DNA from: Gelidibacter japonicus
GTDB lineage: Bacteria; Bacteroidota; Bacteroidia; Flavobacteriales; Flavobacteriaceae
Assembly (NCBI RefSeq): GCF_010725055.1
Contig: NZ_BJKB01000005.1
Location: 186,001 to 250,000 of the forward strand
Reading direction: 5' to 3'
Length of the DNA stretch: 64,000 bases
Shown: piece by piece, positions 1-64,000 of the stretch
Layout: each line of letters starts with the position of its first letter
How positions within the stretch are numbered: position 1 is the first letter of the stretch
Made by a program: the position numbers and the translations under genes
The notes under the pieces: model-generated
Told to the model about the DNA's origin: nothing
Database searches by the model: none
What the model saw: only the letters and a program-made list of their open reading frames with translations

Positions 1-303
1 AACTGCTATCGAGCCACTGAGAATTTCCCTGAAGAAGAGAAATATGGATTGACTTCTCAGCTTAGAAAAAGTGCAATTTCTATTCCTTCAAATATCGCTG
101 AAGGAGCAGGAAGAAACACAAATGGAGAATTTATGCAGTTTCTTGGAATTGCTAATGGATCATCATTTGAATTACTAACACAATTATACTTGTCTAAAAG
201 ATTAGATTTAATAACAGAAGATAAAGTAAGACCAATTATTAATGAGGTACTTGAAGTTAGTAAAATGAATTATTCTCTTCAAAGAACACTCAAAAAGTCT
301 TAA
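1..303 (+). CDS. four-helix bundle protein (23S rRNA IVP family), 5'-truncated
   Basis: The reading frame is open from base 1, so the start lies outside the window; the first in-frame start-like codon (TTG at 49) falls inside the conserved core and is not credible as a start. The signatures SIPSNIAEG and GSSFEL are diagnostic of the small S23 / intervening-sequence four-helix-bundle family. The product is a paralogue of the gene at 1576-1932 on the far side of the thiolase. These proteins form helical oligomers; their cellular role is not established. It sits 30 bp upstream of the thiolase start and so probably lies in the same transcript. The family call is secure; no function is inferred. 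Confidence 0.85.
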   Translation, partial: NCYRATENFPEEEKYGLTSQLRKSAISIPSNIAEGAGRNTNGEFMQFLGIANGSSFELLTQLYLSKRLDLITEDKVRPIINEVLEVSKMNYSLQRTLKKS

Positions 304-333
304 TACTTAATACTTAAAATCTTAATACAAATT

Positions 334-1527
334 ATGAGCAAACAAGCTTACATAGTAAAAGCATACAGAACCGCAGTTGGGAAAGCACCTAAAGGCGTGT
401 TCCGATTTAAAAGAGCCGATGAATTGGGTGCTGAAACCATTCAGCACATGATGAAAGATTTACCAAATCTTGATGTGAAACGAATAGATGACGTCATGGT
501 GGGCAACGCCATGCCAGAAGGCTCGCAAGGCTTGAACATGGCACGTTTTATTTCGTTGATTGGCTTGGACAGTGTTGATGTACCGGGAGTGACGGTCAAT
601 CGATTTTGTTCTTCGGGATTAGAAACCATTGCCATGGCGACTGCAAAAATTCAATCTGGAATGGCCGAATGTATCATTGCAGGAGGTGCTGAAAGTATGA
701 GTTCGGTTCCAATGACCGGATTCAAACCAGAACTGAACTATGACATCGTTAAATCTGGTCATGAAAGCTATTACTGGGGCATGGGAAATACGGCAGAAGC
801 AGTCGCCAAACAGTTTAAAGTATCTCGTGAAGACCAAGATGAATTCGCCTACCATTCACATATGAAGGCTTTAAAAGCACAGGCAGAAAATCGTTTTCAG
901 GATCAGATTGTACCTATCACGGTGGATCAGACTTACGTAGATCCTAACGGTAAAAAAGCAACCAAATCTTACACAGTCACAAAAGATGAAGGTCCAAGGG
1001 CAGGAACGAGCATAGAAGTGCTGGCAAAGTTACGTCCGGTATTTGCTGCAAACGGCAGTGTTACGGCAGGGAACTCATCACAAATGAGTGACGGTGCAGC
1101 CTTCGTAATGATTATGAGCGAAGCAATGGTCAAGGAATTGAATCTTGAGCCAATTGCGCGCTTAGTCAATTATGCCGCTGTGGGTGTCGAACCTCGCATT
1201 ATGGGTATCGGTCCGGTAAAAGCCATTCCAAAAGCATTAAAATTGGCAGGTTTGGAGCAGAAAGATTTGGAATTGATCGAATTAAACGAGGCTTTTGCAT
1301 CGCAATCCATAGCAGTGATCAGAGAACTCAATTTGAATCCAGACATCGTCAATGTCAACGGTGGCGCCATCGCCTTGGGCCATCCACTAGGATGTACTGG
1401 TGCAAAATTATCGGTGCAGCTGTTTGATGAGATGCGCAAACGCAATATGCAAGGCAAATATGGAGCAGTCACGATGTGCGTTGGTACAGGACAAGGGGCT
1501 TGTGGGGTGTTTGAATTCCTCCATTGA
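334..1527 (+). CDS. acetyl-CoA C-acyltransferase (thiolase)
   Basis: 397 residues, the normal thiolase length. It cleaves 3-ketoacyl-CoA with CoA in beta-oxidation, in the cytoplasm. The three catalytic motifs are present: the nucleophile Cys92 in RFCSSGLETIA, His350 in GHPLGCTGA, and Cys382 in CVGTGQGACG near the C-terminus. The ATG at 334 gives a complete N-terminus (MSKQAYIVKAYRTAVGK). It is followed by an acyl-CoA dehydrogenase gene at 1986, consistent with a fatty-acid degradation operon; the hydratase/dehydrogenase subunit probably lies left of the window. A degradative 3-ketoacyl-CoA thiolase is more likely than a biosynthetic acetoacetyl-CoA thiolase because of this neighbour. Confidence 0.95.
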   Translation: MSKQAYIVKAYRTAVGKAPKGVFRFKRADELGAETIQHMMKDLPNLDVKRIDDVMVGNAMPEGSQGLNMARFISLIGLDSVDVPGVTVNRFCSSGLETIAMATAKIQSGMAECIIAGGAESMSSVPMTGFKPELNYDIVKSGHESYYWGMGNTAEAVAKQFKVSREDQDEFAYHSHMKALKAQAENRFQDQIVPITVDQTYVDPNGKKATKSYTVTKDEGPRAGTSIEVLAKLRPVFAANGSVTAGNSSQMSDGAAFVMIMSEAMVKELNLEPIARLVNYAAVGVEPRIMGIGPVKAIPKALKLAGLEQKDLELIELNEAFASQSIAVIRELNLNPDIVNVNGGAIALGHPLGCTGAKLSVQLFDEMRKRNMQGKYGAVTMCVGTGQGACGVFEFLH

Positions 1528-1575
1528 TGAGATAATAGAATATAGAAAAGAGAAAATAGATTACAGAATTTCAGA

Positions 1576-1932
1576 ATGGGGTTTAGAAAACGTCATAATT
1601 ATAAAAACTTGAAAATTTGGCTATTAGCTTTAGAGATAGCAAATGATATTTCTGATTTATTGATAGAGTTCCCAAAACATGAACGTTATGATCTAACTTC
1701 TCAATTGAGTAGGTGCTCCGTATCAATACCAAGCAATATTGCCGAAGGCTCTGCGAAAACTGATAAATCATTTAGCAATTATCTCGATATTTCCTTAGGG
1801 TCTTCCTTTGAATTAGGAACTCAATTATTGATAGCAAAACACAGAAAATATATAAACGAACAAAATTTAAAAATGCTCGAAGAAAAAATAGAAGAATTCC
1901 AAAGAATGACAATGGATTCCAAAATGGACTAA
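1576..1932 (+). CDS. four-helix bundle protein (23S rRNA IVP family)
   Basis: 118 residues, full length for the family. The N-terminal KNLKIWLLALEIANDI helix is followed by the signature SIPSNIAEGSA and GSSFELGTQL. It is clearly paralogous to the truncated gene at the left edge, but differs along most of its length, so it is not a recent duplicate. It lies 48 bp after the thiolase stop and 53 bp before the acyl-CoA dehydrogenase, in the same direction, and so interrupts the beta-oxidation operon. The surrounding DNA is very AT-rich. Related proteins are encoded inside 23S rRNA intervening sequences in some bacteria; here the gene stands alone. Function is unknown. Confidence 0.85.
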   Translation: MGFRKRHNYKNLKIWLLALEIANDISDLLIEFPKHERYDLTSQLSRCSVSIPSNIAEGSAKTDKSFSNYLDISLGSSFELGTQLLIAKHRKYINEQNLKMLEEKIEEFQRMTMDSKMD

Positions 1933-1985
1933 ATAAATAGTCTATTTTCTATACTCTATTTTCTCTCTTCTTAAACAAGAAAAAT

Positions 1986-3791
1986 ATGGAAACACAACAA
2001 GAAAAAGAAATACTAAGAGGTGGACAGTTCATCGTCAAGGAAACCAAATGCGAAGATGTCTTCACACCAGAAGATTTTAATGAAGAGCAAAAAATGATGC
2101 GTGACTCCGTCAAGGAGTTTAATGATCGAGAGATTATTCCGCATAAAGATCGTTTTGAAGCCAAGGATTATGCCTTGACTGAAGAAGTCATGCGTAAGGC
2201 AGGTGAAATGGGCTTTTTGAGCGTGTCAGTTCCTGAAGCTTATGGCGGAATGGGAATGAGCTTTGTCTCAACCATGATTGTTTGTGAATACATTTCCAGT
2301 GGAACAGGATCTTTCAGTACGGCTTTCGGAGCACATACAGGAATTGGAACGATGCCAATTACCCTTTATGGAACGGAAGAGCAAAAACAGAAATACGTTC
2401 CTAAATTAGCGAGCGGCGAATGGTTTGGAGCTTATGCACTTACTGAGCCGGGCGCTGGTTCTGATGCCAATTCAGGTAAAACTACAGCGACACTTTCTGA
2501 AGATGGTAAATCTTACAAAATCAACGGACAAAAAATGTGGATCTCCAACGCGGGGTTCTGTAGCTTGTTCATTGTTTTTGCTCGTATAGAAAATGATAAA
2601 AATATCACAGGTTTTATAGTTGAACAAGATCCTTCTAATGGCATTACCTTAGGTGAGGAGGAAAATAAATTAGGAATCCACGCCTCTTCAACAAGACAAG
2701 TGTTTTTTAACGACACGGTTGTCCCTGTAGAAAACATGTTGGCTGGTCGTGGTGAAGGCTTTAAAATCGCCATGAATGCCTTAAATATTGGACGTATCAA
2801 ATTGGCTGCAGCCTGTTTGGATTCACAAAGAAGAATTACAACAACTGCTGTTGAATACGCCAATGAACGCAAACAATTCAACACTCGAATCTCAGACTTT
2901 GGTGCCATTAAAATGAAGTTGGCCGAAATGGCTACCAGTACTTATGCTGGTGAATCAGCTTCATACCGAGCTGCCAAAAACATAGAAGACCGCATTGCCA
3001 TGCGTCAAGCAGCTGGCAACTCTCATCAGGAAGCCGAATTGAAAGGTGTTGAAGAATATGCTATTGAATGTTCTATTTTAAAGGTTGCTGTTTCTGAAGA
3101 TCTTCAAAACTGTGCTGACGAAGGCATCCAAATTTTTGGTGGGATGGGCTTCTCTAAAGACACGCCTATGGAAGCTGCCTGGAGAGATGCACGTATCGCG
3201 AGAATCTATGAGGGAACCAACGAAATCAACAGAATGCTTTCTGTGGGTATGTTGGTCAAAAAAGCAATGAAAGGTCACGTGGACTTATTGGGCCCAGCTC
3301 AAGCTGTCGCTGACGAACTATTGGGTATCCCTTCTTTTGACACCCCCGATTACTCTGAGTTGTTTGCAGAAGAAAAAGAAATGATTGCCAAACTCAAGAA
3401 GGTTTTCTTGATGGTGGCAGGAGCCGCCGTTCAAAAATTTGGTCCGGATTTAGAAGGTCACCAACAATTATTGTTGGCTGCTTCAGACATTCTTATTGAG
3501 ATTTACATGGCTGAATCGACTATTTTAAGAGCTGAGAAAAACGCTAAACGTTTTGGTGAAAAAGATCAAGAAATTCAAATCGCCATGGCGAAATTGTATT
3601 TGTACAATGCGGTGTCTATTGTTGAGAAAAATGGAAAAGAAAGCATCATTTCATTTGCAGAAGGCGATGAGCAACGTATGCTGTTGATGGGCTTGAGACG
3701 TTTTGTAAAATACACCAACTACCCAGATATTGTAGATTTGCGTAACACCATTGCGGAAAAAGTTAAAGCGGAGAACAAGTATAATTTATAA
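1986..3791 (+). CDS. acyl-CoA dehydrogenase
   Basis: 601 residues: a standard FAD-dependent acyl-CoA dehydrogenase core (about residues 25-430) plus a C-terminal helical extension of about 170 residues, giving the long bacterial architecture related to VLCAD. It oxidises acyl-CoA to trans-2-enoyl-CoA, the first step of beta-oxidation. The FAD/substrate motif AYALTEPGAGSDA and the catalytic-base motif ARIYEGTNEINR are present; the predicted catalytic glutamate is Glu409. The ATG at 1986 opens the reading frame. It is last in the local beta-oxidation group and is followed by a clear terminator at 3889-3921. Confidence 0.94.
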   Translation: METQQEKEILRGGQFIVKETKCEDVFTPEDFNEEQKMMRDSVKEFNDREIIPHKDRFEAKDYALTEEVMRKAGEMGFLSVSVPEAYGGMGMSFVSTMIVCEYISSGTGSFSTAFGAHTGIGTMPITLYGTEEQKQKYVPKLASGEWFGAYALTEPGAGSDANSGKTTATLSEDGKSYKINGQKMWISNAGFCSLFIVFARIENDKNITGFIVEQDPSNGITLGEEENKLGIHASSTRQVFFNDTVVPVENMLAGRGEGFKIAMNALNIGRIKLAAACLDSQRRITTTAVEYANERKQFNTRISDFGAIKMKLAEMATSTYAGESASYRAAKNIEDRIAMRQAAGNSHQEAELKGVEEYAIECSILKVAVSEDLQNCADEGIQIFGGMGFSKDTPMEAAWRDARIARIYEGTNEINRMLSVGMLVKKAMKGHVDLLGPAQAVADELLGIPSFDTPDYSELFAEEKEMIAKLKKVFLMVAGAAVQKFGPDLEGHQQLLLAASDILIEIYMAESTILRAEKNAKRFGEKDQEIQIAMAKLYLYNAVSIVEKNGKESIISFAEGDEQRMLLMGLRRFVKYTNYPDIVDLRNTIAEKVKAENKYNL

Positions 3792-3888
3792 TTAACTTTC
3801 CAGATTGCAAACTGAGACATCAGTGCGGAACGGCCCGATACACATATTGTTTCTGAAATTTTGACTAACTCAAATTTGATTAACAAAG

Positions 3889-3921
3889 AAAAGCCAATTC
3901 ATTAATTTGAATTGGCTTTTT
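3889..3921 (+). terminator. intrinsic terminator after acyl-CoA dehydrogenase
   Basis: A 13-bp perfect stem (AAAAGCCAATTCA / TGAATTGGCTTTT) with a 6-nt loop ends in a T run. It sits about 100 bp after the acyl-CoA dehydrogenase stop. Because the stem begins with A4 and ends with T4 it could act on both strands. Confidence 0.85.
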
Positions 3922-4089
3922 GATTTCCACCCATCAGTGGGTTTTAATACCTCGAAGTTATCGATTGATAATCATCTCATTTTGACTGTTCTTCCTTTTC
4001 TTCATTAAACTTATAGGAAACACGAATGGCCTGAAAATTTAATACCCAATTTACATTCAAAAATTATATCTTTATAAAAATAAGCCTCT

Positions 4090-5391
4090 ATGAAATCGAG
4101 ATTTTCAATCCTGTTCGCGTTAAGTACATTTTTAAGCTTTGCACAACCCAACACTGACGTTTTTTTATTTGACTTGAATACTGAAAAAGACGGATTTAAA
4201 TTATCCAACTTTGAAAACATTTCAAATAATGAGGGCTACGACAATCAACCGTCCTTTATGGATAATGAAACGATTTTATACGCTGGAACGCGGAATGCAC
4301 AAACTGACATCGTCAAATACGACCTCAAATATGGTTCAAAAACTTGGATTTGCTTTACGGAAGGCGGCGAATATTCCCCATTAAAAATCCCTAACCAAAA
4401 TGCCGTTTCCGCCATCCGATTGGATCCTGACGGTAAACAACGCCTCTATAGGTATGATTTAAAAAACAGTACGAATACTGTTTTGTTAGATACTTTAGTG
4501 GTTGGCTACCACCTTTGGTTTGACAAAAACACTATTATTTCTTCTGTTTTAGAGTCAGGTTTTCTGTCTCTATATAGCTCTGACTTAAAAACAGGCCAAA
4601 ACAAACGGATTACGACACATGTAGGCAGATCTTTACATCATATTCCAAATTCGGACTTGATCAGTTTTATTTCTAAAAACACAGATGGTACTTCAGAAAT
4701 CAAATCTTTAAATCCCAAAACTGGCGTCATAAAATACATAGCTCCCACCCTTTCTGGCGTTGAAGATATGTGTTGGTTGGCAGATGGGAGTGTTATCATG
4801 GCCAAAGGAGATGTACTTTTCAAATTGAATCCCAATAATAAATTAGGCTGGATTGAAATAGTTTCTTTAAAATCCTATGGTATTAACAATCTCAGCCGTT
4901 TAACAGTAAGTCCTAATGGAAACAAATTAGCCATTGTTGGAGAGTTTACAACCTCAGCCACAAACCCATTAAATAATACATCTGCAATACTGGAACCCAA
5001 ACTTGAGAACATCAAATGGATTGCTGGCAATTGGAAAGGAGAAGCTTTTGGTGGACAAACGGAAGAAAACTGGAGCGAACCTTCTGCCGGTTCAATGATG
5101 GCCACCTTTAAATTGATTGATAAAGACAAAGTAGTTTTTTATGAGATTGAAATCATTCGTGAGGTAGAAAACACGCTCATCCTACAACTCAAACATTTTG
5201 GGAGCGATCTTAAAGGTTGGGAGGAAAAGGATAAAACTATCGATTTTTCACTTAAGGAAATCACGGAAAATAAAGTCGTCTTTGAAGGCATGATTTTTGA
5301 AAAAATAAGTGCCAATGAAATGAATATCTATGTCGATATCAAACAAGACAATGACAGCGTGGAAACTGTAAAATTTAATTATAAAAAATAA
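4090..5391 (+). CDS. exported TolB-like beta-propeller protein with C-terminal DUF6265 domain
   Basis: 433 residues with an N-terminal signal peptide (MKSRFSILFALSTFLSFAQ). Residues about 40-290 carry PD40/WD40-like repeats (for example NQPSFMDNETILYAGT and LTVSPNGNKLAIVGEF), suggesting a periplasmic or outer-membrane-facing propeller. From about residue 310 the sequence IKWIAGNWKGEAFGG begins a DUF6265-type beta domain running to the C-terminus. The combination of a propeller with this domain is unusual. It is followed 39 bp later by an M28 peptidase in the same direction, so the two may be co-transcribed. The molecular function is unknown. Confidence 0.75.
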   Translation: MKSRFSILFALSTFLSFAQPNTDVFLFDLNTEKDGFKLSNFENISNNEGYDNQPSFMDNETILYAGTRNAQTDIVKYDLKYGSKTWICFTEGGEYSPLKIPNQNAVSAIRLDPDGKQRLYRYDLKNSTNTVLLDTLVVGYHLWFDKNTIISSVLESGFLSLYSSDLKTGQNKRITTHVGRSLHHIPNSDLISFISKNTDGTSEIKSLNPKTGVIKYIAPTLSGVEDMCWLADGSVIMAKGDVLFKLNPNNKLGWIEIVSLKSYGINNLSRLTVSPNGNKLAIVGEFTTSATNPLNNTSAILEPKLENIKWIAGNWKGEAFGGQTEENWSEPSAGSMMATFKLIDKDKVVFYEIEIIREVENTLILQLKHFGSDLKGWEEKDKTIDFSLKEITENKVVFEGMIFEKISANEMNIYVDIKQDNDSVETVKFNYKK

Positions 5392-5430
5392 AGTCAATTA
5401 TCTTAGTTAATCATCAGAAAATAAAATGCC

Positions 5431-6768
5431 ATGAAGACGTTACTAAAACCCATAATTCTATTCTTTTTTTGTTATCATCTTTCAGCACAAACCGACCAGA
5501 AAATATATGACATTATCGATGCCGTATCTGCCGACCGGATTAAAAATGACGTGCAAACTCTCGTCAATTTTGGCACCAGAAACACGTTTAGTGACACCGT
5601 TTCTGATACTCGTGGGATTGGAGCCGCCAGACGTTGGATTAAACGAGAGTTTGAAACCATTTCCAAAGATTGTAATAACTGTTTGAACGTGTTCTATCAA
5701 AAAGATTTTGTCACCAAAGAAGGCAATAATCGCGTGCCTCATGATGCTTGGGTGGTCAATGTGGTTGCCGTTCAAAAAGGAACCAAATATCCAAACCGAT
5801 ACATTATAATGAGTGGTGATATCGATTCACGCGGCAGTGACACCATGGATTTTACCGTAGATGCTCCGGGGGCCAACGACAATGCTTCGGGAATGGCAGG
5901 GGCCATTGAGGCGGCTCGTGTACTTTCCAAATATAAATTTGAAAGCAGCATTGTTTATGTTGGGCTTTCAGGTGAAGAACAAGGTCTTTTTGGTGGTGCA
6001 GGATTGGCCGCATATGCCAAGGAAAAAGGCTGGGAAATTATTGGTGTGCTTAATAATGATATGATAGGAAATATTGAAGGTGTTGATGGTGTGATTGACA
6101 ACCGAACCTTTAGAATATTTTCAGAGCCTGTGCCTCCAACCGAAACCGACCGGGAACGTCAAATGCGTCGTTTTTACGGTGGTGAAGTCGATGGAATTTC
6201 ACGCCAATTGGCACGTTATGTCCACAAAACCACCAAAACCTATATGCCAGAAATGAATCCGATGATGGTGTACAGGCTCGACCGTTTTGGTCGTGGTGGC
6301 CATCATCGTCCGTTCAACGATTTAGGATTTCCTGGCATCCGGATCATGGAAGCTCATGAGAATTACACCCAGCAACATCAAGATATCCGCACCGAAAACG
6401 GCGTCAATTATGGCGACACCTTTGAACACGTCAATTTCCCGTACGCCGCTAAATTGACCGCAGTCAATGCCATCAATATGGCCAGTTTGGCGTCTGCTCC
6501 ACCTCCACCTAAATCCGTGGCCATTGGTGGGATTGTAGAAGCTTCGGCAAAATTAAAATGGGACAAAGTGGAAGGCGCCAAAGGCTATAAAATTTACTGG
6601 AGAGATACAACCTCACCAACTTGGGACCATTCCAGATATGTTGGAGATATTGACGAGTTTACACTGAAAGGCATTGTCATTGACAATTCGTATTTTGGTG
6701 TTGCTTCAGTAGGAAAAGATGGTTATGAAAGCGTGGTGGTTTTTCCAAACTCAATCTTAAGAAATTAG
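5431..6768 (+). CDS. M28-family peptidase with C-terminal fibronectin III-like domain
   Basis: 445 residues with a signal peptide (MKTLLKPIILFFFCYHLSAQ). The M28 zinc-peptidase core spans about residues 100-350: PGANDNASG carries metal ligand Asp150, SGEEQGLFGG the catalytic and ligand Glu pair, and NNDMIGN the next Asp. The first metal ligand, normally His in a G-H-x-D-S motif, is Asp130 here (SGDIDS, codon GAT). A C-terminal beta domain (about 355-445, KLKWDKVEGAKGYKIYWRD) looks like fibronectin III. It lies 3 bp before the M1 peptidase gene, so the two probably form an operon for extracytoplasmic peptide degradation. The altered ligand may change metal use or activity. Confidence 0.88.
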   Translation: MKTLLKPIILFFFCYHLSAQTDQKIYDIIDAVSADRIKNDVQTLVNFGTRNTFSDTVSDTRGIGAARRWIKREFETISKDCNNCLNVFYQKDFVTKEGNNRVPHDAWVVNVVAVQKGTKYPNRYIIMSGDIDSRGSDTMDFTVDAPGANDNASGMAGAIEAARVLSKYKFESSIVYVGLSGEEQGLFGGAGLAAYAKEKGWEIIGVLNNDMIGNIEGVDGVIDNRTFRIFSEPVPPTETDRERQMRRFYGGEVDGISRQLARYVHKTTKTYMPEMNPMMVYRLDRFGRGGHHRPFNDLGFPGIRIMEAHENYTQQHQDIRTENGVNYGDTFEHVNFPYAAKLTAVNAINMASLASAPPPPKSVAIGGIVEASAKLKWDKVEGAKGYKIYWRDTTSPTWDHSRYVGDIDEFTLKGIVIDNSYFGVASVGKDGYESVVVFPNSILRN

Positions 6769-6771
6769 TCA

Positions 6772-8394
6772 ATGAACAAATCCCTTTTTTTCCTTTTAAT
6801 TATTGTATCATTTCAAACCCTAAACGGTCAGAACAATAGCTTCACAAAGCAAGACAGTCTAAGAGGCTCCATAACTCCTGAACGTGCCTGGTGGGATTTG
6901 ACCTATTATCATTTGGACATTTCTGTTGATCCGAGTACCAAATCCATAAAAGGAAAAAACTCGGTGCATTATAAGGTATTAAAACCCAATTCCGTGCTCC
7001 AAATCGACTTACAAGCACCATTAATGATCACCAAAGTAACTCAAAACGGAGAAGAGTTAAGCGTAGATCATCAAGGCAACGCGCACTTTATCAAACTAAA
7101 GAGTGATCAAAAAAAGGGTAGCCTCCAAAGTTTAGATGTTTATTATGAAGGGCAACCCAAAGAAGCCAAAAGAGCTCCTTGGGACGGCGGATTTTCTTGG
7201 AAAAAGGATGACAACGGTAATGATTTTGTGGCCACCTCTTGTCAAGGACTTGGCGCAAGCGTTTGGTGGCCCAACAAAGACCATATGTATGATGAAGTAG
7301 ACAGTATGCTCATCAGTGTTAGGGTTCCAAAGGCTTTGATGGAGGTTTCCAACGGACAATTGCGCGGCGTTGAAGACCATAAAGATGGCACAAATACCTA
7401 TCATTGGTTTGTCAACAATCCGATCAATAATTACGGTGTCAATGTCAATATTGGTGATTATGTCCATTTTTCTGAAGATTATAATGGTGAAAAGGGCATC
7501 TTGAAAATGGATTATTATGTCCTGAAATACAATCTCGAAAAAGCCAAGCAACAATTTAAGGACGCCCCAAGAATGATGGAAGCCTTTGAACATTGGTTTG
7601 GGCCCTATCCGTTTTATGAAGATGGATATAAGTTAGTGGAAGTCCCCTATTTGGGAATGGAGCACCAAAGTTCCGTCACTTACGGCAACGGATTTGAAAA
7701 TGGCTATTTAGGTCGGGATCTCTCTGGCACGGGATGGGGTTTGAAATTCGATTTTATCATCATCCACGAATCCGCCCACGAGTGGTTTGCCAATAACATC
7801 ACTTACAAGGATATTGCCGATATGTGGATCCACGAGAGTTTTACGGCCTATGCCGAAAGTATATTTGTAGAGTATTTTTATGGGAAAAAGGCTGGGGCAG
7901 AATATGTCATCGGTACACGACGCGGGATTCAAAACGATGCGCCCATTATTGGCCCGTATGATGTCAATCAATCAGGTTCTGGAGACATGTATTACAAAGG
8001 TGCGAATATGTTGCATACTTTAAGGCAATGGATCAACAATGATGACCAATGGCAACAAATTTTAAGAGGTCTGAACGAAACGTTTTATCATCAAACGGTC
8101 ACTACAGAACAAATCGAAAATTATATCTCCAAAACTTCTGGAATTGATCTGTCTGCTTTTTTTAATCAATATTTGAGGGATGTCAGAATCCCAACATTGG
8201 AATATCGGATAAAAGACCAACAATTGAAATACCGATGGATCAATACCGTCTCAGGTTTTAATATGCCAGTTCACGTTGCCATTAACGGTAAAGACTTGTG
8301 GTTAGCCCCAACAACAGATTGGTCTGCGGCACAAATAGAAGGAAATGAACTTCAAATTGATGTTGATTTTTATGTGAAATCCAAAAAACTGTAA
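6772..8394 (+). CDS. M1-family zinc metallopeptidase (aminopeptidase-like)
   Basis: 540 residues with a signal peptide (MNKSLFFLLIIVSFQTLNGQ). The gluzincin motif HESAH at residues 332-336, with the third ligand Glu355 in IHESFTAYAE, exactly fits HExxH-x18-E. The exopeptidase motif appears as LGMEHQS, a GxMEN variant. It is shorter than full M1 aminopeptidases because it lacks the large C-terminal ARM domain, as is common for bacterial cold-active-like members. It probably trims peptides in the periplasm or at the surface together with the preceding M28 peptidase. Confidence 0.9.
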   Translation: MNKSLFFLLIIVSFQTLNGQNNSFTKQDSLRGSITPERAWWDLTYYHLDISVDPSTKSIKGKNSVHYKVLKPNSVLQIDLQAPLMITKVTQNGEELSVDHQGNAHFIKLKSDQKKGSLQSLDVYYEGQPKEAKRAPWDGGFSWKKDDNGNDFVATSCQGLGASVWWPNKDHMYDEVDSMLISVRVPKALMEVSNGQLRGVEDHKDGTNTYHWFVNNPINNYGVNVNIGDYVHFSEDYNGEKGILKMDYYVLKYNLEKAKQQFKDAPRMMEAFEHWFGPYPFYEDGYKLVEVPYLGMEHQSSVTYGNGFENGYLGRDLSGTGWGLKFDFIIIHESAHEWFANNITYKDIADMWIHESFTAYAESIFVEYFYGKKAGAEYVIGTRRGIQNDAPIIGPYDVNQSGSGDMYYKGANMLHTLRQWINNDDQWQQILRGLNETFYHQTVTTEQIENYISKTSGIDLSAFFNQYLRDVRIPTLEYRIKDQQLKYRWINTVSGFNMPVHVAINGKDLWLAPTTDWSAAQIEGNELQIDVDFYVKSKKL

Positions 8395-8395
8395 C

Positions 8396-8968
8396 TTGAA
8401 CTTCGAGGAACTTTATTTTAAATCAGACCACGAATGGCGGGAATGGCTCCATGAAAATCACTCTTCCTGTAAAGGTGTATATCTAATTTTCTACAAGGTA
8501 GACCATGAAAATGGTTCCATGCGTTGGGAAGAAGCTGTAAAAGTGGCGCTGTGCTATGGTTGGATTGACTCCACCGCAAAGAGTTTGGGAAATGGCAAAC
8601 GCCGTCAGTATTTTACACAACGAAATGCTAAAAGCGTTTGGAGTGCCTTAAACAAAAGGCATATTAAAGAATTGATAGCCCATAATTTAATGCATGACAG
8701 TGGATTGAAGAGCATCGAAATTGCAAAACAAAACGGTAGTTGGACCGCGTTGGATGCGGTTGAAAATGGCATTATTCCTGAGGATCTTCAGGATGCATTT
8801 AACAAAAACGCCAAAGCTTTTCAGAACTATCAAAACTTTGCACCTTCTTACCGAAAAAACTATTTGTATTGGTTAAATCAGGCGAAAAGAGAAACCACTC
8901 GCAAAGCAAGAATAATTGAAATTATTAATCTATCCGAAAAGAACGTAAAATCCAGAGGAACGCGCTGA
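8396..8968 (+). CDS. YdeI/OmpD-associated family protein
   Basis: 190 residues. The conserved family elements are visible: WREWLHENHSS near the N-terminus, MRWEEAVKVALCYGWIDS in the middle, RRQYFTQRNAKSVWSALNK, and a C-terminal helical part with FNKNAKAFQNYQNFAPSYRKNY. The start is a TTG codon one base after the M1 peptidase stop; no upstream ATG is available. Members have been linked to stress or bacteriocin protection, but the biochemical role is unclear. The product is probably cytoplasmic, as it has no signal peptide. Confidence 0.85.
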   Translation: MNFEELYFKSDHEWREWLHENHSSCKGVYLIFYKVDHENGSMRWEEAVKVALCYGWIDSTAKSLGNGKRRQYFTQRNAKSVWSALNKRHIKELIAHNLMHDSGLKSIEIAKQNGSWTALDAVENGIIPEDLQDAFNKNAKAFQNYQNFAPSYRKNYLYWLNQAKRETTRKARIIEIINLSEKNVKSRGTR

Positions 8969-8980
8969 ATCCCTTCCATT

Positions 8981-9021
8981 AAAAACAAAAAAAACACGCA
9001 TCAAAACTCTGATTTGATGCG
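8981..9021 (-). terminator. intrinsic terminator for the MoxR-type ATPase gene
   Basis: A 9-bp stem (CGCATCAAA at 8997-9005 and TTTGATGCG at 9013-9021) is followed on the minus strand by a run of T residues (A run at 8981-8994 on the plus strand). It sits between the convergent YdeI gene and the MoxR gene and may serve both. Confidence 0.8.
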
Positions 9022-9086
9022 CGTTATATTCGGTATTAAAGTATTAAAAACGACCTTATCCGATGTTCAAAAGTGACAGACTCCTT

Positions 9087-10553
9087 TTAAATCCCACTTA
9101 TAAAACTCCCATAAGGATCCTTGAATTGCATCCCTTCTGAAAATCGGAATTTATTTAATTGTTTGAATTCTACTAAGGCCCAAAGCACAAATTCCTTTAC
9201 AAAATAACTTTCCCCCTTGGTTAAGTTGGGTTGATGTTCAATCAACAACTCATCCAATGGTGTAATGGCATCTAAACGACTTTTGTAGTCTTTATCACTT
9301 AAATCATCCAAAAGTTCAAATCCGTCCTTTTGATTGAAAAACCAAGAGACAATCTCATCATAAGGAGTTTCAGCATCCTCTTTCTTAAGTTTTTCAATTT
9401 TTGGGAAAAACTCCTCGAACAAACTTCTAACGCCCTCGCCAATTAAATTATAAGCGACAACGGCAGCACCTTCCTGTTCACCTTCATAAACCAATTCTAT
9501 CTTACCGGTTATCGAAGGAATGATCCCTACAAAATCACTTAAGCGCACCATTGTTTTGCCGTCACCCGCTAATAAAGCGCGACGTTCTGCTGTACTCATT
9601 AAATTCTCTAAAGCGGTAATACTCAAACGGGCACTCACCCCACTTTTAGAATCAATAAAATCACTTTCCCGAGCCTCAAAAACAATCTGCTCCAATAGAT
9701 CCCGAGCTAAATCAGGAATTGCAACCATATCATTCTGCCCTTCTACTACTTTCGCTTCTTGCTCAGTAATCAATCGGGCCGTTTCTATATCTATTGGGTA
9801 ATGGGTCAAGATTTGTGAGCCAATTCTATCTTTTAAAGGTGTTACAATACTTCCTCTATTGGTATAGTCTTCAGGGTTTGCAGTAAACAAAAACTGAATA
9901 TCCAAAGGCAATCTCAACTTAAAGCCTCTAATTTGGATATCGCCTTCCTGCAAAATATTGAATAGAGCCACTTGTATCCTTGCCTGTAAATCGGGCAATT
10001 CGTTAATCACAAAAATACAACGGTTGGCGCGCGGAATCATTCCGTAGTGGATCACGCGATCATCGGCATAACTCAATTTTAAATTCGCCGCCTTGATTGG
10101 GTCCACGTCACCAATAAGATCGGCGACCGTCACGTCAGGCGTTGCCAGTTTCTCGGCAAATCGTTCACTTCTGTGTAACCATCCGATAGGTGTATCATCG
10201 CCTTTTTCCTTGATCAATTCCTTGGCATATCGAGAAATGGGATGTAAAGGGTCATCATTAATTTCAGAACCTTCCACCACAGGAATATAGTCATCCAAGA
10301 GGTTTAGCATCAAACGCGCCAACCTAGTTTTAGCTTGTCCGCGCAATCCTAATAGGTTAATATTATGACGTGAAAGTATGGCACGTTCCAATTCTGGAAT
10401 CACCGTATTCTCATAGCCATGGACGCCTTCAAATGTGGTTTCCTTATTCTTAATTTTCTGAATTAAATTATCACGCAATTCGTCTTTAATCGATTTGCTT
10501 TGGTAATTGGCTTTTTTCAATTCGCCTAATGTTGTTATAGTGTCTATTTTCAT
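9087..10553 (-). CDS. MoxR / magnesium-chelatase-like AAA+ ATPase
   Basis: 489 residues from the preferred ATG at 10553 (MKIDTITTLGELKK); an upstream ATG at 10589 would add 12 basic residues that do not look conserved. The Walker A motif is GLRGQAKT (residues 69-76), and the Walker B region IFVINELPDL carries N-E rather than D-E. The sensor region FTANPEDYTNRGSIVTPLKDR and the lid helices follow. Such ATPases pair with VWA-domain proteins to insert metals or remodel targets; here the VWA partner is directly upstream at 10697-11824. The substrate is unknown. Confidence 0.88.
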   Translation of the reverse strand: MKIDTITTLGELKKANYQSKSIKDELRDNLIQKIKNKETTFEGVHGYENTVIPELERAILSRHNINLLGLRGQAKTRLARLMLNLLDDYIPVVEGSEINDDPLHPISRYAKELIKEKGDDTPIGWLHRSERFAEKLATPDVTVADLIGDVDPIKAANLKLSYADDRVIHYGMIPRANRCIFVINELPDLQARIQVALFNILQEGDIQIRGFKLRLPLDIQFLFTANPEDYTNRGSIVTPLKDRIGSQILTHYPIDIETARLITEQEAKVVEGQNDMVAIPDLARDLLEQIVFEARESDFIDSKSGVSARLSITALENLMSTAERRALLAGDGKTMVRLSDFVGIIPSITGKIELVYEGEQEGAAVVAYNLIGEGVRSLFEEFFPKIEKLKKEDAETPYDEIVSWFFNQKDGFELLDDLSDKDYKSRLDAITPLDELLIEHQPNLTKGESYFVKEFVLWALVEFKQLNKFRFSEGMQFKDPYGSFISGI

Positions 10554-10626
10554 ATATATTCTTCTCCTTAAAAAAGTTCTTATTTTCAATATTTTAGAAC
10601 TGTTATATCATAATTATTACCTTTCA

Positions 10627-10657
10627 AACCTACACGGTTTTAGAAACCTTGCAGGTT
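10627..10657. repeat. imperfect palindrome, probable interspersed repeat
   Basis: A 31-bp imperfect inverted repeat (arms AACCTACACGGTTT and AAACCTTGCAGGTT, 3-nt centre) lies between the VWA and MoxR genes. The pattern of an imperfect palindrome in a short intergenic gap resembles small interspersed repeats of flavobacteria. It could also form an RNA hairpin in the shared transcript. Confidence 0.55.
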
Positions 10658-10696
10658 GAGGGTTGCTTGTGCTTCGGGCTACCAACTTCCCACTTT

Positions 10697-11824
10697 CTAT
10701 CCTCTAATCCGCTTTTTCCTGTTGGTTTCATAATCCTCAAAAATCATCTCACCCAATCCTTTCAGTCCGGTGTAAAACGCTTTTCCTTGGTTGGCTTTTG
10801 TAAATTCCGTTACAAAACGCATCAGATAAGGATCTTGTGCAATCATGAATGTGGTGATTGGAATATGCAATCTTCTGGCCTGTTGCGCCATGGCATAACA
10901 TTTATTCATGATATACGGATTTAATCCCGCACTATCCTTGTAATACTGACCATCTGGAAGTCGCAAACAACTTGGTTTTCCATCGGTAATCATAAAGATC
11001 TGCTTATTGGTATTTCGCTTTCTTCGCAATAAATCCATTGCCAATTGTAATCCGGCAACAGTATTGGTATGATAAGGTCCCACTTTCAAATACGGTAAGT
11101 CCTTAATTTCTATTTGCCATGCATCATTGCCAAAAACCAAGATATCTAGAGTATCTTTTGGATATCGGGTGGTAATCAATTCGGCTAAAGCCATTGCTAC
11201 CTTTTTTGCAGGTGTGATCCGGTCTTCACCATATAATATCATACTGTGACTGATATCAATCATCAATACCGTACTCATTTGCGATTTGTGCAATGTATCC
11301 TCTACCACTAAATCATCTTCGGTTAAATGGAAATCACCCAATCCATGATTGATCTGCGCATTTTTTAAACTTTCGGTTATCGATACCTTATCCAAAGAAT
11401 CACCAAATTGATAATCCCTGAAGTCGCCCGTATGCTCATCACCTATTCCAGGGCTTTTACTTTTATGGTTGCCCTGTCCGCTACGTTTGATCTGTCCGAA
11501 AATATGATCAAGTGCTTGCTGCCTGATGGCGCGTTCTGTTTTTGAGGTAATGGCCATCCCGCCATTTCCGTCCGGATCGATTTCTTCTCTTATATAACCT
11601 TTCCTCTTAAGGTCTTCGATAAAATCATCAATGGTATATTCTGGCGTGGTCAGCTTATATTCTTTATCCAATTCTCTCAACCAATCAATGGCCTCATCAA
11701 AATCTCCAGAAGTATGGGTAATCAATTCTTTGAAAATCTCGAAAAGCTTATCAAAAGGTGATTGAAAAGGCGCTTCATAGGTCTTGAAGACGAAACCTTT
11801 GCGTATTGGGTTTGTATTTGTCAT
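10697..11824 (-). CDS. VWA domain-containing protein
   Basis: 375 residues, no signal peptide. The N-terminal half is helical and charged; the C-terminal half holds a von Willebrand A domain with an intact MIDAS: DISHS (DxSxS) near residue 193, a later Thr-containing loop (GPYHTNTV), and MITDGKPS. Such proteins partner with MoxR-type ATPases, and the partner lies immediately downstream (9087-10553), so the two probably form a two-gene chaperone or metal-insertion module. The target is not evident from the neighbours. Confidence 0.88.
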   Translation of the reverse strand: MTNTNPIRKGFVFKTYEAPFQSPFDKLFEIFKELITHTSGDFDEAIDWLRELDKEYKLTTPEYTIDDFIEDLKRKGYIREEIDPDGNGGMAITSKTERAIRQQALDHIFGQIKRSGQGNHKSKSPGIGDEHTGDFRDYQFGDSLDKVSITESLKNAQINHGLGDFHLTEDDLVVEDTLHKSQMSTVLMIDISHSMILYGEDRITPAKKVAMALAELITTRYPKDTLDILVFGNDAWQIEIKDLPYLKVGPYHTNTVAGLQLAMDLLRRKRNTNKQIFMITDGKPSCLRLPDGQYYKDSAGLNPYIMNKCYAMAQQARRLHIPITTFMIAQDPYLMRFVTEFTKANQGKAFYTGLKGLGEMIFEDYETNRKKRIRG

Positions 11825-11987
11825 AGCATGATAAAAATACGATATTTTAATCGACTGATAAATCTATTAACATCTATTTTATGAATCAACTTATGCCTTT
11901 TTATTATCTTTAAACCAACGCGTTGAAACAGCGATGTAAATTCTGATAACAGGTGTATTCGCTACAACCAACTAAAACACTAAAATC

Positions 11988-13934
11988 ATGAAACATTTAA
12001 TTTTTGCAATTACCCTTCTTCTCTGCATTTCATGCAAAGATCAAAAAGAGGAGAAAAAAGAAGATACTGCCATCAAAGTTGAGCAGTACACCATTGAACA
12101 ATTTATGGATAACGAAGCCGTAACTGGTGGCAGTTTTTCTTTTGACAATTCCAAGCTCCTGATTTCAAGTAACCAATCGGGAATCTTCAATGTTTACACG
12201 GTGCCCATCACAGGAGGCAACTACACTCCGATCACTGCTTCCGACAGCACGTCCTATTTTGCAGAATCATTTTTTCCCCATGATGACCGCATGTTACTGT
12301 CCGCAGACGGCAATGGCGATGAAATCGACCATATTTATTTACGCGATACTACAGGAACCATTAAAGATCTGACCCCTGAGAAAGGTGCAAAATCGCAATT
12401 CTATGGTTGGGCGGATGACGGTAAATCCTTTTACTATGGATCCAACAAAATGAATCCAAAATTTTTCGATGTCTATGAAATGGATGTTTCTAATTTCAAC
12501 TCTAAAATGATCTATCAAAATAATGATGGCTTGAATTTTAATGGCATTTCAAAAGATAAAAATTATATCGCCTTGGCGCAATCCTTAAACACCAATGACA
12601 GCGATTTATATGTCTATAATGTAAAAACAAGACAAAAAACGAAGGTCAACAGCAATCAAAGCGGCAATTCTGCACAGGATTTCTTAAATGATAATCTTTA
12701 TTATACTACCGATGATGGAGGAGAATTTTCCTATTTGATGAAATATGATCTTAGAACCGAGGAGAAATCTAAGGTTCTTGAAAAATCATGGGATATTGCG
12801 GGTGCAGGTTTCACCAAAAACGGCACCTATATGGTCGTTTATGTGAATGAAGATGGGAAAAATGTCATTGAAGTAATAGATGTCGCTACAAACACGCCAA
12901 TCGATTTACCTGATTTTGGAGATCAAAGTATAACCAGCGTTGGTTTCAGTGATGACGAACAATGGATGCGTTTGTATGTTGGAGGCTCCAATATGCCATC
13001 CAATCTCTATACCTATAATTTTAAAACAAAAGAACAATATCAACTGACCAATGTCCTTAACGATGAGATTCATCCAGAAGATTTAGTGACCGCCAAGGTT
13101 ATTCGCTATAAATCTTTTGATGGTGTAGAGATTCCCGCAATTTATTACCTTCCTCATCAAGCTTCAAAGGACAACAAGGTTCCTGCAATGGTTTGGGTGC
13201 ACGGAGGACCAGGAGGGCAGTCACGACAAGGATTCAATTCGTTTATTCAATATATGGTCAATCATGGTTATGCGGTTTTAGCCGTCAATAATCGTGGCAG
13301 CAGCGGGTACGGTAAAACTTTTTATCAAATGGACGACTTGAATCACGGTGAAAAGGATTTACAGGACTGTGTGGAAGGCAAGAACTGGCTGGCCAGCCAA
13401 CCGGAAATTGATGGTGATAAAATTGGAATTATTGGAGGGTCTTACGGTGGTTATATGACCATGGCAGCATTGACCTACGCTCCAGAAGAGTTTGATGTAG
13501 GCGTCAATTTATTTGGGGTGACCAATTGGATCAGGACTTTAAAAAGCATTCCACCTTATTGGGAATCTATGAGAAAATCACTGTACTTAGAATTAGGTGA
13601 TCCATTTACAGAAGATTCTGTGCGGCTCAAACGTATTTCGCCATTATTCCATACAGATAAAGTCACCAAGCCATTGATTGTGTTGCAGGGCGCTCAAGAC
13701 CCGAGGGTATTACAGGTAGAATCTGATGAAATTGTCGCAGGAGTCCGAAAAAATGGGGTTCCAGTGGAATACGTTCTCTTTGAGGATGAAGGACACGGTT
13801 TTATCAAAAAAGAAAATCAAATTGAAGCTTATAGTAGGGTACTTCAGTTTTTAGATAAATATTTGAAGAATGCCAATGCGCTTCTCGATGGCGAAATGAA
13901 AGCTACTGAAATTAAAGCTAAAAACGCGTCTTAG
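11988..13934 (+). CDS. S9-family prolyl oligopeptidase-like serine peptidase, lipoprotein
   Basis: 648 residues. The N-terminus is a lipoprotein signal (LLLCISCKDQ), so the enzyme is probably tethered in the periplasm or outer membrane. Residues about 40-370 form a beta-propeller; from about 380 an alpha/beta hydrolase domain follows, with WVHGGPGGQS, the nucleophile elbow GGSYGGYMTMAAL, the acid loop LQGAQDPRV and the histidine motif DEGHGF. The family cleaves short peptides, often after Pro. It stands alone between two minus-strand genes and is followed by a terminator. Confidence 0.9.
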   Translation: MKHLIFAITLLLCISCKDQKEEKKEDTAIKVEQYTIEQFMDNEAVTGGSFSFDNSKLLISSNQSGIFNVYTVPITGGNYTPITASDSTSYFAESFFPHDDRMLLSADGNGDEIDHIYLRDTTGTIKDLTPEKGAKSQFYGWADDGKSFYYGSNKMNPKFFDVYEMDVSNFNSKMIYQNNDGLNFNGISKDKNYIALAQSLNTNDSDLYVYNVKTRQKTKVNSNQSGNSAQDFLNDNLYYTTDDGGEFSYLMKYDLRTEEKSKVLEKSWDIAGAGFTKNGTYMVVYVNEDGKNVIEVIDVATNTPIDLPDFGDQSITSVGFSDDEQWMRLYVGGSNMPSNLYTYNFKTKEQYQLTNVLNDEIHPEDLVTAKVIRYKSFDGVEIPAIYYLPHQASKDNKVPAMVWVHGGPGGQSRQGFNSFIQYMVNHGYAVLAVNNRGSSGYGKTFYQMDDLNHGEKDLQDCVEGKNWLASQPEIDGDKIGIIGGSYGGYMTMAALTYAPEEFDVGVNLFGVTNWIRTLKSIPPYWESMRKSLYLELGDPFTEDSVRLKRISPLFHTDKVTKPLIVLQGAQDPRVLQVESDEIVAGVRKNGVPVEYVLFEDEGHGFIKKENQIEAYSRVLQFLDKYLKNANALLDGEMKATEIKAKNAS

Positions 13935-13960
13935 TGATACGGAACATTTAGAAATTTTCA

Positions 13961-14002
13961 AAACAGCCCTAAAGCATTCGAAAGCTTTGGGGTTTGTTTT
14001 TT
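13961..14002 (+). terminator. intrinsic terminator after the S9 peptidase
   Basis: A stem formed by CCCTAAAGC and GCTTTGGGG (one G-T wobble) with an 8-nt loop, extended by AAAC/GTTT, is followed by T6. It is placed about 30 bp after the S9 stop and before the convergent Crp/Fnr gene. Confidence 0.75.
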
Positions 14003-14055
14003 AAACCAATTAAGTCCATTGGTCAAATGATCCTAAAAAACAATGAGAGTCTACC

Positions 14056-14733
14056 TCATTCAACACGCTCCAACTCCTTGAGTTTTTCAATTTTAATTCT
14101 TTTGCCTGAAGTAGAAATCAGACCTTCTTTTTTAAATTGGGATAAAATCCGGATGGCAGATTCAGTTGCTGTTCCGACGATGCTCGCATAGTCTTCACGG
14201 GATAGCTTGACATTCAAATAGCCGTCTTCAGTCTCACCGAAGGTTTTGCTTACATAAGTCAAAGCCTCGGCCAAACGTTGCCTGACCGACTTTTGGGCCA
14301 TATTGATAAGGTCCCCTTCGGCTTCCCTTAAATCCTGGGCCAAATTCTGCAACACATTAAATGAAAATTCTTGGTTGGATTTAATATTGCCCAGTATCTG
14401 ATCCTTTGGGACATAGCAAAGTTCTACATCATTAAGAGCCACCGCACTCAAATGGGTGCGTTCTTCACTGATAACTGAACGCTGGCCAATTAACTTGCCC
14501 TTACCCATCAATTTGACAGTATGATCCTTGCCATTGGCACTCAACTTGATCATTTTACAGATGCCCTCTCTCACACAATATACACCTGAGAGCAATTCGT
14601 TTTCGCCAAAAATGACTTCACCCTTCTTAAAATACAGTGTTCTCTTGCATGCAGCCACATCTCTGAGTTCTTCTTTTGTCAAAGTTTTCATCGAATTCAA
14701 TTGACGTGCAATGCATTGCTCGCATCTACTCAT
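14056..14733 (-). CDS. Crp/Fnr-family transcriptional regulator, candidate oxygen sensor
   Basis: 225 residues: an N-terminal cyclic-nucleotide-binding-type beta roll and a C-terminal winged helix (VKLSREDYASIVGTATESAI onward). Cys4, Cys7 and Cys29 lie at the N-terminus, with Cys53, Cys59 and Cys106 further in, which could ligate an Fe-S cluster as in FNR. The recognition helix reads ATESAIRILSQF: the Glu and Arg of the E. coli FNR E-x-x-S-R motif are kept, but the Ser position is Ile. This could fit a half-site ATGA in place of TTGA. It is divergent from ccoI, with a shared palindrome between them. Its own -7 box (TAATTTTG, 14753-14760) is 19 bp from that palindrome, suggesting autorepression. 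Confidence 0.9.
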   Translation of the reverse strand: MSRCEQCIARQLNSMKTLTKEELRDVAACKRTLYFKKGEVIFGENELLSGVYCVREGICKMIKLSANGKDHTVKLMGKGKLIGQRSVISEERTHLSAVALNDVELCYVPKDQILGNIKSNQEFSFNVLQNLAQDLREAEGDLINMAQKSVRQRLAEALTYVSKTFGETEDGYLNVKLSREDYASIVGTATESAIRILSQFKKEGLISTSGKRIKIEKLKELERVE

Positions 14734-14752
14734 ACCTAAATTTATTGACCCC

Positions 14753-14760
14753 CAAAATTA
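14753..14760 (-). promoter_or_regulatory. -7 promoter box of the Crp/Fnr gene
   Basis: On the minus strand this reads TAATTTTG, a perfect TAnnTTTG Bacteroidetes -7 element, about 20 bp upstream of the start codon at 14733. The Fnr-type palindrome at 14769-14782 lies inside the core promoter, near -26, where binding should block transcription. Confidence 0.65.
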
Positions 14761-14768
14761 AGAAAAAC

Positions 14769-14812
14769 ATGACAATTATCATAGTTTAAATGATAATCAT
14801 TTCCGACCTTTG
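14769..14812 (+). promoter_or_regulatory. Fnr-type palindrome and -7 box upstream of ccoI
   Basis: The palindrome ATGACAATTATCAT at 14769-14782 is centred 33 bp upstream of GACCTTTG (14805-14812), which matches TAnnTTTG except for the first base. Transcription would start around 14816, leaving a leader of about 9 nt before the ATG at 14825. A second, shorter palindrome ATGATAATCAT (14790-14800) lies between them. Confidence 0.75.
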
Positions 14813-14824
14813 CAAAAGGTATAA

Positions 14825-17212
14825 ATGAGCATAATTATGGAATCTTCAACTTGTTTCCACTGTGGAGATCTTTCTGATTCTTCCACAATTTTTTTTGACG
14901 ACAAATCATTCTGTTGCCAAGGTTGCAAGACGGTTTATGAAATCTTCTCTGAAAATGATCTCACCTGTTACTATGACCTGCAATCTGCTCCCGGGACCAC
15001 GCCAAAAGACATTCAGGGAAAATATGACTTTCTTTCCCAACAGAACATTATTGACAAATTGGTGGAGTTTGATGACGGCAAGTCACAAATAGCCACACTT
15101 TATATTCCACAAATCCATTGTAGTTCCTGCATTTGGATTCTTGAAAATCTAAATAAGCTCAATAGTCATATTTCATCTTCGCAGGTTGACTTTGGCAAGA
15201 AAACGGTGCGACTTCAATTCAACTCTCAAAATTACAGCTTAAAAGAAGCGGTCATTTTGCTAAGTTCCATCGGATATGAGCCTTATATTAGCCTGGAGGA
15301 TTTCTCAACAGGAAAAAGCCAGGTGAACCGCTCCTTAATATACAAACTAGGGATCGCAGGATTTGCATTTGGCAATGTCATGTTTCTATCATTTCCTGAG
15401 TATTTTGAAGTGAAAGAGTTTTGGCTCGACCAATACAAGCCTTTTTTTAGATGGTTGATGTTTGCCTTTTCCCTTCCAGTGGTTTTTTATTCTTCACAAG
15501 ATTATTATATCTCTGCCTACAAAGGCTTGCGCGCCAAAGTTTTGAATATTGACGTCCCCATTGCACTGGGAATCATCGTGCTTTTTTTACGAAGCACTTG
15601 GGATATTGTTTTTGATTTGGGCTCAGGCTTTTTTGATAGTTTAACCGGCTTGTTGTTTTTCTTATTGCTGGGTAAATTCTTTCAACAAAAAACCTATTCG
15701 TTCCTTTCTTTTGAACGCGACTATAAATCCTATTTCCCAATTGCCATTACCAAGATTTCTAAAAATGGTGAGGAACATCCCATTCAAGTGTATGATATCA
15801 AAAAGGGCGACCGATTATTGATTAGAAACGAAGAATTGATACCGGTAGATGGTGTACTCATCAAAGGAAAAGCAAAAATAGATTATAGTTTCGTTACAGG
15901 AGAATCGGACCCTGTGAGCAAGGTCTCGGGAGACAAACTTTTTGCCGGTGGCAAACAGGCTTCCGGAAGTATAGAAATGGAAGCTTTAAAAAGTGTTGAA
16001 CAGAGTTATTTGACACAGTTGTGGGGCAATGATGTGTTCAATAAGGACAAAGCCGACGGATTTACAACCTTGACCAACTTAATCAGTAAACGATTTACCA
16101 TTGTCGTTCTGAGCATCGCCTTTATTTCTACGGCATTCTGGCTGTTTGTTGATGCCAGCAAAGCCTTGAATGTGTTTACCTCTGTTTTGATTATTGCCTG
16201 TCCTTGTGCCATAGCCTTGGCAGCACCATTTACACTTGGCAATATACTTCGCATTTTTGGCAAGCATAAATTCTACCTAAAAAATGCCACCGTTATTGAA
16301 CAGTTGGCAGCGATAGACACCATCATATTTGATAAAACCGGTACTATTACTTCCAATAAGCAAAGCACGGCGACTTATGAAGGAGATGCACTTTCTTCGT
16401 CCGAAGAGGTATTATTAAAAAACACGTTAAGAGGGTCCAACCATCCCTTGAGCCGAACACTTTACGACCTATTGGAAGAAAATGACATTATCATGCTCGA
16501 TCAATTTGAAGAGCATGTGGGACAAGGTATTCAAGGGGTACACCAACAGGACAGTATCAAAATTGGGTCTGCAAATTTTGTTGGAAAGACCAACGATACT
16601 GCGGTTCTTAACACTTCAGTCCATATCAGTACCAACGACGCCTATAAAGGAAAGTTCACCTTTTACAATAGCTACCGAAAAGGATTGTCGCAATTGTTCA
16701 ACAAACTCAAAAAAAATTACGATTTAGCAATACTCTCCGGTGACAACGAGGGCGAAATGGAAAATTTAAAAAAACTGCTTCCAGCAAGGACCAAATTGCT
16801 TTTCAACCAAAAACCAGATGATAAATTAGAATACATTAAGCACCATCAGAGTGAAGGGGCCAAAGTCTTAATGATTGGCGATGGACTGAATGATTCCGGC
16901 GCGCTGGCCCAAAGCAATGTAGGCATTGCGATTTCAGAAAATGTCAATGTCTTCTCTCCTGCATGTGATGCTATTTTGGATGCAGTCAAATTCAATAATC
17001 TTAGCGATTTTATTAACTTGTCAAAATCGGCCATCAAAATCGTAAAGTGGAGCTTTGTGTTGTCATTTATGTACAACGTGGTAGGGGTCTCTTTTGCCGT
17101 AACCGGACGACTAGAACCTGTTGTTGCAGCCATATTGATGCCTTTAAGTTCCATAAGTATCGTGGTTTATACGACAATCGCTACAAATGTAACGGCGCGG
17201 AGATTAAAATAA
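14825..17212 (+). CDS. ccoI: copper-translocating P-type ATPase for cbb3 oxidase assembly (CcoI/FixI-like)
   Basis: 795 residues. The N-terminal Cys-rich segment (CFHCGDLSD, CCQGCKTVYEIF) precedes a heavy-metal-associated domain with IHCSSCIWILENL. Membrane helices follow, then the actuator motif VTGESDPVS, the ion-binding motif IACPCAIALA, the phosphorylation site FDKTGTITS, the nucleotide-binding HPLSR and the hinge GDGLNDSGAL. This order is that of the CcoI/FixI group that exports copper to the periplasm for heme-copper oxidase maturation. It lies directly upstream of the cco genes and shares their palindromic promoter element, supporting that role over general copper efflux. Confidence 0.93.
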   Translation: MSIIMESSTCFHCGDLSDSSTIFFDDKSFCCQGCKTVYEIFSENDLTCYYDLQSAPGTTPKDIQGKYDFLSQQNIIDKLVEFDDGKSQIATLYIPQIHCSSCIWILENLNKLNSHISSSQVDFGKKTVRLQFNSQNYSLKEAVILLSSIGYEPYISLEDFSTGKSQVNRSLIYKLGIAGFAFGNVMFLSFPEYFEVKEFWLDQYKPFFRWLMFAFSLPVVFYSSQDYYISAYKGLRAKVLNIDVPIALGIIVLFLRSTWDIVFDLGSGFFDSLTGLLFFLLLGKFFQQKTYSFLSFERDYKSYFPIAITKISKNGEEHPIQVYDIKKGDRLLIRNEELIPVDGVLIKGKAKIDYSFVTGESDPVSKVSGDKLFAGGKQASGSIEMEALKSVEQSYLTQLWGNDVFNKDKADGFTTLTNLISKRFTIVVLSIAFISTAFWLFVDASKALNVFTSVLIIACPCAIALAAPFTLGNILRIFGKHKFYLKNATVIEQLAAIDTIIFDKTGTITSNKQSTATYEGDALSSSEEVLLKNTLRGSNHPLSRTLYDLLEENDIIMLDQFEEHVGQGIQGVHQQDSIKIGSANFVGKTNDTAVLNTSVHISTNDAYKGKFTFYNSYRKGLSQLFNKLKKNYDLAILSGDNEGEMENLKKLLPARTKLLFNQKPDDKLEYIKHHQSEGAKVLMIGDGLNDSGALAQSNVGIAISENVNVFSPACDAILDAVKFNNLSDFINLSKSAIKIVKWSFVLSFMYNVVGVSFAVTGRLEPVVAAILMPLSSISIVVYTTIATNVTARRLK

Positions 17213-17569
17213 ATAACAACACAGGAATCCATTTTCTTGTCTATGAATAAAAACTTTAGGTCTTAAATGATTAAACAAAAAAGTCCACCTACATAATAGG
17301 GAAGTACACAAAAAAGTAGTTTTACGCCCGGCAGGTTAAGCTTTGGTCTATCTCAATTCCGATGTCAATCGTTACAATCACCAAAACCTTATGCACTTGG
17401 CCTTTAATTTTCGGATGTTATCAATAAACTGTGTGAATTAACAAGGTGATAAAAATAGAAAGTTTATAAAAATATTCCGATATTCGTATTTCAAATCATT
17501 AAAACATGATAATTATCATAAAATAACAAAATGGTCAAATGTATTTTTGAACCATAACTTCTATAAGGT
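17213..17569. other. intergenic region between ccoI and ccoS
   Basis: 357 bp with no credible reading frame. The right end holds the Fnr-type promoter of the cco operon (described separately). No terminator hairpin for ccoI was found, so some read-through into cco is possible. Confidence 0.7.
17506..17549 (+). promoter_or_regulatory. Fnr-type palindrome and -7 box of the cco operon
   Basis: ATGATAATTATCAT (17506-17519) is a perfect 14-bp palindrome. TATTTTTG (17542-17549) is a perfect TAnnTTTG -7 box centred exactly 33 bp downstream, so the palindrome sits near -41 from a start around 17553. The leader to ccoS (17570) would be about 17 nt. This is the clearest example of the set. Confidence 0.85.
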
Positions 17570-17755
17570 ATGAGCGTTATATATTTATTACTGAGTCTTA
17601 GTATTTTAGTAGCCGTCATCTTTTTTGTTGCCTTCATTTTCGCCGTAAAAAACGGACAGTATGATGATAGCTACACACCATCCGTACGTATGCTTTTTGA
17701 AGATGAATTAGTAAAAGAAAAACCAAAAACATTAAAAAAATCAAAAACTAACTAA
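17570..17755 (+). CDS. ccoS: cbb3-type oxidase assembly protein CcoS
   Basis: 61 residues: one N-terminal transmembrane helix (IYLLLSLSILVAVIFFVAFIF) and a short charged tail containing the typical GQYDDSYTPSVRMLFED. CcoS is needed for inserting heme and copper cofactors into the cbb3 catalytic subunit. It is first in the cco operon, 19 bp before the fused ccoNO gene, which is the usual Bacteroidetes order. Confidence 0.93.
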   Translation: MSVIYLLLSLSILVAVIFFVAFIFAVKNGQYDDSYTPSVRMLFEDELVKEKPKTLKKSKTN

Positions 17756-17774
17756 CCAAGAATAATTTTTTACT

Positions 17775-19958
17775 ATGGAAATGCAACAATTCTATTACGA
17801 TAACAAAGTCGTTAAGAAATTCCTCTATGCCACCTTGTTCTGGGGTCTTATTGGTATGATCGTCGGACTCTTTTTAGCTTTTCTATTCCTTTTTCCAAAT
17901 CTGACCGATGGCATTTCATGGCTGAGTTTTGGACGGTTAAGACCATTACATACCAATGCGGTTATTTTCGCCTTTGTAGGTAATGCTATTTTTGCTGGGG
18001 TGTATTACTCATCACAAAGGTTACTAAAAGCCAGGATGTTCAGTGATGCCTTAAGCAATATTAACTTTTGGGGCTGGCAATTAATCATTGCTGCAGCGGC
18101 AATTACTTTGCCTTTGGGTTTTTCCACCTCAAAAGAATACGCAGAATTGGAATGGCCAATTGATATTGCCATTGCTTTTGTATGGGTTGTTTTTGGCTGG
18201 AACCTTATTGGGACGATACTAAAAAGAAGACAACGCCATTTGTATGTAGCCATTTGGTTCTATATTGCCACTTTTGTTACAGTTGCCGTACTCCATATAT
18301 TCAATAGCTTGGAACTGCCTGTCAGTGCTTTCAAAAGTTACTCTGTTTATGCCGGTGTTCAGGATGCCTTGGTACAGTGGTGGTATGGGCATAACGCTGT
18401 AGCATTTTTCTTGACCACACCGTTTTTGGGACTTATGTACTATTTCGTTCCAAAGGCAGCCAACAGGCCTGTTTATTCCTATAGACTTTCCATAGTCCAC
18501 TTCTGGTCCCTGATATTTATTTATATCTGGGCAGGACCGCATCACTTATTATATACAGCGTTACCTGAATGGGCTCAGAACTTAGGTGTGGCGTTCTCAG
18601 TCATGTTGTTAATGCCTTCTTGGGGAGGGATGATCAACGGACTCTTAACATTGCGAGGAGCCTGGGACAAGGTAAGAACGGATCCTGTTCTTAAATTCAT
18701 GGTTGTTGCCATTACCGGATATGGGATGGCCACCTTTGAAGGTCCGATGTTATCACTCAAAAACGTAAATGCCATTGCTCATTATACAGATTGGATTATT
18801 GCCCATGTCCACGTAGGTGCTTTGGCCTGGAATGGATTCTTAGCCTTTGGAATGGTCTATTGGCTGATCCCTCGCTTGACCAAATCGAAACTATATTCCA
18901 CTGGAATGGCGAATCTTCATTTCTGGATCGGGACCCTAGGAATCATCATGTATGCTTTGCCATTGTACGTAGCCGGGTTTACCCAGGCGAGTATGTGGAA
19001 ACAATTTAATCCTGATGGTAGTTTGGTTTACGGTAACTTCCTGGAAACCGTTACTGAAATTATGCCAATGTATTGGATGCGTGCCATTGGGGGTACTTTA
19101 TACCTGACCGGAATGATCGTCATGATCTATAATATTGTTCAAACGGTTAGAAAAGGTAGTGCTGTTACGGACGAGTTGGCAGAAGCTCCTGCACTACAAC
19201 GTGTCTCCAAGGGAATGGTTGCTGGTGAACATTGGCACAGCTGGTTAGAGCGTAGACCAATACAGTTGACAATTGGTGCGACAATAGCGATTTTAATTGG
19301 TGGTATTGTGCAAATCATACCAACCATTATGATAGATTCCAACATCCCAACCATTACCAGTGTGAAGCCTTACACTCCACTCGAACTTGAAGGAAGGGAT
19401 CTATATATCCGCGAAGGTTGCGTTGGATGTCACTCTCAAATGATTAGGCCATTTAGGGACGAAGTTGAACGCTATGGCGAATTCTCAAAAGCTGGCGAAT
19501 ATGTCTATGACCATCCGTTCTTATGGGGAAGTAAACGTACCGGACCTGACTTACACAGAATTGGTGGCAAATACTCTGACAGTTGGCACTTCAATCATAT
19601 GTATGACCCACAGAGTACCTCCTCAGGATCCATCATGCCTGGTTATAAATGGCTGATTACTGATAAATTGGACAAATCCGTCACTGAGAGAAAGATGAGG
19701 ACGATGATGGCCTTGGGAGTGCCATATACTGACGAAGATGTAGCCAATGCACAACAAAGCATGACGGAGCAGGGAACACAGATTGAGCAAAACCTTTATG
19801 GTGATCCAGCGTTTGCAGAGGCTTACGAAAGAGATAAAGAAAATAGCGGTCCTGATTTTGTTGAAATGCGCGATCGGGAAATTGTGGCAATTATCGCCTA
19901 TTTACAACGTCTCGGCACGGATATTAAAGTCAAAGATTTAGAAACAACACAAAACTAG
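17775..19958 (+). CDS. ccoN: cbb3-type cytochrome c oxidase, fused subunits I and II (CcoN-CcoO)
   Basis: 727 residues. Residues about 1-490 are CcoN, a 12-helix heme-copper subunit with the conserved histidines in RPLHTNAVIFAF, WWYGHNAVAFFLTT, the Cu-B region GPHHLLYTALPEW and TDWIIAHVHVGALAWNG. After a further helix the C-terminal part is CcoO, with a single c-type heme site CVGCH at residues 549-553 and the conserved RPFRDEVERYGEFSKAGEY and GSKRTGPDL. The enzyme reduces O2 at low oxygen tension and pumps protons. Subunits I and II are separate genes in proteobacteria; the fusion is usual in Bacteroidetes. Confidence 0.96.
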   Translation: MEMQQFYYDNKVVKKFLYATLFWGLIGMIVGLFLAFLFLFPNLTDGISWLSFGRLRPLHTNAVIFAFVGNAIFAGVYYSSQRLLKARMFSDALSNINFWGWQLIIAAAAITLPLGFSTSKEYAELEWPIDIAIAFVWVVFGWNLIGTILKRRQRHLYVAIWFYIATFVTVAVLHIFNSLELPVSAFKSYSVYAGVQDALVQWWYGHNAVAFFLTTPFLGLMYYFVPKAANRPVYSYRLSIVHFWSLIFIYIWAGPHHLLYTALPEWAQNLGVAFSVMLLMPSWGGMINGLLTLRGAWDKVRTDPVLKFMVVAITGYGMATFEGPMLSLKNVNAIAHYTDWIIAHVHVGALAWNGFLAFGMVYWLIPRLTKSKLYSTGMANLHFWIGTLGIIMYALPLYVAGFTQASMWKQFNPDGSLVYGNFLETVTEIMPMYWMRAIGGTLYLTGMIVMIYNIVQTVRKGSAVTDELAEAPALQRVSKGMVAGEHWHSWLERRPIQLTIGATIAILIGGIVQIIPTIMIDSNIPTITSVKPYTPLELEGRDLYIREGCVGCHSQMIRPFRDEVERYGEFSKAGEYVYDHPFLWGSKRTGPDLHRIGGKYSDSWHFNHMYDPQSTSSGSIMPGYKWLITDKLDKSVTERKMRTMMALGVPYTDEDVANAQQSMTEQGTQIEQNLYGDPAFAEAYERDKENSGPDFVEMRDREIVAIIAYLQRLGTDIKVKDLETTQN

Positions 19959-19963
19959 TCATT

Positions 19964-20149
19964 ATGCTGAAATATATAAAAAACCATATGGACAGTATTT
20001 CAGGTATTGAAATATATCCAATGATCTCCTTACTTATATTTTTCATTTTTTTCGTAGCACTTTTTTGGTGGGTCATTACGGCCAAAAAAGATTATATCGA
20101 TAGAATGAGCAACATACCTTTAGACAACGAAAACGAAATACAATTATGA
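19964..20149 (+). CDS. ccoQ: small cbb3 oxidase subunit, CcoQ-like
   Basis: 61 residues with one membrane helix (YPMISLLIFFIFFVALFWWV) followed by the charged segment TAKKDYIDRMSNIPLDNE. Size, topology and position between ccoNO and ccoP match CcoQ/FixQ, which stabilises the cbb3 complex. Its stop overlaps the ccoP start (ATGA), implying translational coupling. Confidence 0.87.
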   Translation: MLKYIKNHMDSISGIEIYPMISLLIFFIFFVALFWWVITAKKDYIDRMSNIPLDNENEIQL

Positions 20150-21024
20150 GAAATTTAATTCCAGCATACGTTAGGGTGCCCCTATTATTCTTTATCATTT
20201 GGGGTATTATAGAATTGTTTGTGGGAACACCGCACGAACCAGCATTTATGAACAATCCAATGGTTTTATTGTTCTTGTTGTTAGTGTTGCTTCTCATTTT
20301 AGGTATTGAAGCTATTATTGCCGCTCTCGAGAATGTGATGTTTCAAAGTTTGGACGAAGCTGCGAAAGCCCGATATTTAACTACCAAAACATCAACTCCG
20401 AAAATTGTGGAATGGGTCAAAAAAACCTATAAAAAGATGTTAGGTTCCAAACCAATTGAAAAAGAAGGAGAAATTATTCTTGACCACGACTATGATGGTA
20501 TCAGAGAATTAGACAATGATCTTCCTCCATGGTGGCGTTATGGTTTTTACGCTTCAATTGTATTCGCAGCAATCTATCTCTTACGTTATCATGTCTTTGA
20601 CGGTCCAAACCAATATGACGAGTTACAAACTACTCTGGAAATCGCTAAAACAGAATTGGAAGAGTACAAAAAGACAGCCAAAGATTTGGTCGATTTTGAA
20701 TCTGTAACGGTTTTAACCGATGCGGCAGATTTAGCAAACGGAAAAATTGTTTACGACGCTTATTGCGTGGCATGCCATATGCCTGATGGTGGTGGTGGAA
20801 TTGGCCCTAACCTGACGGATGAATACTGGATTCTGGGCGGTGGCATCAAGAATATTTTCCACACCGTAAGTGAAGGTGGACGTAGTGGAAAAGGAATGGT
20901 ACCATGGAAATCGACATTAACACCAATTGAAATGGCACAGGTATCAAGTTACATCCTGACATTCCAAGGGACAACCCCTGCAAACCCTAAAGAGCCAGAA
21001 GGAGATCTCTGGGTCGATGAATAG
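20146..21024 (+). CDS. ccoP: cbb3-type cytochrome c oxidase subunit III (CcoP), single-heme form
   Basis: 292 residues. Two hydrophobic helices lie at the N-terminus and a third at about residue 130 (WWRYGFYASIVFAAIYLL), followed by a periplasmic cytochrome c domain. Only one heme-binding motif is present, CVACH at residues 207-211; the axial Met candidate lies in GKGMVPWKS. Proteobacterial CcoP has two hemes, so electron delivery here uses a shorter chain, as seen in other Bacteroidetes. The gene starts within the ccoQ stop codon. Confidence 0.93.
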   Translation: MRNLIPAYVRVPLLFFIIWGIIELFVGTPHEPAFMNNPMVLLFLLLVLLLILGIEAIIAALENVMFQSLDEAAKARYLTTKTSTPKIVEWVKKTYKKMLGSKPIEKEGEIILDHDYDGIRELDNDLPPWWRYGFYASIVFAAIYLLRYHVFDGPNQYDELQTTLEIAKTELEEYKKTAKDLVDFESVTVLTDAADLANGKIVYDAYCVACHMPDGGGGIGPNLTDEYWILGGGIKNIFHTVSEGGRSGKGMVPWKSTLTPIEMAQVSSYILTFQGTTPANPKEPEGDLWVDE

Positions 21025-21088
21025 ATAAATTTACTTGGTTCTTTATTTTTAAAAACTGATCATATCCTTAGTGATAAAATTATAAAAC

Positions 21089-22513
21089 GTGGAAACACCG
21101 CAAAACGAAAGCTTTAGAGACTCAATAGGCACACTTACAGAAGAAGGTAAACGTAAATGGGTGTTTCCCAAAAAACCAAGCGGTAAATTTTACGATTATC
21201 GAAAATGGGTGAGCTACATTCTCTTAGCCTTCTTTTTGACGGCCCCATTTATTAAAATTAACGGTAACCAGTTCTTAATGTTCAATATTTTAGAACGCCG
21301 TTTTAATATTTTCGGTTTTCCTTTTTGGCCCCAGGACTTTCATCTTTTCGTCATATCAATGTTAATTGGTGTGATTTTCATTGCCCTGTTTACCGTAGCT
21401 TTTGGACGTATTTTCTGCGGATGGATTTGTCCACAGACTATTTTTATGGAAATGGTCTTCAGGCGGATTGAATACGCCATTGAAGGCGATAGAGGTGCAC
21501 AGATGCGTTTGGACCGACAAGAATGGAATGCAGAAAAGATCAGGAAACGTGGATTTAAATGGTTCTTGTTCCTAACAATTTCATTTATCATTGCCAACGT
21601 GTTTTTAGCGTTTTTGATAGGGAGTGACAAGCTGATGGTCTATATTGCTGAAGGGCCTGTGGCTCACGCCAGTACATTGATTCCATTGCTTATTTTTACG
21701 GGTGTTTTTTACTTTGTATTTGCCTGGTTCCGGGAGCAAGTATGTATTATCGCCTGTCCTTACGGAAGATTACAAGGTGTTCTATTGGATAATAAATCGA
21801 TCGTTGTTGCCTATGATCACAAACGAGGTGAAGGGGAAAATGGGAGAAAAAAATTCCGAAAAAACGAAGACAGGGAAGCACTTGGTTATGGAGACTGTAT
21901 TGATTGTTTTCAATGTGTAAATGTGTGTCCAACAGGTATCGATATTAGAAATGGAACCCAATTGGAATGTATCAATTGCACGGCTTGTATTGACGAATGC
22001 GATCATATTATGGAGAGCATCAATCTGCCAAAGGGTCTGATCAGATATGCCAGTGAAGAAAATATTGAAAAGAAAAAGAAATTTGAATTTACACCACGTC
22101 TAAAAGGTTACTCTGCTGTATTGGTAATCTTGACAGGTTTGCTCATAGGCATGTTGCTTTTAAGAAATGAAGTAGAGGCCCGAGTTTTAAGGCTTCCTGG
22201 TCAGTTGTACGAACAGAAAGAGAACAATATAATCAGTAACGTTTTTACTTATAAACTGATCAATAAGACCACGAGAGACATTCAGGACATCAACTTTAAA
22301 TTGAGAGGGTATAACGGAGTTGTCAAGGTGGTATCTGGCGATGATCGATTTAGCGTCCCGAAACAAGGATTGGCGGAAGGGACCATGTTTATTGAAATTG
22401 ATAAAAGTGAATTAAAATCGGACAAGAACAAAGTAATGATTGAAGTTTACAGTGATGACGATTTGATTGAAACAACATCGGTCAACTTTTTGGGACCGAG
22501 AAGTTATAATTAG
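21089..22513 (+). CDS. ccoG: cbb3 oxidase accessory protein CcoG (FixG/RdxA-like ferredoxin)
   Basis: 474 residues starting at a GTG codon. Several membrane helices flank the Cys motifs CGWICPQTIFMEMVFRR, CIIACPYG and a classic double [4Fe-4S] ferredoxin segment (CIDCFQCVNVCPTGID and CINCTACIDECDH). The C-terminal domain after a helix at about residue 345 is an immunoglobulin-like FixG_C fold. CcoG acts as a copper reductase in cbb3 assembly. It lies 64 bp after ccoP in the same direction. Confidence 0.94.
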   Translation: METPQNESFRDSIGTLTEEGKRKWVFPKKPSGKFYDYRKWVSYILLAFFLTAPFIKINGNQFLMFNILERRFNIFGFPFWPQDFHLFVISMLIGVIFIALFTVAFGRIFCGWICPQTIFMEMVFRRIEYAIEGDRGAQMRLDRQEWNAEKIRKRGFKWFLFLTISFIIANVFLAFLIGSDKLMVYIAEGPVAHASTLIPLLIFTGVFYFVFAWFREQVCIIACPYGRLQGVLLDNKSIVVAYDHKRGEGENGRKKFRKNEDREALGYGDCIDCFQCVNVCPTGIDIRNGTQLECINCTACIDECDHIMESINLPKGLIRYASEENIEKKKKFEFTPRLKGYSAVLVILTGLLIGMLLLRNEVEARVLRLPGQLYEQKENNIISNVFTYKLINKTTRDIQDINFKLRGYNGVVKVVSGDDRFSVPKQGLAEGTMFIEIDKSELKSDKNKVMIEVYSDDDLIETTSVNFLGPRSYN

Positions 22514-22609
22514 ATTCCTAAAAAAGAATGAGGTAATCCGAAGGTTTGCCCCGGAAATGATGGGACCTGTGGGTTTGAGAAACTAGATATTAACAAGTTA
22601 AAAAAGAGA

Positions 22610-22627
22610 TGCCTGCCTCTGCAGGCA
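22610..22627. repeat. short GC-rich hairpin before fixH
   Basis: TGCCTGC-CTCT-GCAGGCA forms a perfect 7-bp stem with a 4-nt loop, ending 7 nt before the fixH start codon. It resembles small GC-rich palindromic repeats found between flavobacterial genes and could also modulate ribosome access to fixH. Confidence 0.55.
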
Positions 22628-22634
22628 TAGGATT

Positions 22635-23081
22635 ATGAAAATAAATTGGGGTACAGGTATTGTGTTGGCGTTTATAGGTTTTATAAGCTTTATAATGTAT
22701 TTTGTTATTTCCTTGACCGTCAACAAAAAGTATGAACATGATTTGGTGGTTGAGAACTATTACAGTCAGGAACTGGAGTTTGAAAACGACATGAACAAAC
22801 AAAAAAATGCACAACATCTAAAGGAAGATGTCACATGGAAACGGTCACCTGAAGGTATTCAACTCTCTTTTCCAAAAGATATGGATCCGTCGGAAATTAC
22901 AGGTAAAGTGTTCCTATATAGACCATCTAATAAACAATTAGACTTTGAAGTTGCGATTTCATTGTCTGACCATAATTTGCTCATACCTGACAAACGTTTA
23001 TTAGGTGGTCGTTGGAACCTTAAAGTAGATTGGCAATATAACGGAAATTTGTATCTATACAAAAAAGATATCGTCTATTAA
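22635..23081 (+). CDS. fixH: FixH/CcoH family protein
   Basis: 148 residues: an N-terminal membrane anchor (GTGIVLAFIGFISFIMYFVI) and a periplasmic beta domain with the FixH pattern (LVVENYYSQELEFENDMNKQ, and WNLKVDWQYNGNLYLYKKD at the end). FixH/CcoH helps assemble cbb3 oxidase. It sits between ccoG and the SafE-like gene; its stop codon directly abuts the next ATG. Confidence 0.88.
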   Translation: MKINWGTGIVLAFIGFISFIMYFVISLTVNKKYEHDLVVENYYSQELEFENDMNKQKNAQHLKEDVTWKRSPEGIQLSFPKDMDPSEITGKVFLYRPSNKQLDFEVAISLSDHNLLIPDKRLLGGRWNLKVDWQYNGNLYLYKKDIVY

Positions 23082-23783
23082 ATGCTGTGGTCTGCGGTCA
23101 TACTTGGTCTTCTTGGAAGTTTTCATTGCGTGGGCATGTGCGGACCGATTGCCTTTATGCTTCCGGTGGATCGCCAGAACTCCACCAAAAAAGTATTTCA
23201 GATTTTCACCTATCATTTTGGAAGGATTTTAGCCTATAGTATTATCGGTCTGTTCTTCGGATTGGTTGGAAAAAGCCTTTATATTTTTGGATTGCAACAG
23301 CAACTCTCCATAGGAATCGGTATTTTGATGATTATAGTAGTGCTAATTCCAACCAAAATCTTCAATAAATACAATTTTTCAAAACCCATTTATAAACTGA
23401 TTTCTAAGGTAAAGACAGGTTTAGGACAAGCTTTTAAGAGAAAAACGGCAGACACCTTTCTGATTATTGGATTTCTCAATGGATTTCTGCCTTGTGGTCT
23501 GGTTTATATGGCCGTTTTTGCCTCATTGGCAATGGACGGCGCACTCAAAGGAAGTTTATATATGGCCTTGTTTGGAATGGGCACTATCCCATTAATGACT
23601 TCAGCTATTTACCTTGGTAAATTTCTAAATAGCAAAGTTAAACAACGCATTCAAAAAGCAGTTCCGGTATTCGTGGTCATTATAGGCATATTGTTTATTC
23701 TCAGGGGCATGGGCTTGGGAATTCCATACATCTCCCCTGCTCCAGTTGTTGAAATGGTCCAAGGCAGTATTGATTGTAACTAA
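23082..23783 (+). CDS. sulfite exporter TauE/SafE family membrane protein
   Basis: 233 residues, about six transmembrane helices. Two paired motifs are conserved: GSFHCVGMCGPIAFMLP near the N-terminus and GFLNGFLPCGLVYMAVF in the middle, the MCG/PCG pattern of the SafE/DsbD-like transporters found next to cco genes. The start immediately follows the fixH stop. By position it probably assists oxidase maturation, for example copper or thiol transport; the true substrate is not known. Confidence 0.85.
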   Translation: MLWSAVILGLLGSFHCVGMCGPIAFMLPVDRQNSTKKVFQIFTYHFGRILAYSIIGLFFGLVGKSLYIFGLQQQLSIGIGILMIIVVLIPTKIFNKYNFSKPIYKLISKVKTGLGQAFKRKTADTFLIIGFLNGFLPCGLVYMAVFASLAMDGALKGSLYMALFGMGTIPLMTSAIYLGKFLNSKVKQRIQKAVPVFVVIIGILFILRGMGLGIPYISPAPVVEMVQGSIDCN

Positions 23784-23803
23784 AAACTAAACAATTTTAA
23801 TAC

Positions 23804-23841
23804 GGATAATTTTGTCCGATTTAAAATATAATGTATATTTG
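23804..23841 (+). promoter_or_regulatory. candidate Rrf2 operator overlapping the rrf2 promoter
   Basis: GGATAATTTTGTCC (23804-23817; one more C-G pair on each side) is an imperfect palindrome. TATATTTG at 23834-23841 is a perfect -7 box, and TTTG at 23811-23814, inside the palindrome, lies 19 bp upstream as the -33 element. Binding would therefore block polymerase, implying autorepression. Confidence 0.65.
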
Positions 23842-23860
23842 CTGAACTAAAATAACTCAT

Positions 23861-24295
23861 ATGTTTTCAAAAGCTTGCGAATACGGTATCAAAGCATCTA
23901 TTTATATAGCCTTGAACTCTTATGATGGCAATCGGGTCAGTTTAAAGGAAATTGCAAAAGAAATTGCTTCACCAGAAGCATTCACCGCAAAAATACTTCA
24001 GGACTTAGTAAGGAATAAAATTATAAATTCAGTAAAAGGTGCTTATGGTGGATTTGAAATTCCGAAAGAAGACATTTCCTCTATTAAGCTATCTCAAATT
24101 GTAACGGCCATCGACGGTGACGACATTTATCATGGCTGTGGTTTGGGTTTGAACGTATGCGATGAAAATCATCCTTGCCCGGTCCATGACCAATTTAAAA
24201 CCATACGCAACGAATTGAAAGTAATGCTGGAAAGCACCAATCTTGAGCAATTGGCTTTGGATATCAAATCAGGAGCTTCATTTTTAAAGATTTAA
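23861..24295 (+). CDS. Rrf2-family transcriptional regulator, probable Fe-S/NO sensor
   Basis: 144 residues. An N-terminal winged helix (FSKACEYGIKASIYIAL, then the recognition helix region EAFTAKILQDLVRNKII) is followed by the conserved GAYGGFEI wing. Three cysteines in GCGLGLNVCDENHPCPVHDQ, spaced CX6CX5C, fit a labile Fe-S cluster as in NsrR or IscR. The next gene downstream encodes the Fe-S repair protein Ric, so NO or cluster damage is the most likely signal. A palindrome in its own promoter recurs before ric. Confidence 0.9.
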   Translation: MFSKACEYGIKASIYIALNSYDGNRVSLKEIAKEIASPEAFTAKILQDLVRNKIINSVKGAYGGFEIPKEDISSIKLSQIVTAIDGDDIYHGCGLGLNVCDENHPCPVHDQFKTIRNELKVMLESTNLEQLALDIKSGASFLKI

Positions 24296-24315
24296 AAAAA
24301 ATTTATATATAAATA

Positions 24316-24329
24316 GGATAAAAGTATCC
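24316..24329 (+). promoter_or_regulatory. candidate Rrf2 operator upstream of ric
   Basis: GGATAAAAGTATCC has perfect 5-bp arms (GGATA/TATCC) around a 4-bp centre and the same 14-bp frame, GGAYA-N4-TRTCC, as the palindrome before the Rrf2 gene. It lies about 70 bp upstream of the ric start codon. No convincing -7 box was identified. Confidence 0.6.
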
Positions 24330-24397
24330 GAAAATAATAGTTGTCTAATTAATAATCACCCAAAAAAACCCTCGATTTAGAGGACGGGAATGAATTT

Positions 24398-25129
24398 ATG
24401 AAAACATTACATAAAGACGCACAGAAACAGATCGGTCAATTTGTGGCAGACGATTTTAGAACCGCAGCAGTATTTTCAAACTACGGTATCGACTTTTGTT
24501 GTAAAGGAGATAGAACGGTTGAAGAAGTATGCAAAAAGAACAATATCGAAGTTGAGGAATTACTCGGTAAACTGCTGGAGATTCAAATTTCAAACAACCA
24601 ACAATCCATTGATTATAAATCATGGCCGTTGGATTTATTGGCCGAATATATAGAAAAGAAACATCATCGCTATGTTGAAGAAAAGACGCCAGTACTACGT
24701 CAGTTCTTAGACAAACTTTGCAAGGTACACGGACAAAGACATCCAGAACTTTTAGAAATTACTGCACTTTTTATTGGTTGTGCTAAAGAAATGGCATCCC
24801 ATATGAAGAAAGAAGAACTTATCCTCTTCCCTTTTATAAAACGTATGGTAAAGGCGCAAATGGAAGGTACCAAAATTGAATCCCCACAATTTACAACCGT
24901 TGAAAACCCAATTGCACTGATGAAACATGATCATGAACTCGAAGGCGATCGCTTCAGAAAAATCGTGGAACTTACAAATAATTATACGCCACCTGCTGAT
25001 GCCTGCAACACCTACAGAGTAACTTTTGCCATGTTGGATGAATTTGAAAAAGATTTACATCTGCACATACATTTGGAAAATAACATCTTGTTCCCTAAGG
25101 CTATAGAGCTGGAACAGACCCTCAATTAG
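24398..25129 (+). CDS. ric: iron-sulfur cluster repair di-iron protein (Ric/ScdA/YtfE)
   Basis: 243 residues. The N-terminal ScdA_N domain has the hallmark FSNYGIDFCCKGDRTVEEVC. The C-terminal domain is hemerythrin-like with the expected His/Glu ligands in KKHHRYVEEKTP, ASHMKKEELILFPF, MKHDHELEGDRFRKI and LHLHIHLENNILFPK. Ric proteins repair Fe-S clusters damaged by NO or oxidants. It follows the Rrf2 gene and precedes two further genes likely to handle NO, which fits a denitrifier that makes NO through NirK. Confidence 0.95.
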   Translation: MKTLHKDAQKQIGQFVADDFRTAAVFSNYGIDFCCKGDRTVEEVCKKNNIEVEELLGKLLEIQISNNQQSIDYKSWPLDLLAEYIEKKHHRYVEEKTPVLRQFLDKLCKVHGQRHPELLEITALFIGCAKEMASHMKKEELILFPFIKRMVKAQMEGTKIESPQFTTVENPIALMKHDHELEGDRFRKIVELTNNYTPPADACNTYRVTFAMLDEFEKDLHLHIHLENNILFPKAIELEQTLN

Positions 25130-25150
25130 TTTTGGTTTTAATTGTTGATG

Positions 25151-25249
25151 AAACACTTCCTTTCCGTTTCTTACCCTGCTGTGGTTTTTGCATTTTTCAT
25201 TTGAGAAAAACCAAACTTCACATAAAAGATACGATTGGAAGTGTTTTTG
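25151..25249 (+). terminator. nested inverted repeat after ric, probable terminator
   Basis: Outer arms AAACACTTCC (25151-25160) and GGAAGTGTTT (25237-25246) form a 10-bp stem followed by T-rich DNA. An inner stem, GGTTTTT (25183-25189) with AAAAACC (25206-25212), lies inside. It may terminate ric transcription or be a structured RNA. Confidence 0.45.
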
Positions 25250-25380
25250 TTTAATATTTAAACGTTGTCTGCAAAACATTTTGTATAATCATCAAAGAAT
25301 TCTTCTTTGTAAATTCTTTATTTGTAAAAAAAAAATCCTATCATAGTGGATTTATTTATGGAATAATGAAAACCTCTTAA

Positions 25381-26589
25381 ATGCCAAAAAAACTCGTCCT
25401 TGTATGTCTGATAAACTTCCTGGTGGCTGCCTTGATGGGTTTGGTCTTAAGATACGTTTTTGTATCCCCCTACTTGCCTATCAATTTTAGATATGTCACT
25501 CATGCACACTCCCATGTAGCCATGTTGGGTTGGGTATATTTAATGCTATATGTATTAATTGTTCATCATTTCGTCCCTAGCAAAAAACCTGTTTTCAATT
25601 GGCTGTTTTGGGCGACAGAGATTTCGGTAGTTGGCATGATGGTCAGTTTCCCCATTCAAGGTTATGCTGCTATTTCCATTACTTTTTCAACCTTGCATAT
25701 TTTTTGCAGCTACTATTTTGTCAGATTGATCTGGAAAAACCAACGGATTAAATCAAAACCAATCGAACGCTTACTGAAAGCGTCATTAATTTTTATGATG
25801 CTCTCCACGGTTGGGGTTTGGTGTTTGGGACCGGCAGCGGCGATTTTGGGCCAAACTTCAGCTTTTTTCCAAATAGCGATCCAATTTTTCTTGCATTTAC
25901 AGTTTAATGGATGGTTTATGTTTGCTGTTCTGGCAGTATTTCTTTATCAATTCCCCATAACAGATACTCCCCTGTTTCAGCGCTTTTTCAAAACACTTAT
26001 TGCTGCAACCCTACTCACGTTTGCTTTACCTGTAAGTTGGTACGCCTTTCACCCCATACTACTGTGGATTAACGGAATTGGTGTAGTCATACAACTTTTA
26101 TCGGGATATTATTTCATTCTCTTGCTACAACCACATTGGAATCGGTTTTGGAGCAAGACGCCAAAAATAATTAAATGGATGTATGCTTTGGCCCTCATCT
26201 CTTTTATAATGAAAATAGCTTTGCAAACAAGCTCTATCTTCCCTGAAATCTCTAAAATGGCGTATCAGTACCACAATTTTGTTATCGGATTTATTCATTT
26301 AATGATGTTAGGTGTCATCACTGGATTCCTATTTGTGTTCCTTTTAAATTCTTCGTTGATTTCGATTAAAAGTAAGACTTTGTCCTTTGGTATCTATTGT
26401 TTTACCATTGGTTTCATTGCAACTGAGATTTTATTGCTTATTCAGGGACTTTTTTACTATTTTGCCCTTGGGATGATCCCAAATTACTATTGGCTGCTTT
26501 TTGTTAGCAGTATTCTTTTGCCCTTAGGTATTCTATTTTTTATAATAAATATTATTAATCATGAAACCAAAACCATTAAAACGACATAA
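25381..26589 (+). CDS. heme-copper-oxidase-subunit-I-like (NnrS-like) polytopic membrane protein
   Basis: 402 residues with about 12 hydrophobic helices. Histidines occur at helix starts in THAHSHVAMLGW, FLHLQFNGWFMFAV and YHNFVIGFIHLMMLG, resembling heme-ligand positions in heme-copper oxidases and NnrS. The double-His Cu-B motif and a second conserved metal site are missing, so it is unlikely to be a working oxidase or a full NorB. It lies between ric and a hemerythrin gene and overlaps the latter by 29 bp, which points to a role in the NO response. I do not recognise a named family with confidence. Confidence 0.6.
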   Translation: MPKKLVLVCLINFLVAALMGLVLRYVFVSPYLPINFRYVTHAHSHVAMLGWVYLMLYVLIVHHFVPSKKPVFNWLFWATEISVVGMMVSFPIQGYAAISITFSTLHIFCSYYFVRLIWKNQRIKSKPIERLLKASLIFMMLSTVGVWCLGPAAAILGQTSAFFQIAIQFFLHLQFNGWFMFAVLAVFLYQFPITDTPLFQRFFKTLIAATLLTFALPVSWYAFHPILLWINGIGVVIQLLSGYYFILLLQPHWNRFWSKTPKIIKWMYALALISFIMKIALQTSSIFPEISKMAYQYHNFVIGFIHLMMLGVITGFLFVFLLNSSLISIKSKTLSFGIYCFTIGFIATEILLLIQGLFYYFALGMIPNYYWLLFVSSILLPLGILFFIINIINHETKTIKTT

Positions 26590-27022
26590 AGCCCTCCAAC
26601 CATTAAGCAGAGAACATCATCATGGACTGTTGCTTTCCTGGAAAATTAGAACTGGATTCAGCAAAAACATCGAAATAGAACGTATTAAAACCTATGCCGA
26701 TTGGTTCTTTAATAACGAATTGATCCCACATTTTGAACTTGAAGAAGCCCATATCTTCCCGATTTTAAAAGCAGAAAACGAATTGGTAAAACGTGCGCTG
26801 GCTGAACACCGACGGTTAAAACGCCTCTTCAATGATGAAAAGGATATTGAAAGGTCCTTGCACAAGATTGAGGAGGAATTAGAGCAACACATCCGATTTG
26901 AAGAACGCATCCTTTTCCCAGAAATACAAAAAACGGCCACCGAAGCACAATTGGCACTCATTGAAGCTATTCATCATGAAGAAGGCTTTGTGGACAATGT
27001 AAACGACGAGTTTTGGATTTGA
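26561..27022 (+). CDS. hemerythrin HHE-domain protein
   Basis: 153 residues. His/Glu residues of a non-heme di-iron four-helix bundle are visible: PLSREHHHGLLLSWKIR, ELIPHFELEEAHIFPIL, LAEHRRLKRLF, QHIRFEERILFPEI and AIHHEEGF. Its start lies 29 bp inside the preceding membrane-protein gene, so translation is probably coupled. Together with Ric and the Rrf2 regulator it forms a block suited to NO or O2 sensing or scavenging. It converges with the TonB receptor gene, with 1 bp between stops. Confidence 0.88.
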   Translation: MKPKPLKRHKALQPLSREHHHGLLLSWKIRTGFSKNIEIERIKTYADWFFNNELIPHFELEEAHIFPILKAENELVKRALAEHRRLKRLFNDEKDIERSLHKIEEELEQHIRFEERILFPEIQKTATEAQLALIEAIHHEEGFVDNVNDEFWI

Positions 27023-27023
27023 T

Positions 27024-29021
27024 TTAATAGATGATATAAGACATATTAATATAAAAGTTTCGACCTTGCCGTGGGATATTATTCCAATCGGCATAGGTTG
27101 AATAATTTGTATCCAAAATATTTTCAATCCCATATTTCAAGACGAATTTATTGGCATTGAGGTTAAATTCATTTCCAAGATTTAAATTTAAAATCGCGTA
27201 GGCAGGTGTTTCGTCCTCGCCATAAAATCCACTGTATCGGGTTTGGTTGCCATTGCCCTGCAACTGTAAGGCGGCGTTGAATTTTGGTTTTGAATAGTTC
27301 ACTTCCGCCAAATACGAAAACGGTTTAATCAATGGTAAATTCTCATTATTGCTACCACTTCCATAATTATAGCCCACGGTACCATTTAGAGAGAATGAAT
27401 TCGAAAATTTATAAGATGAATTCAAATACACGTTAAATATTTTGGCGTGTGAGAGTGCCTCGTACATTTTTACCCCGCTAGCCCCAATAGTCATCGGACT
27501 TAAGCTATTATCTACACTTCCAATAATATAGTCTATGATATAAAAATATGAGGTCTCCAAACCTAAATGAAATCTATTCTCATGATAATTCGCTTTAAAA
27601 TTAGCTTCAATGGCCTTTTCATTATTTAAGGTCGGATTGCCTATATAATCATAGTTATCAAAACTATTGAATAGGAAAAACCCATAGCCCTCACTTACTG
27701 AAGCGGCTCTTTCCCCATAACCTGCTCCAAGAGACACATCATAATGCTCTTTCTTAACCTGGTAATTCGTTGTAAAACTGGTCAACATTCTGTTCTTTGT
27801 AGCTCCAATTTCTGGGTAAAATATTTGAAGACTTTCCAAGCCTGTTTCTTTGGCAATTTCATTTTGATGAAATCCGATTCTCAAGGCTGCTGATAACGAC
27901 ATATCATCCTTAATAGCATACGTATCTTTAGCATAAATACCTGAGTACAAAGTTCGAATATCTGGCCATGTGTACATAAACATTGCAGATTGGTTAGGAT
28001 CATTAGGATACATGGTCATTTCTGCCAAGGAACGGTTGTAGAATCCATTAAGATTGACCTCAAATGCATGTTTATTTATGTTTGTCGTTGCTTTACTATA
28101 AAAGCCATAGGTATCACTCCATCCGGGCATATCCATCCGAATAGGCACATCGGGACGCTTGGAATCGTCCATGACATGTGTGATGGTATTGAAATATAGT
28201 TTAGACTCCAACGACTGAATAAGGGTCGAATCATTCTCAAATTTGTGCGTTACTGACGTTATCAATGCTTCGGCAAGCGAAACGTCCATGGTGAGTGCAG
28301 GATACCCAACATCAGTTGCTTTATCATAAATAACGGCTGCCTCAAATGTATGATGGTCATTTAATTTATAGCCACTTTGCAACGAAATATTATATTTTTG
28401 AAATTGTGAATACAACACTTCCTGACTATTGCCTGCATCATAATTGTCAGACTTACGATAAATTCCATCAGCATGGAGATAAAACTTATTGCCGGAATAC
28501 TCCAGATCCAAACCGCCCGTTTTATAATTCCCGTTGGTTTCGTAGCCCAAATCGATACTTGTTTTTAATCCGGATTGGTGGAACTTGGAATTCGACAATT
28601 GCAAATCAATTCCACCTCCGATAGTATGCCCGTTTTCCGAACCTGATTGGCCAGAGCCAATGCTTACTTTCTGCAAATTGGACACATCAACATACGAAGT
28701 TATTGGGTCCATTTTATCGGTACACGCCCCAAAAATCTGCATCCCATCTATGGTCACACTCAATCGCTCGCTATTCATATTGTTCATGGCGGGTTCCCAA
28801 GCGTAATTGCCGCGCTTGATCATGGTGATTTTACTTGATTTTTCCAAATAATCGTCAATACTCGATAAGGTTTTTTCTTGGCGATAATTACTTAATTTAC
28901 GTCGTCCAACCAAAGTGATTTCATCTAATTTGGTCGTATCATTTTTAGTGTCAGGGGATTCCTGGGCGAAGATAAATCCGCCACAAAACACCCAAATCAC
29001 AACTGTTATGAGCTTTTTCAT
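27024..29021 (-). CDS. TonB-dependent copper receptor (OprC/NosA-like)
   Basis: 665 residues from the ATG at 29021, which gives a proper signal peptide (MKKLITVVIWVFCGGFIFAQ); the longer frame reaching 29225 would overlap the neighbour and has no such signal. The plug domain carries DGMQIFGACTDKMDPITSYV, with Cys100 and Met104 forming the CxxxM copper motif known from OprC; HVM at 282-284 matches the second HxM half. The rest is a beta-barrel ending in an aromatic strand (NMSYIIY). It should import copper across the outer membrane, feeding NosZ, NirK and the cbb3 oxidase. Confidence 0.88.
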   Translation of the reverse strand: MKKLITVVIWVFCGGFIFAQESPDTKNDTTKLDEITLVGRRKLSNYRQEKTLSSIDDYLEKSSKITMIKRGNYAWEPAMNNMNSERLSVTIDGMQIFGACTDKMDPITSYVDVSNLQKVSIGSGQSGSENGHTIGGGIDLQLSNSKFHQSGLKTSIDLGYETNGNYKTGGLDLEYSGNKFYLHADGIYRKSDNYDAGNSQEVLYSQFQKYNISLQSGYKLNDHHTFEAAVIYDKATDVGYPALTMDVSLAEALITSVTHKFENDSTLIQSLESKLYFNTITHVMDDSKRPDVPIRMDMPGWSDTYGFYSKATTNINKHAFEVNLNGFYNRSLAEMTMYPNDPNQSAMFMYTWPDIRTLYSGIYAKDTYAIKDDMSLSAALRIGFHQNEIAKETGLESLQIFYPEIGATKNRMLTSFTTNYQVKKEHYDVSLGAGYGERAASVSEGYGFFLFNSFDNYDYIGNPTLNNEKAIEANFKANYHENRFHLGLETSYFYIIDYIIGSVDNSLSPMTIGASGVKMYEALSHAKIFNVYLNSSYKFSNSFSLNGTVGYNYGSGSNNENLPLIKPFSYLAEVNYSKPKFNAALQLQGNGNQTRYSGFYGEDETPAYAILNLNLGNEFNLNANKFVLKYGIENILDTNYSTYADWNNIPRQGRNFYINMSYIIY

Positions 29022-29053
29022 TGTAGTAGTCTGGTTATAAAAAACTATCCCAT

Positions 29054-29105
29054 CTGTCAGAATGAGAATAATCGATAATTTAGTATCGACTTCCCAACCT
29101 GACAG
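29054..29105 (-). promoter_or_regulatory. nested hairpin in the leader of the copper TonB receptor gene
   Basis: Outer arms CTGTCAG (29054-29060) and CTGACAG (29099-29105) enclose a second stem, TCGATA (29072-29077) with TATCGA (29084-29089). It lies between the lipoprotein stop and the receptor start. It could be an RNA control element or a processing site; no known riboswitch is recognised. Confidence 0.4.
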
Positions 29106-29151
29106 AGCGATATACTTAGATAGCTTTGTAAAAGTTATAAGATAGGTTGGG

Positions 29152-29997
29152 TTAAAATTCAAGCTCCAAATAGAGCGAACTTTTTGGATGTTCCTCAGTG
29201 ACATTTTCACCTTTAAGGACCTCATCTAACGTATTCAACAGCTTAAGATTGAGTACCCAATAGCCCGTCATGGTTAAGGACAGATTTCCCTCATACATTT
29301 TATTTGCCAAATTATAGGTCAAATCGGTATTGTTCGGCGAACTGTGATTTCCCATTCCTGGCATGCGAGGATCCAAGGTTATTTTATAATCTTCAACAAC
29401 AGGGAAAGACATCATCGTTTCCATTTTGAACAAACCCAATTTTAGTTTGTTGATGGCTATCTTAGGAGTTTGAGGTTCTATCATAGCAATAAGATAGCGT
29501 GTATCATCGGCACCCATAAAACTGGTCACGTTTTGATACTCGCTTTGCATCACGATAATATCTGAATCGACAGAATAATTAATGCCATCTATTGTATAAT
29601 CAACTTTTAAAGACCATCCAGATCCATCAAGATTAGCCATTTGATAGATAATGAATCCCTCATACAGCGTTTTCTTGCCCAAAGATTTTAAAATATCCGA
29701 TTTAGGAGATGAGTGTTTCATGGTAGGCATTTGCATCACGGGCATCCAAGATAATGAGGCGTTTTCAACATAGTTATTGGTCCCATTATCCTTGATTCGG
29801 ATACTTATGGCATTATAACCGGTTTCAAATTTACCGGAAGTGTTGAACAATTCTACCGTATGCGTGGCGTTGGTCAGTTCTTGTATTTTTTTAAGATTTT
29901 CAACTTCATTGATAATGGTGTCTGAATCGTCATCAGATGAACATGACACCGTAAATAGAGCGATAAAAAGAATTGGGATGATATATTTTAGTTTCAT
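29152..29997 (-). CDS. Met-rich lipoprotein, probable copper-binding
   Basis: 281 residues with a lipobox (LFTVSCSSDDD, Cys19). A methionine/histidine cluster SWMPVMQMPTMKHSS (Met85, Met88, Met90, Met93, His95) and a later MPGMGNHSS look like periplasmic Cu(I) sites. The beta-rich pattern around them resembles two YtkA/FixH-like domains in tandem. It is encoded between a small Cys-containing membrane protein and a copper TonB receptor, so it probably receives or buffers copper on the periplasmic side. The exact family is uncertain. Confidence 0.7.
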   Translation of the reverse strand: MKLKYIIPILFIALFTVSCSSDDDSDTIINEVENLKKIQELTNATHTVELFNTSGKFETGYNAISIRIKDNGTNNYVENASLSWMPVMQMPTMKHSSPKSDILKSLGKKTLYEGFIIYQMANLDGSGWSLKVDYTIDGINYSVDSDIIVMQSEYQNVTSFMGADDTRYLIAMIEPQTPKIAINKLKLGLFKMETMMSFPVVEDYKITLDPRMPGMGNHSSPNNTDLTYNLANKMYEGNLSLTMTGYWVLNLKLLNTLDEVLKGENVTEEHPKSSLYLELEF

Positions 29998-30095
29998 TTT
30001 TTTGAGTTTTTTGTTTAAAAAAAGTTTTAAAGCTCCCTGCTCGCATGCAAAAACAAGCCAGAAAAGGAAAAAACAAGGTTGTTATACCTAAAAAA

Positions 30096-30491
30096 TCAAC
30101 TAAAGTTTGGTGGTGGCGTATCAATATCCTGATACTGAATAAGAATAGAAGGCGTATAGCCGAAAGATTTACGTTTTGAAACAACAAAAACCTCGCTTTG
30201 AGATTCTGTTACCTGTATTTGGAACAAACAGAATGCATCCAACGACATACGTCTGGTTTCTTGCACTGGTATGTCGGTATTGGAATCTGGTGTGCTTTCC
30301 ACAATCTGTTTGGTCAATTGGCATTTGCCATTACACCCCTGTTGATTATCCTTTTGAATACAAAGATTTTTTGCGATGACTGCCTGATTTGCTAAAAAAT
30401 CGCCAATTATCACCAAGGTATTGATATTATGTGCAAATAATATAAACACCAATACAAGGGCAGTAATTTTATGTGCGATGGTTGCAATCAT
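30096..30491 (-). CDS. small membrane protein with conserved Cys motif, copper-uptake operon
   Basis: 131 residues. An N-terminal hydrophobic segment (ITALVLVFILFAHNINTLVII) is followed by a Cys motif NLCIQKDNQQGCNGKCQLTK (Cys44, Cys53, Cys57) that could bind a soft metal, then a polar tail ending PPPNFS. It is first in the operon with the Met-rich lipoprotein and the copper TonB receptor. The predicted transcription start lies at or next to the ATG, so the mRNA may be leaderless. The function is unknown; a role in copper relay is inferred from context only. Confidence 0.65.
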   Translation of the reverse strand: MIATIAHKITALVLVFILFAHNINTLVIIGDFLANQAVIAKNLCIQKDNQQGCNGKCQLTKQIVESTPDSNTDIPVQETRRMSLDAFCLFQIQVTESQSEVFVVSKRKSFGYTPSILIQYQDIDTPPPNFS

Positions 30492-30495
30492 AGTG

Positions 30496-30539
30496 CAAAT
30501 TTACGTATCATATTTAAAGATATATATGATAATTATCAC
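30496..30539 (-). promoter_or_regulatory. Fnr-type palindrome and -7 box of the copper-uptake operon
   Basis: ATGATAATTATCAC (30526-30539) has one mismatch to the perfect palindrome. The minus-strand -7 box TAAATTTG (30496-30503) is centred exactly 33 bp downstream. The start of transcription would fall at about 30492, next to the start codon at 30491. Confidence 0.8.
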
Positions 30540-30562
30540 AATCCACTTCTAATTTTCAAACT

Positions 30563-31345
30563 TTAAAAATCCTTCTTCCTGGCTTTCACGGCGATTCTCA
30601 ACACCGGTAAGACCACCCATAAAGTCAATGCTGAAAACGAAATTATCAATCCAAAATTAGTTCCAAAAAACTGCTTGAAGACGGCCCCGGTATAACCTAA
30701 CAGAGCAGAAATGTCCAACTTAAGCAAAATTAGCGTGCGCGACAAATCGATGGGGTTTAACATGGTTCCAATCAAAGAGAGTTTGTCCAAAGGGTAATCC
30801 GCAAAAAGAATGAGCGACATTAAGAAGATGCCATCATAAATAATGGCCAGAAACAACCACAGCAATATGGCATAGCCAAAACCTTTGATTCTATTCTCAT
30901 TGGACAATGCAATATTAAAGGCCAAAGCTGTAAATATGAGGGTAAGGAACGTACCTGTAATGAGCAGTAATGAAAAATCCCAAATGGCATTGGACATAAA
31001 CAACCCGTAAAAAACAAACGGAATGCCCAGTCCTAAAATCAAGCTCATAGATAGCGAAATGGCCACCCCAAGATACTGACCCAAGAAAATCGATGATCGT
31101 TTTAATGGCTGTGCCAATAACAGCTCTGTAAACTCCTTGGAATTATAATAGTACATAACACCAAAAATAGTTCCTATGAGAGGTACCAAAACAATAATGA
31201 CATTCATTAAGGTGATAACCGCTTTGGAAAGGTCGTTGTTCAAAAATAACAGCACCACGCCAAGTAATAAATAAAACCCAAAATAGACGTAGCTCCATCG
31301 GCTGCGCATTAAATCGTAAAAACTATATTTTAATATTTTAAGCAT
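30563..31345 (-). CDS. nosY: ABC transporter permease NosY
   Basis: 260 residues with six hydrophobic helices, for example YFGFYLLLGVVLLFL and VIIVLVPLIGTIFGVMYYY, and the conserved SKEFTELLLAQPLKRSSIFLGQ. It is the membrane part of the NosFY transporter that, with periplasmic NosD, supplies the CuZ centre of nitrous oxide reductase. Its start overlaps the nosF stop by 8 bp. It ends the nos gene series, 24 bp before the promoter of the copper-uptake unit. Confidence 0.9.
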   Translation of the reverse strand: MLKILKYSFYDLMRSRWSYVYFGFYLLLGVVLLFLNNDLSKAVITLMNVIIVLVPLIGTIFGVMYYYNSKEFTELLLAQPLKRSSIFLGQYLGVAISLSMSLILGLGIPFVFYGLFMSNAIWDFSLLLITGTFLTLIFTALAFNIALSNENRIKGFGYAILLWLFLAIIYDGIFLMSLILFADYPLDKLSLIGTMLNPIDLSRTLILLKLDISALLGYTGAVFKQFFGTNFGLIISFSALTLWVVLPVLRIAVKARKKDF

Positions 31346-32045
31346 GGTTCTCAGTTAATATGGATGCGATAGCATGTTCGAAATCCGGTTGTTTGGTTTT
31401 ATCTTTAAGTTCAGTAATGGTCCCTTTGAAGTAAATTTTACCTTCTAAAAGAAATACGATTTCATCTGAAATTTCTTCAACAAAACTCATTATATGCGAG
31501 GTAATCAAAATGGTTTTTCCTTTGTCTTTTTCTGCCTGGATCAATTTCTTTAATCGCAACAATGAAATAGGATCCAAACCTGAAGTAGGTTCATCCAATA
31601 TGACCAAAGGGCTGTCAAACATAAAGGTCAATACCAGATTCACTTTTTGTTTGGTACCTCCGGAAAGGTTACCTAATTTCTTATCTAAAAAAGGCTCCAA
31701 TTTAAACAGACTGATTAATTCCTGATCCAAGTCAGTCTTGCCTCTTAGATCTTTAATCATAGTAATTAATTCCTTTACCCTTAAGTTGTTGGGGAAATTG
31801 GCGATTTGGGGCAAATAATCAATTTTATGCCTGTAACCTGAGCCACTTTTTATATTCTTACCCAATACAGAGATTTCCCCTTTATTAGGAATGACCATCC
31901 CCAACAAGCACTTGATCAGGGTGGTTTTTCCAGATCCATTTGGACCTAAAACGGCAAATATCCCGCCTTCTCCAATTTCCAAATTGAGGCCACTTAAGAC
32001 CTCATTTTTTCCAAATTTCTTATATAAATCCTTAATTTTTATCAT
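31338..32045 (-). CDS. nosF: ABC transporter ATP-binding protein NosF
   Basis: 235 residues. Walker A GPNGSGKTT, Q-loop YLPQIANFP, signature LSGGTKQKVN and Walker B LVILDEPTSGLDP are all intact, followed by the H-loop TSHIMSF. It energises NosY in the NosDFY system for copper-sulfide centre assembly of NosZ. It overlaps both nosD (14 bp) and nosY (8 bp), which indicates coupled translation. Confidence 0.93.
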   Translation of the reverse strand: MIKIKDLYKKFGKNEVLSGLNLEIGEGGIFAVLGPNGSGKTTLIKCLLGMVIPNKGEISVLGKNIKSGSGYRHKIDYLPQIANFPNNLRVKELITMIKDLRGKTDLDQELISLFKLEPFLDKKLGNLSGGTKQKVNLVLTFMFDSPLVILDEPTSGLDPISLLRLKKLIQAEKDKGKTILITSHIMSFVEEISDEIVFLLEGKIYFKGTITELKDKTKQPDFEHAIASILTENHA

Positions 32046-33285
32046 GGTCTATGCGTTTCATTCTTGGATTTTCATCCATCAAATCGTCTGGGGTAAATAC
32101 CGGAGAAACCTTTTCAGAAAAATCGATGATGTCAATAAACAGACTTCTCAATAGGATTATGGCTTCTGGGGTTCTATTGACTATATATGAAAAAAGTTTT
32201 ACAGGTCGGTATGGCACATCGCCAATCCCATCTTTATCCAAATCGTATCCTGTGTAATTGCTCCAAAAATTATTGTCAAATTTATTATCGTGGATCCTTC
32301 CATTATAGGAAATATCGAACGAATTATATAGAAAATTGTTTGCAATAATCTGATTATCATAACAAGCACCCTTTACTATTAGGGCGTAACCGTTGCTTAT
32401 AAAATCGTTGTTGGCGTATACCAACCGGTTACTCCCCTCAACGGTAATCCCCACCGTGTTTTCTTTGAAAACATTGTTTTTGAGGTTCACATCGTTTACT
32501 TCCTTTAACAGTAATCCGTATGAAGCGGTTCCCCAGTTTTTTGTAATGATATTATGTTCCACATCCATAAACTTAGAGAACATCAAAGCTATGCCGGCAC
32601 CATTGGTTTCAAACTGATTATTCGTTACACTGTTATCGTTACTGAACATAAAATGAAGGCCGTAGCGCACATTGTTCTTGCTAAAATTGTCAATGATGGT
32701 TATTTGATCAGAGAATTCAAGATAAATCCCATCCCGAACATTCCGTACATCATTACCTCTTACTTCCACATTGCTACAGTACCACAGGTGAATGGCATTT
32801 CCAGAATTAAATTCGGTTACGGCTTCTCCTCTAACGGTGTTATTCAATACTTTTCCATTATTTGATTTTTGAAGATATATTCCGAAAAACAGTTTTTCCA
32901 ACTCCAAATTCTGGATGGTAAAGCCTTCACTTCGGACAACTCTTACAGCGGCATAGTCGGTGGTATAGCTCACGCCAACATTTATAATCTTAAATCCGTC
33001 AAGTGTGACATTATCCGCGCCTATGGTTATGATTTCCCCTTTTTGTTCACCATCTATCGTTGGATGATCTTCGCCAATCAGGGTTATACTTTTATCGATT
33101 TTTAAATTCGCCTCCTTATAAATTCCTTTTTTCACAACAATGGTGTCGCCGTCAGACGCCTCTTGGATTGCTTCACGTATTGTTTTGACGGTACAAGAGG
33201 AACAGACAGTTATTGTTTTTGACCATAAATTAGTCAAGGAAAGCAATGCCGTTAAAAAGAAGATTATGTAGTGTTTATTTTTCAA
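32032..33285 (-). CDS. nosD: periplasmic copper-site assembly protein NosD
   Basis: 417 residues if started at the TTG at 33285, which gives a clean signal peptide (MKNKHYIIFFLTALLSLTNLW); an upstream TTG at 33336 is the alternative. No in-frame ATG exists. The mature part is a right-handed beta-helix with many carbohydrate-binding/CASH-type repeats (for example ITIIDNFSKNNVRYGLHFMF and SNRLVYANNDFISNGYALIV). NosD works with NosF and NosY in maturation of NosZ. It overlaps nosF and follows a hairpin after nosL. Confidence 0.9.
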   Translation of the reverse strand: MKNKHYIIFFLTALLSLTNLWSKTITVCSSCTVKTIREAIQEASDGDTIVVKKGIYKEANLKIDKSITLIGEDHPTIDGEQKGEIITIGADNVTLDGFKIINVGVSYTTDYAAVRVVRSEGFTIQNLELEKLFFGIYLQKSNNGKVLNNTVRGEAVTEFNSGNAIHLWYCSNVEVRGNDVRNVRDGIYLEFSDQITIIDNFSKNNVRYGLHFMFSNDNSVTNNQFETNGAGIALMFSKFMDVEHNIITKNWGTASYGLLLKEVNDVNLKNNVFKENTVGITVEGSNRLVYANNDFISNGYALIVKGACYDNQIIANNFLYNSFDISYNGRIHDNKFDNNFWSNYTGYDLDKDGIGDVPYRPVKLFSYIVNRTPEAIILLRSLFIDIIDFSEKVSPVFTPDDLMDENPRMKRIDHDKN

Positions 33286-33374
33286 AATGAAGTTAAAATT
33301 TATCAATATGAAGTCATTCTCTTTCAAGAGGATCAATAAATGATGCTTTATAAAATTAATGTAATTTTGAAATC

Positions 33375-33432
33375 AAAAAATAGACTTCAGCAAATCTCGG
33401 AGATTTTAAATCATTAAAGAACTGCTGAAGCC
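33375..33432 (-). terminator. terminator-like nested hairpin between nosL and nosD
   Basis: On the minus strand GGCTTCAGCA pairs with TGCTGAAGTC and is followed by TATTTTTT. The 32-nt interior holds a second hairpin, AAATCT/AGATTT with a 3-nt loop. It starts right after the nosL stop and may attenuate transcription into nosDFY or protect the upstream mRNA. Confidence 0.6.
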
Positions 33433-33435
33433 TTT

Positions 33436-33876
33436 TTATTTTCTAATTTTAAGGTGGTCCTGAATTTCTTTCCAGGAATAGATATCTCCAGTAAATTTTT
33501 CTTGAGCTTTCTTTCCCGCTTCTTCATTTGAGAATGCCGAAAGATTTTCTCCCATTGGACTTTGCAATTGTTCGCTGACCAAATAAGTAGCCTTCGTAGC
33601 ATCGATTAGCTCACCTGGAGCATCAAGGTCTGCCACCAGATAATAAGCCATTTCTGTATCCTTAAACTCATCTTGTACGGAATGCACCATACATTCAATA
33701 GCATCATACTTATAGGCTCTACCTTTTGAAGTCACCAATTGAGAGGCGTGTTGCTTGTCTACAATAGTCATATCACAGAAATGACATGCATCCGAACCGT
33801 AATTTATTGGTTGGGGGCTCACAGTGCAAGACGCTAAAAAAAGACTTATTATACTTAAGAAAAAAAACTGTTTCAT
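33436..33876 (-). CDS. nosL: copper chaperone lipoprotein NosL
   Basis: 146 residues with a lipobox (LFLASCTVSP). NosL signatures are present: the CHFCDMTI metal-binding motif, YKYDAIECM and PMGENLSAFSNEEAG. NosL delivers Cu(I) to apo-NosZ at the outer-membrane or periplasmic face. It lies in the nos operon between the NosB-like membrane protein gene and nosD. Confidence 0.94.
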   Translation of the reverse strand: MKQFFFLSIISLFLASCTVSPQPINYGSDACHFCDMTIVDKQHASQLVTSKGRAYKYDAIECMVHSVQDEFKDTEMAYYLVADLDAPGELIDATKATYLVSEQLQSPMGENLSAFSNEEAGKKAQEKFTGDIYSWKEIQDHLKIRK

Positions 33877-33986
33877 TTGTTTTAATTTTTAATATTGGAT
33901 AATCAAATTTAAATTTATTCAAAAAAATCTACATATCAATTTCCTATCAGGTCTTACAATTGTTCCACAGTTAAGTTCAGCCCAAA

Positions 33987-34601
33987 TTAAGACACTTTTT
34001 GGGATTCTTTTTTCCCAACAAAGAAGGCTACTACAGTAAGCAACATTCCCACAAATATCATATAAGCTCCAGTTGCTGGCCAAGAGTCCACATCAAAGTT
34101 CAGCATCTTTTGGTAGCCAATCAGTGGTGGCTTATAGGTCATTGGAGTACCATCCAAGTTTTCAAGCTTCATGATTGCTTTCGGATCGAGGTCAGTTCCG
34201 TATTCAATTAACCATAGGTTGAAATCATACATACCCATAACGCCAAGTATAGACATCAATATGAACCATCCGAGAAACCATTTGTAACTTACTTTTCCGA
34301 AGAAACCAAGCAAACCGATGATGACCCCAAGAGCCACCATAATCCCAATTACCATTGGAAATACTTGAAATTCCCACATATCTTCTACCTTAGGAATGGT
34401 TTTCATTCCGATGTAATGGTTAAGGCCGTCAATATTTTGGATATCAAACTCTTCTACCCCCTCAATACCTTGAATATAAATATCCATCCCAAGTGGATCT
34501 GGATATTGTGGTGCTCCTAACATGATATTCCACAATGGAAACTTGAATAGTCCTAACAACAAAAGCGATCCTATTATCATTATAATACCAGCTTTTTTCA
34601 T
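33987..34601 (-). CDS. NosB-like membrane protein of clade II nos operons
   Basis: 204 residues with four hydrophobic helices (IIMIIGSLLLLGLFKFP, FPMVIGIMVALGVIIGLLGF, FLGWFILMSILGVMGMY, AYMIFVGMLLTVVAFFVG) and a periplasmic loop after the first helix. It sits just downstream of nosZ and upstream of nosL, the place occupied by the clade-II-specific membrane protein NosB in atypical nos operons. The assignment rests on position and topology, not on a motif. It may anchor NosZ or pass it electrons. Confidence 0.65.
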   Translation of the reverse strand: MKKAGIIMIIGSLLLLGLFKFPLWNIMLGAPQYPDPLGMDIYIQGIEGVEEFDIQNIDGLNHYIGMKTIPKVEDMWEFQVFPMVIGIMVALGVIIGLLGFFGKVSYKWFLGWFILMSILGVMGMYDFNLWLIEYGTDLDPKAIMKLENLDGTPMTYKPPLIGYQKMLNFDVDSWPATGAYMIFVGMLLTVVAFFVGKKESQKVS

Positions 34602-34644
34602 AATAATTTTAAATTAAATTAACCATTCAGTTAATAGCATTTTT

Positions 34645-34680
34645 AAAAGAAAGGCGAGAGCGATAATTCAACTCTCGCCT
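34645..34680 (-). terminator. strong hairpin after nosZ
   Basis: On the minus strand AGGCGAGAG (34680-34672) pairs perfectly with CTCTCGCCT (34660-34652) around an 11-nt loop and is followed by TTCTTTT. It lies about 60 bp after the nosZ stop and probably stabilises the nosZ message while reducing read-through to nosL. Confidence 0.75.
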
Positions 34681-34742
34681 CAGAATAAGGAAATAAACAC
34701 TAAAACAAAATTTCCTTATTCTTATATTGTGGTCCTTTATAA

Positions 34743-36710
34743 TTAATCTTCACCTAAAGACCAAGACAACTCAATATTTGAATCTGCCGGAGATACACGG
34801 ACATAACCTTGCATTTCCTGGTGAAGCGCAGAACAGAAATCAGTACAATAGAACGGCCATACACCTACTTGTTTTGGTTCCCAAACCAAGGTCTCTGTAG
34901 CTCCTGGCATAATAAGCATTTCTGCGTTGTTAGCACCAATTACTGCGAAACCATGAGGGACGTCAAAGTCTTGTTCAAGGTTTGTGATATGGAAATACAC
35001 CTTGTCTCCTACCTTAACACCTTCAATATTATCAGGGTTAAAATGGCTACGTATCATATTCATATAGATATGAACATTTTTTCCGTCACGCACAACCTTA
35101 GCGTCTGCAGGGGAAAGCGAAGCATATGGGTGTTTATTCTCTGCGAGTTTATAGATTTTTCTAGAGTTCTTTGCAATCAAATCTGCAGGAATAGCAGCGG
35201 CATAGTGTGGTTCTCCAATGGTTGGGAAATCCAGCAACAACTCCATCTTATCACCTGTAATATCAAACAATTGTGCCGATTGAGTCAACTCCGGACCTGT
35301 TGGTAGATATCTATCTTTTGTAATCTTGTTTAAGGCTACAAAGTATTTACCAAATGGTTTACGTGAATTACCTCCAGGGATCATTCCGTGACCTACAGAG
35401 TAAAACACTGGCTGACGATCTAAAACTTCCCAAGTTCCAACTTTCCATTTTACAACTTCAGAAGAAATAAAGAAGGTTGTATATGCATTCCCTTTTTCAT
35501 CAAATTCAGTATGCAATGGTCCTAAACCTGGTTGCTTCACAACACCTGCAAGGATATCTTCAAAATTCAGGATTGGAATACCATAAGCTTCACCATCAAA
35601 TTTCTTGTTTTCAATAGCATCAAGCATTTTGGTAAAACTGTGCACTGTTAAGTCGGCAGAAAGTTTTCCGTTACCAATAATGTATTCTCCTGTTGGGTCG
35701 ACGTCACATCCGTGAGGCGATTTTGGAGTTGGTAAGAAATATACAGCTCCAGGAACATCCATTGGATTTACGGTCAATACTTCTTTCAACATTGTAGAAG
35801 TGGCTATATGTGTGTGCTCATCCATGATATTGTGTGCATAGTTGGCAGGAACCATTTTCCCACCACCATTGTTCACATATTCCTCAATCTTTTTCCAGTT
35901 AATGGCAGCAATGAAATCTTTATCATTTTGTGATGCGTTAACTTCCAAAAGTGAGTGGGCTTCTTCAGTATTATAAGTGGTAAAGAAGAACCAACCGTGA
36001 CTCTTGTCGCGCCCAGGGTGAGAAAGATCATAGTTAAATCCAGGCATAATCAACTGGAACTTAATTCCCATTCTTCCCGTTTCTTGATCAACACTGATAA
36101 ACGTTAAAGAGCCTTTAAAATTCCCTTTGTATTCATTGATCGGCATGTCTTTCTGTGGGATTGGCACAGAGAAACGTGTTCCCGCTACCACGTATTCAGT
36201 GTTTTCGGTAATAAACGATGAACTGTGGTTACCTGCACTGTTTGGGATTTCAATAATTTCCTCAGTTTTGAAATTCTGTAATCCAATTCTTGCAATACGA
36301 GGCGTGTTATTTCCATTGATAAAAATCCAACGGCCATCCAATTCACCATTTGTTTGTGAAATATCAGGGTGGTGAGAGTCATCCCAAGGCACAAAACCGT
36401 ATGACGTATTCAACATTGGTTTGGTCTCCTCAGTATAACCATAGCCATTTTCAGGATTTTGGGAAAACACTGGAAGTACTTTTAACATTCGTCCTGATGG
36501 CAGTCCATAAACACTAAGTTGTCCACTAAAACCACCTGACATAAATGCATAGTATTCGTCAAGCTCACCAGGAGCAACATACACTCTTTCTGCCGCATTG
36601 GATGCAAGACCACCTTGGGCTTTGCTCGACTTTCTGTCGTTTCCATTGTTACATCCAACCAATCCGGCGGCTATAACTAAGGAAAATAAAATATTAATTG
36701 ATTTTTTCAT
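34743..36710 (-). CDS. nosZ: nitrous oxide reductase NosZ, clade II, Sec lipoprotein type
   Basis: 655 residues. The N-terminus (IAAGLVGCNNGND) is a Sec-type lipoprotein signal, not the Tat signal of clade I NosZ. A seven-bladed propeller with CuZ histidine regions (for example SPHGCDVDPTGEY, DEHTHIATST, GPLHTEFDEKG, GEPHYAAAI) precedes a cupredoxin domain with the CuA site FYCTDFCSALHQEM (Cys622, Cys626, His630, Met633). It reduces N2O to N2. It is third in the nos operon, after a cytochrome c and a fasciclin lipoprotein. Confidence 0.97.
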   Translation of the reverse strand: MKKSINILFSLVIAAGLVGCNNGNDRKSSKAQGGLASNAAERVYVAPGELDEYYAFMSGGFSGQLSVYGLPSGRMLKVLPVFSQNPENGYGYTEETKPMLNTSYGFVPWDDSHHPDISQTNGELDGRWIFINGNNTPRIARIGLQNFKTEEIIEIPNSAGNHSSSFITENTEYVVAGTRFSVPIPQKDMPINEYKGNFKGSLTFISVDQETGRMGIKFQLIMPGFNYDLSHPGRDKSHGWFFFTTYNTEEAHSLLEVNASQNDKDFIAAINWKKIEEYVNNGGGKMVPANYAHNIMDEHTHIATSTMLKEVLTVNPMDVPGAVYFLPTPKSPHGCDVDPTGEYIIGNGKLSADLTVHSFTKMLDAIENKKFDGEAYGIPILNFEDILAGVVKQPGLGPLHTEFDEKGNAYTTFFISSEVVKWKVGTWEVLDRQPVFYSVGHGMIPGGNSRKPFGKYFVALNKITKDRYLPTGPELTQSAQLFDITGDKMELLLDFPTIGEPHYAAAIPADLIAKNSRKIYKLAENKHPYASLSPADAKVVRDGKNVHIYMNMIRSHFNPDNIEGVKVGDKVYFHITNLEQDFDVPHGFAVIGANNAEMLIMPGATETLVWEPKQVGVWPFYCTDFCSALHQEMQGYVRVSPADSNIELSWSLGED

Positions 36711-36743
36711 TGTCGTATTTATTTACATTAAATTGATTTATAG

Positions 36744-37313
36744 TTAATTTGCTGGTAATATTACTTTATCCACTACGTGAACAATTCCATTTCCGGCTGG
36801 AACGCTTGCCAAAATTTTGGCACCACCTACATATACATCTTCACCTTTTACCTCTACTGCAGCATCCTCACCACTAGCTTGTCCAACTTTCTTGAATTTC
36901 TTTAAGAAATCCTTCGAGTAATTACCAGGTGTTACGTGATGCTTAAGGATTAAAGCCAACTTTTCTTTGTTTTCAGGTTTCAAAAGATCCTCTACAGTCC
37001 CTGCAGGTAATGCGTCAAAGGCCGCATTGGTGGGTGCAAATACCATTAAAGGTCCAGCATTAACCAATGAGTTTTCCAAATCTGCTGCCTGGACAGCTGC
37101 TACCAATGTGGTATGGTCAGGCGATCCAATGGCTATTTGAAGTACGTTTGGTTGTGACTCATCATCTTCAATAAAGGCCTGTCCCTGGTTTTTTTGTTGG
37201 ACATCACTTTGGGTAGATGGCTCAACTGATGTTCCGGTGGCGGTTTCATTCTTACATGCTGCAAAAACAAGTAATGCAGATGAGACAAAGAGCATTTTAA
37301 AAATTGTTTTCAT
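36744..37313 (-). CDS. fasciclin-domain lipoprotein in the nos operon
   Basis: 189 residues with a lipobox (LLVFAACKNE). One fasciclin (FAS1) domain is present from about residue 55: LQIAIGSPDHTTLVAAVQAA, the H1/H2 elements VFAPTNAAFDALPAGTVEDLL and KHHVTPGNYSKDFL, ending in NGIVHVVDKVI. FAS1 domains usually mediate adhesion. Here the gene lies between cytochrome c and nosZ with 33-65 bp gaps, so the protein may help dock donor and reductase at the membrane. That role is inferred. Confidence 0.9.
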   Translation of the reverse strand: MKTIFKMLFVSSALLVFAACKNETATGTSVEPSTQSDVQQKNQGQAFIEDDESQPNVLQIAIGSPDHTTLVAAVQAADLENSLVNAGPLMVFAPTNAAFDALPAGTVEDLLKPENKEKLALILKHHVTPGNYSKDFLKKFKKVGQASGEDAAVEVKGEDVYVGGAKILASVPAGNGIVHVVDKVILPAN

Positions 37314-37378
37314 ACAAGATTGGTTTTTAGACCAAGAAGAAATTAAATTCTCCTAAAGTCGGTTGGTTGTTAAATATA

Positions 37379-37867
37379 TTATAGAGTTCTAAAATATTCC
37401 ACCATCTGTCTCGCCTGTTCTTCAGACATGTGTTGGTTTGCCATTGGCGAACCGTTAAATTCAAGTAGTAGATCATGGGCTAACGGATCATCCTTAGTCA
37501 TCACCTCAGGGTTCAAGATCATATTCATTACCCATTCAGGAGTTCTTCTGTCCAAAACTCCTTTTGGAGATGGTCCGATGAATTTTTTGTCCACTTTGTG
37601 ACATGCGGTACAGTTCATATTGAAAACTTCCTCTCCTTTAGCGGCCATTTCCATATCAATTGTTTCGCCAAGCTCCACATTTTTGATAGGACCAATGCCC
37701 TTATTGGTCAAGTCCACTCTTTGAGAAGCCGGTACACTGGATACAGGTTTTGCTTGCTCTACAGGTGCTGGTTTCCCATATGGATCATCTTTCTTTTTTT
37801 CTCCATCACCACATCCCATAAACAGCATTGCACTTAATACTGTCAAAATTGTTAGTGTTTTTTTCAT
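37379..37867 (-). CDS. mono-heme cytochrome c lipoprotein, putative NosZ electron donor
   Basis: 162 residues with a lipobox (LFMGCGDG). The class I cytochrome c domain has one heme motif, CTACH at residues 86-90, a GPSPKGVLDRRTPEW segment, and probable axial Met in SPMANQHM. It is the first gene of the nos operon, downstream of an Fnr-type palindrome, with a leader of about 78 nt. It probably delivers electrons to the CuA site of NosZ. Confidence 0.88.
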   Translation of the reverse strand: MKKTLTILTVLSAMLFMGCGDGEKKKDDPYGKPAPVEQAKPVSSVPASQRVDLTNKGIGPIKNVELGETIDMEMAAKGEEVFNMNCTACHKVDKKFIGPSPKGVLDRRTPEWVMNMILNPEVMTKDDPLAHDLLLEFNGSPMANQHMSEEQARQMVEYFRTL

Positions 37868-37948
37868 TTGTTAAAAAATTTTAAGTTGTGATAAATTTTT
37901 TAGAACTATTTTTTTGGAAATAGCTCCGGTCCTTTTGAATTTATGCAT

Positions 37949-37992
37949 CAAATTTAAGTCGATAATCTCTTATAAAACATGACAATAATCAT
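37949..37992 (-). promoter_or_regulatory. Fnr-type palindrome and -7 box of the nos operon
   Basis: ATGACAATAATCAT lies at 37979-37992. The minus-strand -7 box TAAATTTG (37949-37956) is a perfect TAnnTTTG, centred exactly 33 bp downstream. The predicted start near 37945 leaves a leader of about 78 nt, the longest in the set. Confidence 0.8.
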
Positions 37993-38115
37993 ATTTGGAC
38001 AAATTCATCCTCTTTAGAAAGATAATTTCAAATAAAGTGGTTAAGAAAATGCGTTTTATATACCTTTTCTTTCGGATTCTGTTAAAAAACACCTTCGAAA
38101 AATAAAATGGGCCAC

Positions 38116-38160
38116 AAAAAAAAATCCTTCAAGATCAAAATAATGAATGACTTGAAGGAT
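38116..38160 (-). terminator. intrinsic terminator of the nirK-porin operon
   Basis: Perfect 10-bp arms ATCCTTCAAG (38124-38133) and CTTGAAGGAT (38151-38160) are followed on the minus strand by a run of eight or more T residues. It lies about 60 bp after the porin stop codon. Confidence 0.88.
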
Positions 38161-38218
38161 GATTTAATACCTGATAATTGTGAATCCCATTTTTGGGAAT
38201 TATTAGGATGAACAGAAT

Positions 38219-39478
38219 TTAGTTATTTACTGTATGGCTGAATAATTTTGGTTTAAAAACAAACATGGCCCAAGCCCAATTTGTAGTATTGTTCCTATTG
38301 CCTCCCTTGAGGACCTCCATTGATTCTGATGCGAACATATGAGAATATCCCATTTGGAAGTCAATATTGGAAGCAATTTTATAACCAAATGAAAAATCAA
38401 TTTCGGTTCCTAAATAGTGATCTTTATCATTGCCTAAATTATCGACCACATTGGCCGCGGACGAAAATAAATGCGGCACCAATTGCAAGGTTACTTTTTC
38501 CTTTTGATACTTTAATGGTACACTAATGTCCAATAATCCCACAGAGTTGATATGATTTCCAACATAAAAATAGTCCATCCATCCGTTAAATTTATGATTG
38601 GTACCAAATAGCGGATTGAAAGAATTTAACTTATCTGATGTTGTATCCATATCAGTTCCAGAAAGGAGTTCGGCGCCAAGGCCAAATGTAAATTCTGAAT
38701 TTATTTGATAATGTAAATTACCGGCCAAGTTATAGGCACTTAAACTGCGATCCGCAATTTTTCCTGTTTGGAAATAAACGGAAGCATCGCCTTTTAACTT
38801 ATTTTTTCCAAAGGACACAAAGGCACCAAGTGTTTGGTTATAATCGACTTCCTGTTTGCCATTTTTATAAAATGTAAAGCCAGTATTGAGTGCTAAGAGA
38901 CTTAAATTTAAATCGTCAAAACTGGTATGGTACCATGCATATTGAAATGCTTTATAATTATTGACATCATAATCAGTTTTGAACAGTGTTTCATCTTCCT
39001 CATTCAGAGCAAGACCAAGGTCCAGTCGGTTCTTAGAATTGGGCTGGTAGGTGGCAATAAAGGCATCATGGCTTCTCCCCGCTTGTGCCCAATCTACATT
39101 CCCAAAAATTCGCGAATCATCATAAATGATTTCCTGACGGCCCATTTTAAATGAAAACTCTGAATCCAATTTAAATGAAGCCCACGCTTCGTGGATGGCG
39201 GTTCCGTTGACATCACTTGCAGCTAAGGTGCTGACCTCCCCCCAAGTTCTGACATTCTGTAAAGAAATATAGGCATTGAGCTTTTCACTGCCATATTTTA
39301 GATTGAGACGTGAACGTTGAGATACAAAGGTCGCCGCATCTGCCGCATCAGGAACCAAGGTCTTGAAGCCGTGCCTGTATTCCGCTCGTGGTCTTAATTG
39401 AAGATCAATACCAAATTCTTGGGCAAAAAATGTCTGGCTCAATGCGCCAAAGCACATCAAAAGGATTAGTTTTTTCAT
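38219..39478 (-). CDS. alginate-export-family outer membrane porin
   Basis: 419 residues with a signal peptide (MKKLILLMCFGALSQTFFAQ). The mature sequence is beta-barrel-like with alternating aromatic strands and conserved alginate-export family elements (LRPRAEYRHGF, FKMGRQEIIYDDSRIFG, WAQAGRSHDAFIATY). It ends in a hydrophobic strand with Phe/Asn. It is last in the series nirK, SUMF1-like, SCO, porin, and may pass nitrite or another small anion; the substrate is not shown by sequence. Confidence 0.83.
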   Translation of the reverse strand: MKKLILLMCFGALSQTFFAQEFGIDLQLRPRAEYRHGFKTLVPDAADAATFVSQRSRLNLKYGSEKLNAYISLQNVRTWGEVSTLAASDVNGTAIHEAWASFKLDSEFSFKMGRQEIIYDDSRIFGNVDWAQAGRSHDAFIATYQPNSKNRLDLGLALNEEDETLFKTDYDVNNYKAFQYAWYHTSFDDLNLSLLALNTGFTFYKNGKQEVDYNQTLGAFVSFGKNKLKGDASVYFQTGKIADRSLSAYNLAGNLHYQINSEFTFGLGAELLSGTDMDTTSDKLNSFNPLFGTNHKFNGWMDYFYVGNHINSVGLLDISVPLKYQKEKVTLQLVPHLFSSAANVVDNLGNDKDHYLGTEIDFSFGYKIASNIDFQMGYSHMFASESMEVLKGGNRNNTTNWAWAMFVFKPKLFSHTVNN

Positions 39479-39535
39479 GAGTTGTGTTTATTAGAACCTA
39501 TACTATTTTAGCGTGTCATCAAATAGCCTTTCAGC

Positions 39536-40264
39536 TTATTTAATTGACGCCACTGCTTTTTCAATATTCTCAATCGTAGCATCAGAATTGACCCCAAGCC
39601 CTTCTTGTTGAAAGACCATTTCTCCCTGATCATTAAAGACGGTGATAATGTTTGAGTGTGAGAAATCAATTGGCGAGATCTTCATGTAATTAACGGCTAC
39701 AACTGCAGCGAATTCCCTAGTATTATCTTCTGAAGAACGCAAAAATAACCACGGATGCTTATCCATGAAATTTTCTTCCGCAAAGGCCTTCAAGCGTTCA
39801 GGAGTGTCAACATTAGGATCAATACTAACCAATATCATTTTTACATTTTCTTTGGTGCTTTTTGAAAGTCGCTCCTCAATGTTCCTCATATCAGCTACCA
39901 ATCGCGGACAGGCAGCTTTACAAGAGGTGTAAATCATGACCGTGACCAACACATCACCTTTGAGATCTTCAAACTGGAGGTCTTCTCCATTTTGATTGGT
40001 CCAAGTGGATTTCAGGTTAAAAATTGACAGGTCTGAAATTTCATCTGATCTTCTCTCCGATTTATCTCCAGTTTCAACGGGTATTAAATCCATCTTACAA
40101 ACTGGGCAACTGCCAGGTTCATCATAAGTTTTGTCACCTTCACATTCCATTGGGCAGTAATAGGCTATGGCGTCTTCGGATGATTTGGAGCTATCGTTTT
40201 TACAAGCAGTAAATCCAATAAAAATAATACTACAAAGTATAAAAAGTGTTTTTTTCATAATCAT
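39536..40264 (-). CDS. SCO-family copper chaperone with N-terminal heavy-metal-binding domain
   Basis: 242 residues. A lipobox (FIGFTACKNDSS) is followed by a heavy-metal-binding domain, YYCPMECEGDKTYDEPGSCP with VCKMDLIPVE, then a SCO1/SenC thioredoxin-like domain with YTSCKAACPRLVADM (CxxxC copper site) and the distal His in DFSHSNII. The fusion suits receipt and delivery of copper to a CuA or type 1/2 copper site. The start forms TAATG with the stop of the SUMF1-like gene, so translation is coupled. It is probably part of the nirK operon. Confidence 0.9.
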   Translation of the reverse strand: MIMKKTLFILCSIIFIGFTACKNDSSKSSEDAIAYYCPMECEGDKTYDEPGSCPVCKMDLIPVETGDKSERRSDEISDLSIFNLKSTWTNQNGEDLQFEDLKGDVLVTVMIYTSCKAACPRLVADMRNIEERLSKSTKENVKMILVSIDPNVDTPERLKAFAEENFMDKHPWLFLRSSEDNTREFAAVVAVNYMKISPIDFSHSNIITVFNDQGEMVFQQEGLGVNSDATIENIEKAVASIK

Positions 40265-41040
40265 TATGGGGTTTCAATATCTTTGGCACATCTAAATCCG
40301 AGATTCTTTATCGCGAAATTGGCCTTAATACTACCTCTAAATGCATAGCGCATAAACGCTGCATAATTCATCAGATCAGTAGCACCTAAGGAGGCGCTTC
40401 CACAGAATAAATTATTGTCGCCATCTTTATCTTTTCTTGATTCACCGGAAAGCAGCACAGAATTAAAATCGGAAGTCCATTCCCAAACTAAGCCATGCAA
40501 ATCATATACTCCCCAGTAGTTTTTGGGGTTTTGACCTATTTGATTTTCGTTGGATCGCGGTGCTTCATACCATGACAAAATCTTTTCGTTGTAAGATTTC
40601 TTGATACGGGCATCCTTGGTTGTTTCATCTGCCATGGCAGCATATTCCCACTCGTCCATGGTTGGCAGTCGTTTACCCTGACAATCGCAATAGGCCTTAG
40701 CTGCAAACCAACTGACATAGGTAACCGGGCTTTTTAAATCAGCCCCATCATTAAGTTCAAAATTATTCTTCCAATTTCGCAAGTACATGCCATCAGCGAA
40801 GATCTTTTTGGCATTGGATTTCTGCCATTCCGGAAATTTCCTCACAAATTCCATATACTGCTCATTGGTTACCGGGTATTTATCCAAATCAAAATCCTTA
40901 ACCTCAACCACTGTAGAATCCCGACCGTATAAAGGGATGTATCGAGCCCCATTAATCCGCACCATATCTTCAGATTGCCCAAAACTAAACATGTGGACAA
41001 AAATCAAAACAAAGGACAATCTGAAGAATTTGGTACGCAT
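40264..41040 (-). CDS. SUMF1/formylglycine-generating-enzyme-fold protein
   Basis: 258 residues with a signal peptide (LSFVLIFVHMFSFGQ). The SUMF1 fold is evident: FDLDKYPVTNEQYMEFVRKF, SPVTYVSWFAAKAYC, GKRLPTMDEWEYAA, GVYDLHGLVWEWTSDF and NLGFRCAKD. There is no sulfatase nearby, so formylglycine generation is unlikely; it lies between nirK and a SCO protein and probably serves copper nitrite reductase maturation or electron transfer. The 129-bp gap after nirK contains a cruciform repeat. Confidence 0.85.
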   Translation of the reverse strand: MRTKFFRLSFVLIFVHMFSFGQSEDMVRINGARYIPLYGRDSTVVEVKDFDLDKYPVTNEQYMEFVRKFPEWQKSNAKKIFADGMYLRNWKNNFELNDGADLKSPVTYVSWFAAKAYCDCQGKRLPTMDEWEYAAMADETTKDARIKKSYNEKILSWYEAPRSNENQIGQNPKNYWGVYDLHGLVWEWTSDFNSVLLSGESRKDKDGDNNLFCGSASLGATDLMNYAAFMRYAFRGSIKANFAIKNLGFRCAKDIETP

Positions 41041-41070
41041 AATTTATTGTTTTTTTAATTTATTGTTTGT

Positions 41071-41130
41071 GTTTCTCGTTTCCCGACTTCGCTTCGCTGC
41101 AGACGGGCAAGCTTGTTTCTAACGAGAATC
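41071..41130. repeat. cruciform-type repeat between nirK and the SUMF1-like gene
   Basis: Outer arms GTTTCTCGTT (41071-41080) and AACGAGAATC (41121-41130) match at 9 of 10 positions, and an inner CCCG/CGGG pair lies within. The GC-rich centre contrasts with the flanks. It looks like a small interspersed palindrome and may affect the nirK-SUMF1 transcript. Confidence 0.5.
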
Positions 41131-41168
41131 ACTTTTCTCCCGACAACTATCAGGATTCGACTCTCTAA

Positions 41169-42614
41169 CTATTTTCTTTTCTCTTTTACTTTCTTGACCA
41201 TTTCCGGGGTTACCACGGTTTTATTATTGCCCCAGCTGTTATAGACATAGGTCATGACGTTGGCAACTTCTTCTTGCGAAATCATTTGCGCGGTCATGAT
41301 ACTGTTGTATTTTTCACCATTTACGGTAATTTCTCCACTTAAACCGAAGAGTACCGCTTCAATAGCTCTGTCAACATCAGCATTTAAATAATCTGATTTT
41401 GCCAATGGAGGGAAAGCATTTGGAATACCTTGTCCCTCGGCTTGGTGACAAGCAATACAGGTTTGACCGTAAATTTGTTTTCCGAATTTCATTTGCTCTT
41501 CAAACGACTTAGCTGGAATATCAGATTCTTTGATCTCACTTGTTGTTGGCATTCTTTGGATTCCTGGACCTTCTGGTAGATAGATATTATCCATAAGCTC
41601 TCCAGAGTATATTTTTTCATTTTCATCACCGGTCACATTCAATAATCCCAAAGCACCTTTGTTGAAGGCTCTAAATATAGAGTGATCAACAAGGACGTAT
41701 GAACCTGGAACATCTACCTTGAATTCAATCATGGCAGCACCTCCGGCAGGAATCAGGGTTGTTTGGACATTTTCGTTGACGAGACTTCCGCCCTCAACTG
41801 TCACTTTATCAAAAATTTCACCGATGATGTGGAAAGATGACACTAATCCAGGACCTCCGTTACCCATAAAAATTCGAACGGTCTCCCCTACTTTTGCGGT
41901 CAATGCGCCATCACCTGTCAAAGCACCAACGCTTCCGTTAAAGACAACATAGTCAGCTTTTTCATCCACAGCTTTCTGCATATCAAAAGGCTGCAAACCA
42001 CGCTCGCCGTTAGCTCCAACAGTATAGAAATCGCCCTGCATGACATAGTATTCTTTATCTACTGGAGGCAAACCACCTTCAGGTTCTATCAGAATTAGTC
42101 CGTACATTCCGTTGGCAATGTGCATCCCCACAGGAGCTGTAGCACAATGATACACATACAATCCAGGAGCTAATACCTTAAAGGAAAATACTTTTTCGTG
42201 CCCTGGAGCCACAAAAGAAGACTCGGCACCCCCACCTGGACCATTGACTGCATGTAGGTCAATATTATGAGGCAATTTATTGTCTGGATGGTTTTGTAAA
42301 TGGAATTCAATTTCATCTCCTACACGTGCTCTGATGAAGCTTCCCGGAACGGAACCTCCAAATGTCCAATAAACATAGCGCACCCCATTTGAAATTTCAC
42401 CTTCAGCTTCAAGAATCTCCATTTTAACAATAAGCTTTTTAGCTTTACGTTTTCCAACTGGTTTTGGTACGTGTGGTGGTGCGGTCAATTCCGCAATCAT
42501 CTCCTGACTCACTGGAATATCTTCAGCGGCCGTATATTTCTCTTTTTTCTCCTTGAAACAGCTAAATAAAAAAACTGTCGCGATTAATACTGTAAATTTA
42601 AGTTTTGATTTCAT
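41169..42614 (-). CDS. nirK: copper nitrite reductase NirK with fused C-terminal cytochrome c
   Basis: 481 residues, lipoprotein signal ([11 protein letters not shown]). Two cupredoxin domains contain the type 1 and type 2 copper ligands: [29 protein letters not shown] and [10 protein letters not shown]. After about residue 375 a cytochrome c domain follows with CIACH at 386-390 and a Met ligand candidate near YNSIMTAQM. It reduces nitrite to NO; the fused cytochrome would pass electrons internally. The promoter carries an Fnr-type palindrome. The length exceeds two-domain NirK because of the fusion. Confidence 0.96.
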
Positions 42615-42640
42615 AATGTGGTTATAATTGGTTTACGGTT

Positions 42641-42684
42641 CAAAGTTATCGGTATTCACGTGCACAAAATATGATTTTTGTCAT
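42641..42684 (-). promoter_or_regulatory. Fnr-type palindrome and -7 box of nirK
   Basis: ATGATTTTTGTCAT (42671-42684) has fully matching outer ATGAY/RTCAT arms. The minus-strand -7 box TAACTTTG (42641-42648) is centred exactly 33 bp downstream. The leader to the ATG at 42614 would be about 23 nt. Confidence 0.82.
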
Positions 42685-42795
42685 ATTTCGGATATTTTTG
42701 TCCTAATTAAAAATGTCATGTAAACAACAGGCTTAACGCCTGTGTGTTACATGACATGAGATATCATCCATTGTCTTATATGCCATAAATATATT

Positions 42796-43626
42796 CTATA
42801 TTTTAAATGTCATTACAGGAAGATTGGCTCTATTCGCCAAATCCTCAGAAATACTACCTTCAAAAAAATGAGCCAATCCTTTTCTTCCATGGGTTGGCAT
42901 AACGATCAAGTCGGCTCCAAAGAGATTTGAAAAATTCATAATCCCTTGTTGTATGGTATAATCTGAGACATAATGGACCTTGTTTAAATTGTTCAAATTC
43001 CCTTCAGCTTTCATCAGGAAATTGGCCACATTTTGTTCCATTTCAGCCGTGCTTTTGAAATTCTCACCAGGCACATTCACATATAATAAATGGACATTAG
43101 AATTCTCCCCCAATGTTTTTAAAACACGTTTATAAACATCTACACTCTTATCGGTAAAATCAGATGGGAAAATAACAGTTTCAAAATTAAGATTGCTCGG
43201 CTTTTGCTTGATGACCAAAACCGGAAGCGTCGAATGCCGAACTACTTTTTCAGTGTTTGACCCTACAAAGACCTCAGTAAATCCACTGACCCCATGAGAT
43301 CCCATCACTATCAAATCGGCATGGTGCTCTTCAGCTACCTCACTGATCTCACTGAACACCTTAGAGTGCTTGACCACTGGTGTGACTTTAATGCCCTTTA
43401 AATAGTCTTTACTTAAAAATTCATCAAACTTTTGTTGAGCAAGTTTTAAGAAAAACAAAATTTTGGGTTTCGGTCCATCATTTGAAGCTGTCAATATTGC
43501 ATCGGACATTTCTAACATATGTAATGCAAAAATTTCAGCATTATTTTTTTTCGCCAAAATGGCTGCTGCCTCAAGGGCATATTCAGAATATTTGGAAAAA
43601 TCTATTGGAACAATTATCTTTTTCAT
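42796..43626 (-). CDS. universal stress protein, two UspA domains
   Basis: 276 residues: two tandem UspA folds (about 1-145 and 150-276). The first begins KKIIVPIDFSKYSEYALEAA and holds the ATP-type loop GSHGVSGFTEVFVGSNTEKV. The second ends with PTHGRKGLAHFFEGSISEDLA. Such proteins accompany denitrification and anaerobic genes in flavobacteria. No Fnr-type palindrome was found in its upstream region, so it may depend on another regulator. The molecular role is unknown. Confidence 0.9.
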   Translation of the reverse strand: MKKIIVPIDFSKYSEYALEAAAILAKKNNAEIFALHMLEMSDAILTASNDGPKPKILFFLKLAQQKFDEFLSKDYLKGIKVTPVVKHSKVFSEISEVAEEHHADLIVMGSHGVSGFTEVFVGSNTEKVVRHSTLPVLVIKQKPSNLNFETVIFPSDFTDKSVDVYKRVLKTLGENSNVHLLYVNVPGENFKSTAEMEQNVANFLMKAEGNLNNLNKVHYVSDYTIQQGIMNFSNLFGADLIVMPTHGRKGLAHFFEGSISEDLANRANLPVMTFKI

Positions 43627-43694
43627 AGGTAGGTAGTATTCATTAAAATAATTAAAACTAAAAAGGTAACAATATTATATCAAAGTGACAAACA

Positions 43695-43726
43695 AAAGTC
43701 CCAATCGGTAGTTGATTTTGGACTTT
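43695..43726 (-). terminator. possible terminator of hemN
   Basis: Arms AAAGTCC (43695-43701) and GGACTTT (43720-43726) enclose 18 nt; on the minus strand the hairpin is followed by TTGTTTG, a weak T tract. It lies just after the hemN stop. Confidence 0.4.
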
Positions 43727-43733
43727 ATAATTT

Positions 43734-45098
43734 TTAAACGGTCATTGAAAAGAGTTGTGTCTCAGGTTTTTTCCGTTTTAAATGCAAATCAAAGGCCATG
43801 CATACATTTCTAACAAATGGTTTTCCCTTTTCCGTTATAGTCAATTGCCATTCTTTTCGCACTAATAAACCGTCTTGCTCCATTTCATTCAATTCCTCCA
43901 ATACTTTTGGAAGGTCATCAAAGAATAGGTTATTTGGAGTCCAAGAAGTTTGAAAATGACACATTAAATTAAGAATATGTTTCCTGATAATAAGATCTTC
44001 AGAATTTAAAATATGACCTTTTACCACAGGGATTATCTTTTCATCAATCAAATGGTAATAATCTTCAATATTTTTGACATTTTGCGCAAACCCATACCAA
44101 CTATCACTAATTGCCGACACCCCCAAACCAATCATGGCTTTGGTTTTGGAAGCCGTATACCCCATAAAATTACGATGCAGTTGATCTGTAACCATCGACT
44201 GGTATAACGAATCTGAATCTAAGGCAAAATGATCCATTCCAATTTCGTGGTATCCTGCTTCAAATAGTAAAGTCTTGCCCAATTCATATTGCTGTCTTTT
44301 GGCTTCTCCGGAAGGCAGATTGCTTTCATCAAAACCTCGTTGTCCATTTCCTTTTATCCAAGGTACATGGGCATAACTATAAAATGCAATCCTATCAGGT
44401 TTCAATAGTTTTGTTTTGGCTATGGATTCTTTGACGTGCTCCTCAGTTTGAAAAGGCAATCCAAATATAAGATCATGTCCAACGGAGGTATAACCAATCG
44501 CCTTGGCCTGTTCTGTCACCCGTTTAACATTCTCAAACGGCTGAATTCTATGAATGGCCTTTTGCACCGTTTCATTATAATCTTGGACTCCAAAACTGAC
44601 ACGTCTGAATCCGAGATCATAAAACGTTTTCAAATGCTGTTCGGTGGTATTATTAGGATGACCTTCAAAACTAAACTCATAATCATCAGCCAAAGTAGCA
44701 CGCCTTAATATACAATTGATCAGTAAGCTCAGATGTGTTGGAGAAAAAAATGTGGGCGTCCCACCCCCAAAATGCATTTCTTTAATTTTGGGTTTTGATG
44801 GCAGTAAATCGCAGTATAAATCCCATTCTTTTACCAAAGCATTGATGTACGGAATTTCAACGCTATGCTGCTTCGTAATCCGCTTGTGGCAACCACAAAA
44901 TGTACAAAGACTCTCGCAAAATGGCAGATGCACATACAAGCTAATCCCTTCATCTTCATTACTTTCATTAAATGCCTTTAGAAGTGAATCCTTCCAAGAT
45001 TTCATAGAAAACGTGTCACCATCCCAATAAGGAACCGTTGGATAACTCGTATATCTTGGTCCAGCAACATTATATTTATCAATTAAAGACCTTTTCAT
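43734..45098 (-). CDS. hemN: oxygen-independent coproporphyrinogen III oxidase
   Basis: 454 residues. The radical-SAM cluster motif is CESLCTFCGCHKR (CX3CX2CXC) in the N-terminal third, followed by the HemN GGGTPTFFS and EGHPNNTT elements and FGVQDYNETVQKAIHR. The C-terminal HemN domain ends the protein. It makes protoporphyrinogen without O2, supporting heme supply for cbb3 oxidase and cytochromes at low oxygen. An Fnr-type palindrome lies upstream, in line with E. coli-like anaerobic control. Confidence 0.95.
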   Translation of the reverse strand: MKRSLIDKYNVAGPRYTSYPTVPYWDGDTFSMKSWKDSLLKAFNESNEDEGISLYVHLPFCESLCTFCGCHKRITKQHSVEIPYINALVKEWDLYCDLLPSKPKIKEMHFGGGTPTFFSPTHLSLLINCILRRATLADDYEFSFEGHPNNTTEQHLKTFYDLGFRRVSFGVQDYNETVQKAIHRIQPFENVKRVTEQAKAIGYTSVGHDLIFGLPFQTEEHVKESIAKTKLLKPDRIAFYSYAHVPWIKGNGQRGFDESNLPSGEAKRQQYELGKTLLFEAGYHEIGMDHFALDSDSLYQSMVTDQLHRNFMGYTASKTKAMIGLGVSAISDSWYGFAQNVKNIEDYYHLIDEKIIPVVKGHILNSEDLIIRKHILNLMCHFQTSWTPNNLFFDDLPKVLEELNEMEQDGLLVRKEWQLTITEKGKPFVRNVCMAFDLHLKRKKPETQLFSMTV

Positions 45099-45120
45099 TC
45101 TGGTTAGGTTAAATCAGGTT

Positions 45121-45164
45121 CAAAAGTATTTTAAAAACGTTATAAAAAATATGATATAAGTCAT
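45121..45164 (-). promoter_or_regulatory. Fnr-type palindrome and -7 box of hemN
   Basis: ATGATATAAGTCAT (45151-45164) has matching ATGAY/RTCAT arms. The minus-strand -7 box TACTTTTG (45121-45128) is centred exactly 33 bp downstream. The leader to the ATG at 45098 would be about 19 nt. Confidence 0.8.
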
Positions 45165-45331
45165 AAATTCATTTCGTTTTTAATTAATTTTAGAGAACCA
45201 TTATTTTAGAATGTAGCGGCCAAGCAGAAGTAGAGTTTGGTTTTATTCATATATTTTACATTCATCATAGCTAAAAACACGTAAATAAACAGTAACTTTA
45301 TTCATTAAATTAAACACTAAAAATTATAATC

Positions 45332-45913
45332 ATGAAACGAATATCACTGATTCTCATAGCAGTTTTTGCTTTGACCATGACAACCTCCTGCAAAAATGAG
45401 AAAAAGGAAACAACAACTGAGGATACCTTGGAAACGCCTAAAGAAACCCCAGTAAAAGAAGTCATCAAATTGCAAGTTGCCCTGGAACCGAAAAGCGACA
45501 GCCAGGTGAAAGGCAACGCCGTTTTTACTGAAGAAGATGGTGTGGTCACTATGGTGACCGTGTTAAGCGGACTCACCGAAGGAGAGCATGCTATCCACCT
45601 CCACGAAAAAGCTGATTGTTCAGCAGCGGATGGAACTTCATCTGGAGGCCACTGGAACCCAACCAACCAACCTCACGGTAAATGGGGAAGTCCTGATGGC
45701 TATCACAAAGGCGATATTGGAAACCTTCAAGCGGATGCCAATGGAAATGCCACTATCACATTTACTACCGATGAGTGGTGTATTGGATGTGGAGACACCA
45801 ATAAGGATATCATTGGTAAAGCCATCATCGTCCATGAAGGTGTTGATGATTTTGTAAGCCAACCAACAGGTAATGCCGGCGGACGCGTAAGTTGTGGTGG
45901 AATTATTCAATAA
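45332..45913 (+). CDS. sodC: Cu/Zn superoxide dismutase, lipoprotein
   Basis: 193 residues with a lipobox (TMTTSCKNEKK) and a Thr/Glu-rich linker. The dismutase domain shows copper ligands in GEHAIHLHEKADC, zinc-loop histidines in SSGGHWNPTNQPHGK, and the later IIVHEGVDDF and GNAGGRVSCGGII. It removes periplasmic superoxide. It is the only non-respiratory copper enzyme next to the denitrification block, and is divergent from hemN. Confidence 0.95.
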   Translation: MKRISLILIAVFALTMTTSCKNEKKETTTEDTLETPKETPVKEVIKLQVALEPKSDSQVKGNAVFTEEDGVVTMVTVLSGLTEGEHAIHLHEKADCSAADGTSSGGHWNPTNQPHGKWGSPDGYHKGDIGNLQADANGNATITFTTDEWCIGCGDTNKDIIGKAIIVHEGVDDFVSQPTGNAGGRVSCGGIIQ

Positions 45914-45934
45914 TCCAATACCTTAAACAAACTT

Positions 45935-45962
45935 AAGCCACTTTTTTAAAGTGGCTTTTTTT
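45935..45962 (+). terminator. intrinsic terminator after sodC
   Basis: AAGCCACTTT and AAAGTGGCTT form a 10-bp stem with a 3-nt loop and are followed by a T run. It lies about 20 bp after the sodC stop. Confidence 0.9.
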
Positions 45963-46001
45963 CTCAATTTTAATTCCTTTAGGACTATCTAAAAACACTA
46001 T

Positions 46002-46532
46002 ATGCAATTAGAAATATTGATTTCAAAATTTCAGCAAAAAGACGAAAAAGCATTTGAAAAACTCTACCGTATGTATAGCGAAAGTATGCACGGCGTCATC
46101 TACAATATTGTGAGAGATCATGCACTTGCAGAAGAAGTAATGCAGGATGTTTTTATCAAAGCCTGGAACAATGCCAACAGTTATTCCGCCGAAAAAGGTA
46201 GATTTTTCACCTGGATCTTAAATATTGCCAGAAATGCTGCGATTGACAAAACACGGTCCAAAACATTTAAAAATTCCAGAAAAAACCTGGATGCTGAATA
46301 TTTCGTAGATATTTTACAACACAGTGATAGTTTAGATGATCAGACCGATGCCATTGGCATCAAGAAGTTTGTAAGTCAACTTGCCAAAAAATGTATTGAA
46401 GTGATTGAGCTTTTGTACTTTCAGGGATTTACCCAAAAGGAAGCCTCAGAAACTCTCGACATACCTATTGGCACCATCAAAACACGAAACAGAAATTGCA
46501 TTAAGGAATTAAGAACTATTGTACTCAACTAA
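46002..46532 (+). CDS. ECF-family RNA polymerase sigma factor
   Basis: 176 residues. Region 2 is seen in EKLYRMYSESMHGVIYNIV, AEEVMQDVFIKAWNNA and GRFFTWILNIARNAAIDKTR; region 4 in VIELLYFQGFTQKEASETLD with IPIGTIKTRNR. It is followed one base later by its probable anti-sigma gene. The family usually answers envelope or oxidative stress, which fits the sodC neighbour, but the target promoters are not evident. Confidence 0.94.
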   Translation: MQLEILISKFQQKDEKAFEKLYRMYSESMHGVIYNIVRDHALAEEVMQDVFIKAWNNANSYSAEKGRFFTWILNIARNAAIDKTRSKTFKNSRKNLDAEYFVDILQHSDSLDDQTDAIGIKKFVSQLAKKCIEVIELLYFQGFTQKEASETLDIPIGTIKTRNRNCIKELRTIVLN

Positions 46533-46533
46533 T

Positions 46534-47349
46534 ATGGATATAAACGCTTATATAGCATCTGGGATTTTAGAGCTTTACGTGGCAGGCGCCCTCTCTGAGG
46601 ATGAAAACAAAGAGGTGTATCAAATGATGCACAAATATCCAGAAGTCCGCCAAGAAGTATTGGACATAGAAGCTGCCATTGTTAAACTAACCGCTGCCAC
46701 CTCTAATATTAAGAATGCTGACTTGCTCCAGGCGATCAAGGATAAATTAACTTTTAATGCACCAGACGCCCACACCAAGGTCATTTCAATTACCAAACCA
46801 AAATACAACTGGTTGACCTATACAGGTTGGGCTGCAGCCCTCATTATTGGCGCCGGATTGCTTTGGACCTTGAACCAAAATCAAGAGCTTGAATCCAATT
46901 TAAATACTGCCGAAATAGAAAATGCATATTTGGAAGAGCAGATTATAAACTCAAGATCAGTGCTAGCCGATTCAAAAAAACTGTTGAATTTCCTTCGAGA
47001 TAAGGATATTATTTCAGTGCCATTAGGAGGCCAAGGTGAATTTGCAAACACCTACGCCAAGGTCTATTGGAACAAAAAGGACAACAGCATTTATTTAGAT
47101 GCCCAAGGACTTCCTGAAGCGCCATCGGGCAAAGTGTACCAAGTATGGTCCTTAAAACTGAATCCGCTAACGCCAACAAGTTTGGGCACCATTGATGACT
47201 TCAATACCGATGACAACAAAATATTTGCCATTGCCAATGCCAACCAAAGTGAGGCCTTCGGAATTACTTTAGAACCAGAAGGCGGTAGTGAAACACCAAC
47301 CATGGAACAGCTATATACTTTAGGAGTTGTACCAGCACCAGCACCATAA
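46534..47349 (+). CDS. anti-sigma factor, RskA-like
   Basis: 271 residues from the ATG at 46534, one base after the sigma stop; a TTG at 46519 would overlap the sigma gene and is less likely. The N-terminal ASGILELYVAGALSEDENKEV is a zinc-less anti-sigma domain, residues about 88-108 form one membrane helix (YTGWAAALIIGAGLLWTL), a short coiled region follows, and the C-terminal RskA domain reads KVYQVWSLKLNP. It should hold the adjacent sigma factor inactive at the inner membrane. Confidence 0.9.
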   Translation: MDINAYIASGILELYVAGALSEDENKEVYQMMHKYPEVRQEVLDIEAAIVKLTAATSNIKNADLLQAIKDKLTFNAPDAHTKVISITKPKYNWLTYTGWAAALIIGAGLLWTLNQNQELESNLNTAEIENAYLEEQIINSRSVLADSKKLLNFLRDKDIISVPLGGQGEFANTYAKVYWNKKDNSIYLDAQGLPEAPSGKVYQVWSLKLNPLTPTSLGTIDDFNTDDNKIFAIANANQSEAFGITLEPEGGSETPTMEQLYTLGVVPAPAP

Positions 47350-47370
47350 AAATAGATTATAATAATTTGA

Positions 47371-47400
47371 AAAAGCACCAGTATTTGTTGGTGCTTTTTT
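47371..47400 (+). terminator. intrinsic terminator after the anti-sigma gene
   Basis: AAAAGCACCA and TGGTGCTTTT form a 10-bp stem with an 8-nt loop and a T6 tail, about 20 bp after the stop codon. Confidence 0.9.
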
Positions 47401-47405
47401 ATGTG

Positions 47406-47437
47406 CCGCTGGCGTGAGCGTCCCGCTCGTACTCACA
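47406..47437. repeat. GC-rich palindromic repeat fragment
   Basis: GTGAGCG-TCC-CGCTC with outer GTGAG/CTCAC arms makes a compact hairpin in otherwise AT-rich intergenic DNA. It resembles a dispersed flavobacterial repeat; the remaining bases up to 47619 show nothing recognisable. Confidence 0.45.
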
Positions 47438-47619
47438 AATAACATGAACCCATATAACCCAAAAGTCCATTTTAAAATACGTAGTTTTATTAATAGGAAA
47501 GTATAGGGAAAGATGGTAATTTGGAGGTTGAAAATTTGATTCAATAAAGTGAAACAACTAAAGTTGCTCCAAATGAATGACACATTGAGGGCAGTTATGA
47601 ACGCTCTTAGTGCTAATAA

Positions 47620-48377
47620 ATGAAACTTGTAAAACATTTGCCGAAGCGAATGAAAAGAATACTAATCTTAATACCAATCATAATTTTATCAATGGGATTT
47701 TCTCTATTTAATAAAACACCGAATGAAGACAAATTTTGGAATTGGTTTTCTAAACATCAGGAAACTTATTACAACGAAATAGAAAATCTTGAAATTCGAG
47801 AAAAAATACTCATCAATTTATCGACTGAATTAAAGAAAGTTCATCAGGATTTAGTTTTTGAATTTAGCCAATCCACGAAAGTGGTATAAGAGAATTTACT
47901 ATTTCAGCCGAGGGAATTAAGGAGGTATTTCCTATAGTTGAACAATTAGTAGAAAAAGCACCAAAAATTAAAAATTGGCATTTTAATGCCTTCCGACAAA
48001 GAATTCCTGGAGACGAATTTGAAATCCAATATGGTGATTTTAGAATAAGCTATTCAGACATTTATATCAGATATCAAGATGGTGAATATGGTAAACTTGG
48101 CATAGAATTAAATATTCGAGATTATGATGCTAGTGGACAATCTCAAAATGCAATATATATTTTATTGGACGGTCTCATAGGAGAATATGATATAACAATG
48201 GGAATTGATTGGATTGAATGGGTGAAATTGGACGAATCAAATATTGAAACGCTGAATCCAATAACGAACTTGAGAACATTATTGACCAAAAAAAATAGCA
48301 AAAAACGCTTTACGATAATCTGCTTAAACAATCAGCCCGAAAGAATCGTTCTGGCGGGTTATGTGGTTCTCGCCTAA
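47620..48377 (+). pseudogene. hypothetical exported protein, single-base frameshift
   Basis: The N-terminal part (from ATG 47620) has a signal-like segment (ILILIPIIILSMGFSLF) and runs to a stop at 47887-47889. The reading then continues in another frame from about 47876 (ESGIREFTISAEGIKEV onward) through NWHFNAFRQRIPGDEFEIQ and IGEYDITMGIDWIEWVKL to a stop at 48377. The two parts join smoothly if one base is restored in the ACGAAAG stretch, giving about 252 residues. It is either a recent pseudogene or a sequencing error. The family is not recognised with confidence. Confidence 0.75.
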
Positions 48378-48578
48378 ATGGAAAATCCTACACCCAAAAA
48401 GCGTGGCAGGTTGCATCTTCCACAGGCCTAATCATTGTTTAGTACTTCAGGAACTGGTCGCTTCATGATATTTTGAAATGGAAGACTATAGATTAACCTT
48501 TTAAATTCTTTAAATTCGCATTTAACATTTATAATAAGGTTGTTCGCAAAATGCTAAATGCCTTTCCCAATTAATATA

Positions 48579-49874
48579 ATGATGTTGAAAAAAATAGTTC
48601 TCTACGGTCTTCTTTCTGTACTGTTGTTAATAACAATAACATCCTGTGGATCCAGTTCAAACATTGGTACGTCCTACCCCACTGTCAATTCCGAAGCTTC
48701 ACTTCATAAGCCCTATGTGCTCTTAATTTCCCTCGATGGTTTTCGTTGGGATTATGTAGAAAAGTACAAACCTCAGCATCTCAGTAATTTTATAAAGAAT
48801 GGCGTCAGTGCAGAATCGTTGATATCGGCCTTCCCATCTAAAACATTTCCTAACCATTATTCCATTGCCACTGGGATGTATCCCGAAAATCATGGCATCC
48901 TGAGCAATATCTTTTATAGCAACAAAAAGAACAAGGTCTATAGCATCCGAAACCGAGAGACGGTTACTGACGGGGACTTTTACGGAGGCACGCCCATTTG
49001 GATGCTCGCCGATAGGAACAAAATGGTAACGGCAAGTTATTTCTTTGTGGGTTCTGATGTAGAAATCCGCGGCGTAAGACCGACATATTCCAAAGACTAC
49101 GATGGCAAAATAAAAAATGAGACTCGTGTTTCCCAAGTTTTGGATTGGTTGGCCTTACCCAAAAAACAAAGACCGCATCTAATAACGATGTATTTTTCTG
49201 ACATGGATGATACTGGACATAGATATGGACCCAATAATGAATCAGAAATAAAAAAAGCACTCTTTAACTTAGATGAAAATTTAGGCGATTTATTTGCTGG
49301 TGTAAAAGCAACAGGGCTTCCCGTAAATATCATCATTGTGTCTGACCATGGGATGGCAGCCATGTCAACGGCCAACCTTATACCCATAGAGACGATTCAA
49401 AATGACAGTTTATTTCTAGCAATCGACAATGGCTCAATGGTCAACATCCATCCGAAAGACGGCGTTGAAATTGATGCTGTATTCGAATATCTAAAACAAA
49501 ACGAAGGCCATTATGAAGTTTATAAAACTGAAGACACCCCAGGTTTTGAATACCTTCCAAAAAATAAGGATTGGGGAGCCTTTCAACTCATTCCAGATCC
49601 CGGTTATTATTTTTCTAACGAAAAGAACATGATGCTTTTAAAGCAAAATAACATTTCCACTATTGGCGTACACGGCTTTGATAGTGAAAATAAAGATATG
49701 CATGGCATATTTTACGCCAATGGCCCTGCTTTTAAAAAGGAGTATACAATACCTTCATTTCAAAACATTGATATCTATCCGTTAATCTGTGAGATTTTAG
49801 GTTTTGAAATCCCTAACAATATTGATGGGACGATAAGCAACGTACAAGATGCTTTGAATCCTGATAATGATTGA
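48579..49874 (+). CDS. ectonucleotide pyrophosphatase/phosphodiesterase-family lipoprotein
   Basis: 431 residues from the ATG at 48579 (MMLKKIVLYG), with a lipobox (LITITSCGSS). The alkaline-phosphatase-superfamily metal site is complete: LISLDGFRWDYV, the Thr nucleophile motif AFPSKTFPNHYSIATG, YFSDMDDTGHRYGP, IIVSDHGMAAM and the later GVHGFDSENKDMHGIFYANG. It hydrolyses nucleotide or phosphodiester bonds outside the cytoplasm, likely for phosphate or nucleotide scavenging. It precedes a cupin gene by 71 bp. Confidence 0.92.
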   Translation: MMLKKIVLYGLLSVLLLITITSCGSSSNIGTSYPTVNSEASLHKPYVLLISLDGFRWDYVEKYKPQHLSNFIKNGVSAESLISAFPSKTFPNHYSIATGMYPENHGILSNIFYSNKKNKVYSIRNRETVTDGDFYGGTPIWMLADRNKMVTASYFFVGSDVEIRGVRPTYSKDYDGKIKNETRVSQVLDWLALPKKQRPHLITMYFSDMDDTGHRYGPNNESEIKKALFNLDENLGDLFAGVKATGLPVNIIIVSDHGMAAMSTANLIPIETIQNDSLFLAIDNGSMVNIHPKDGVEIDAVFEYLKQNEGHYEVYKTEDTPGFEYLPKNKDWGAFQLIPDPGYYFSNEKNMMLLKQNNISTIGVHGFDSENKDMHGIFYANGPAFKKEYTIPSFQNIDIYPLICEILGFEIPNNIDGTISNVQDALNPDND

Positions 49875-49945
49875 TTAAATTGTAGAGGTGAATCATCAAG
49901 GCAGTGATTACAAATTAAAAACAGAAATTTAAAAACAATAAAGAC

Positions 49946-50239
49946 ATGGAAAAAGCAACTCCACCTAAAGTGAAAACGCTGGCGGAAGGCAGTGAACTGA
50001 TCGCCAAACAAATGCAGGCTGATGCTGGACAGCTAATGCCCGAGCATCTTGCCAATCTCGAATCGATTGTTTTTGTTCGGGAAGGCGAATGTGTCTTTAA
50101 AATGAACAATGAAGAACAAGTTCTAAAACAAGGGGACACGATTATTGTACCCCCAGAAGTCAGGCATCAAATTAAAGCCATAACCGATTTTAAGGGAGTC
50201 CATTTCATGCCGAAGGGAATCAAATTCAAATTCTTTTGA
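49946..50239 (+). CDS. small cupin-domain protein
   Basis: 97 residues, one cupin barrel. The motif region VFVREGECVFKMNNEEQVLK and the second half GDTIIVPPEVRHQIKAITDF are visible, with only one clear His, so the metal site is reduced. There is no signal peptide. It sits between the phosphodiesterase and a nucleoside deaminase gene. A small-molecule-binding or regulatory role is possible; no substrate is indicated. Confidence 0.8.
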   Translation: MEKATPPKVKTLAEGSELIAKQMQADAGQLMPEHLANLESIVFVREGECVFKMNNEEQVLKQGDTIIVPPEVRHQIKAITDFKGVHFMPKGIKFKFF

Positions 50240-50286
50240 TTCGTTTTATTTTGGGTTTTTAATCTCCCGACAATATCTGCAAGCCA

Positions 50287-50739
50287 ATGGAGAACTCAGA
50301 TTTAAAACAACATGAATTCTATATGCGAAAGTGTATCCGTCTTGCCAATATCGCCAAGCAACGTGGTGATAGTCCTGTTGGCTCCATCATTGTGCAAAAT
50401 GAAAAAATTATAGGCGAAGGCATTGAAGGTGGAAAAACGCAAAAAGACATCACTTGTCATGCAGAAATTGAAGCTATTCGAGATGCGACAAAACGTATAG
50501 GAAAGCAAGATCTTTCAGATTGTATCATGTATACTACACACGAACCGTGCATCATGTGTTCCTATGTCATCCGACATTTGAAAATACCATTGATTGTAAC
50601 GGGGCTAGCCACTGGAGAAATTGGAGGATTTAGTTCTAAGTTTCCTATTTTATTGGATGCCACCATTAAAAGGTGGACAGCACCTCCAACTTTAATAAAT
50701 GGTGTATTGGACAAGGAATGCTCAGCTTTATATCACTAA
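50287..50739 (+). CDS. nucleoside/guanine deaminase family protein
   Basis: 150 residues. The zinc-deaminase motifs are present: CHAEIEAIRDA (HAE, catalytic Glu) and HEPCIMCSYVIRH (PCxxC). The fold and length fit guanine deaminase or tRNA-adenosine-deaminase relatives; the lack of TadA-specific elements favours a free nucleobase or nucleoside substrate. With the upstream phosphodiesterase it may act in nucleotide salvage. Confidence 0.88.
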   Translation: MENSDLKQHEFYMRKCIRLANIAKQRGDSPVGSIIVQNEKIIGEGIEGGKTQKDITCHAEIEAIRDATKRIGKQDLSDCIMYTTHEPCIMCSYVIRHLKIPLIVTGLATGEIGGFSSKFPILLDATIKRWTAPPTLINGVLDKECSALYH

Positions 50740-50841
50740 AGAACGAAATACAAAGACCTGACTGCCTATAAATAATACTTTGGTCAAAAAAAGTTGGATG
50801 TACTCAATTAAACGCAGCTTAAATCTCCAAAATCCATGACT

Positions 50842-52401
50842 TTATTTCTGTTTAATAAATCGCTCCGTATGCGTGTAATTAGATGGATAGGCACCCACTT
50901 GCAAGGATAATGGACGTAAGGAAAACTCGAAATCCAAAGCCTCTACCTTGCCATCTTTGCCTAAATGAAATTGCATAAACTCTTCACGCTGGGCAGGATT
51001 TTTCCAAACCGCTCTAAACGTATCGTAATGCCAATGCTCAAGTTTGGCTTCCAAACCATCGGTATCCCAAAAATGTAATACCAGATCCTTACCTTGTTTT
51101 TTAACTTCTACTTTCCCGTATCCTACAGATCGGTAGGTGCCGAGATAGGCGTCCAAGTCTAAGCTGGGGTTTGTTTTCATCACTTGAGCCTGATGGATTT
51201 TCTCTCGGGCTTCCGCGGCTCGGGCAAAAGATCTTTTATAGCCTTGTAAGTAACGATCATTCCAATCGACATCACTTTTCCCTAAATAGGCATCCATCAC
51301 CTGATACGCAACAGCATTCCCCAAGCTGTTAAAATTGTTTCCTACGACAATAATTCCCAATTCCAATTCCGGCATAAGGTACATGGCTGTATTGAAACCA
51401 TCCGTTGCCCCGCCGTGGGTAAGGACACGTTTTCCGTGATAATCGGTAATAGTCCAACCAAATCCATAACTGCCTTGTGCGGCCATGGCATCTGATTGCG
51501 GACGGACCATTTGCGGTTTGTGGATTTCGTTCATCTGTTTCTCACTGATAATGGTTTTTCCTTTAAACTCTCCAGAAGCACCCAATTGCATCAACATCCA
51601 TTTATTCAAGTCGTTTACTGAAGCATTGACACCACCCGCAGGTCCAGCATTGTCCCAATTTCTCCTTGAAATAGGCATTACTTTTCCTTCAATTTCCTGA
51701 TGTGGATAGGCTTGATTATCGTTAGCCTTTATCTGAGTGATGCTTGTACTTGCAGAATTCATTTCAAGTGGCACAAATAGTCGTTCTTTTAAAAAGTCGT
51801 CCCACGTGCGTCCATCGGCATATTCAATTATCTGCCCCGCCAAGGAATACATAACGTTGTTGTAAACAAAAGATGAACGGAAAGGTTTTTCCAATTCCAT
51901 ATAGCGCATGTGATACAGAACGCTGTCTCGTGAACTATTGGTCATATACTGAAGCCTATTTCCTAATTTTCGACCCAATCCCACCCGGTGTATCAAAGCA
52001 TCGCGAATCGTGATCTCCTGCGTTACCCACGGATCTTTTAACTGAAACCATGGTATGTGCTTGGTGATTTTATCATCCCAACCTATTTTTCCTTCATCTA
52101 CCAAGATTGCCAGTGCTGCGGCAGTCATATTTTTACTCACCGAAGCAATACTGAAAATGGTATTGGCATCAACCTTCTCTCCGCTTCCCAAGCGTTTTTC
52201 TCCAAAACCTTTAGCATAAACCACTTCGCCATCTTTCACAATGCCCACTGCCATACCGGGGATTTTCCAATCCTGTCTGCTCGATTCCACCCATGCATCG
52301 AAATTCTTAGGTAGTGATTCTTGAGCCACGAGTGAAGTGAAAAATAAACTTACAAAAACGGATAGCGCTATCTGATAACGCTTAAAAAAAATAGTTGTCA
52401 T
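50842..52401 (-). CDS. serine hydrolase (beta-lactamase/class C family) with DUF3471-type C-terminus
   Basis: 519 residues from the ATG at 52401 (a TTG two codons upstream is less likely). A signal peptide (LSVFVSLFFTSLVAQ) precedes the serine beta-lactamase-like domain: SIASVSKNMTAAAL (SxxK), the Tyr motif region SFVYNNVMYSLAG (YxN) and LTHGGATDGFN (HxG). A C-terminal beta domain (about 420-519) resembles DUF3471. It is probably a periplasmic D-amino-peptidase or esterase rather than a true beta-lactamase. Confidence 0.9.
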   Translation of the reverse strand: MTTIFFKRYQIALSVFVSLFFTSLVAQESLPKNFDAWVESSRQDWKIPGMAVGIVKDGEVVYAKGFGEKRLGSGEKVDANTIFSIASVSKNMTAAALAILVDEGKIGWDDKITKHIPWFQLKDPWVTQEITIRDALIHRVGLGRKLGNRLQYMTNSSRDSVLYHMRYMELEKPFRSSFVYNNVMYSLAGQIIEYADGRTWDDFLKERLFVPLEMNSASTSITQIKANDNQAYPHQEIEGKVMPISRRNWDNAGPAGGVNASVNDLNKWMLMQLGASGEFKGKTIISEKQMNEIHKPQMVRPQSDAMAAQGSYGFGWTITDYHGKRVLTHGGATDGFNTAMYLMPELELGIIVVGNNFNSLGNAVAYQVMDAYLGKSDVDWNDRYLQGYKRSFARAAEAREKIHQAQVMKTNPSLDLDAYLGTYRSVGYGKVEVKKQGKDLVLHFWDTDGLEAKLEHWHYDTFRAVWKNPAQREEFMQFHLGKDGKVEALDFEFSLRPLSLQVGAYPSNYTHTERFIKQK

Positions 52402-52495
52402 GATCAATTGATTTTAAGCAAAGATACTGACAAGTTTACACATCTGCCACCGTGTGATTAACATCCAATAAATATCGTAAGTTAGTAATTTAATT

Positions 52496-52544
52496 AGCCC
52501 TGAAAGGGCGGCATATTACCCTAGGTGACAGCCTTGGGTAGCCC
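52496..52544 (+). repeat. REP-like palindromic unit upstream of the Y1 transposase
   Basis: The core hairpin AGCCCTGAAAGGGC is followed by GGCATAT and a second hairpin in which CCCTAGG pairs with CCTTGGG. It sits 27 bp before the transposase start and matches the core units on the far side, as expected of a REP element recognised by the adjacent enzyme. Confidence 0.75.
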
Positions 52545-52570
52545 AACAAGGTCCATAATATTCAAAGCCT

Positions 52571-53023
52571 ATGTCACAATCCTTAGTCAAAAACTATCTG
52601 CACATTGTATTCAGTACCAAGTACCGTCAAAAATTAATCGATGAATCTATTGAAGACGAACTCTATAAATATCTCGGTGGCACCTGCAACAATCTGGGGT
52701 GCCAAGCTATAAAGGTCGGCGGCCATCAAGATCATGTCCATATTCTATGCTTGTTGTCCAAAAATATAGCCTTGGCGACCTTTATGGGCAAACTGAAAGC
52801 CAATTCCTCAAAATGGATGAAAACACATGGTGAAGCCTATCGTAACTTTTATTGGCAGAACGGTTATGGAGCTTTCTCAGTAAAAACTTCAGAAGTAGAT
52901 GTGGTCATTAATTATATTGCCAATCAGAAGGAGCATCACAGACGGAAGACTTTTCAGGACGAGTATCGTGCATTCCTTGATAGTAATCAGATGGAATATG
53001 ATGAGCGCTATGTGTGGGACTAG
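52571..53023 (+). CDS. REP-associated Y1 (IS200-like) transposase, RAYT type
   Basis: 150 residues. The HUH motif is HVH in GGHQDHVHILCLL, and the catalytic tyrosine is in VVINYIANQKEHHR, followed by KTFQDEYRAFL as in the IS200/TnpA-REP family. The N-terminus NYLHIVFSTKYRQ is typical. No tnpB or IS ends with direct repeats were found; instead the gene is bracketed by copies of one palindrome, which is the mark of a domesticated RAYT that mobilises REP sequences. Confidence 0.9.
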   Translation: MSQSLVKNYLHIVFSTKYRQKLIDESIEDELYKYLGGTCNNLGCQAIKVGGHQDHVHILCLLSKNIALATFMGKLKANSSKWMKTHGEAYRNFYWQNGYGAFSVKTSEVDVVINYIANQKEHHRRKTFQDEYRAFLDSNQMEYDERYVWD

Positions 53024-53069
53024 ATGAGAGGTGGAGCATTAATATAAATTGGAAGGTAAATGATGAATG

Positions 53070-53880
53070 TATATCGCCCTTTCAGGGCTTAATTTCTCAT
53101 GACATTCATAACTCAAGACTTTCGCCTTGAGTTATGATATGGCGCCCTTTCAGGGCTGTATCCCTTATAGTTATACATTCTCACTTCTCAAGGTTACCGC
53201 CTTGAGTTATGACAGAACGCCCTTTCAGGCTACGTTATGTTCTCTGGATTATAATGGCGAAAATTATGCGAATCATAAGCTCTGAAAGAGCGAAACATAT
53301 TAGCATAGGGCCTAGACTTATGCTAATAAAAATCACCGATTCGCCATATAGCCCTGAAAGAGCGGCATACACATTATTCCCCAAAACATTCATAACTCAA
53401 GATTGTTGTCTTGACTGATGACATGACGCCCCTTCAGGGCTGTATCCCTTATAGTTATAAATTCTCACTTCTCAAGGTTACCGCCTTGAGTTATGACAGG
53501 ACGCCCTTTCAGGCTACATTATGTTCTCTGGATTATAATGGCGAAAATTATGCGAATCATAAGCTCTGAAAGAGCGAAACATATTAGCATAGGGCCTAGA
53601 CCTATGCTAATAAAAATCACCGACTCGCCATATAGCCCTGAAAGGGCAGCATACACATTATTCCCCAAAACATTCATAACTCAAGATTGTCGTCTTGACT
53701 GATGACATGACGCCCCTTCAGGGCTGCATCCCGTTTTCTGAAAAACAATTGTGTACCTCTCGCATCTCGAGTGCTCTGAAAGAGCGAAACATATTAGCAT
53801 AGTACGTAGACCTATGCTAATAAAAATCACCGACTCGCCATATAGCCCTGAAAGGGCGGCATACATATTATTCCCCGAGT
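53070..53880. repeat. REP palindrome array with a 284-bp tandem repeat
   Basis: Twelve copies of the core GCCCTGAAAGGGC or its variants occur (starting at 53076, 53144, 53219, 53279, 53351, 53428, 53503, 53563, 53635, 53712, 53773 and 53845), in both orientations, with a thirteenth before the transposase. From 53102 the DNA repeats with a 284-bp period: 53102-53385, 53386-53669 and a shortened third copy from 53670. Intervening hairpins include CTCAAGG/CCTTGAG and ATTAGCATAG/CTATGCTAAT. Some variants are compensated (CTCTGAAAGAG), so the fold is kept. Short reading frames in this array are not genes. Confidence 0.9.
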
Positions 53881-55196
53881 TTATAAAACCGTGTTGGTCG
53901 GTATTTATTGGATATCTGCATCTCCTTTTTGAGTGCTCCTTGGCGATTGATGGAATAAACCCCATTGAAATTGGGAGCAATAGCATTAGGAACCACCATA
54001 AAAAGCCTATCGTCTACAATGTTGAACACATTCATCCGAGAGGCTGGATTGGAGGCTGGCACTTCCAATTTGACGTAATTTTCAGGGGAAACAGTATCAA
54101 ATTCGTAATAGGACAGTTTTAAGCCATTCCTGGTTTCGACCTCTTCACTGGACTCAAATAAATAAGGGTCTTCGGATATGTGCAGATATAATTTATTATT
54201 ATACGACATTATCGATTGCGCAATCCTACCCTCTCCAAACAACGATTCAATATCGATTTCCCAATTAGAATCAAAGTCGGTTTCTCCAGCCTTGATCCTA
54301 AAGATCTTTGAAGGGTTATGATTGTTAAACTGATTCCAGCCCCAAGAGCAGAAGTAAAGATTTCCATCCTCGTCCTTGGTCGTGGGATTATTTTCAGAAA
54401 CAAAAAAGCCTACCGTTTTCACGCCGTTATATTGGATGATTTTTTCAAAACTAAAGGTCGGTATATCAATAACGGCCAAATAGAAGTTCTCTTCGTCTTC
54501 GGATATTAGATTAAAACTGGCCTCTTCTAAAAACACGACACTCACATATAATTTATCGTCTTTATAATCCATCACCAAAGAACCTGTTCTCACCAAGTTA
54601 TTCCCATACTCATCTTCAAATTCCACATCTGGGCGAAACGCTTTGATAAAAGGTCGCAAATCCAAAGCCTCTCCCAATTGCATCGTCAAGGGATTGAAAG
54701 CCTGAATCGTTTGGCCGCCACTGTCTTCATTATAATAAAAGCCAAGCTGGTCATTTACCAAAGCCAATTTACGCGATGGAAAAAGATTGCCCTTACCAAT
54801 ATATATTTCGCTATCAATAAACACTTGGTCTGACGTATTGAGTGTGAGTCTAAAGAGTCCTGGCGTGGACGAATATCCTCTTTTATCCTTAGCCATACTG
54901 AAGATGAAATTCTTAAAAAACTGATGTCCTGAGGAGGTTGATGGATCAGAATTGACAAATATTTGATTGTCTTGAATGAGATCATATTGTTTTGCGGCAT
55001 CCAATCCCTCCAAATTAAAACTAAAAAACCGCGTAATATCCGCCGTCGAGGCATCTTCCGTAGCTAGTATATAGTTATAAGAGGAATAGTCTGTTTTTGG
55101 ATTTTTGTTCTCGTCGTCCAAATTGTTCACTTCACAAGCCACCATTCCCAAAAACAATAGACCAACACATGCTTTATATATCACTGAAGACTTCAT
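53868..55196 (-). CDS. DUF4374 lipoprotein of a TonB uptake locus
   Basis: 442 residues with a lipobox (FLGMVACEVNN). The sequence is a beta-propeller-like DUF4374 protein (YILATEDASTADITRFFSF, YFCSWGWNQFNNHNPSKIF). Such lipoproteins are partners of TonB receptors for iron chelates, and the receptor gene ends 4 bp upstream. The stop codon lies at the edge of the REP array. It probably binds or handles the imported ligand at the outer membrane. Confidence 0.85.
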   Translation of the reverse strand: MKSSVIYKACVGLLFLGMVACEVNNLDDENKNPKTDYSSYNYILATEDASTADITRFFSFNLEGLDAAKQYDLIQDNQIFVNSDPSTSSGHQFFKNFIFSMAKDKRGYSSTPGLFRLTLNTSDQVFIDSEIYIGKGNLFPSRKLALVNDQLGFYYNEDSGGQTIQAFNPLTMQLGEALDLRPFIKAFRPDVEFEDEYGNNLVRTGSLVMDYKDDKLYVSVVFLEEASFNLISEDEENFYLAVIDIPTFSFEKIIQYNGVKTVGFFVSENNPTTKDEDGNLYFCSWGWNQFNNHNPSKIFRIKAGETDFDSNWEIDIESLFGEGRIAQSIMSYNNKLYLHISEDPYLFESSEEVETRNGLKLSYYEFDTVSPENYVKLEVPASNPASRMNVFNIVDDRLFMVVPNAIAPNFNGVYSINRQGALKKEMQISNKYRPTRFYKLGE

Positions 55197-55200
55197 ACTC

Positions 55201-57591
55201 TTAAAAACTATAGGTTATTTTCATTCTAAAATGTCTGCCGGGGCTTTGCATTTTGAATTCGTTGTAAATATTCTCGTCAAAGGCATTTTTAAGCTCGACA
55301 CTAAAAGATACACTTTGTTTTGAAAAATCGCGAACATAGATAAACCCCATATTGTGGGTATGCTGATTGGGAATAATTCGGCTGGTATTGATCTTTGAGG
55401 TTCCAAAAAGGCCTAAAAACCCATCCGGCTCAAATTGTTTTTCGATATAATCGAGATAATATTGATGTACATAAGAATAATCCCAAAAAAATGATAAATC
55501 GGTAGAAAGCTTCAACAACTCCTTGATATTATAGGAAGCACTGATATTTCCATAATAAAAGGGCATATTGGCAATCCTAGCATCTTTAAAATGTTGATTG
55601 TTTAAGTATTTATCTTTGGTCGATTGCAAACGAAAGTCATTCCAAGTCAAATTCCCAGACAATAGTAAATTGTCCACTGGCTCGTAATTGGCCTGCAACT
55701 CCACGCCCAAACCTTTCACATTATCAAGATTGAGATTGATGGCCTGATATTGGTTAAGATCTTTTAGACGAATCAGGTTCTGGGTATCGCGATAATAGGT
55801 GTTGATTTCAAATCCAAAGTCAGTAGCCGAATAAGAGTACCCTAAATTTAGGTTTTTACTTTCCTCTGGGGTCAATTCATAATTTGCTACAATAAAATTA
55901 TTGTCACCAAACAATTCCTGCTGTTCTGGCAGTCTGAAAGTGTTTTCATAAGAGATCCGAACATAGCTTTTCTCATTGATATTGTATTTTAGGGCCTGTG
56001 AGAAACTCAAACCCGTATTGACCACTTCCTTATCCACAATGTTCTCTTCCAATGGATTGTCTGACGCATTATACCGACCGGCAAAATTGCCAAATAAAAA
56101 CTTAAATTGCGTATTGGATTCCAATTTCCGATCGAAGAATTGGGCATTAAGGGCAAAATTGGTGATGAGCTTATCATAGGTCGTCCCGTTCAGATTTTGA
56201 TCTCCTAGGTTGGACTTTCGCTTGTAATTGCTATAAACCGTATTATTTTCTATTTGAAAAAAATTCGTGATCAAATAGTTAAGATTGGTACGGGAGGTGA
56301 ATTGCTCAAAGTTAGTGTGCATATAGCCATTCTGTAAGAGCATATTTCCCATCTCAGAAGACGAATTTGTAGTATGGGCAACCCCTTTCCAGTCATAATA
56401 TACATTCTTTGCCAAGTCAAAAATTTCAAAATCAATATTGCTATAGACCAAAAACTGGTTGACGCTCAATTTGCTTTCGAAAAAATGATTCTTATATTTT
56501 AGGGAAGGAATAAAGTTACCGCGCTCCTGTCGGTAAACCTCTCCAAAAGGTCTGGCCCTGGAAAATGGGTCATTTTGAATATCTCTCTTTAGACCGTATG
56601 AATTGACTTTAAACTCAATCGACTCGGCCCATGATAATTGTCGTGCCTCTAAGGAAAACTCCAAGGAATGTTGATTAAATCCGTTGTGAAATAAGCGCTC
56701 TTGAATATAAGTCACTTGACCGCTATTGGGATCCTTATAAGGCAGGTTGTCAACTTTATAATTGTTTTTAGAATAGTTATAGAAACTATTGACACCGAGA
56801 AAAAGGTGCTCGTTCAATTTTATATTTGCGTTGGCCGTGGCGATATGGGTATTGAAAGATCCCGTTTCGTAAGACACTGTACCAGAAGTTTTTTTGCTGG
56901 TTTTAGGGACAATATTGATGGCACTGCCCAAAGCATCCACACCAATTTTTGTAGGCAACACGCCTTTGTAAATCTCTACGCGGCTAATGGCGTTGGTTGG
57001 CACCTTGGTCAAACCAAAATTGGAACCTAGATAATCGATAGGGATGTCATCATACAAAAACTTGACGGCATTGCCCGTAAATCCGCCAACGATAATATTG
57101 CTCGCAGATCCAAGACCCCCAACATTCCGTATTTTCACCCCAGGACTTTTATCGACCAAATCCTCAACAGAATTGGCACGCCTTGTATTGGCTTCCACCG
57201 AGATAATATTTGCTTTAATGGCGCTATTTTTCAATTTTTCGCTTAGGCTAAGCGTTCGCAGTTTTACCTCATCCAGATTATAAGTCATCATTTCGATGTG
57301 GAGGGTCACTTCTTGCACCTCACCTGCTCCAACTTGGACGTTTTTAATCTCAAATTGAAAGCCATCGTAAACGGGATAGATATTGTAAAAACCAGGAGGT
57401 AGATTATTAAAGGCAAATTCCCCTTCTTTGTTAGTCAGCGTGCGAGCGTTGGTTTCGACCAAACGAATTTCAACGTTTTCTATCTGGTCATCAAGTAAGT
57501 TGACAAGTTTCCCTCGAATCGTCCCGGTATCTTGAGCCATGGAAAACAGAGAGAAAAATAAAAAAAAGAAGCTTGTAAAATTCCTTAACAT
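55201..57591 (-). CDS. TonB-dependent receptor with carboxypeptidase-like N-terminal domain
   Basis: 796 residues from the ATG at 57591, which gives a good signal peptide (MLRNFTSFFFLFFSLFSMAQ); a longer version to 57633 is less likely. An N-terminal carboxypeptidase-D-like beta domain (GTIRGKLVNLLDDQIENVEI) precedes the plug (VEDLVDKSPGVKIRNVGGLG) and barrel, ending FRMKITYSF. It imports a ligand too large for porins, probably a siderophore or other metal chelate given the DUF4374 partner. Confidence 0.9.
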   Translation of the reverse strand: MLRNFTSFFFLFFSLFSMAQDTGTIRGKLVNLLDDQIENVEIRLVETNARTLTNKEGEFAFNNLPPGFYNIYPVYDGFQFEIKNVQVGAGEVQEVTLHIEMMTYNLDEVKLRTLSLSEKLKNSAIKANIISVEANTRRANSVEDLVDKSPGVKIRNVGGLGSASNIIVGGFTGNAVKFLYDDIPIDYLGSNFGLTKVPTNAISRVEIYKGVLPTKIGVDALGSAINIVPKTSKKTSGTVSYETGSFNTHIATANANIKLNEHLFLGVNSFYNYSKNNYKVDNLPYKDPNSGQVTYIQERLFHNGFNQHSLEFSLEARQLSWAESIEFKVNSYGLKRDIQNDPFSRARPFGEVYRQERGNFIPSLKYKNHFFESKLSVNQFLVYSNIDFEIFDLAKNVYYDWKGVAHTTNSSSEMGNMLLQNGYMHTNFEQFTSRTNLNYLITNFFQIENNTVYSNYKRKSNLGDQNLNGTTYDKLITNFALNAQFFDRKLESNTQFKFLFGNFAGRYNASDNPLEENIVDKEVVNTGLSFSQALKYNINEKSYVRISYENTFRLPEQQELFGDNNFIVANYELTPEESKNLNLGYSYSATDFGFEINTYYRDTQNLIRLKDLNQYQAINLNLDNVKGLGVELQANYEPVDNLLLSGNLTWNDFRLQSTKDKYLNNQHFKDARIANMPFYYGNISASYNIKELLKLSTDLSFFWDYSYVHQYYLDYIEKQFEPDGFLGLFGTSKINTSRIIPNQHTHNMGFIYVRDFSKQSVSFSVELKNAFDENIYNEFKMQSPGRHFRMKITYSF

Positions 57592-57635
57592 AGAAAGGTG
57601 GAGCGATTTAATTCTCCTGATTATTTTGTCCACCT

Positions 57636-57688
57636 CGGGCGCATTCTTAGTACCTCAAAATAATTAAGATAAATATTGAATGCGCCCG
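57636..57688 (-). promoter_or_regulatory. long inverted repeat in the leader of the second TonB receptor
   Basis: CGGGCGCATTC (57636-57646) and GAATGCGCCCG (57678-57688) are perfect 11-bp arms separated by 31 nt, 45 bp upstream of the receptor start. The GC-rich stem stands out in AT-rich DNA. It may be an RNA switch, operator or attenuator; no known class is recognised. Confidence 0.45.
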
Positions 57689-57739
57689 TGCAGACAATTA
57701 AAGCACCATAAAGACGCTTTTTATTGATTACTGTAATAG

Positions 57740-58282
57740 TTATTTAGGATCAAAAAACCCACAATAATAGGACTCACCATTAGCATCGGTCAGTTCTGGA
57801 GTTTTGGTTTTGTCAATTGGCTCTTTTACAAGCGTGAAATTGGCTTCAGATCCATTGCCCATTTTTGATTGGAAAGTCATCGTAACTTTGCCATCCACCT
57901 GCTTTGTTTTAATGTTTTCAGGGCTTAAACCAAAGTTGTAAGGAGGACTCATCGGGTTGGTTTGTACAATTTCGAAATCTTTGGAATCACCTTCCCAAGT
58001 CCAGTAATCCTGAGCATAAGGATCAAACAATGGTCGATCGGAATCACCTAAAATAAAATAGAATTTTGAATCGCTGTGAAATTCATAACCAGCAACAAGC
58101 TCCACTATACAAGCATCGCTGGCCGGTCTTCCACCTTCTTTCATAGTGATAAAATCCACATTGGTCAATCGCCATTCGCCTACTAAGCTGACCCTATCGT
58201 TCGCGCCATTATCGTCATCACTTGAACAAGAATAAAACACCAACCCAAAAACAAGGGCACTCAATAAAACTAATTTCTTCAT
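57740..58282 (-). CDS. lipocalin-like lipoprotein
   Basis: 180 residues, lipobox (GLVFYSCSSDDDN). The mature part is beta-rich with a lipocalin-like opening SLVGEWRLTNVDF and a closing strand set. It is upstream of the TonB/DUF4374 pair in the same direction, with 106 bp between, so it may belong to that uptake locus. No ligand is indicated. Confidence 0.75.
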   Translation of the reverse strand: MKKLVLLSALVFGLVFYSCSSDDDNGANDRVSLVGEWRLTNVDFITMKEGGRPASDACIVELVAGYEFHSDSKFYFILGDSDRPLFDPYAQDYWTWEGDSKDFEIVQTNPMSPPYNFGLSPENIKTKQVDGKVTMTFQSKMGNGSEANFTLVKEPIDKTKTPELTDANGESYYCGFFDPK

Positions 58283-58464
58283 AGAATTTGATTTTTTTAA
58301 ATTTCCTGCAAATTTAAGCCTTATTTAGAATAAGACTAAATGGAATTGATAGTATTTCTAAAATATTTAAAACAGAGGTCAGAATCCAAAAATGACAATA
58401 GGTGAAAATAAAATCATAATATCGAAAAATAAACAATCTTCCTCTACTTAGCATGACGTTAAGT

Positions 58465-58508
58465 ATGACAAAAGTCATTTGTTTATTCTATAATATTCTG
58501 TAATTTTA
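58465..58508 (+). promoter_or_regulatory. Fnr-type palindrome and -7 box of cytochrome c peroxidase
   Basis: ATGACAAAAGTCAT (58465-58478) has matching ATGAY/RTCAT arms. TAATTTTA (58501-58508), one base off TAnnTTTG, is centred exactly 33 bp downstream. The leader to the ATG at 58532 would be about 20 nt. Confidence 0.72.
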
Positions 58509-58531
58509 AAATCAACACTAAAATCATCATT

Positions 58532-59551
58532 ATGAAAAAATATCTCTTAATCTTTATTCTCCCCGCATTTATGGCCTGTGGAAAGAAGCAAAAAGAAAAA
58601 TCAGACGATAGGTATGAAGACCTGCATCCTATTGCCACAAATTTCTTCCAACCCATTTCTTCGCTTGACCTTGAAGAACCAGATGCCGATAAAGTAAATC
58701 TTGGGAAACATCTCTTTTTTGATACCCGACTTTCGGGAGAGGGAAATATCAGTTGTAACTCTTGTCATAACCTTAAAACATTTGGAGTTGACAACGAACG
58801 TTTTTCTCCAGGGGATGCACCCGGAACTGTAGGAGGCCGAAATTCGCCAACGGTTTTTCATGCGGCACTTCATAAAATGCAGTTTTGGGATGGAAGAGCT
58901 GCCGATGTTGAAGAACAGGCTGGAGGCCCAATTCTGAATCCGTTAGAACACAATATAAAAGATGAAACACAATTGGTCAACCGACTTAAGGCTGTTGAAC
59001 TTTATCAGGATCTCTTTTCAAAAGCTTATGGGGATGAGGACCCTATTACCTTCAACAATTTAACCAATGCCATTGGAGCTTTTGAGCGGACCTTGATACC
59101 AGAAAGTAGATTCGATAAGTATTTGGAAGGGGATCAATCGGCGTTGAGCACAGATGAAAAGAAAGGATTGAAGGCCTTTATCGATTCTGGATGCATCACC
59201 TGCCACAGTGGTCCTGCCTTGGGTGGTCAGATGTTGCAGAAGTTTGGCCTGTTTCATGATTATTGGAAACATACGGAATCTGAAGTTGTCGATCTTGGAC
59301 TCTATGATATCAGCGAAAGAGAATCAGAAAAATATTTCTTTAAAGTTCCAGGTTTGCGAAACATTGTCCATACCGCCCCGTATTTTCATGATGGATCTGT
59401 GCAGGATTTGGACGATTCGGTACGAATTATGGGGAAACTCCAACGGAATGTTGACCTATCGGATGAGGAGGTCAATGATATCGTTGCTTTTTTAGGTAGT
59501 CTTTCTTCTGATATTCCAGAGGATGTCAAACAATCCCCCTTTGAAATGTAA
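58532..59551 (+). CDS. di-heme cytochrome c peroxidase, lipoprotein
   Basis: 339 residues with a lipobox (PAFMACGKKQ). Two c-type heme motifs are present, CNSCH (residues 75-79) and CITCH (221-225), in the MauG/CcpA arrangement, with NSPTVFHAALHKMQFWDGRA and VPGLRNIVHTAPYFHDGSV between and after. It reduces periplasmic H2O2 with electrons from cytochrome c. Its promoter carries the same palindrome as the nos, nir and cco units, so it is probably induced when oxygen falls. Confidence 0.94.
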   Translation: MKKYLLIFILPAFMACGKKQKEKSDDRYEDLHPIATNFFQPISSLDLEEPDADKVNLGKHLFFDTRLSGEGNISCNSCHNLKTFGVDNERFSPGDAPGTVGGRNSPTVFHAALHKMQFWDGRAADVEEQAGGPILNPLEHNIKDETQLVNRLKAVELYQDLFSKAYGDEDPITFNNLTNAIGAFERTLIPESRFDKYLEGDQSALSTDEKKGLKAFIDSGCITCHSGPALGGQMLQKFGLFHDYWKHTESEVVDLGLYDISERESEKYFFKVPGLRNIVHTAPYFHDGSVQDLDDSVRIMGKLQRNVDLSDEEVNDIVAFLGSLSSDIPEDVKQSPFEM

Positions 59552-59576
59552 AGAAAATAAGAAGTCGAAATTTGAG

Positions 59577-59603
59577 AAAGCCAGTTGAAAAGCTGGCTTT
59601 TTT
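59577..59603 (+). terminator. intrinsic terminator after cytochrome c peroxidase
   Basis: AAAGCCAGTT and AGCTGGCTTT (one wobble) form a stem closed by a GAAA tetraloop and are followed by T residues. It lies about 25 bp after the stop codon. Confidence 0.88.
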
Positions 59604-59842
59604 CTGTTGTTATACTTCAAAGCTGATCACTTCATTTATAATACATATAAAAAAGAATGAAGCAATATCAATTCTTAAAATCAAATACATCAGAGTATGC
59701 CTTTGAAGTATAAGGGATGCATACGGAATTATATTTTCAATCGAAACCAGTCTCTATATAAAATCCAACGGGTAATAAAGTTTATTTGATAAAAATAAAA
59801 AGAAGTATCTTCGCAAAAATCGAATGTAGGAAAGCATCAACT

Positions 59843-61324
59843 ATGAGTTTGACCAGTGAAAATATATTATTAGTAGGTTCTTTATTGCTTTTTATAAGTA
59901 TTATTGTTGGGAAAACGTCTTACAAATTTGGTGTTCCCACCTTATTATTGTTCTTGACCATAGGGATGTTGGCCGGTTCTGAAGGGATTGGCGGGATTCG
60001 CTTTGATAATCCAAAGAACGCACAGCTTATTGGTGTTATTTCGCTCAATTTCATTTTGTTTTCCGGGGGCCTGGACACCAATTGGAACACCATAAAACCC
60101 ATTCTTAGGGAAGGTGTTGTTTTGGCAACCTTGGGCGTTTTGCTCACCGCTATTACCCTTGGGGTCTTTATTTACTACGTCACTGATTTCACCATTTACG
60201 AAAGCATGCTCTTAGGATCTATAGTGTCTTCAACAGATGCCGCAGCGGTGTTCTCAATTCTACGTTCAAAGAGCTTAGCGCTAAAGAAAAATATTAGGCC
60301 CACATTAGAATTGGAAAGTGGAAGTAATGACCCGATGGCCTATGTGCTGACTATTGCCTTTTTGACATTGGTCATCAATCAAGATCAGAGCGTTGCATCG
60401 GTCGTTCCTATGTTCTTACAGCAAATGATAGTCGGAACCATCGCAGGTTTTGGATTTGGCTATGCCAGTAAAATCATCATTAATCGCATCAATTTAGGCT
60501 TTGAAGGTCTTTATCCGGTTTTGGTTATTTCACTGATGTTCATCACTTTTTCGGCAACAGATTTTGTTGGTGGCAATGGTTTCCTGGCTATTTATATTTG
60601 TGCGGTTTACCTCGGAAATCAAGACATTATCCAAAAGAAAACCATTTTAAAAATGTATGATGGTTTAGCTTGGCTCATGCAAATTGTTCTGTTCCTCACC
60701 TTGGGGCTGTTGGTTTTCCCTTCCAAAATAGTACCGTATATTGGAGTAGGCATGCTCATCTCAGTGTTTCTGATCCTTATTGCTCGCCCAGTAGCCGTAT
60801 TTGTAAGCTTGGTCTTCTTTAAAATGAAATTGAGAAGACGCTTCTATATTTCGTGGGTAGGCTTGCGCGGCGCGGTCCCTATTGTGTTTGCAACCTATCC
60901 CCTGTTGGCCGGAATTGAAAAGGCAGATATGATATTTAGTATTGTCTTTTTTATATCGGTGACCTCGGTTCTCATTCAAGGTACCTCATTGGGCGTTGTG
61001 GCAAAATGGCTGAGAGTAGGCATCCCGGAACAGGCAAAAAAAATCACACCAATAGACGAGCTTCTTTTGGATCTTCCGAAATCGGCACTACAGGAGTTCA
61101 CAGTTTCGCCGGAATTTTCTCCAATAAATAAAAGAATTGTCGATTTGCATTTCCCTCCCGAAGCGTTTATCGTCATGATTAAACGCGGTGATCACTATAT
61201 TCGTCCTGGCGGTTCTACGGTGATTAAAGCCAACGACGTTTTAATGGTGCTCGCCGATAACCCAGAAGATTATCAAAAAGTTGAAGAGTGTCTTTTCCAT
61301 CCTAAATACGCTAAGACCTCATAA
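59843..61324 (+). CDS. CPA1-type potassium (or sodium)/proton antiporter with C-terminal TrkA-C domain
   Basis: 493 residues from the ATG at 59843 (MSLTSENILL); an upstream start at 59786 adds a charged stretch unlike the family. About 12 hydrophobic helices include the conserved SSTDAAAVFSILR, ELESGSNDPMAYVLT (ND ion site) and WVGLRGAVPIVFATYP. The C-terminus (about residues 420-493) is a TrkA-C ligand-binding domain (GDHYIRPGGSTVIKANDVLM). This is the CvrA/NhaP2 architecture for cell-volume or cation control. Confidence 0.9.
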   Translation: MSLTSENILLVGSLLLFISIIVGKTSYKFGVPTLLLFLTIGMLAGSEGIGGIRFDNPKNAQLIGVISLNFILFSGGLDTNWNTIKPILREGVVLATLGVLLTAITLGVFIYYVTDFTIYESMLLGSIVSSTDAAAVFSILRSKSLALKKNIRPTLELESGSNDPMAYVLTIAFLTLVINQDQSVASVVPMFLQQMIVGTIAGFGFGYASKIIINRINLGFEGLYPVLVISLMFITFSATDFVGGNGFLAIYICAVYLGNQDIIQKKTILKMYDGLAWLMQIVLFLTLGLLVFPSKIVPYIGVGMLISVFLILIARPVAVFVSLVFFKMKLRRRFYISWVGLRGAVPIVFATYPLLAGIEKADMIFSIVFFISVTSVLIQGTSLGVVAKWLRVGIPEQAKKITPIDELLLDLPKSALQEFTVSPEFSPINKRIVDLHFPPEAFIVMIKRGDHYIRPGGSTVIKANDVLMVLADNPEDYQKVEECLFHPKYAKTS

Positions 61325-61744
61325 TTAGACGTAAATAAAAGTGATTCAAGATGGGATCCTGCACCCATTATTTCTAATTACAGCACTGATTTCTTTTCAA
61401 ACCTTTCTAGGATTTGTAGCTCCCTTAGTTTTTCATTAAAATTAATATACGGTCATGATCAATAGACCAATGGTTTGTCTTGCCACCAAAGAAAGACATT
61501 ATTTCAGCCCATTAATACCGATGTTTTCCATTGACAACTTTTACAGTTGTGCTAAAGCATTGAAATAATGACCCTCACAAACGATTTTATACGCAATCAC
61601 ATTTGGATATTATCAGTATATTAGAGGATTGAATAGAGATTAATCTTCAATGTTTCCAAACTCTGAAGTATCAAAAGGTCTCTATCGTTTAAAAAGCAAT
61701 TAAATAATATATGTCACCTAGGTGAAAAATAAAAATCTAAAGTC
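61325..61744. other. intergenic region with a 45-bp repeated element and a palindrome
   Basis: 420 bp with no credible gene. Two features stand out: an element at 61583-61627 that recurs at 62778-62822, and a perfect 12-bp palindrome TCACCTAGGTGA (61714-61725) about 20 bp upstream of the next start codon. Both are of unknown role. Confidence 0.6.
61583..61627 (+). repeat. 45-bp noncoding element, copy 1
   Basis: It begins GATTTTATAC and ends GTATATTAGAGG. It aligns without gaps to 62778-62822 at 35 of 45 positions, with the strongest conservation at both ends. It lies upstream of the gene at 61745. Confidence 0.55.
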
Positions 61745-62455
61745 ATGAGAAAAATAATTCCATCAGTGGTTTGCATGTTATTATCATTAGGGATTCACGC
61801 CCAAAGCATTATCGGGGCCTGGGAAAACCATTCCACTTCCGAAAATGGCGATCAAATTAAAAATGTAATGGTTTTTGTGGATGGATATCATGTATCAACG
61901 ACATTTCACGCCACTACCGGAAAGTTTATTGAAACCCAAGGCGGTAGTTGGACCTTAGAAGGCAATATCCTGACAGAAACCATAGAATTTGACACCACTC
62001 ATCCTGAACGCGTGGGTACTGAAATAACTTACAAAGTAAATGTCAGTAATAATGAACTGAAATTTGTTGACCAGAATCTGAAATGGACCCGAATAGATAA
62101 TGGCCAACCGGGAGCCTTGCATGGCGCTTGGTTGATGTCTGGTCGTGTTGTAGATGGCAAGGCCCAAAAGCGGGATACCAGCGGTCCACGTAAAACGATG
62201 AAAATTCTATCTGGAACTCGATTCCAATGGATCGCCTACAATACAGAAACCAAACAATTTATGGGAACCGGCGGAGGCACCTACACCACCATAAATGGCG
62301 ACTATACCGAAAACATCGAATTCTTTTCAAGAGACGATTCCCGAGTTGGTATGAGCTTAAAATTCAACTACGAACTAGTTGAAGGTCAATGGCACCACAA
62401 GGGTTTCTCAAGTAAAGGAGATCCTATCAATGAAATTTGGAGTTTGAGGGAGTAA
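61745..62455 (+). CDS. exported protein with two tandem lipocalin-like repeats
   Basis: 236 residues with a signal peptide (SVVCMLLSLGIHAQS). Two similar halves are visible: the first from IIGAWENHSTS with GGSWTLEGNILTETIEF and ERVGTEITYKV, the second from LHGAWLMSGRV with GGGTYTTINGDYTENIEF and SRVGMSLKFNYEL. This is an internal duplication of a beta-rich domain. It stands alone, flanked by two copies of a noncoding element. The function is unknown. Confidence 0.75.
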   Translation: MRKIIPSVVCMLLSLGIHAQSIIGAWENHSTSENGDQIKNVMVFVDGYHVSTTFHATTGKFIETQGGSWTLEGNILTETIEFDTTHPERVGTEITYKVNVSNNELKFVDQNLKWTRIDNGQPGALHGAWLMSGRVVDGKAQKRDTSGPRKTMKILSGTRFQWIAYNTETKQFMGTGGGTYTTINGDYTENIEFFSRDDSRVGMSLKFNYELVEGQWHHKGFSSKGDPINEIWSLRE

Positions 62456-62777
62456 TTTTAGTTTTATCATTAATTTTCGCAATTGGCAGCTCAAAAATTT
62501 AAGAGCCACATTATTAGGTAATTTTCTTCCGGTCAACAGCATGAGGATGTTTGGATATGGACGGGTGTGAAAGCTTAAGAACCCAATGTTGTTTTGACTT
62601 CGGCACTGGTGATTATTACTATCATTTCTTGAGGTAGATATTTGAACCATTGGTTAAACGGTAGCGTGTTTTTATATCATGTTTAATTTATATCGATGGG
62701 TTGGGCGCATTGTTGGAGAAGCAATCTTTGATTTGCTCAATTCTGCCAATCTCTTTTTAACAAGTACGATTGAAGAA

Positions 62778-62822
62778 GATTTTATACACGACTAAAGTTG
62801 GAGGTTTTCTGTATATTAGAGG
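62778..62822 (+). repeat. 45-bp noncoding element, copy 2
   Basis: Ungapped match to 61583-61627 at 35 of 45 positions; both copies start GATTTTATAC and end GTATATTAGAGG. No gene with a clear start follows closely, so if it is a promoter its gene has been lost. Confidence 0.55.
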
Positions 62823-63018
62823 CTTTTATAAATGCCAGTAGATTTATCATAAATATCAATAATTGGAGTTTTTATTTGGTCACTTCTTAATTTAGAAAAA
62901 GAAAACAAAGTATTTTGCAACCAAGAAATCAAGAAATTTCTAAAGTACTGATTTTAAAATCAGTAAGAATTATTGAATCCTGTAAATTCAACAATGAAGG
63001 AAATTGAAAAACAAAGAA

Positions 63019-63072
63019 ATGAGTCAAGTAAAATCTAAAAAACGTGTCACGGAAAGCGCAAGATTTTATTGA
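63019..63072 (+). pseudogene. N-terminal remnant, possibly of a restriction-methylation gene
   Basis: From the ATG at 63019 the frame reads MSQVKSKKRVTESARFY and stops. The first dozen residues resemble the start of N6-adenine methylase/restriction proteins (K-S-K-x-R-V-x-x-H-G-E-V-F-T), after which similarity is lost. The identification is tentative because only about 12 residues are informative. Confidence 0.3.
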
Positions 63073-63197
63073 TTCCCTAATTCGCCCAACGAAATAAATA
63101 TGAGCCAAGAGTTATTTCTTAAAAACATGAGAATAAAAGTGTAATTAAAATTTATATCCCAATTCCGCACGCACTGCGTTCGCAATTCAATTCATAT

Positions 63198-64000
63198 ATG
63201 AGTCAGTTATCCAATAATTTCCTACTTGCTGTAAGGCAGATCATTATAAGCGCACAGGAAAAGGCTTTAAAAGCAGTCAATCAAGAGCGAGTGATGATGT
63301 ACTGGCAAATTGGAAGGCACATTTTAGAAGAAGAGCAAGGAGGCAAAGAGCGCGCAGATTACGGTACTTTCCTAATAAAGAATTTGGCAGAAGTGCTGGA
63401 AAATGATTTTGGAAGTGGGTTTTCCATAAGACAATTAGAACTGTGCCGTCAGTTTTTTATCACTTTCCCAAATACGAACGCACTGCGTTCGCAATTGAAC
63501 TGGACACAATACAAATTGTTACTTCGTATTGCGGACGAGGATAAACGCATTTACTATATAGAAGAAGCCTGCAATAACAATTGGAGTTCACGCCAATTGG
63601 AGCGACAAATCAACAGTCAGTTATATGAGCGTTTGCTGTTAAGCAATGATAAGGAGAAAGTACTGGCTGTAGCCAAAAAGGATGCTCAAGCTGAAAGTCC
63701 AAAAGAAATAATCAAAGATCCAATGGTGTTAGAGTTTTTGGGGCTTAAACCACAAGCTGCTTTCTATGAAAAAGACTTAGAAAACGCATTAATTTCCAAT
63801 ATGCAGTCTTTCTTGCTGGAGTTGGGCAATGGCTTTTCATTTGTCGCTCGTCAAAAGCGAATTCAGATAGAAGAACGATGAGTTTTTTGTAGATTTAGTG
63901 TTTTACAATCGCTTGCTTCGGTGCTTTGTAGTCATAGAAATTAAGACACACAAACTCACACATCAAGATTTGGGACAATTGCAGATGTATGTAAATTATT
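63198..64000 (+). pseudogene. DUF1016-family (PDDEXK) nuclease gene, frameshifted, runs off the window
   Basis: From ATG 63198 the N-terminal helical DUF1016 domain is intact (RQIIISAQEKALKAVNQERV, MMYWQIGRHILEEEQGG). The frame ends early at 63881 in QKRIQIEER. Removing one base near 63874 restores IEDDEFFVDLVFYNRLLRCF and then VVIEIKTHKLTHQDLGQLQM, the PD-(D/E)xK active site (D...ExK), which continues past the window end. So the catalytic core is separated from its N-terminal domain by a single-base insertion: a pseudogene or sequencing error. An in-frame palindromic insert encoding NALRSQL lies at about 63474. Confidence 0.8.

Follow-up and report, generated by a model that had tools for sequence, protein, structure and literature searches.

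A fixed-spacing promoter address at putative low-oxygen genes of Gelidibacter japonicus and its candidate FNR-like reader

One bacterial family, the Flavobacteriaceae, appears to turn on its genes for breathing at low oxygen by means of a rigid DNA address, a palindrome ATGAY-N4-RTCAT placed at a fixed distance from a TAnnTTTG -7 box. Its probable readers are an FNR-like sensor, in which one cysteine has an unusual place, and fusion regulators carrying another signal. It was found in a stretch of 64,000 nucleotides of the G. japonicus genome (contig NZ_BJKB01000005.1, positions 186,001 to 250,000), hereafter called the window. In the open-licence literature, which leaves subscription journals mostly outside, no description was found of a promoter code by which Flavobacteriaceae control genes at low oxygen.

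Palindrome, -7 box and their spacing

A sequence-only reading of the window had proposed seven copies of the palindrome, each centred 33 bp from a -7 box. The distance holds in all seven pairs. The motifs themselves are somewhat less uniform: the palindrome is exact at six places out of seven, and the box, of the type used by Bacteroidota housekeeping promoters, is exact in five, the others having one mismatch each.

14769..14782, plus strand: palindrome ATGACAATTATCAT, exact, common to ccoI and the regulator gene
14805..14812, plus strand: ccoI -7 box GACCTTTG, one mismatch
17506..17519, plus strand: palindrome ATGATAATTATCAT, exact
17542..17549, plus strand: -7 box TATTTTTG, exact
30526..30539, minus strand: palindrome GTGATAATTATCAT (gene strand), one mismatch
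30496..30503, minus strand: -7 box TAAATTTG, exact, ATG 4 nt downstream
37979..37992, minus strand: palindrome ATGATTATTGTCAT (gene strand), exact
37949..37956, minus strand: -7 box TAAATTTG, exact
42671..42684, minus strand: palindrome ATGACAAAAATCAT (gene strand), exact
42641..42648, minus strand: -7 box TAACTTTG, exact
45151..45164, minus strand: palindrome ATGACTTATATCAT (gene strand), exact
45121..45128, minus strand: -7 box TACTTTTG, exact
58465..58478, plus strand: palindrome ATGACAAAAGTCAT, exact
58501..58508, plus strand: -7 box TAATTTTA, one mismatch

The four inner positions of the palindrome are A or T at all seven sites. Shuffled sequence contains a mean of 0.47 exact palindromes and at most 2; none of 100 shuffles reaches the 6 of the window. 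In class II FNR promoters, the activator site is centred at -41.5. The -7 box of Flavobacterium psychrophilum spans -12 to -5 (PMC9723704); with the boxes placed in this way, the 33 bp put the palindrome centre at -41.5, and the class II geometry stands as sequence evidence. At 30496..30503 the ATG is so close to the box that a leaderless mRNA is predicted.

For wider scans, a composite was defined as palindrome, 22 bp and box, and the control as its reversed form. With at most one mismatch, the own genome holds 34 composites and the control 0; contigs C18 and C20 share two pairs of identical copies, leaving 32 distinct places. The palindrome alone occurs 59 times, against 11 in the control. 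Among the genome places listed with zero to two mismatches, no further one lies in the window. The first start codon lies 17-29 nt past the box at 15 of 30 distinct places (30 of the 32 were examined, without a control). As to the upstream sigma element, which in class II promoters would be weak or absent, TTG within -34 to -23 occurs at 9/30 own and 3/24 family places, counted on composite promoters alone. When the spacing was left free from 7 to 37 bp, 8 of 11 own-genome matches fell at 22 bp (control 0). Among the matches listed for relatives (family genomes without the own one) 88 of 139 did so, the other 30 spacings having a mean of 1.7 each; the family matches listed cover 28 genomes out of 60, the own one counted. 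Thirty family genomes hold 444 composites, against 26 in the control, the lowest genome having 4. The seven window promoters are part of a larger set, and the geometry is family-wide.

Beyond the family, a regulator match at E<=1e-35 is present in 33 genomes, which hold 186 composites (control 13). The group is impure: six matches are cysteine-free proteins of order-level relatives (f2), and the best match of G158 is of canonical type (L188), while G204, whose protein carries the Cys53 described below, is just outside at 2.4e-35. The other 233 genomes, with 201 composites vs 69, are also above control; the two groups differ (p 2e-12, kinship ignored). In the six f2 genomes sampled, composites number 1-13 per genome and control matches 0-1.

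Genes behind the promoters and the adjacent regulator

The genes concerned are as follows.

14056..14733, minus strand: FNR-like regulator, Pfam cNMP_binding and HTH_Crp_2
14753..14760, minus strand: the regulator gene's own predicted -7 box TAATTTTG, 8 bp from the 14769 palindrome
14825..17212, plus strand: heavy-metal P-type ATPase, putatively ccoI from its position (TIGR01525, 328.6 bits, cut-off 346.25)
17570..17755, plus strand: small protein of 61 aa, which we take to be CcoS-like
17775..19958, plus strand: fused CcoN/CcoO, cbb3 oxidase subunits I/II (NF011053, above cut-off)
20146..21024, plus strand: CcoP (FixP_N and cytochrome c domain matches)
22635..23783, plus strand: FixH gene and DsbD_2 gene (domain matches), putatively CcoH-like
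27024..30491, minus strand: three genes, for a 131-aa protein, a 281-aa protein and a relative of TonB-dependent copper receptors
30563..37867, minus strand: nos genes, a putative operon (profile matches)
41169..42614, minus strand: NirK, copper nitrite reductase (TIGR02376, above cut-off)
43734..45098, minus strand: HemN, oxygen-independent coproporphyrinogen III oxidase (TIGR00538, above cut-off)
58532..59551, plus strand: putative di-heme enzyme, MauG/MbnH group (scores under the curated cut-offs)

The ccoI start may be 14837, since an ATG is missing from the first position in relative L056. In the three-gene unit, the 131-aa protein had no family match in the profile search, the 281-aa protein matches YtkA weakly, slightly below cut-off, and the receptor relative has an E of 7.1e-38, below the NCBIfam cut-off. 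The nos genes encode a cytochrome c, a fasciclin protein, NosZ (Sec type) and a 204-aa protein, then NosL, NosD, an ABC ATPase and a 260-aa protein. NirK has a weak cytochrome match close to its C terminus. The protein of the gene at 58532, named earlier as cytochrome c peroxidase, has its best scores with di-heme models of the MbnH/MauG type, though below their cut-offs. As sequence evidence, the window gene set agrees with the low-oxygen programme that had been proposed, though the other genome places do not all concern respiratory genes. In F. psychrophilum, cbb3 oxidase and heme-synthesis genes are up under oxygen limitation (PMC9723704).

The 14769 palindrome lies between two facing boxes, both kept in all six relatives compared (L054-L059). 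The regulator-side box is TAnTTTTG in 6/6; the ccoI-side box is GACCTTTG in four, CACCTTTG in one and AACCTTTG in one. In each of them, regulator orthologue and ccoI leader are divergently oriented. Because the palindrome is at about -27.5 relative to the regulator's own box, it should repress this gene, while its predicted effect on ccoI is activation.

The regulator belongs to the FNR family, as had been claimed, with a cNMP-binding domain (E 6.1e-18) and a Crp-type HTH (E 1.6e-15), but it lacks a classical ligand. Its score with the NCBIfam Fnr model is 64.3 bits, under the cut-off of 228. Cys4, Cys7, Cys53 and Cys106 are kept in 36/36 close relatives, window protein counted in. In 35/35 aligned proteins, the places of C20, C23 and C122 of Escherichia coli FNR are Cys and that of C29 is N, S or T, so that the classical ligand set is incomplete; the invariant Cys53 aligns with A70. 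Over 76 proteins counted, 59 have CxxC, Cys53 and Cys106, and seven have no CxxC and neither Cys53 nor Cys106. The remaining ten (E. coli FNR included), with CxxC and Cys106 but no Cys53, without exception have three or more N-terminal Cys, which makes it plausible that the fourth cluster ligand was relocated to Cys53. The swap is imperfectly exclusive, since 14 of the 59 also have three or four N-terminal Cys. Moreover, all four cysteines are missing in the f2 orthologues (6/6 sampled) while the composites remain; cluster sensing is thus unnecessary for the geometry. An AlphaFold2 model of the window protein and five close relatives was poor (mean pLDDT 56).

FNR contacts DNA through E209-x-x-S212-R213 of its recognition helix. 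The regulator keeps the Glu and the Arg; at the S212 place, unlike FNR, it has Ile, as in all 35 readable close-relative helices, and more distant proteins have Ile, Phe, Thr or Ser. The sites also differ from those of FNR: their outer base is A or, alternatively, G or C, where FNR sites have T, and they are combined with the Bacteroidota box. Bacillus subtilis Fnr is a relative of FNR whose fourth ligand likewise differs, its ligands being three C-terminal Cys and one Asp, but in the present regulator the CxxC is N-terminal and the candidate ligand is Cys53. HcpR2 of Bacteroides, Porphyromonas and others is a further CRP/FNR-family protein of Bacteroidota with palindromic sites; its consensus, however, is GTAACnnnnGTTAC, and most of its regulons comprise hcp only (PMC1274295). 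A Bacteroides MalR matrix has been applied to a Flavobacteriales genome in a study whose main text contains neither 'ATGA' nor 'TTGA' (PMC8510549). Identity with cAMP-CRP was rejected: the place of CRP R180, whose role is described in PMC1274295, is Thr (alignment by eye).

Probable readers of the address and rival explanations

Two receiver-CRP fusions are encoded in the genome, with helices (GIATETLIR and GTATETAIR) similar to the GTATESAIR of the FNR-like protein. Each adjoins a PAS histidine kinase gene. Their receivers match Response_reg (E 1.8e-29 and 1.3e-31) and the neighbour genes match PAS, HisKA and HATPase_c; with receiver domain and kinase partner, they would qualify as two-component response regulators. 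The same parts, PAS histidine kinase, receiver and CRP-type activator, make up the FixL-FixJ-FixK2 cascade, but here a single protein comprises both receiver and CRP module, and the kinase gene adjoins. In a tree, the fusions branch inside the regulator clade with weak support.

Three family genomes (G112, G189, G291) have no orthologue of the regulator (best matches 2.5e-26, 3.5e-18 and 6.5e-19) and one full-length fusion each (E 5e-99, 1e-89 and 3e-92 to the C10 fusion of G. japonicus). Together they hold 22 composites, against 0 in the control, so the FNR-like protein cannot be the sole reader. By eye, those of G112 precede ccoS/ccoN-, nos-cytochrome- and hemN-like genes. Other CRP-family proteins over the cut-off in these genomes have different helices. 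One G112 CRP-family helix, LRVETVIR, keeps Glu and Arg. A fourth genome, G147, with a fusion, a canonical-type paralogue and no Cys53 protein, holds 10 composites (control 2). Among non-family genomes under the orthologue cut, the twenty whose listed match falls in a 348-374 aa open frame hold 63 (control 10); G204 among them also has a Cys53 protein and several have additional FNR-family proteins. All eight of their proteins examined are fusions. The FNR-like protein, earlier proposed as the reader, remains a likely one, but probably shares the sites with others.

The observations on the fusions speak for a rival scheme where the fusions, phosphorylated by the PAS histidine kinases, are the main readers and the FNR-like protein is minor or local. 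We hold this to be unlikely. The window sites are all A/T-cored, whereas sites of fusion regions often have TGAYC halves: 9/12 against 3/22 elsewhere, in a grouping made after the sites were seen, where one of the 12 is a C3 stress-protein promoter that does not adjoin a fusion and two of the 22 are duplicates. The constant position of the orthologue beside ccoI in the six relatives argues in the same direction, as do the 186 composites of the 33 orthologue-bearing genomes against 63 in the twenty.

Control by a DNR/NnrR-type nitric-oxide sensor, instead of an oxygen sensor, seems very improbable: nir and nos genes are targets of such sensors in pseudomonads (PMC1274295), but the same box is also found at cco, ccoI and hemN, and a set of four cysteines is conserved in the neighbouring regulator. 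NO may nevertheless modulate this regulator, since FNR proteins with an Fe-S cluster are able to react with NO as well. Finally, that the spacing is an artefact of base composition or counting in an A/T-rich genome is hardly credible. TAnnTTTG alone is indeed common (76 in the window, both strands counted), and at up to three mismatches the own-genome contrast drops to 454 vs 215; against this stand the empty control at one mismatch, the concentration of matches at one spacing of 31 and its retention in relatives' promoters.

We return to class II promoters served by an oxygen-responsive FNR-like dimer, with the fusions as further readers, as the best and a likely explanation. From the sites, their geometry and conservation, the cysteine pattern and the gene content, all observed, we infer the reader at each site, binding, the cluster, the oxygen response and the direction of regulation. 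As oxygen falls, an Fe-S cluster would form on Cys4, Cys7 and Cys106, the equivalents of FNR C20, C23 and C122, and on Cys53, a ligand that has left the N-terminal loop for the beta roll. The dimer would bind the palindrome at -41.5 in each of the seven places and aid the housekeeping sigma factor at the -7 box. The active regulator would turn on cbb3 oxidase, its copper supply, heme synthesis and denitrification, and repress its own gene through the 14769 palindrome. The fusions would read the same type of promoter, for example at universal stress protein genes. We give about even chances to a broader view, of an FNR subfamily proper to Bacteroidota (Cys53 ligand, VTGAY-N4-RTCAT at -41.5) to whose address the fusions, and in a sister family a version free of these cysteines, link other signals.

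A code so rigid and checkable would make low-oxygen regulons readable from genomes across the family, that of the present Sec-type nitrous oxide reductase included. With the cysteine pattern, it can be tested directly whether an Fe-S sensor still works after one of its ligands has shifted, and the fusions suggest a way of joining a second signal to the same promoters.

A composite promoter element at fixed spacing

The element considered here joins a palindrome, ATGAYN4RTCAT, to a TAnnTTTG -7 box lying 22 bp further on. The pair, with at most one mismatch, is called the composite, and reversed motifs served as control. Three places in the window (G000:C5:186001-250000) are referred to individually:

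14056-14733, minus strand: FNR-like regulator with Cys4, Cys7, Cys53 and Cys106, divergent from ccoI
14769: palindrome of the ccoI promoter
30491-30503: -7 box and ATG of the copper-receptor unit

The sequence-only reading had listed seven such promoters. Their fixed geometry was recovered in full, palindrome and box centres being 33 bp apart in 7/7. The motifs themselves are slightly less regular: six palindromes are exact (that at 30526 has one mismatch), as are five boxes (14805 and 58501 have one mismatch each). Shuffled windows hold a mean of 0.47 exact palindromes, and among the genome places listed at up to two mismatches no eighth lies in the window. At the copper-receptor unit, the box stands only 4 nt before the ATG, so that a leaderless transcript is predicted from the sequence.

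The TAnnTTTG box of F. psychrophilum spans -12 to -5 (PMC9723704). On that position the box centre is at -8.5 and the palindrome centre at -41.5, which agrees with the proposed class II position near -41. Upstream of the box, a T-rich stretch shows but a fixed -33 element does not (30 own and 24 family places). TTG occurs within -34 to -23 at 9/30 own and 3/24 family places; these counts, made at composite places, are no more than compatible with activator dependence.

The genome-wide scan for the motif-spacing pair, over the 4.67-Mb draft, gave 34 composites against none in the control, and 454 places against 215 at up to three mismatches. Contigs C18 and C20 share two pairs as identical copies, which leaves 32 distinct composites. 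In this recurrence (own-genome stretches G000:C18:40830-70061 and G000:C20:26243-55474) two composites lie an equal distance apart in reversed order, reflecting either a duplicated stretch or assembly redundancy. When the spacing could vary from 7 to 37 bp, 22 bp was taken by 8 of the 11 exact matches. In raw counts over 30 distinct places examined, 28 are followed within 450 bp by the start of an ORF of 50 aa or more, the other two lying at a contig end; at 15 the box is followed by its first start codon after 17-29 nt, and four places fall within a long frame of one strand.

Not every gene behind these composites is respiratory. Beyond those of the window, products include universal stress proteins, an ATP-synthase beta-type subunit, phosphotransacetylase, NadA, a PPDK-type protein, MlaE, YceI, a pyridine nucleotide-disulphide oxidoreductase and a PAS histidine kinase; a Pfam scan of the downstream proteins left three (L023, L030 and L044) without a match. 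About 60 kb of contig C10 (L151-L154, G000:C10:112001-184577) is rich in VTGACC-type composites and carries genes for an ATP-synthase subunit, stress proteins, a PPDK-type protein, a PAS kinase and a receiver-CRP fusion. On C8 (L156, G000:C8:136001-146000), a separate gene of the CRP family (C8:140761-141303, helix LRVETVIR) either faces a composite or overlaps it; this composite precedes, by eye, an ORF of 96 aa and a globin-like gene.

Distribution among relatives

The composite is real, family-wide and of class II geometry. A free-spacing match is present in 56/60 family genomes, own included. Among the matches listed (150, from 28 genomes), 96 have 22 bp (88/139 without the own genome), the next spacings being 23 bp (n=7) and 34 bp (n=6), and 25 of the 28 genomes have at least one match at 22 bp. 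These two spacings and 8 bp (5) form small excesses among the family matches listed; 34 bp would put the site centre near -53.5.

Of 296 genomes sampled across the phylum, 30 belong to the family; together these hold 444 composites against 26 in the control. Outside the family, and with kinship ignored, the 33 genomes with a regulator match at E <=1e-35 hold 186 against 13, and the remaining 233 hold 201 against 69. This cut is rough: the 33 include six with cysteine-free matches, in G158 the top match is of canonical type (CxxC and C106 without C53, at least three N-terminal Cys), and G204, which has a C53 protein (a regulator relative with Cys53), falls just outside. The distant phylum relative G328 (family f46), with a C53-type protein, has 30 composites against 0; at the eight loci listed, downstream genes appear non-respiratory by eye.

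The regulator and its recognition helix

The regulator, with cNMP_binding and Crp HTH domains, is 95% identical to its Gelidibacter gilvus counterpart and 69-94% identical to five further flavobacterial records; a seventh match, from Clostridium, reaches 25%. These identities mark the source as a relative of Gelidibacter within the Flavobacteriaceae. In Gelidibacter mesophilus DSM 14095 (L057, 10001-10672) the fnr-like gene has no single open frame, being either broken or affected by a sequence error, and both palindrome-flanking boxes are kept.

Aligned with E. coli FNR (K-12 record), Cys4, Cys7 and Cys106 stand at C20, C23 and C122 and Cys53 at A70, while the position of C29 holds N, S or T in 35/35 aligned. 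The designation as FNR-type stands for the domains and for the C20/C23/C122 equivalents, not for the classical ligand set (no C29) or for the helix (Ser to Ile). All four cysteines are present in 36/36 close relatives, window included. A further forty, more distant proteins were collected; over the 76 counted (including E. coli FNR), 59 have CxxC, C53 and C106. Ten have CxxC and C106 without C53, all with at least three N-terminal Cys and one with His at 53; seven lack CxxC, and with it C53 and C106. Three or four N-terminal Cys also occur in 14 of the 59 C53 proteins, which speaks against a clean ligand swap.

A tree built without the N-terminus, with long branches for EcFNR, L200 and the receiver-CRP fusions, sets apart 9/10 canonical-type proteins. 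Six cysteine-free proteins from the sister family f2 form a single, supported branch next to the proteins of the family, inside the C53 group, where the fusions also fall with weak support. In the usual jelly-roll order the C53-bearing and C106-bearing strands would be adjacent; a poor structure model does no more than place both residues in strands. The regulator probably works like FNR but falls short of a classical FNR in ligands and helix.

Its recognition helix reads T-E-S-A-I-R against V-E-T-I-S-R in FNR, Glu and Arg being kept. Ile occupies the Ser place in all 35 readable helices of close relatives; distant proteins vary. Given the base contacts of the FNR helix residues, the non-T outer base agrees with the loss of Ser.

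Other candidate readers and proposed autoregulation

The composites may have second readers in receiver-CRP fusions. Two are encoded in the own genome (helices IATETLIR and GTATETAIR), without the Cys set and each adjoining a PAS histidine kinase gene. TGAYC halves occur at 9/12 sites, drawn from the fusion regions plus one stress-protein promoter on C3, versus 3/22 elsewhere, in groups drawn post hoc from sites already seen, the 22 including two duplicates. The family genomes G112, G189 and G291 have one full-length fusion each, no regulator orthologue among their matches, and 7, 7 and 8 composites against a control of 0; those of G112 precede, by eye, ccoS/ccoN-, nos-cytochrome-, hemN- and stress-protein-like genes. 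The other CRP proteins above the cut-off in these three genomes have different helices, one in G112 retaining Glu and Arg. G147, which encodes a fusion together with a canonical-type paralogue and lacks a C53 protein, has 10 composites against 2.

On the opposite strand, TAATTTTG stands at 8 bp from the 14769 palindrome and stops 19 nt short of the regulator start codon. This spacing-8 box and the spacing-22 box facing ccoI are both kept in 6/6 relatives. From these positions, the regulator bound at this palindrome would block its own promoter while activating ccoI.
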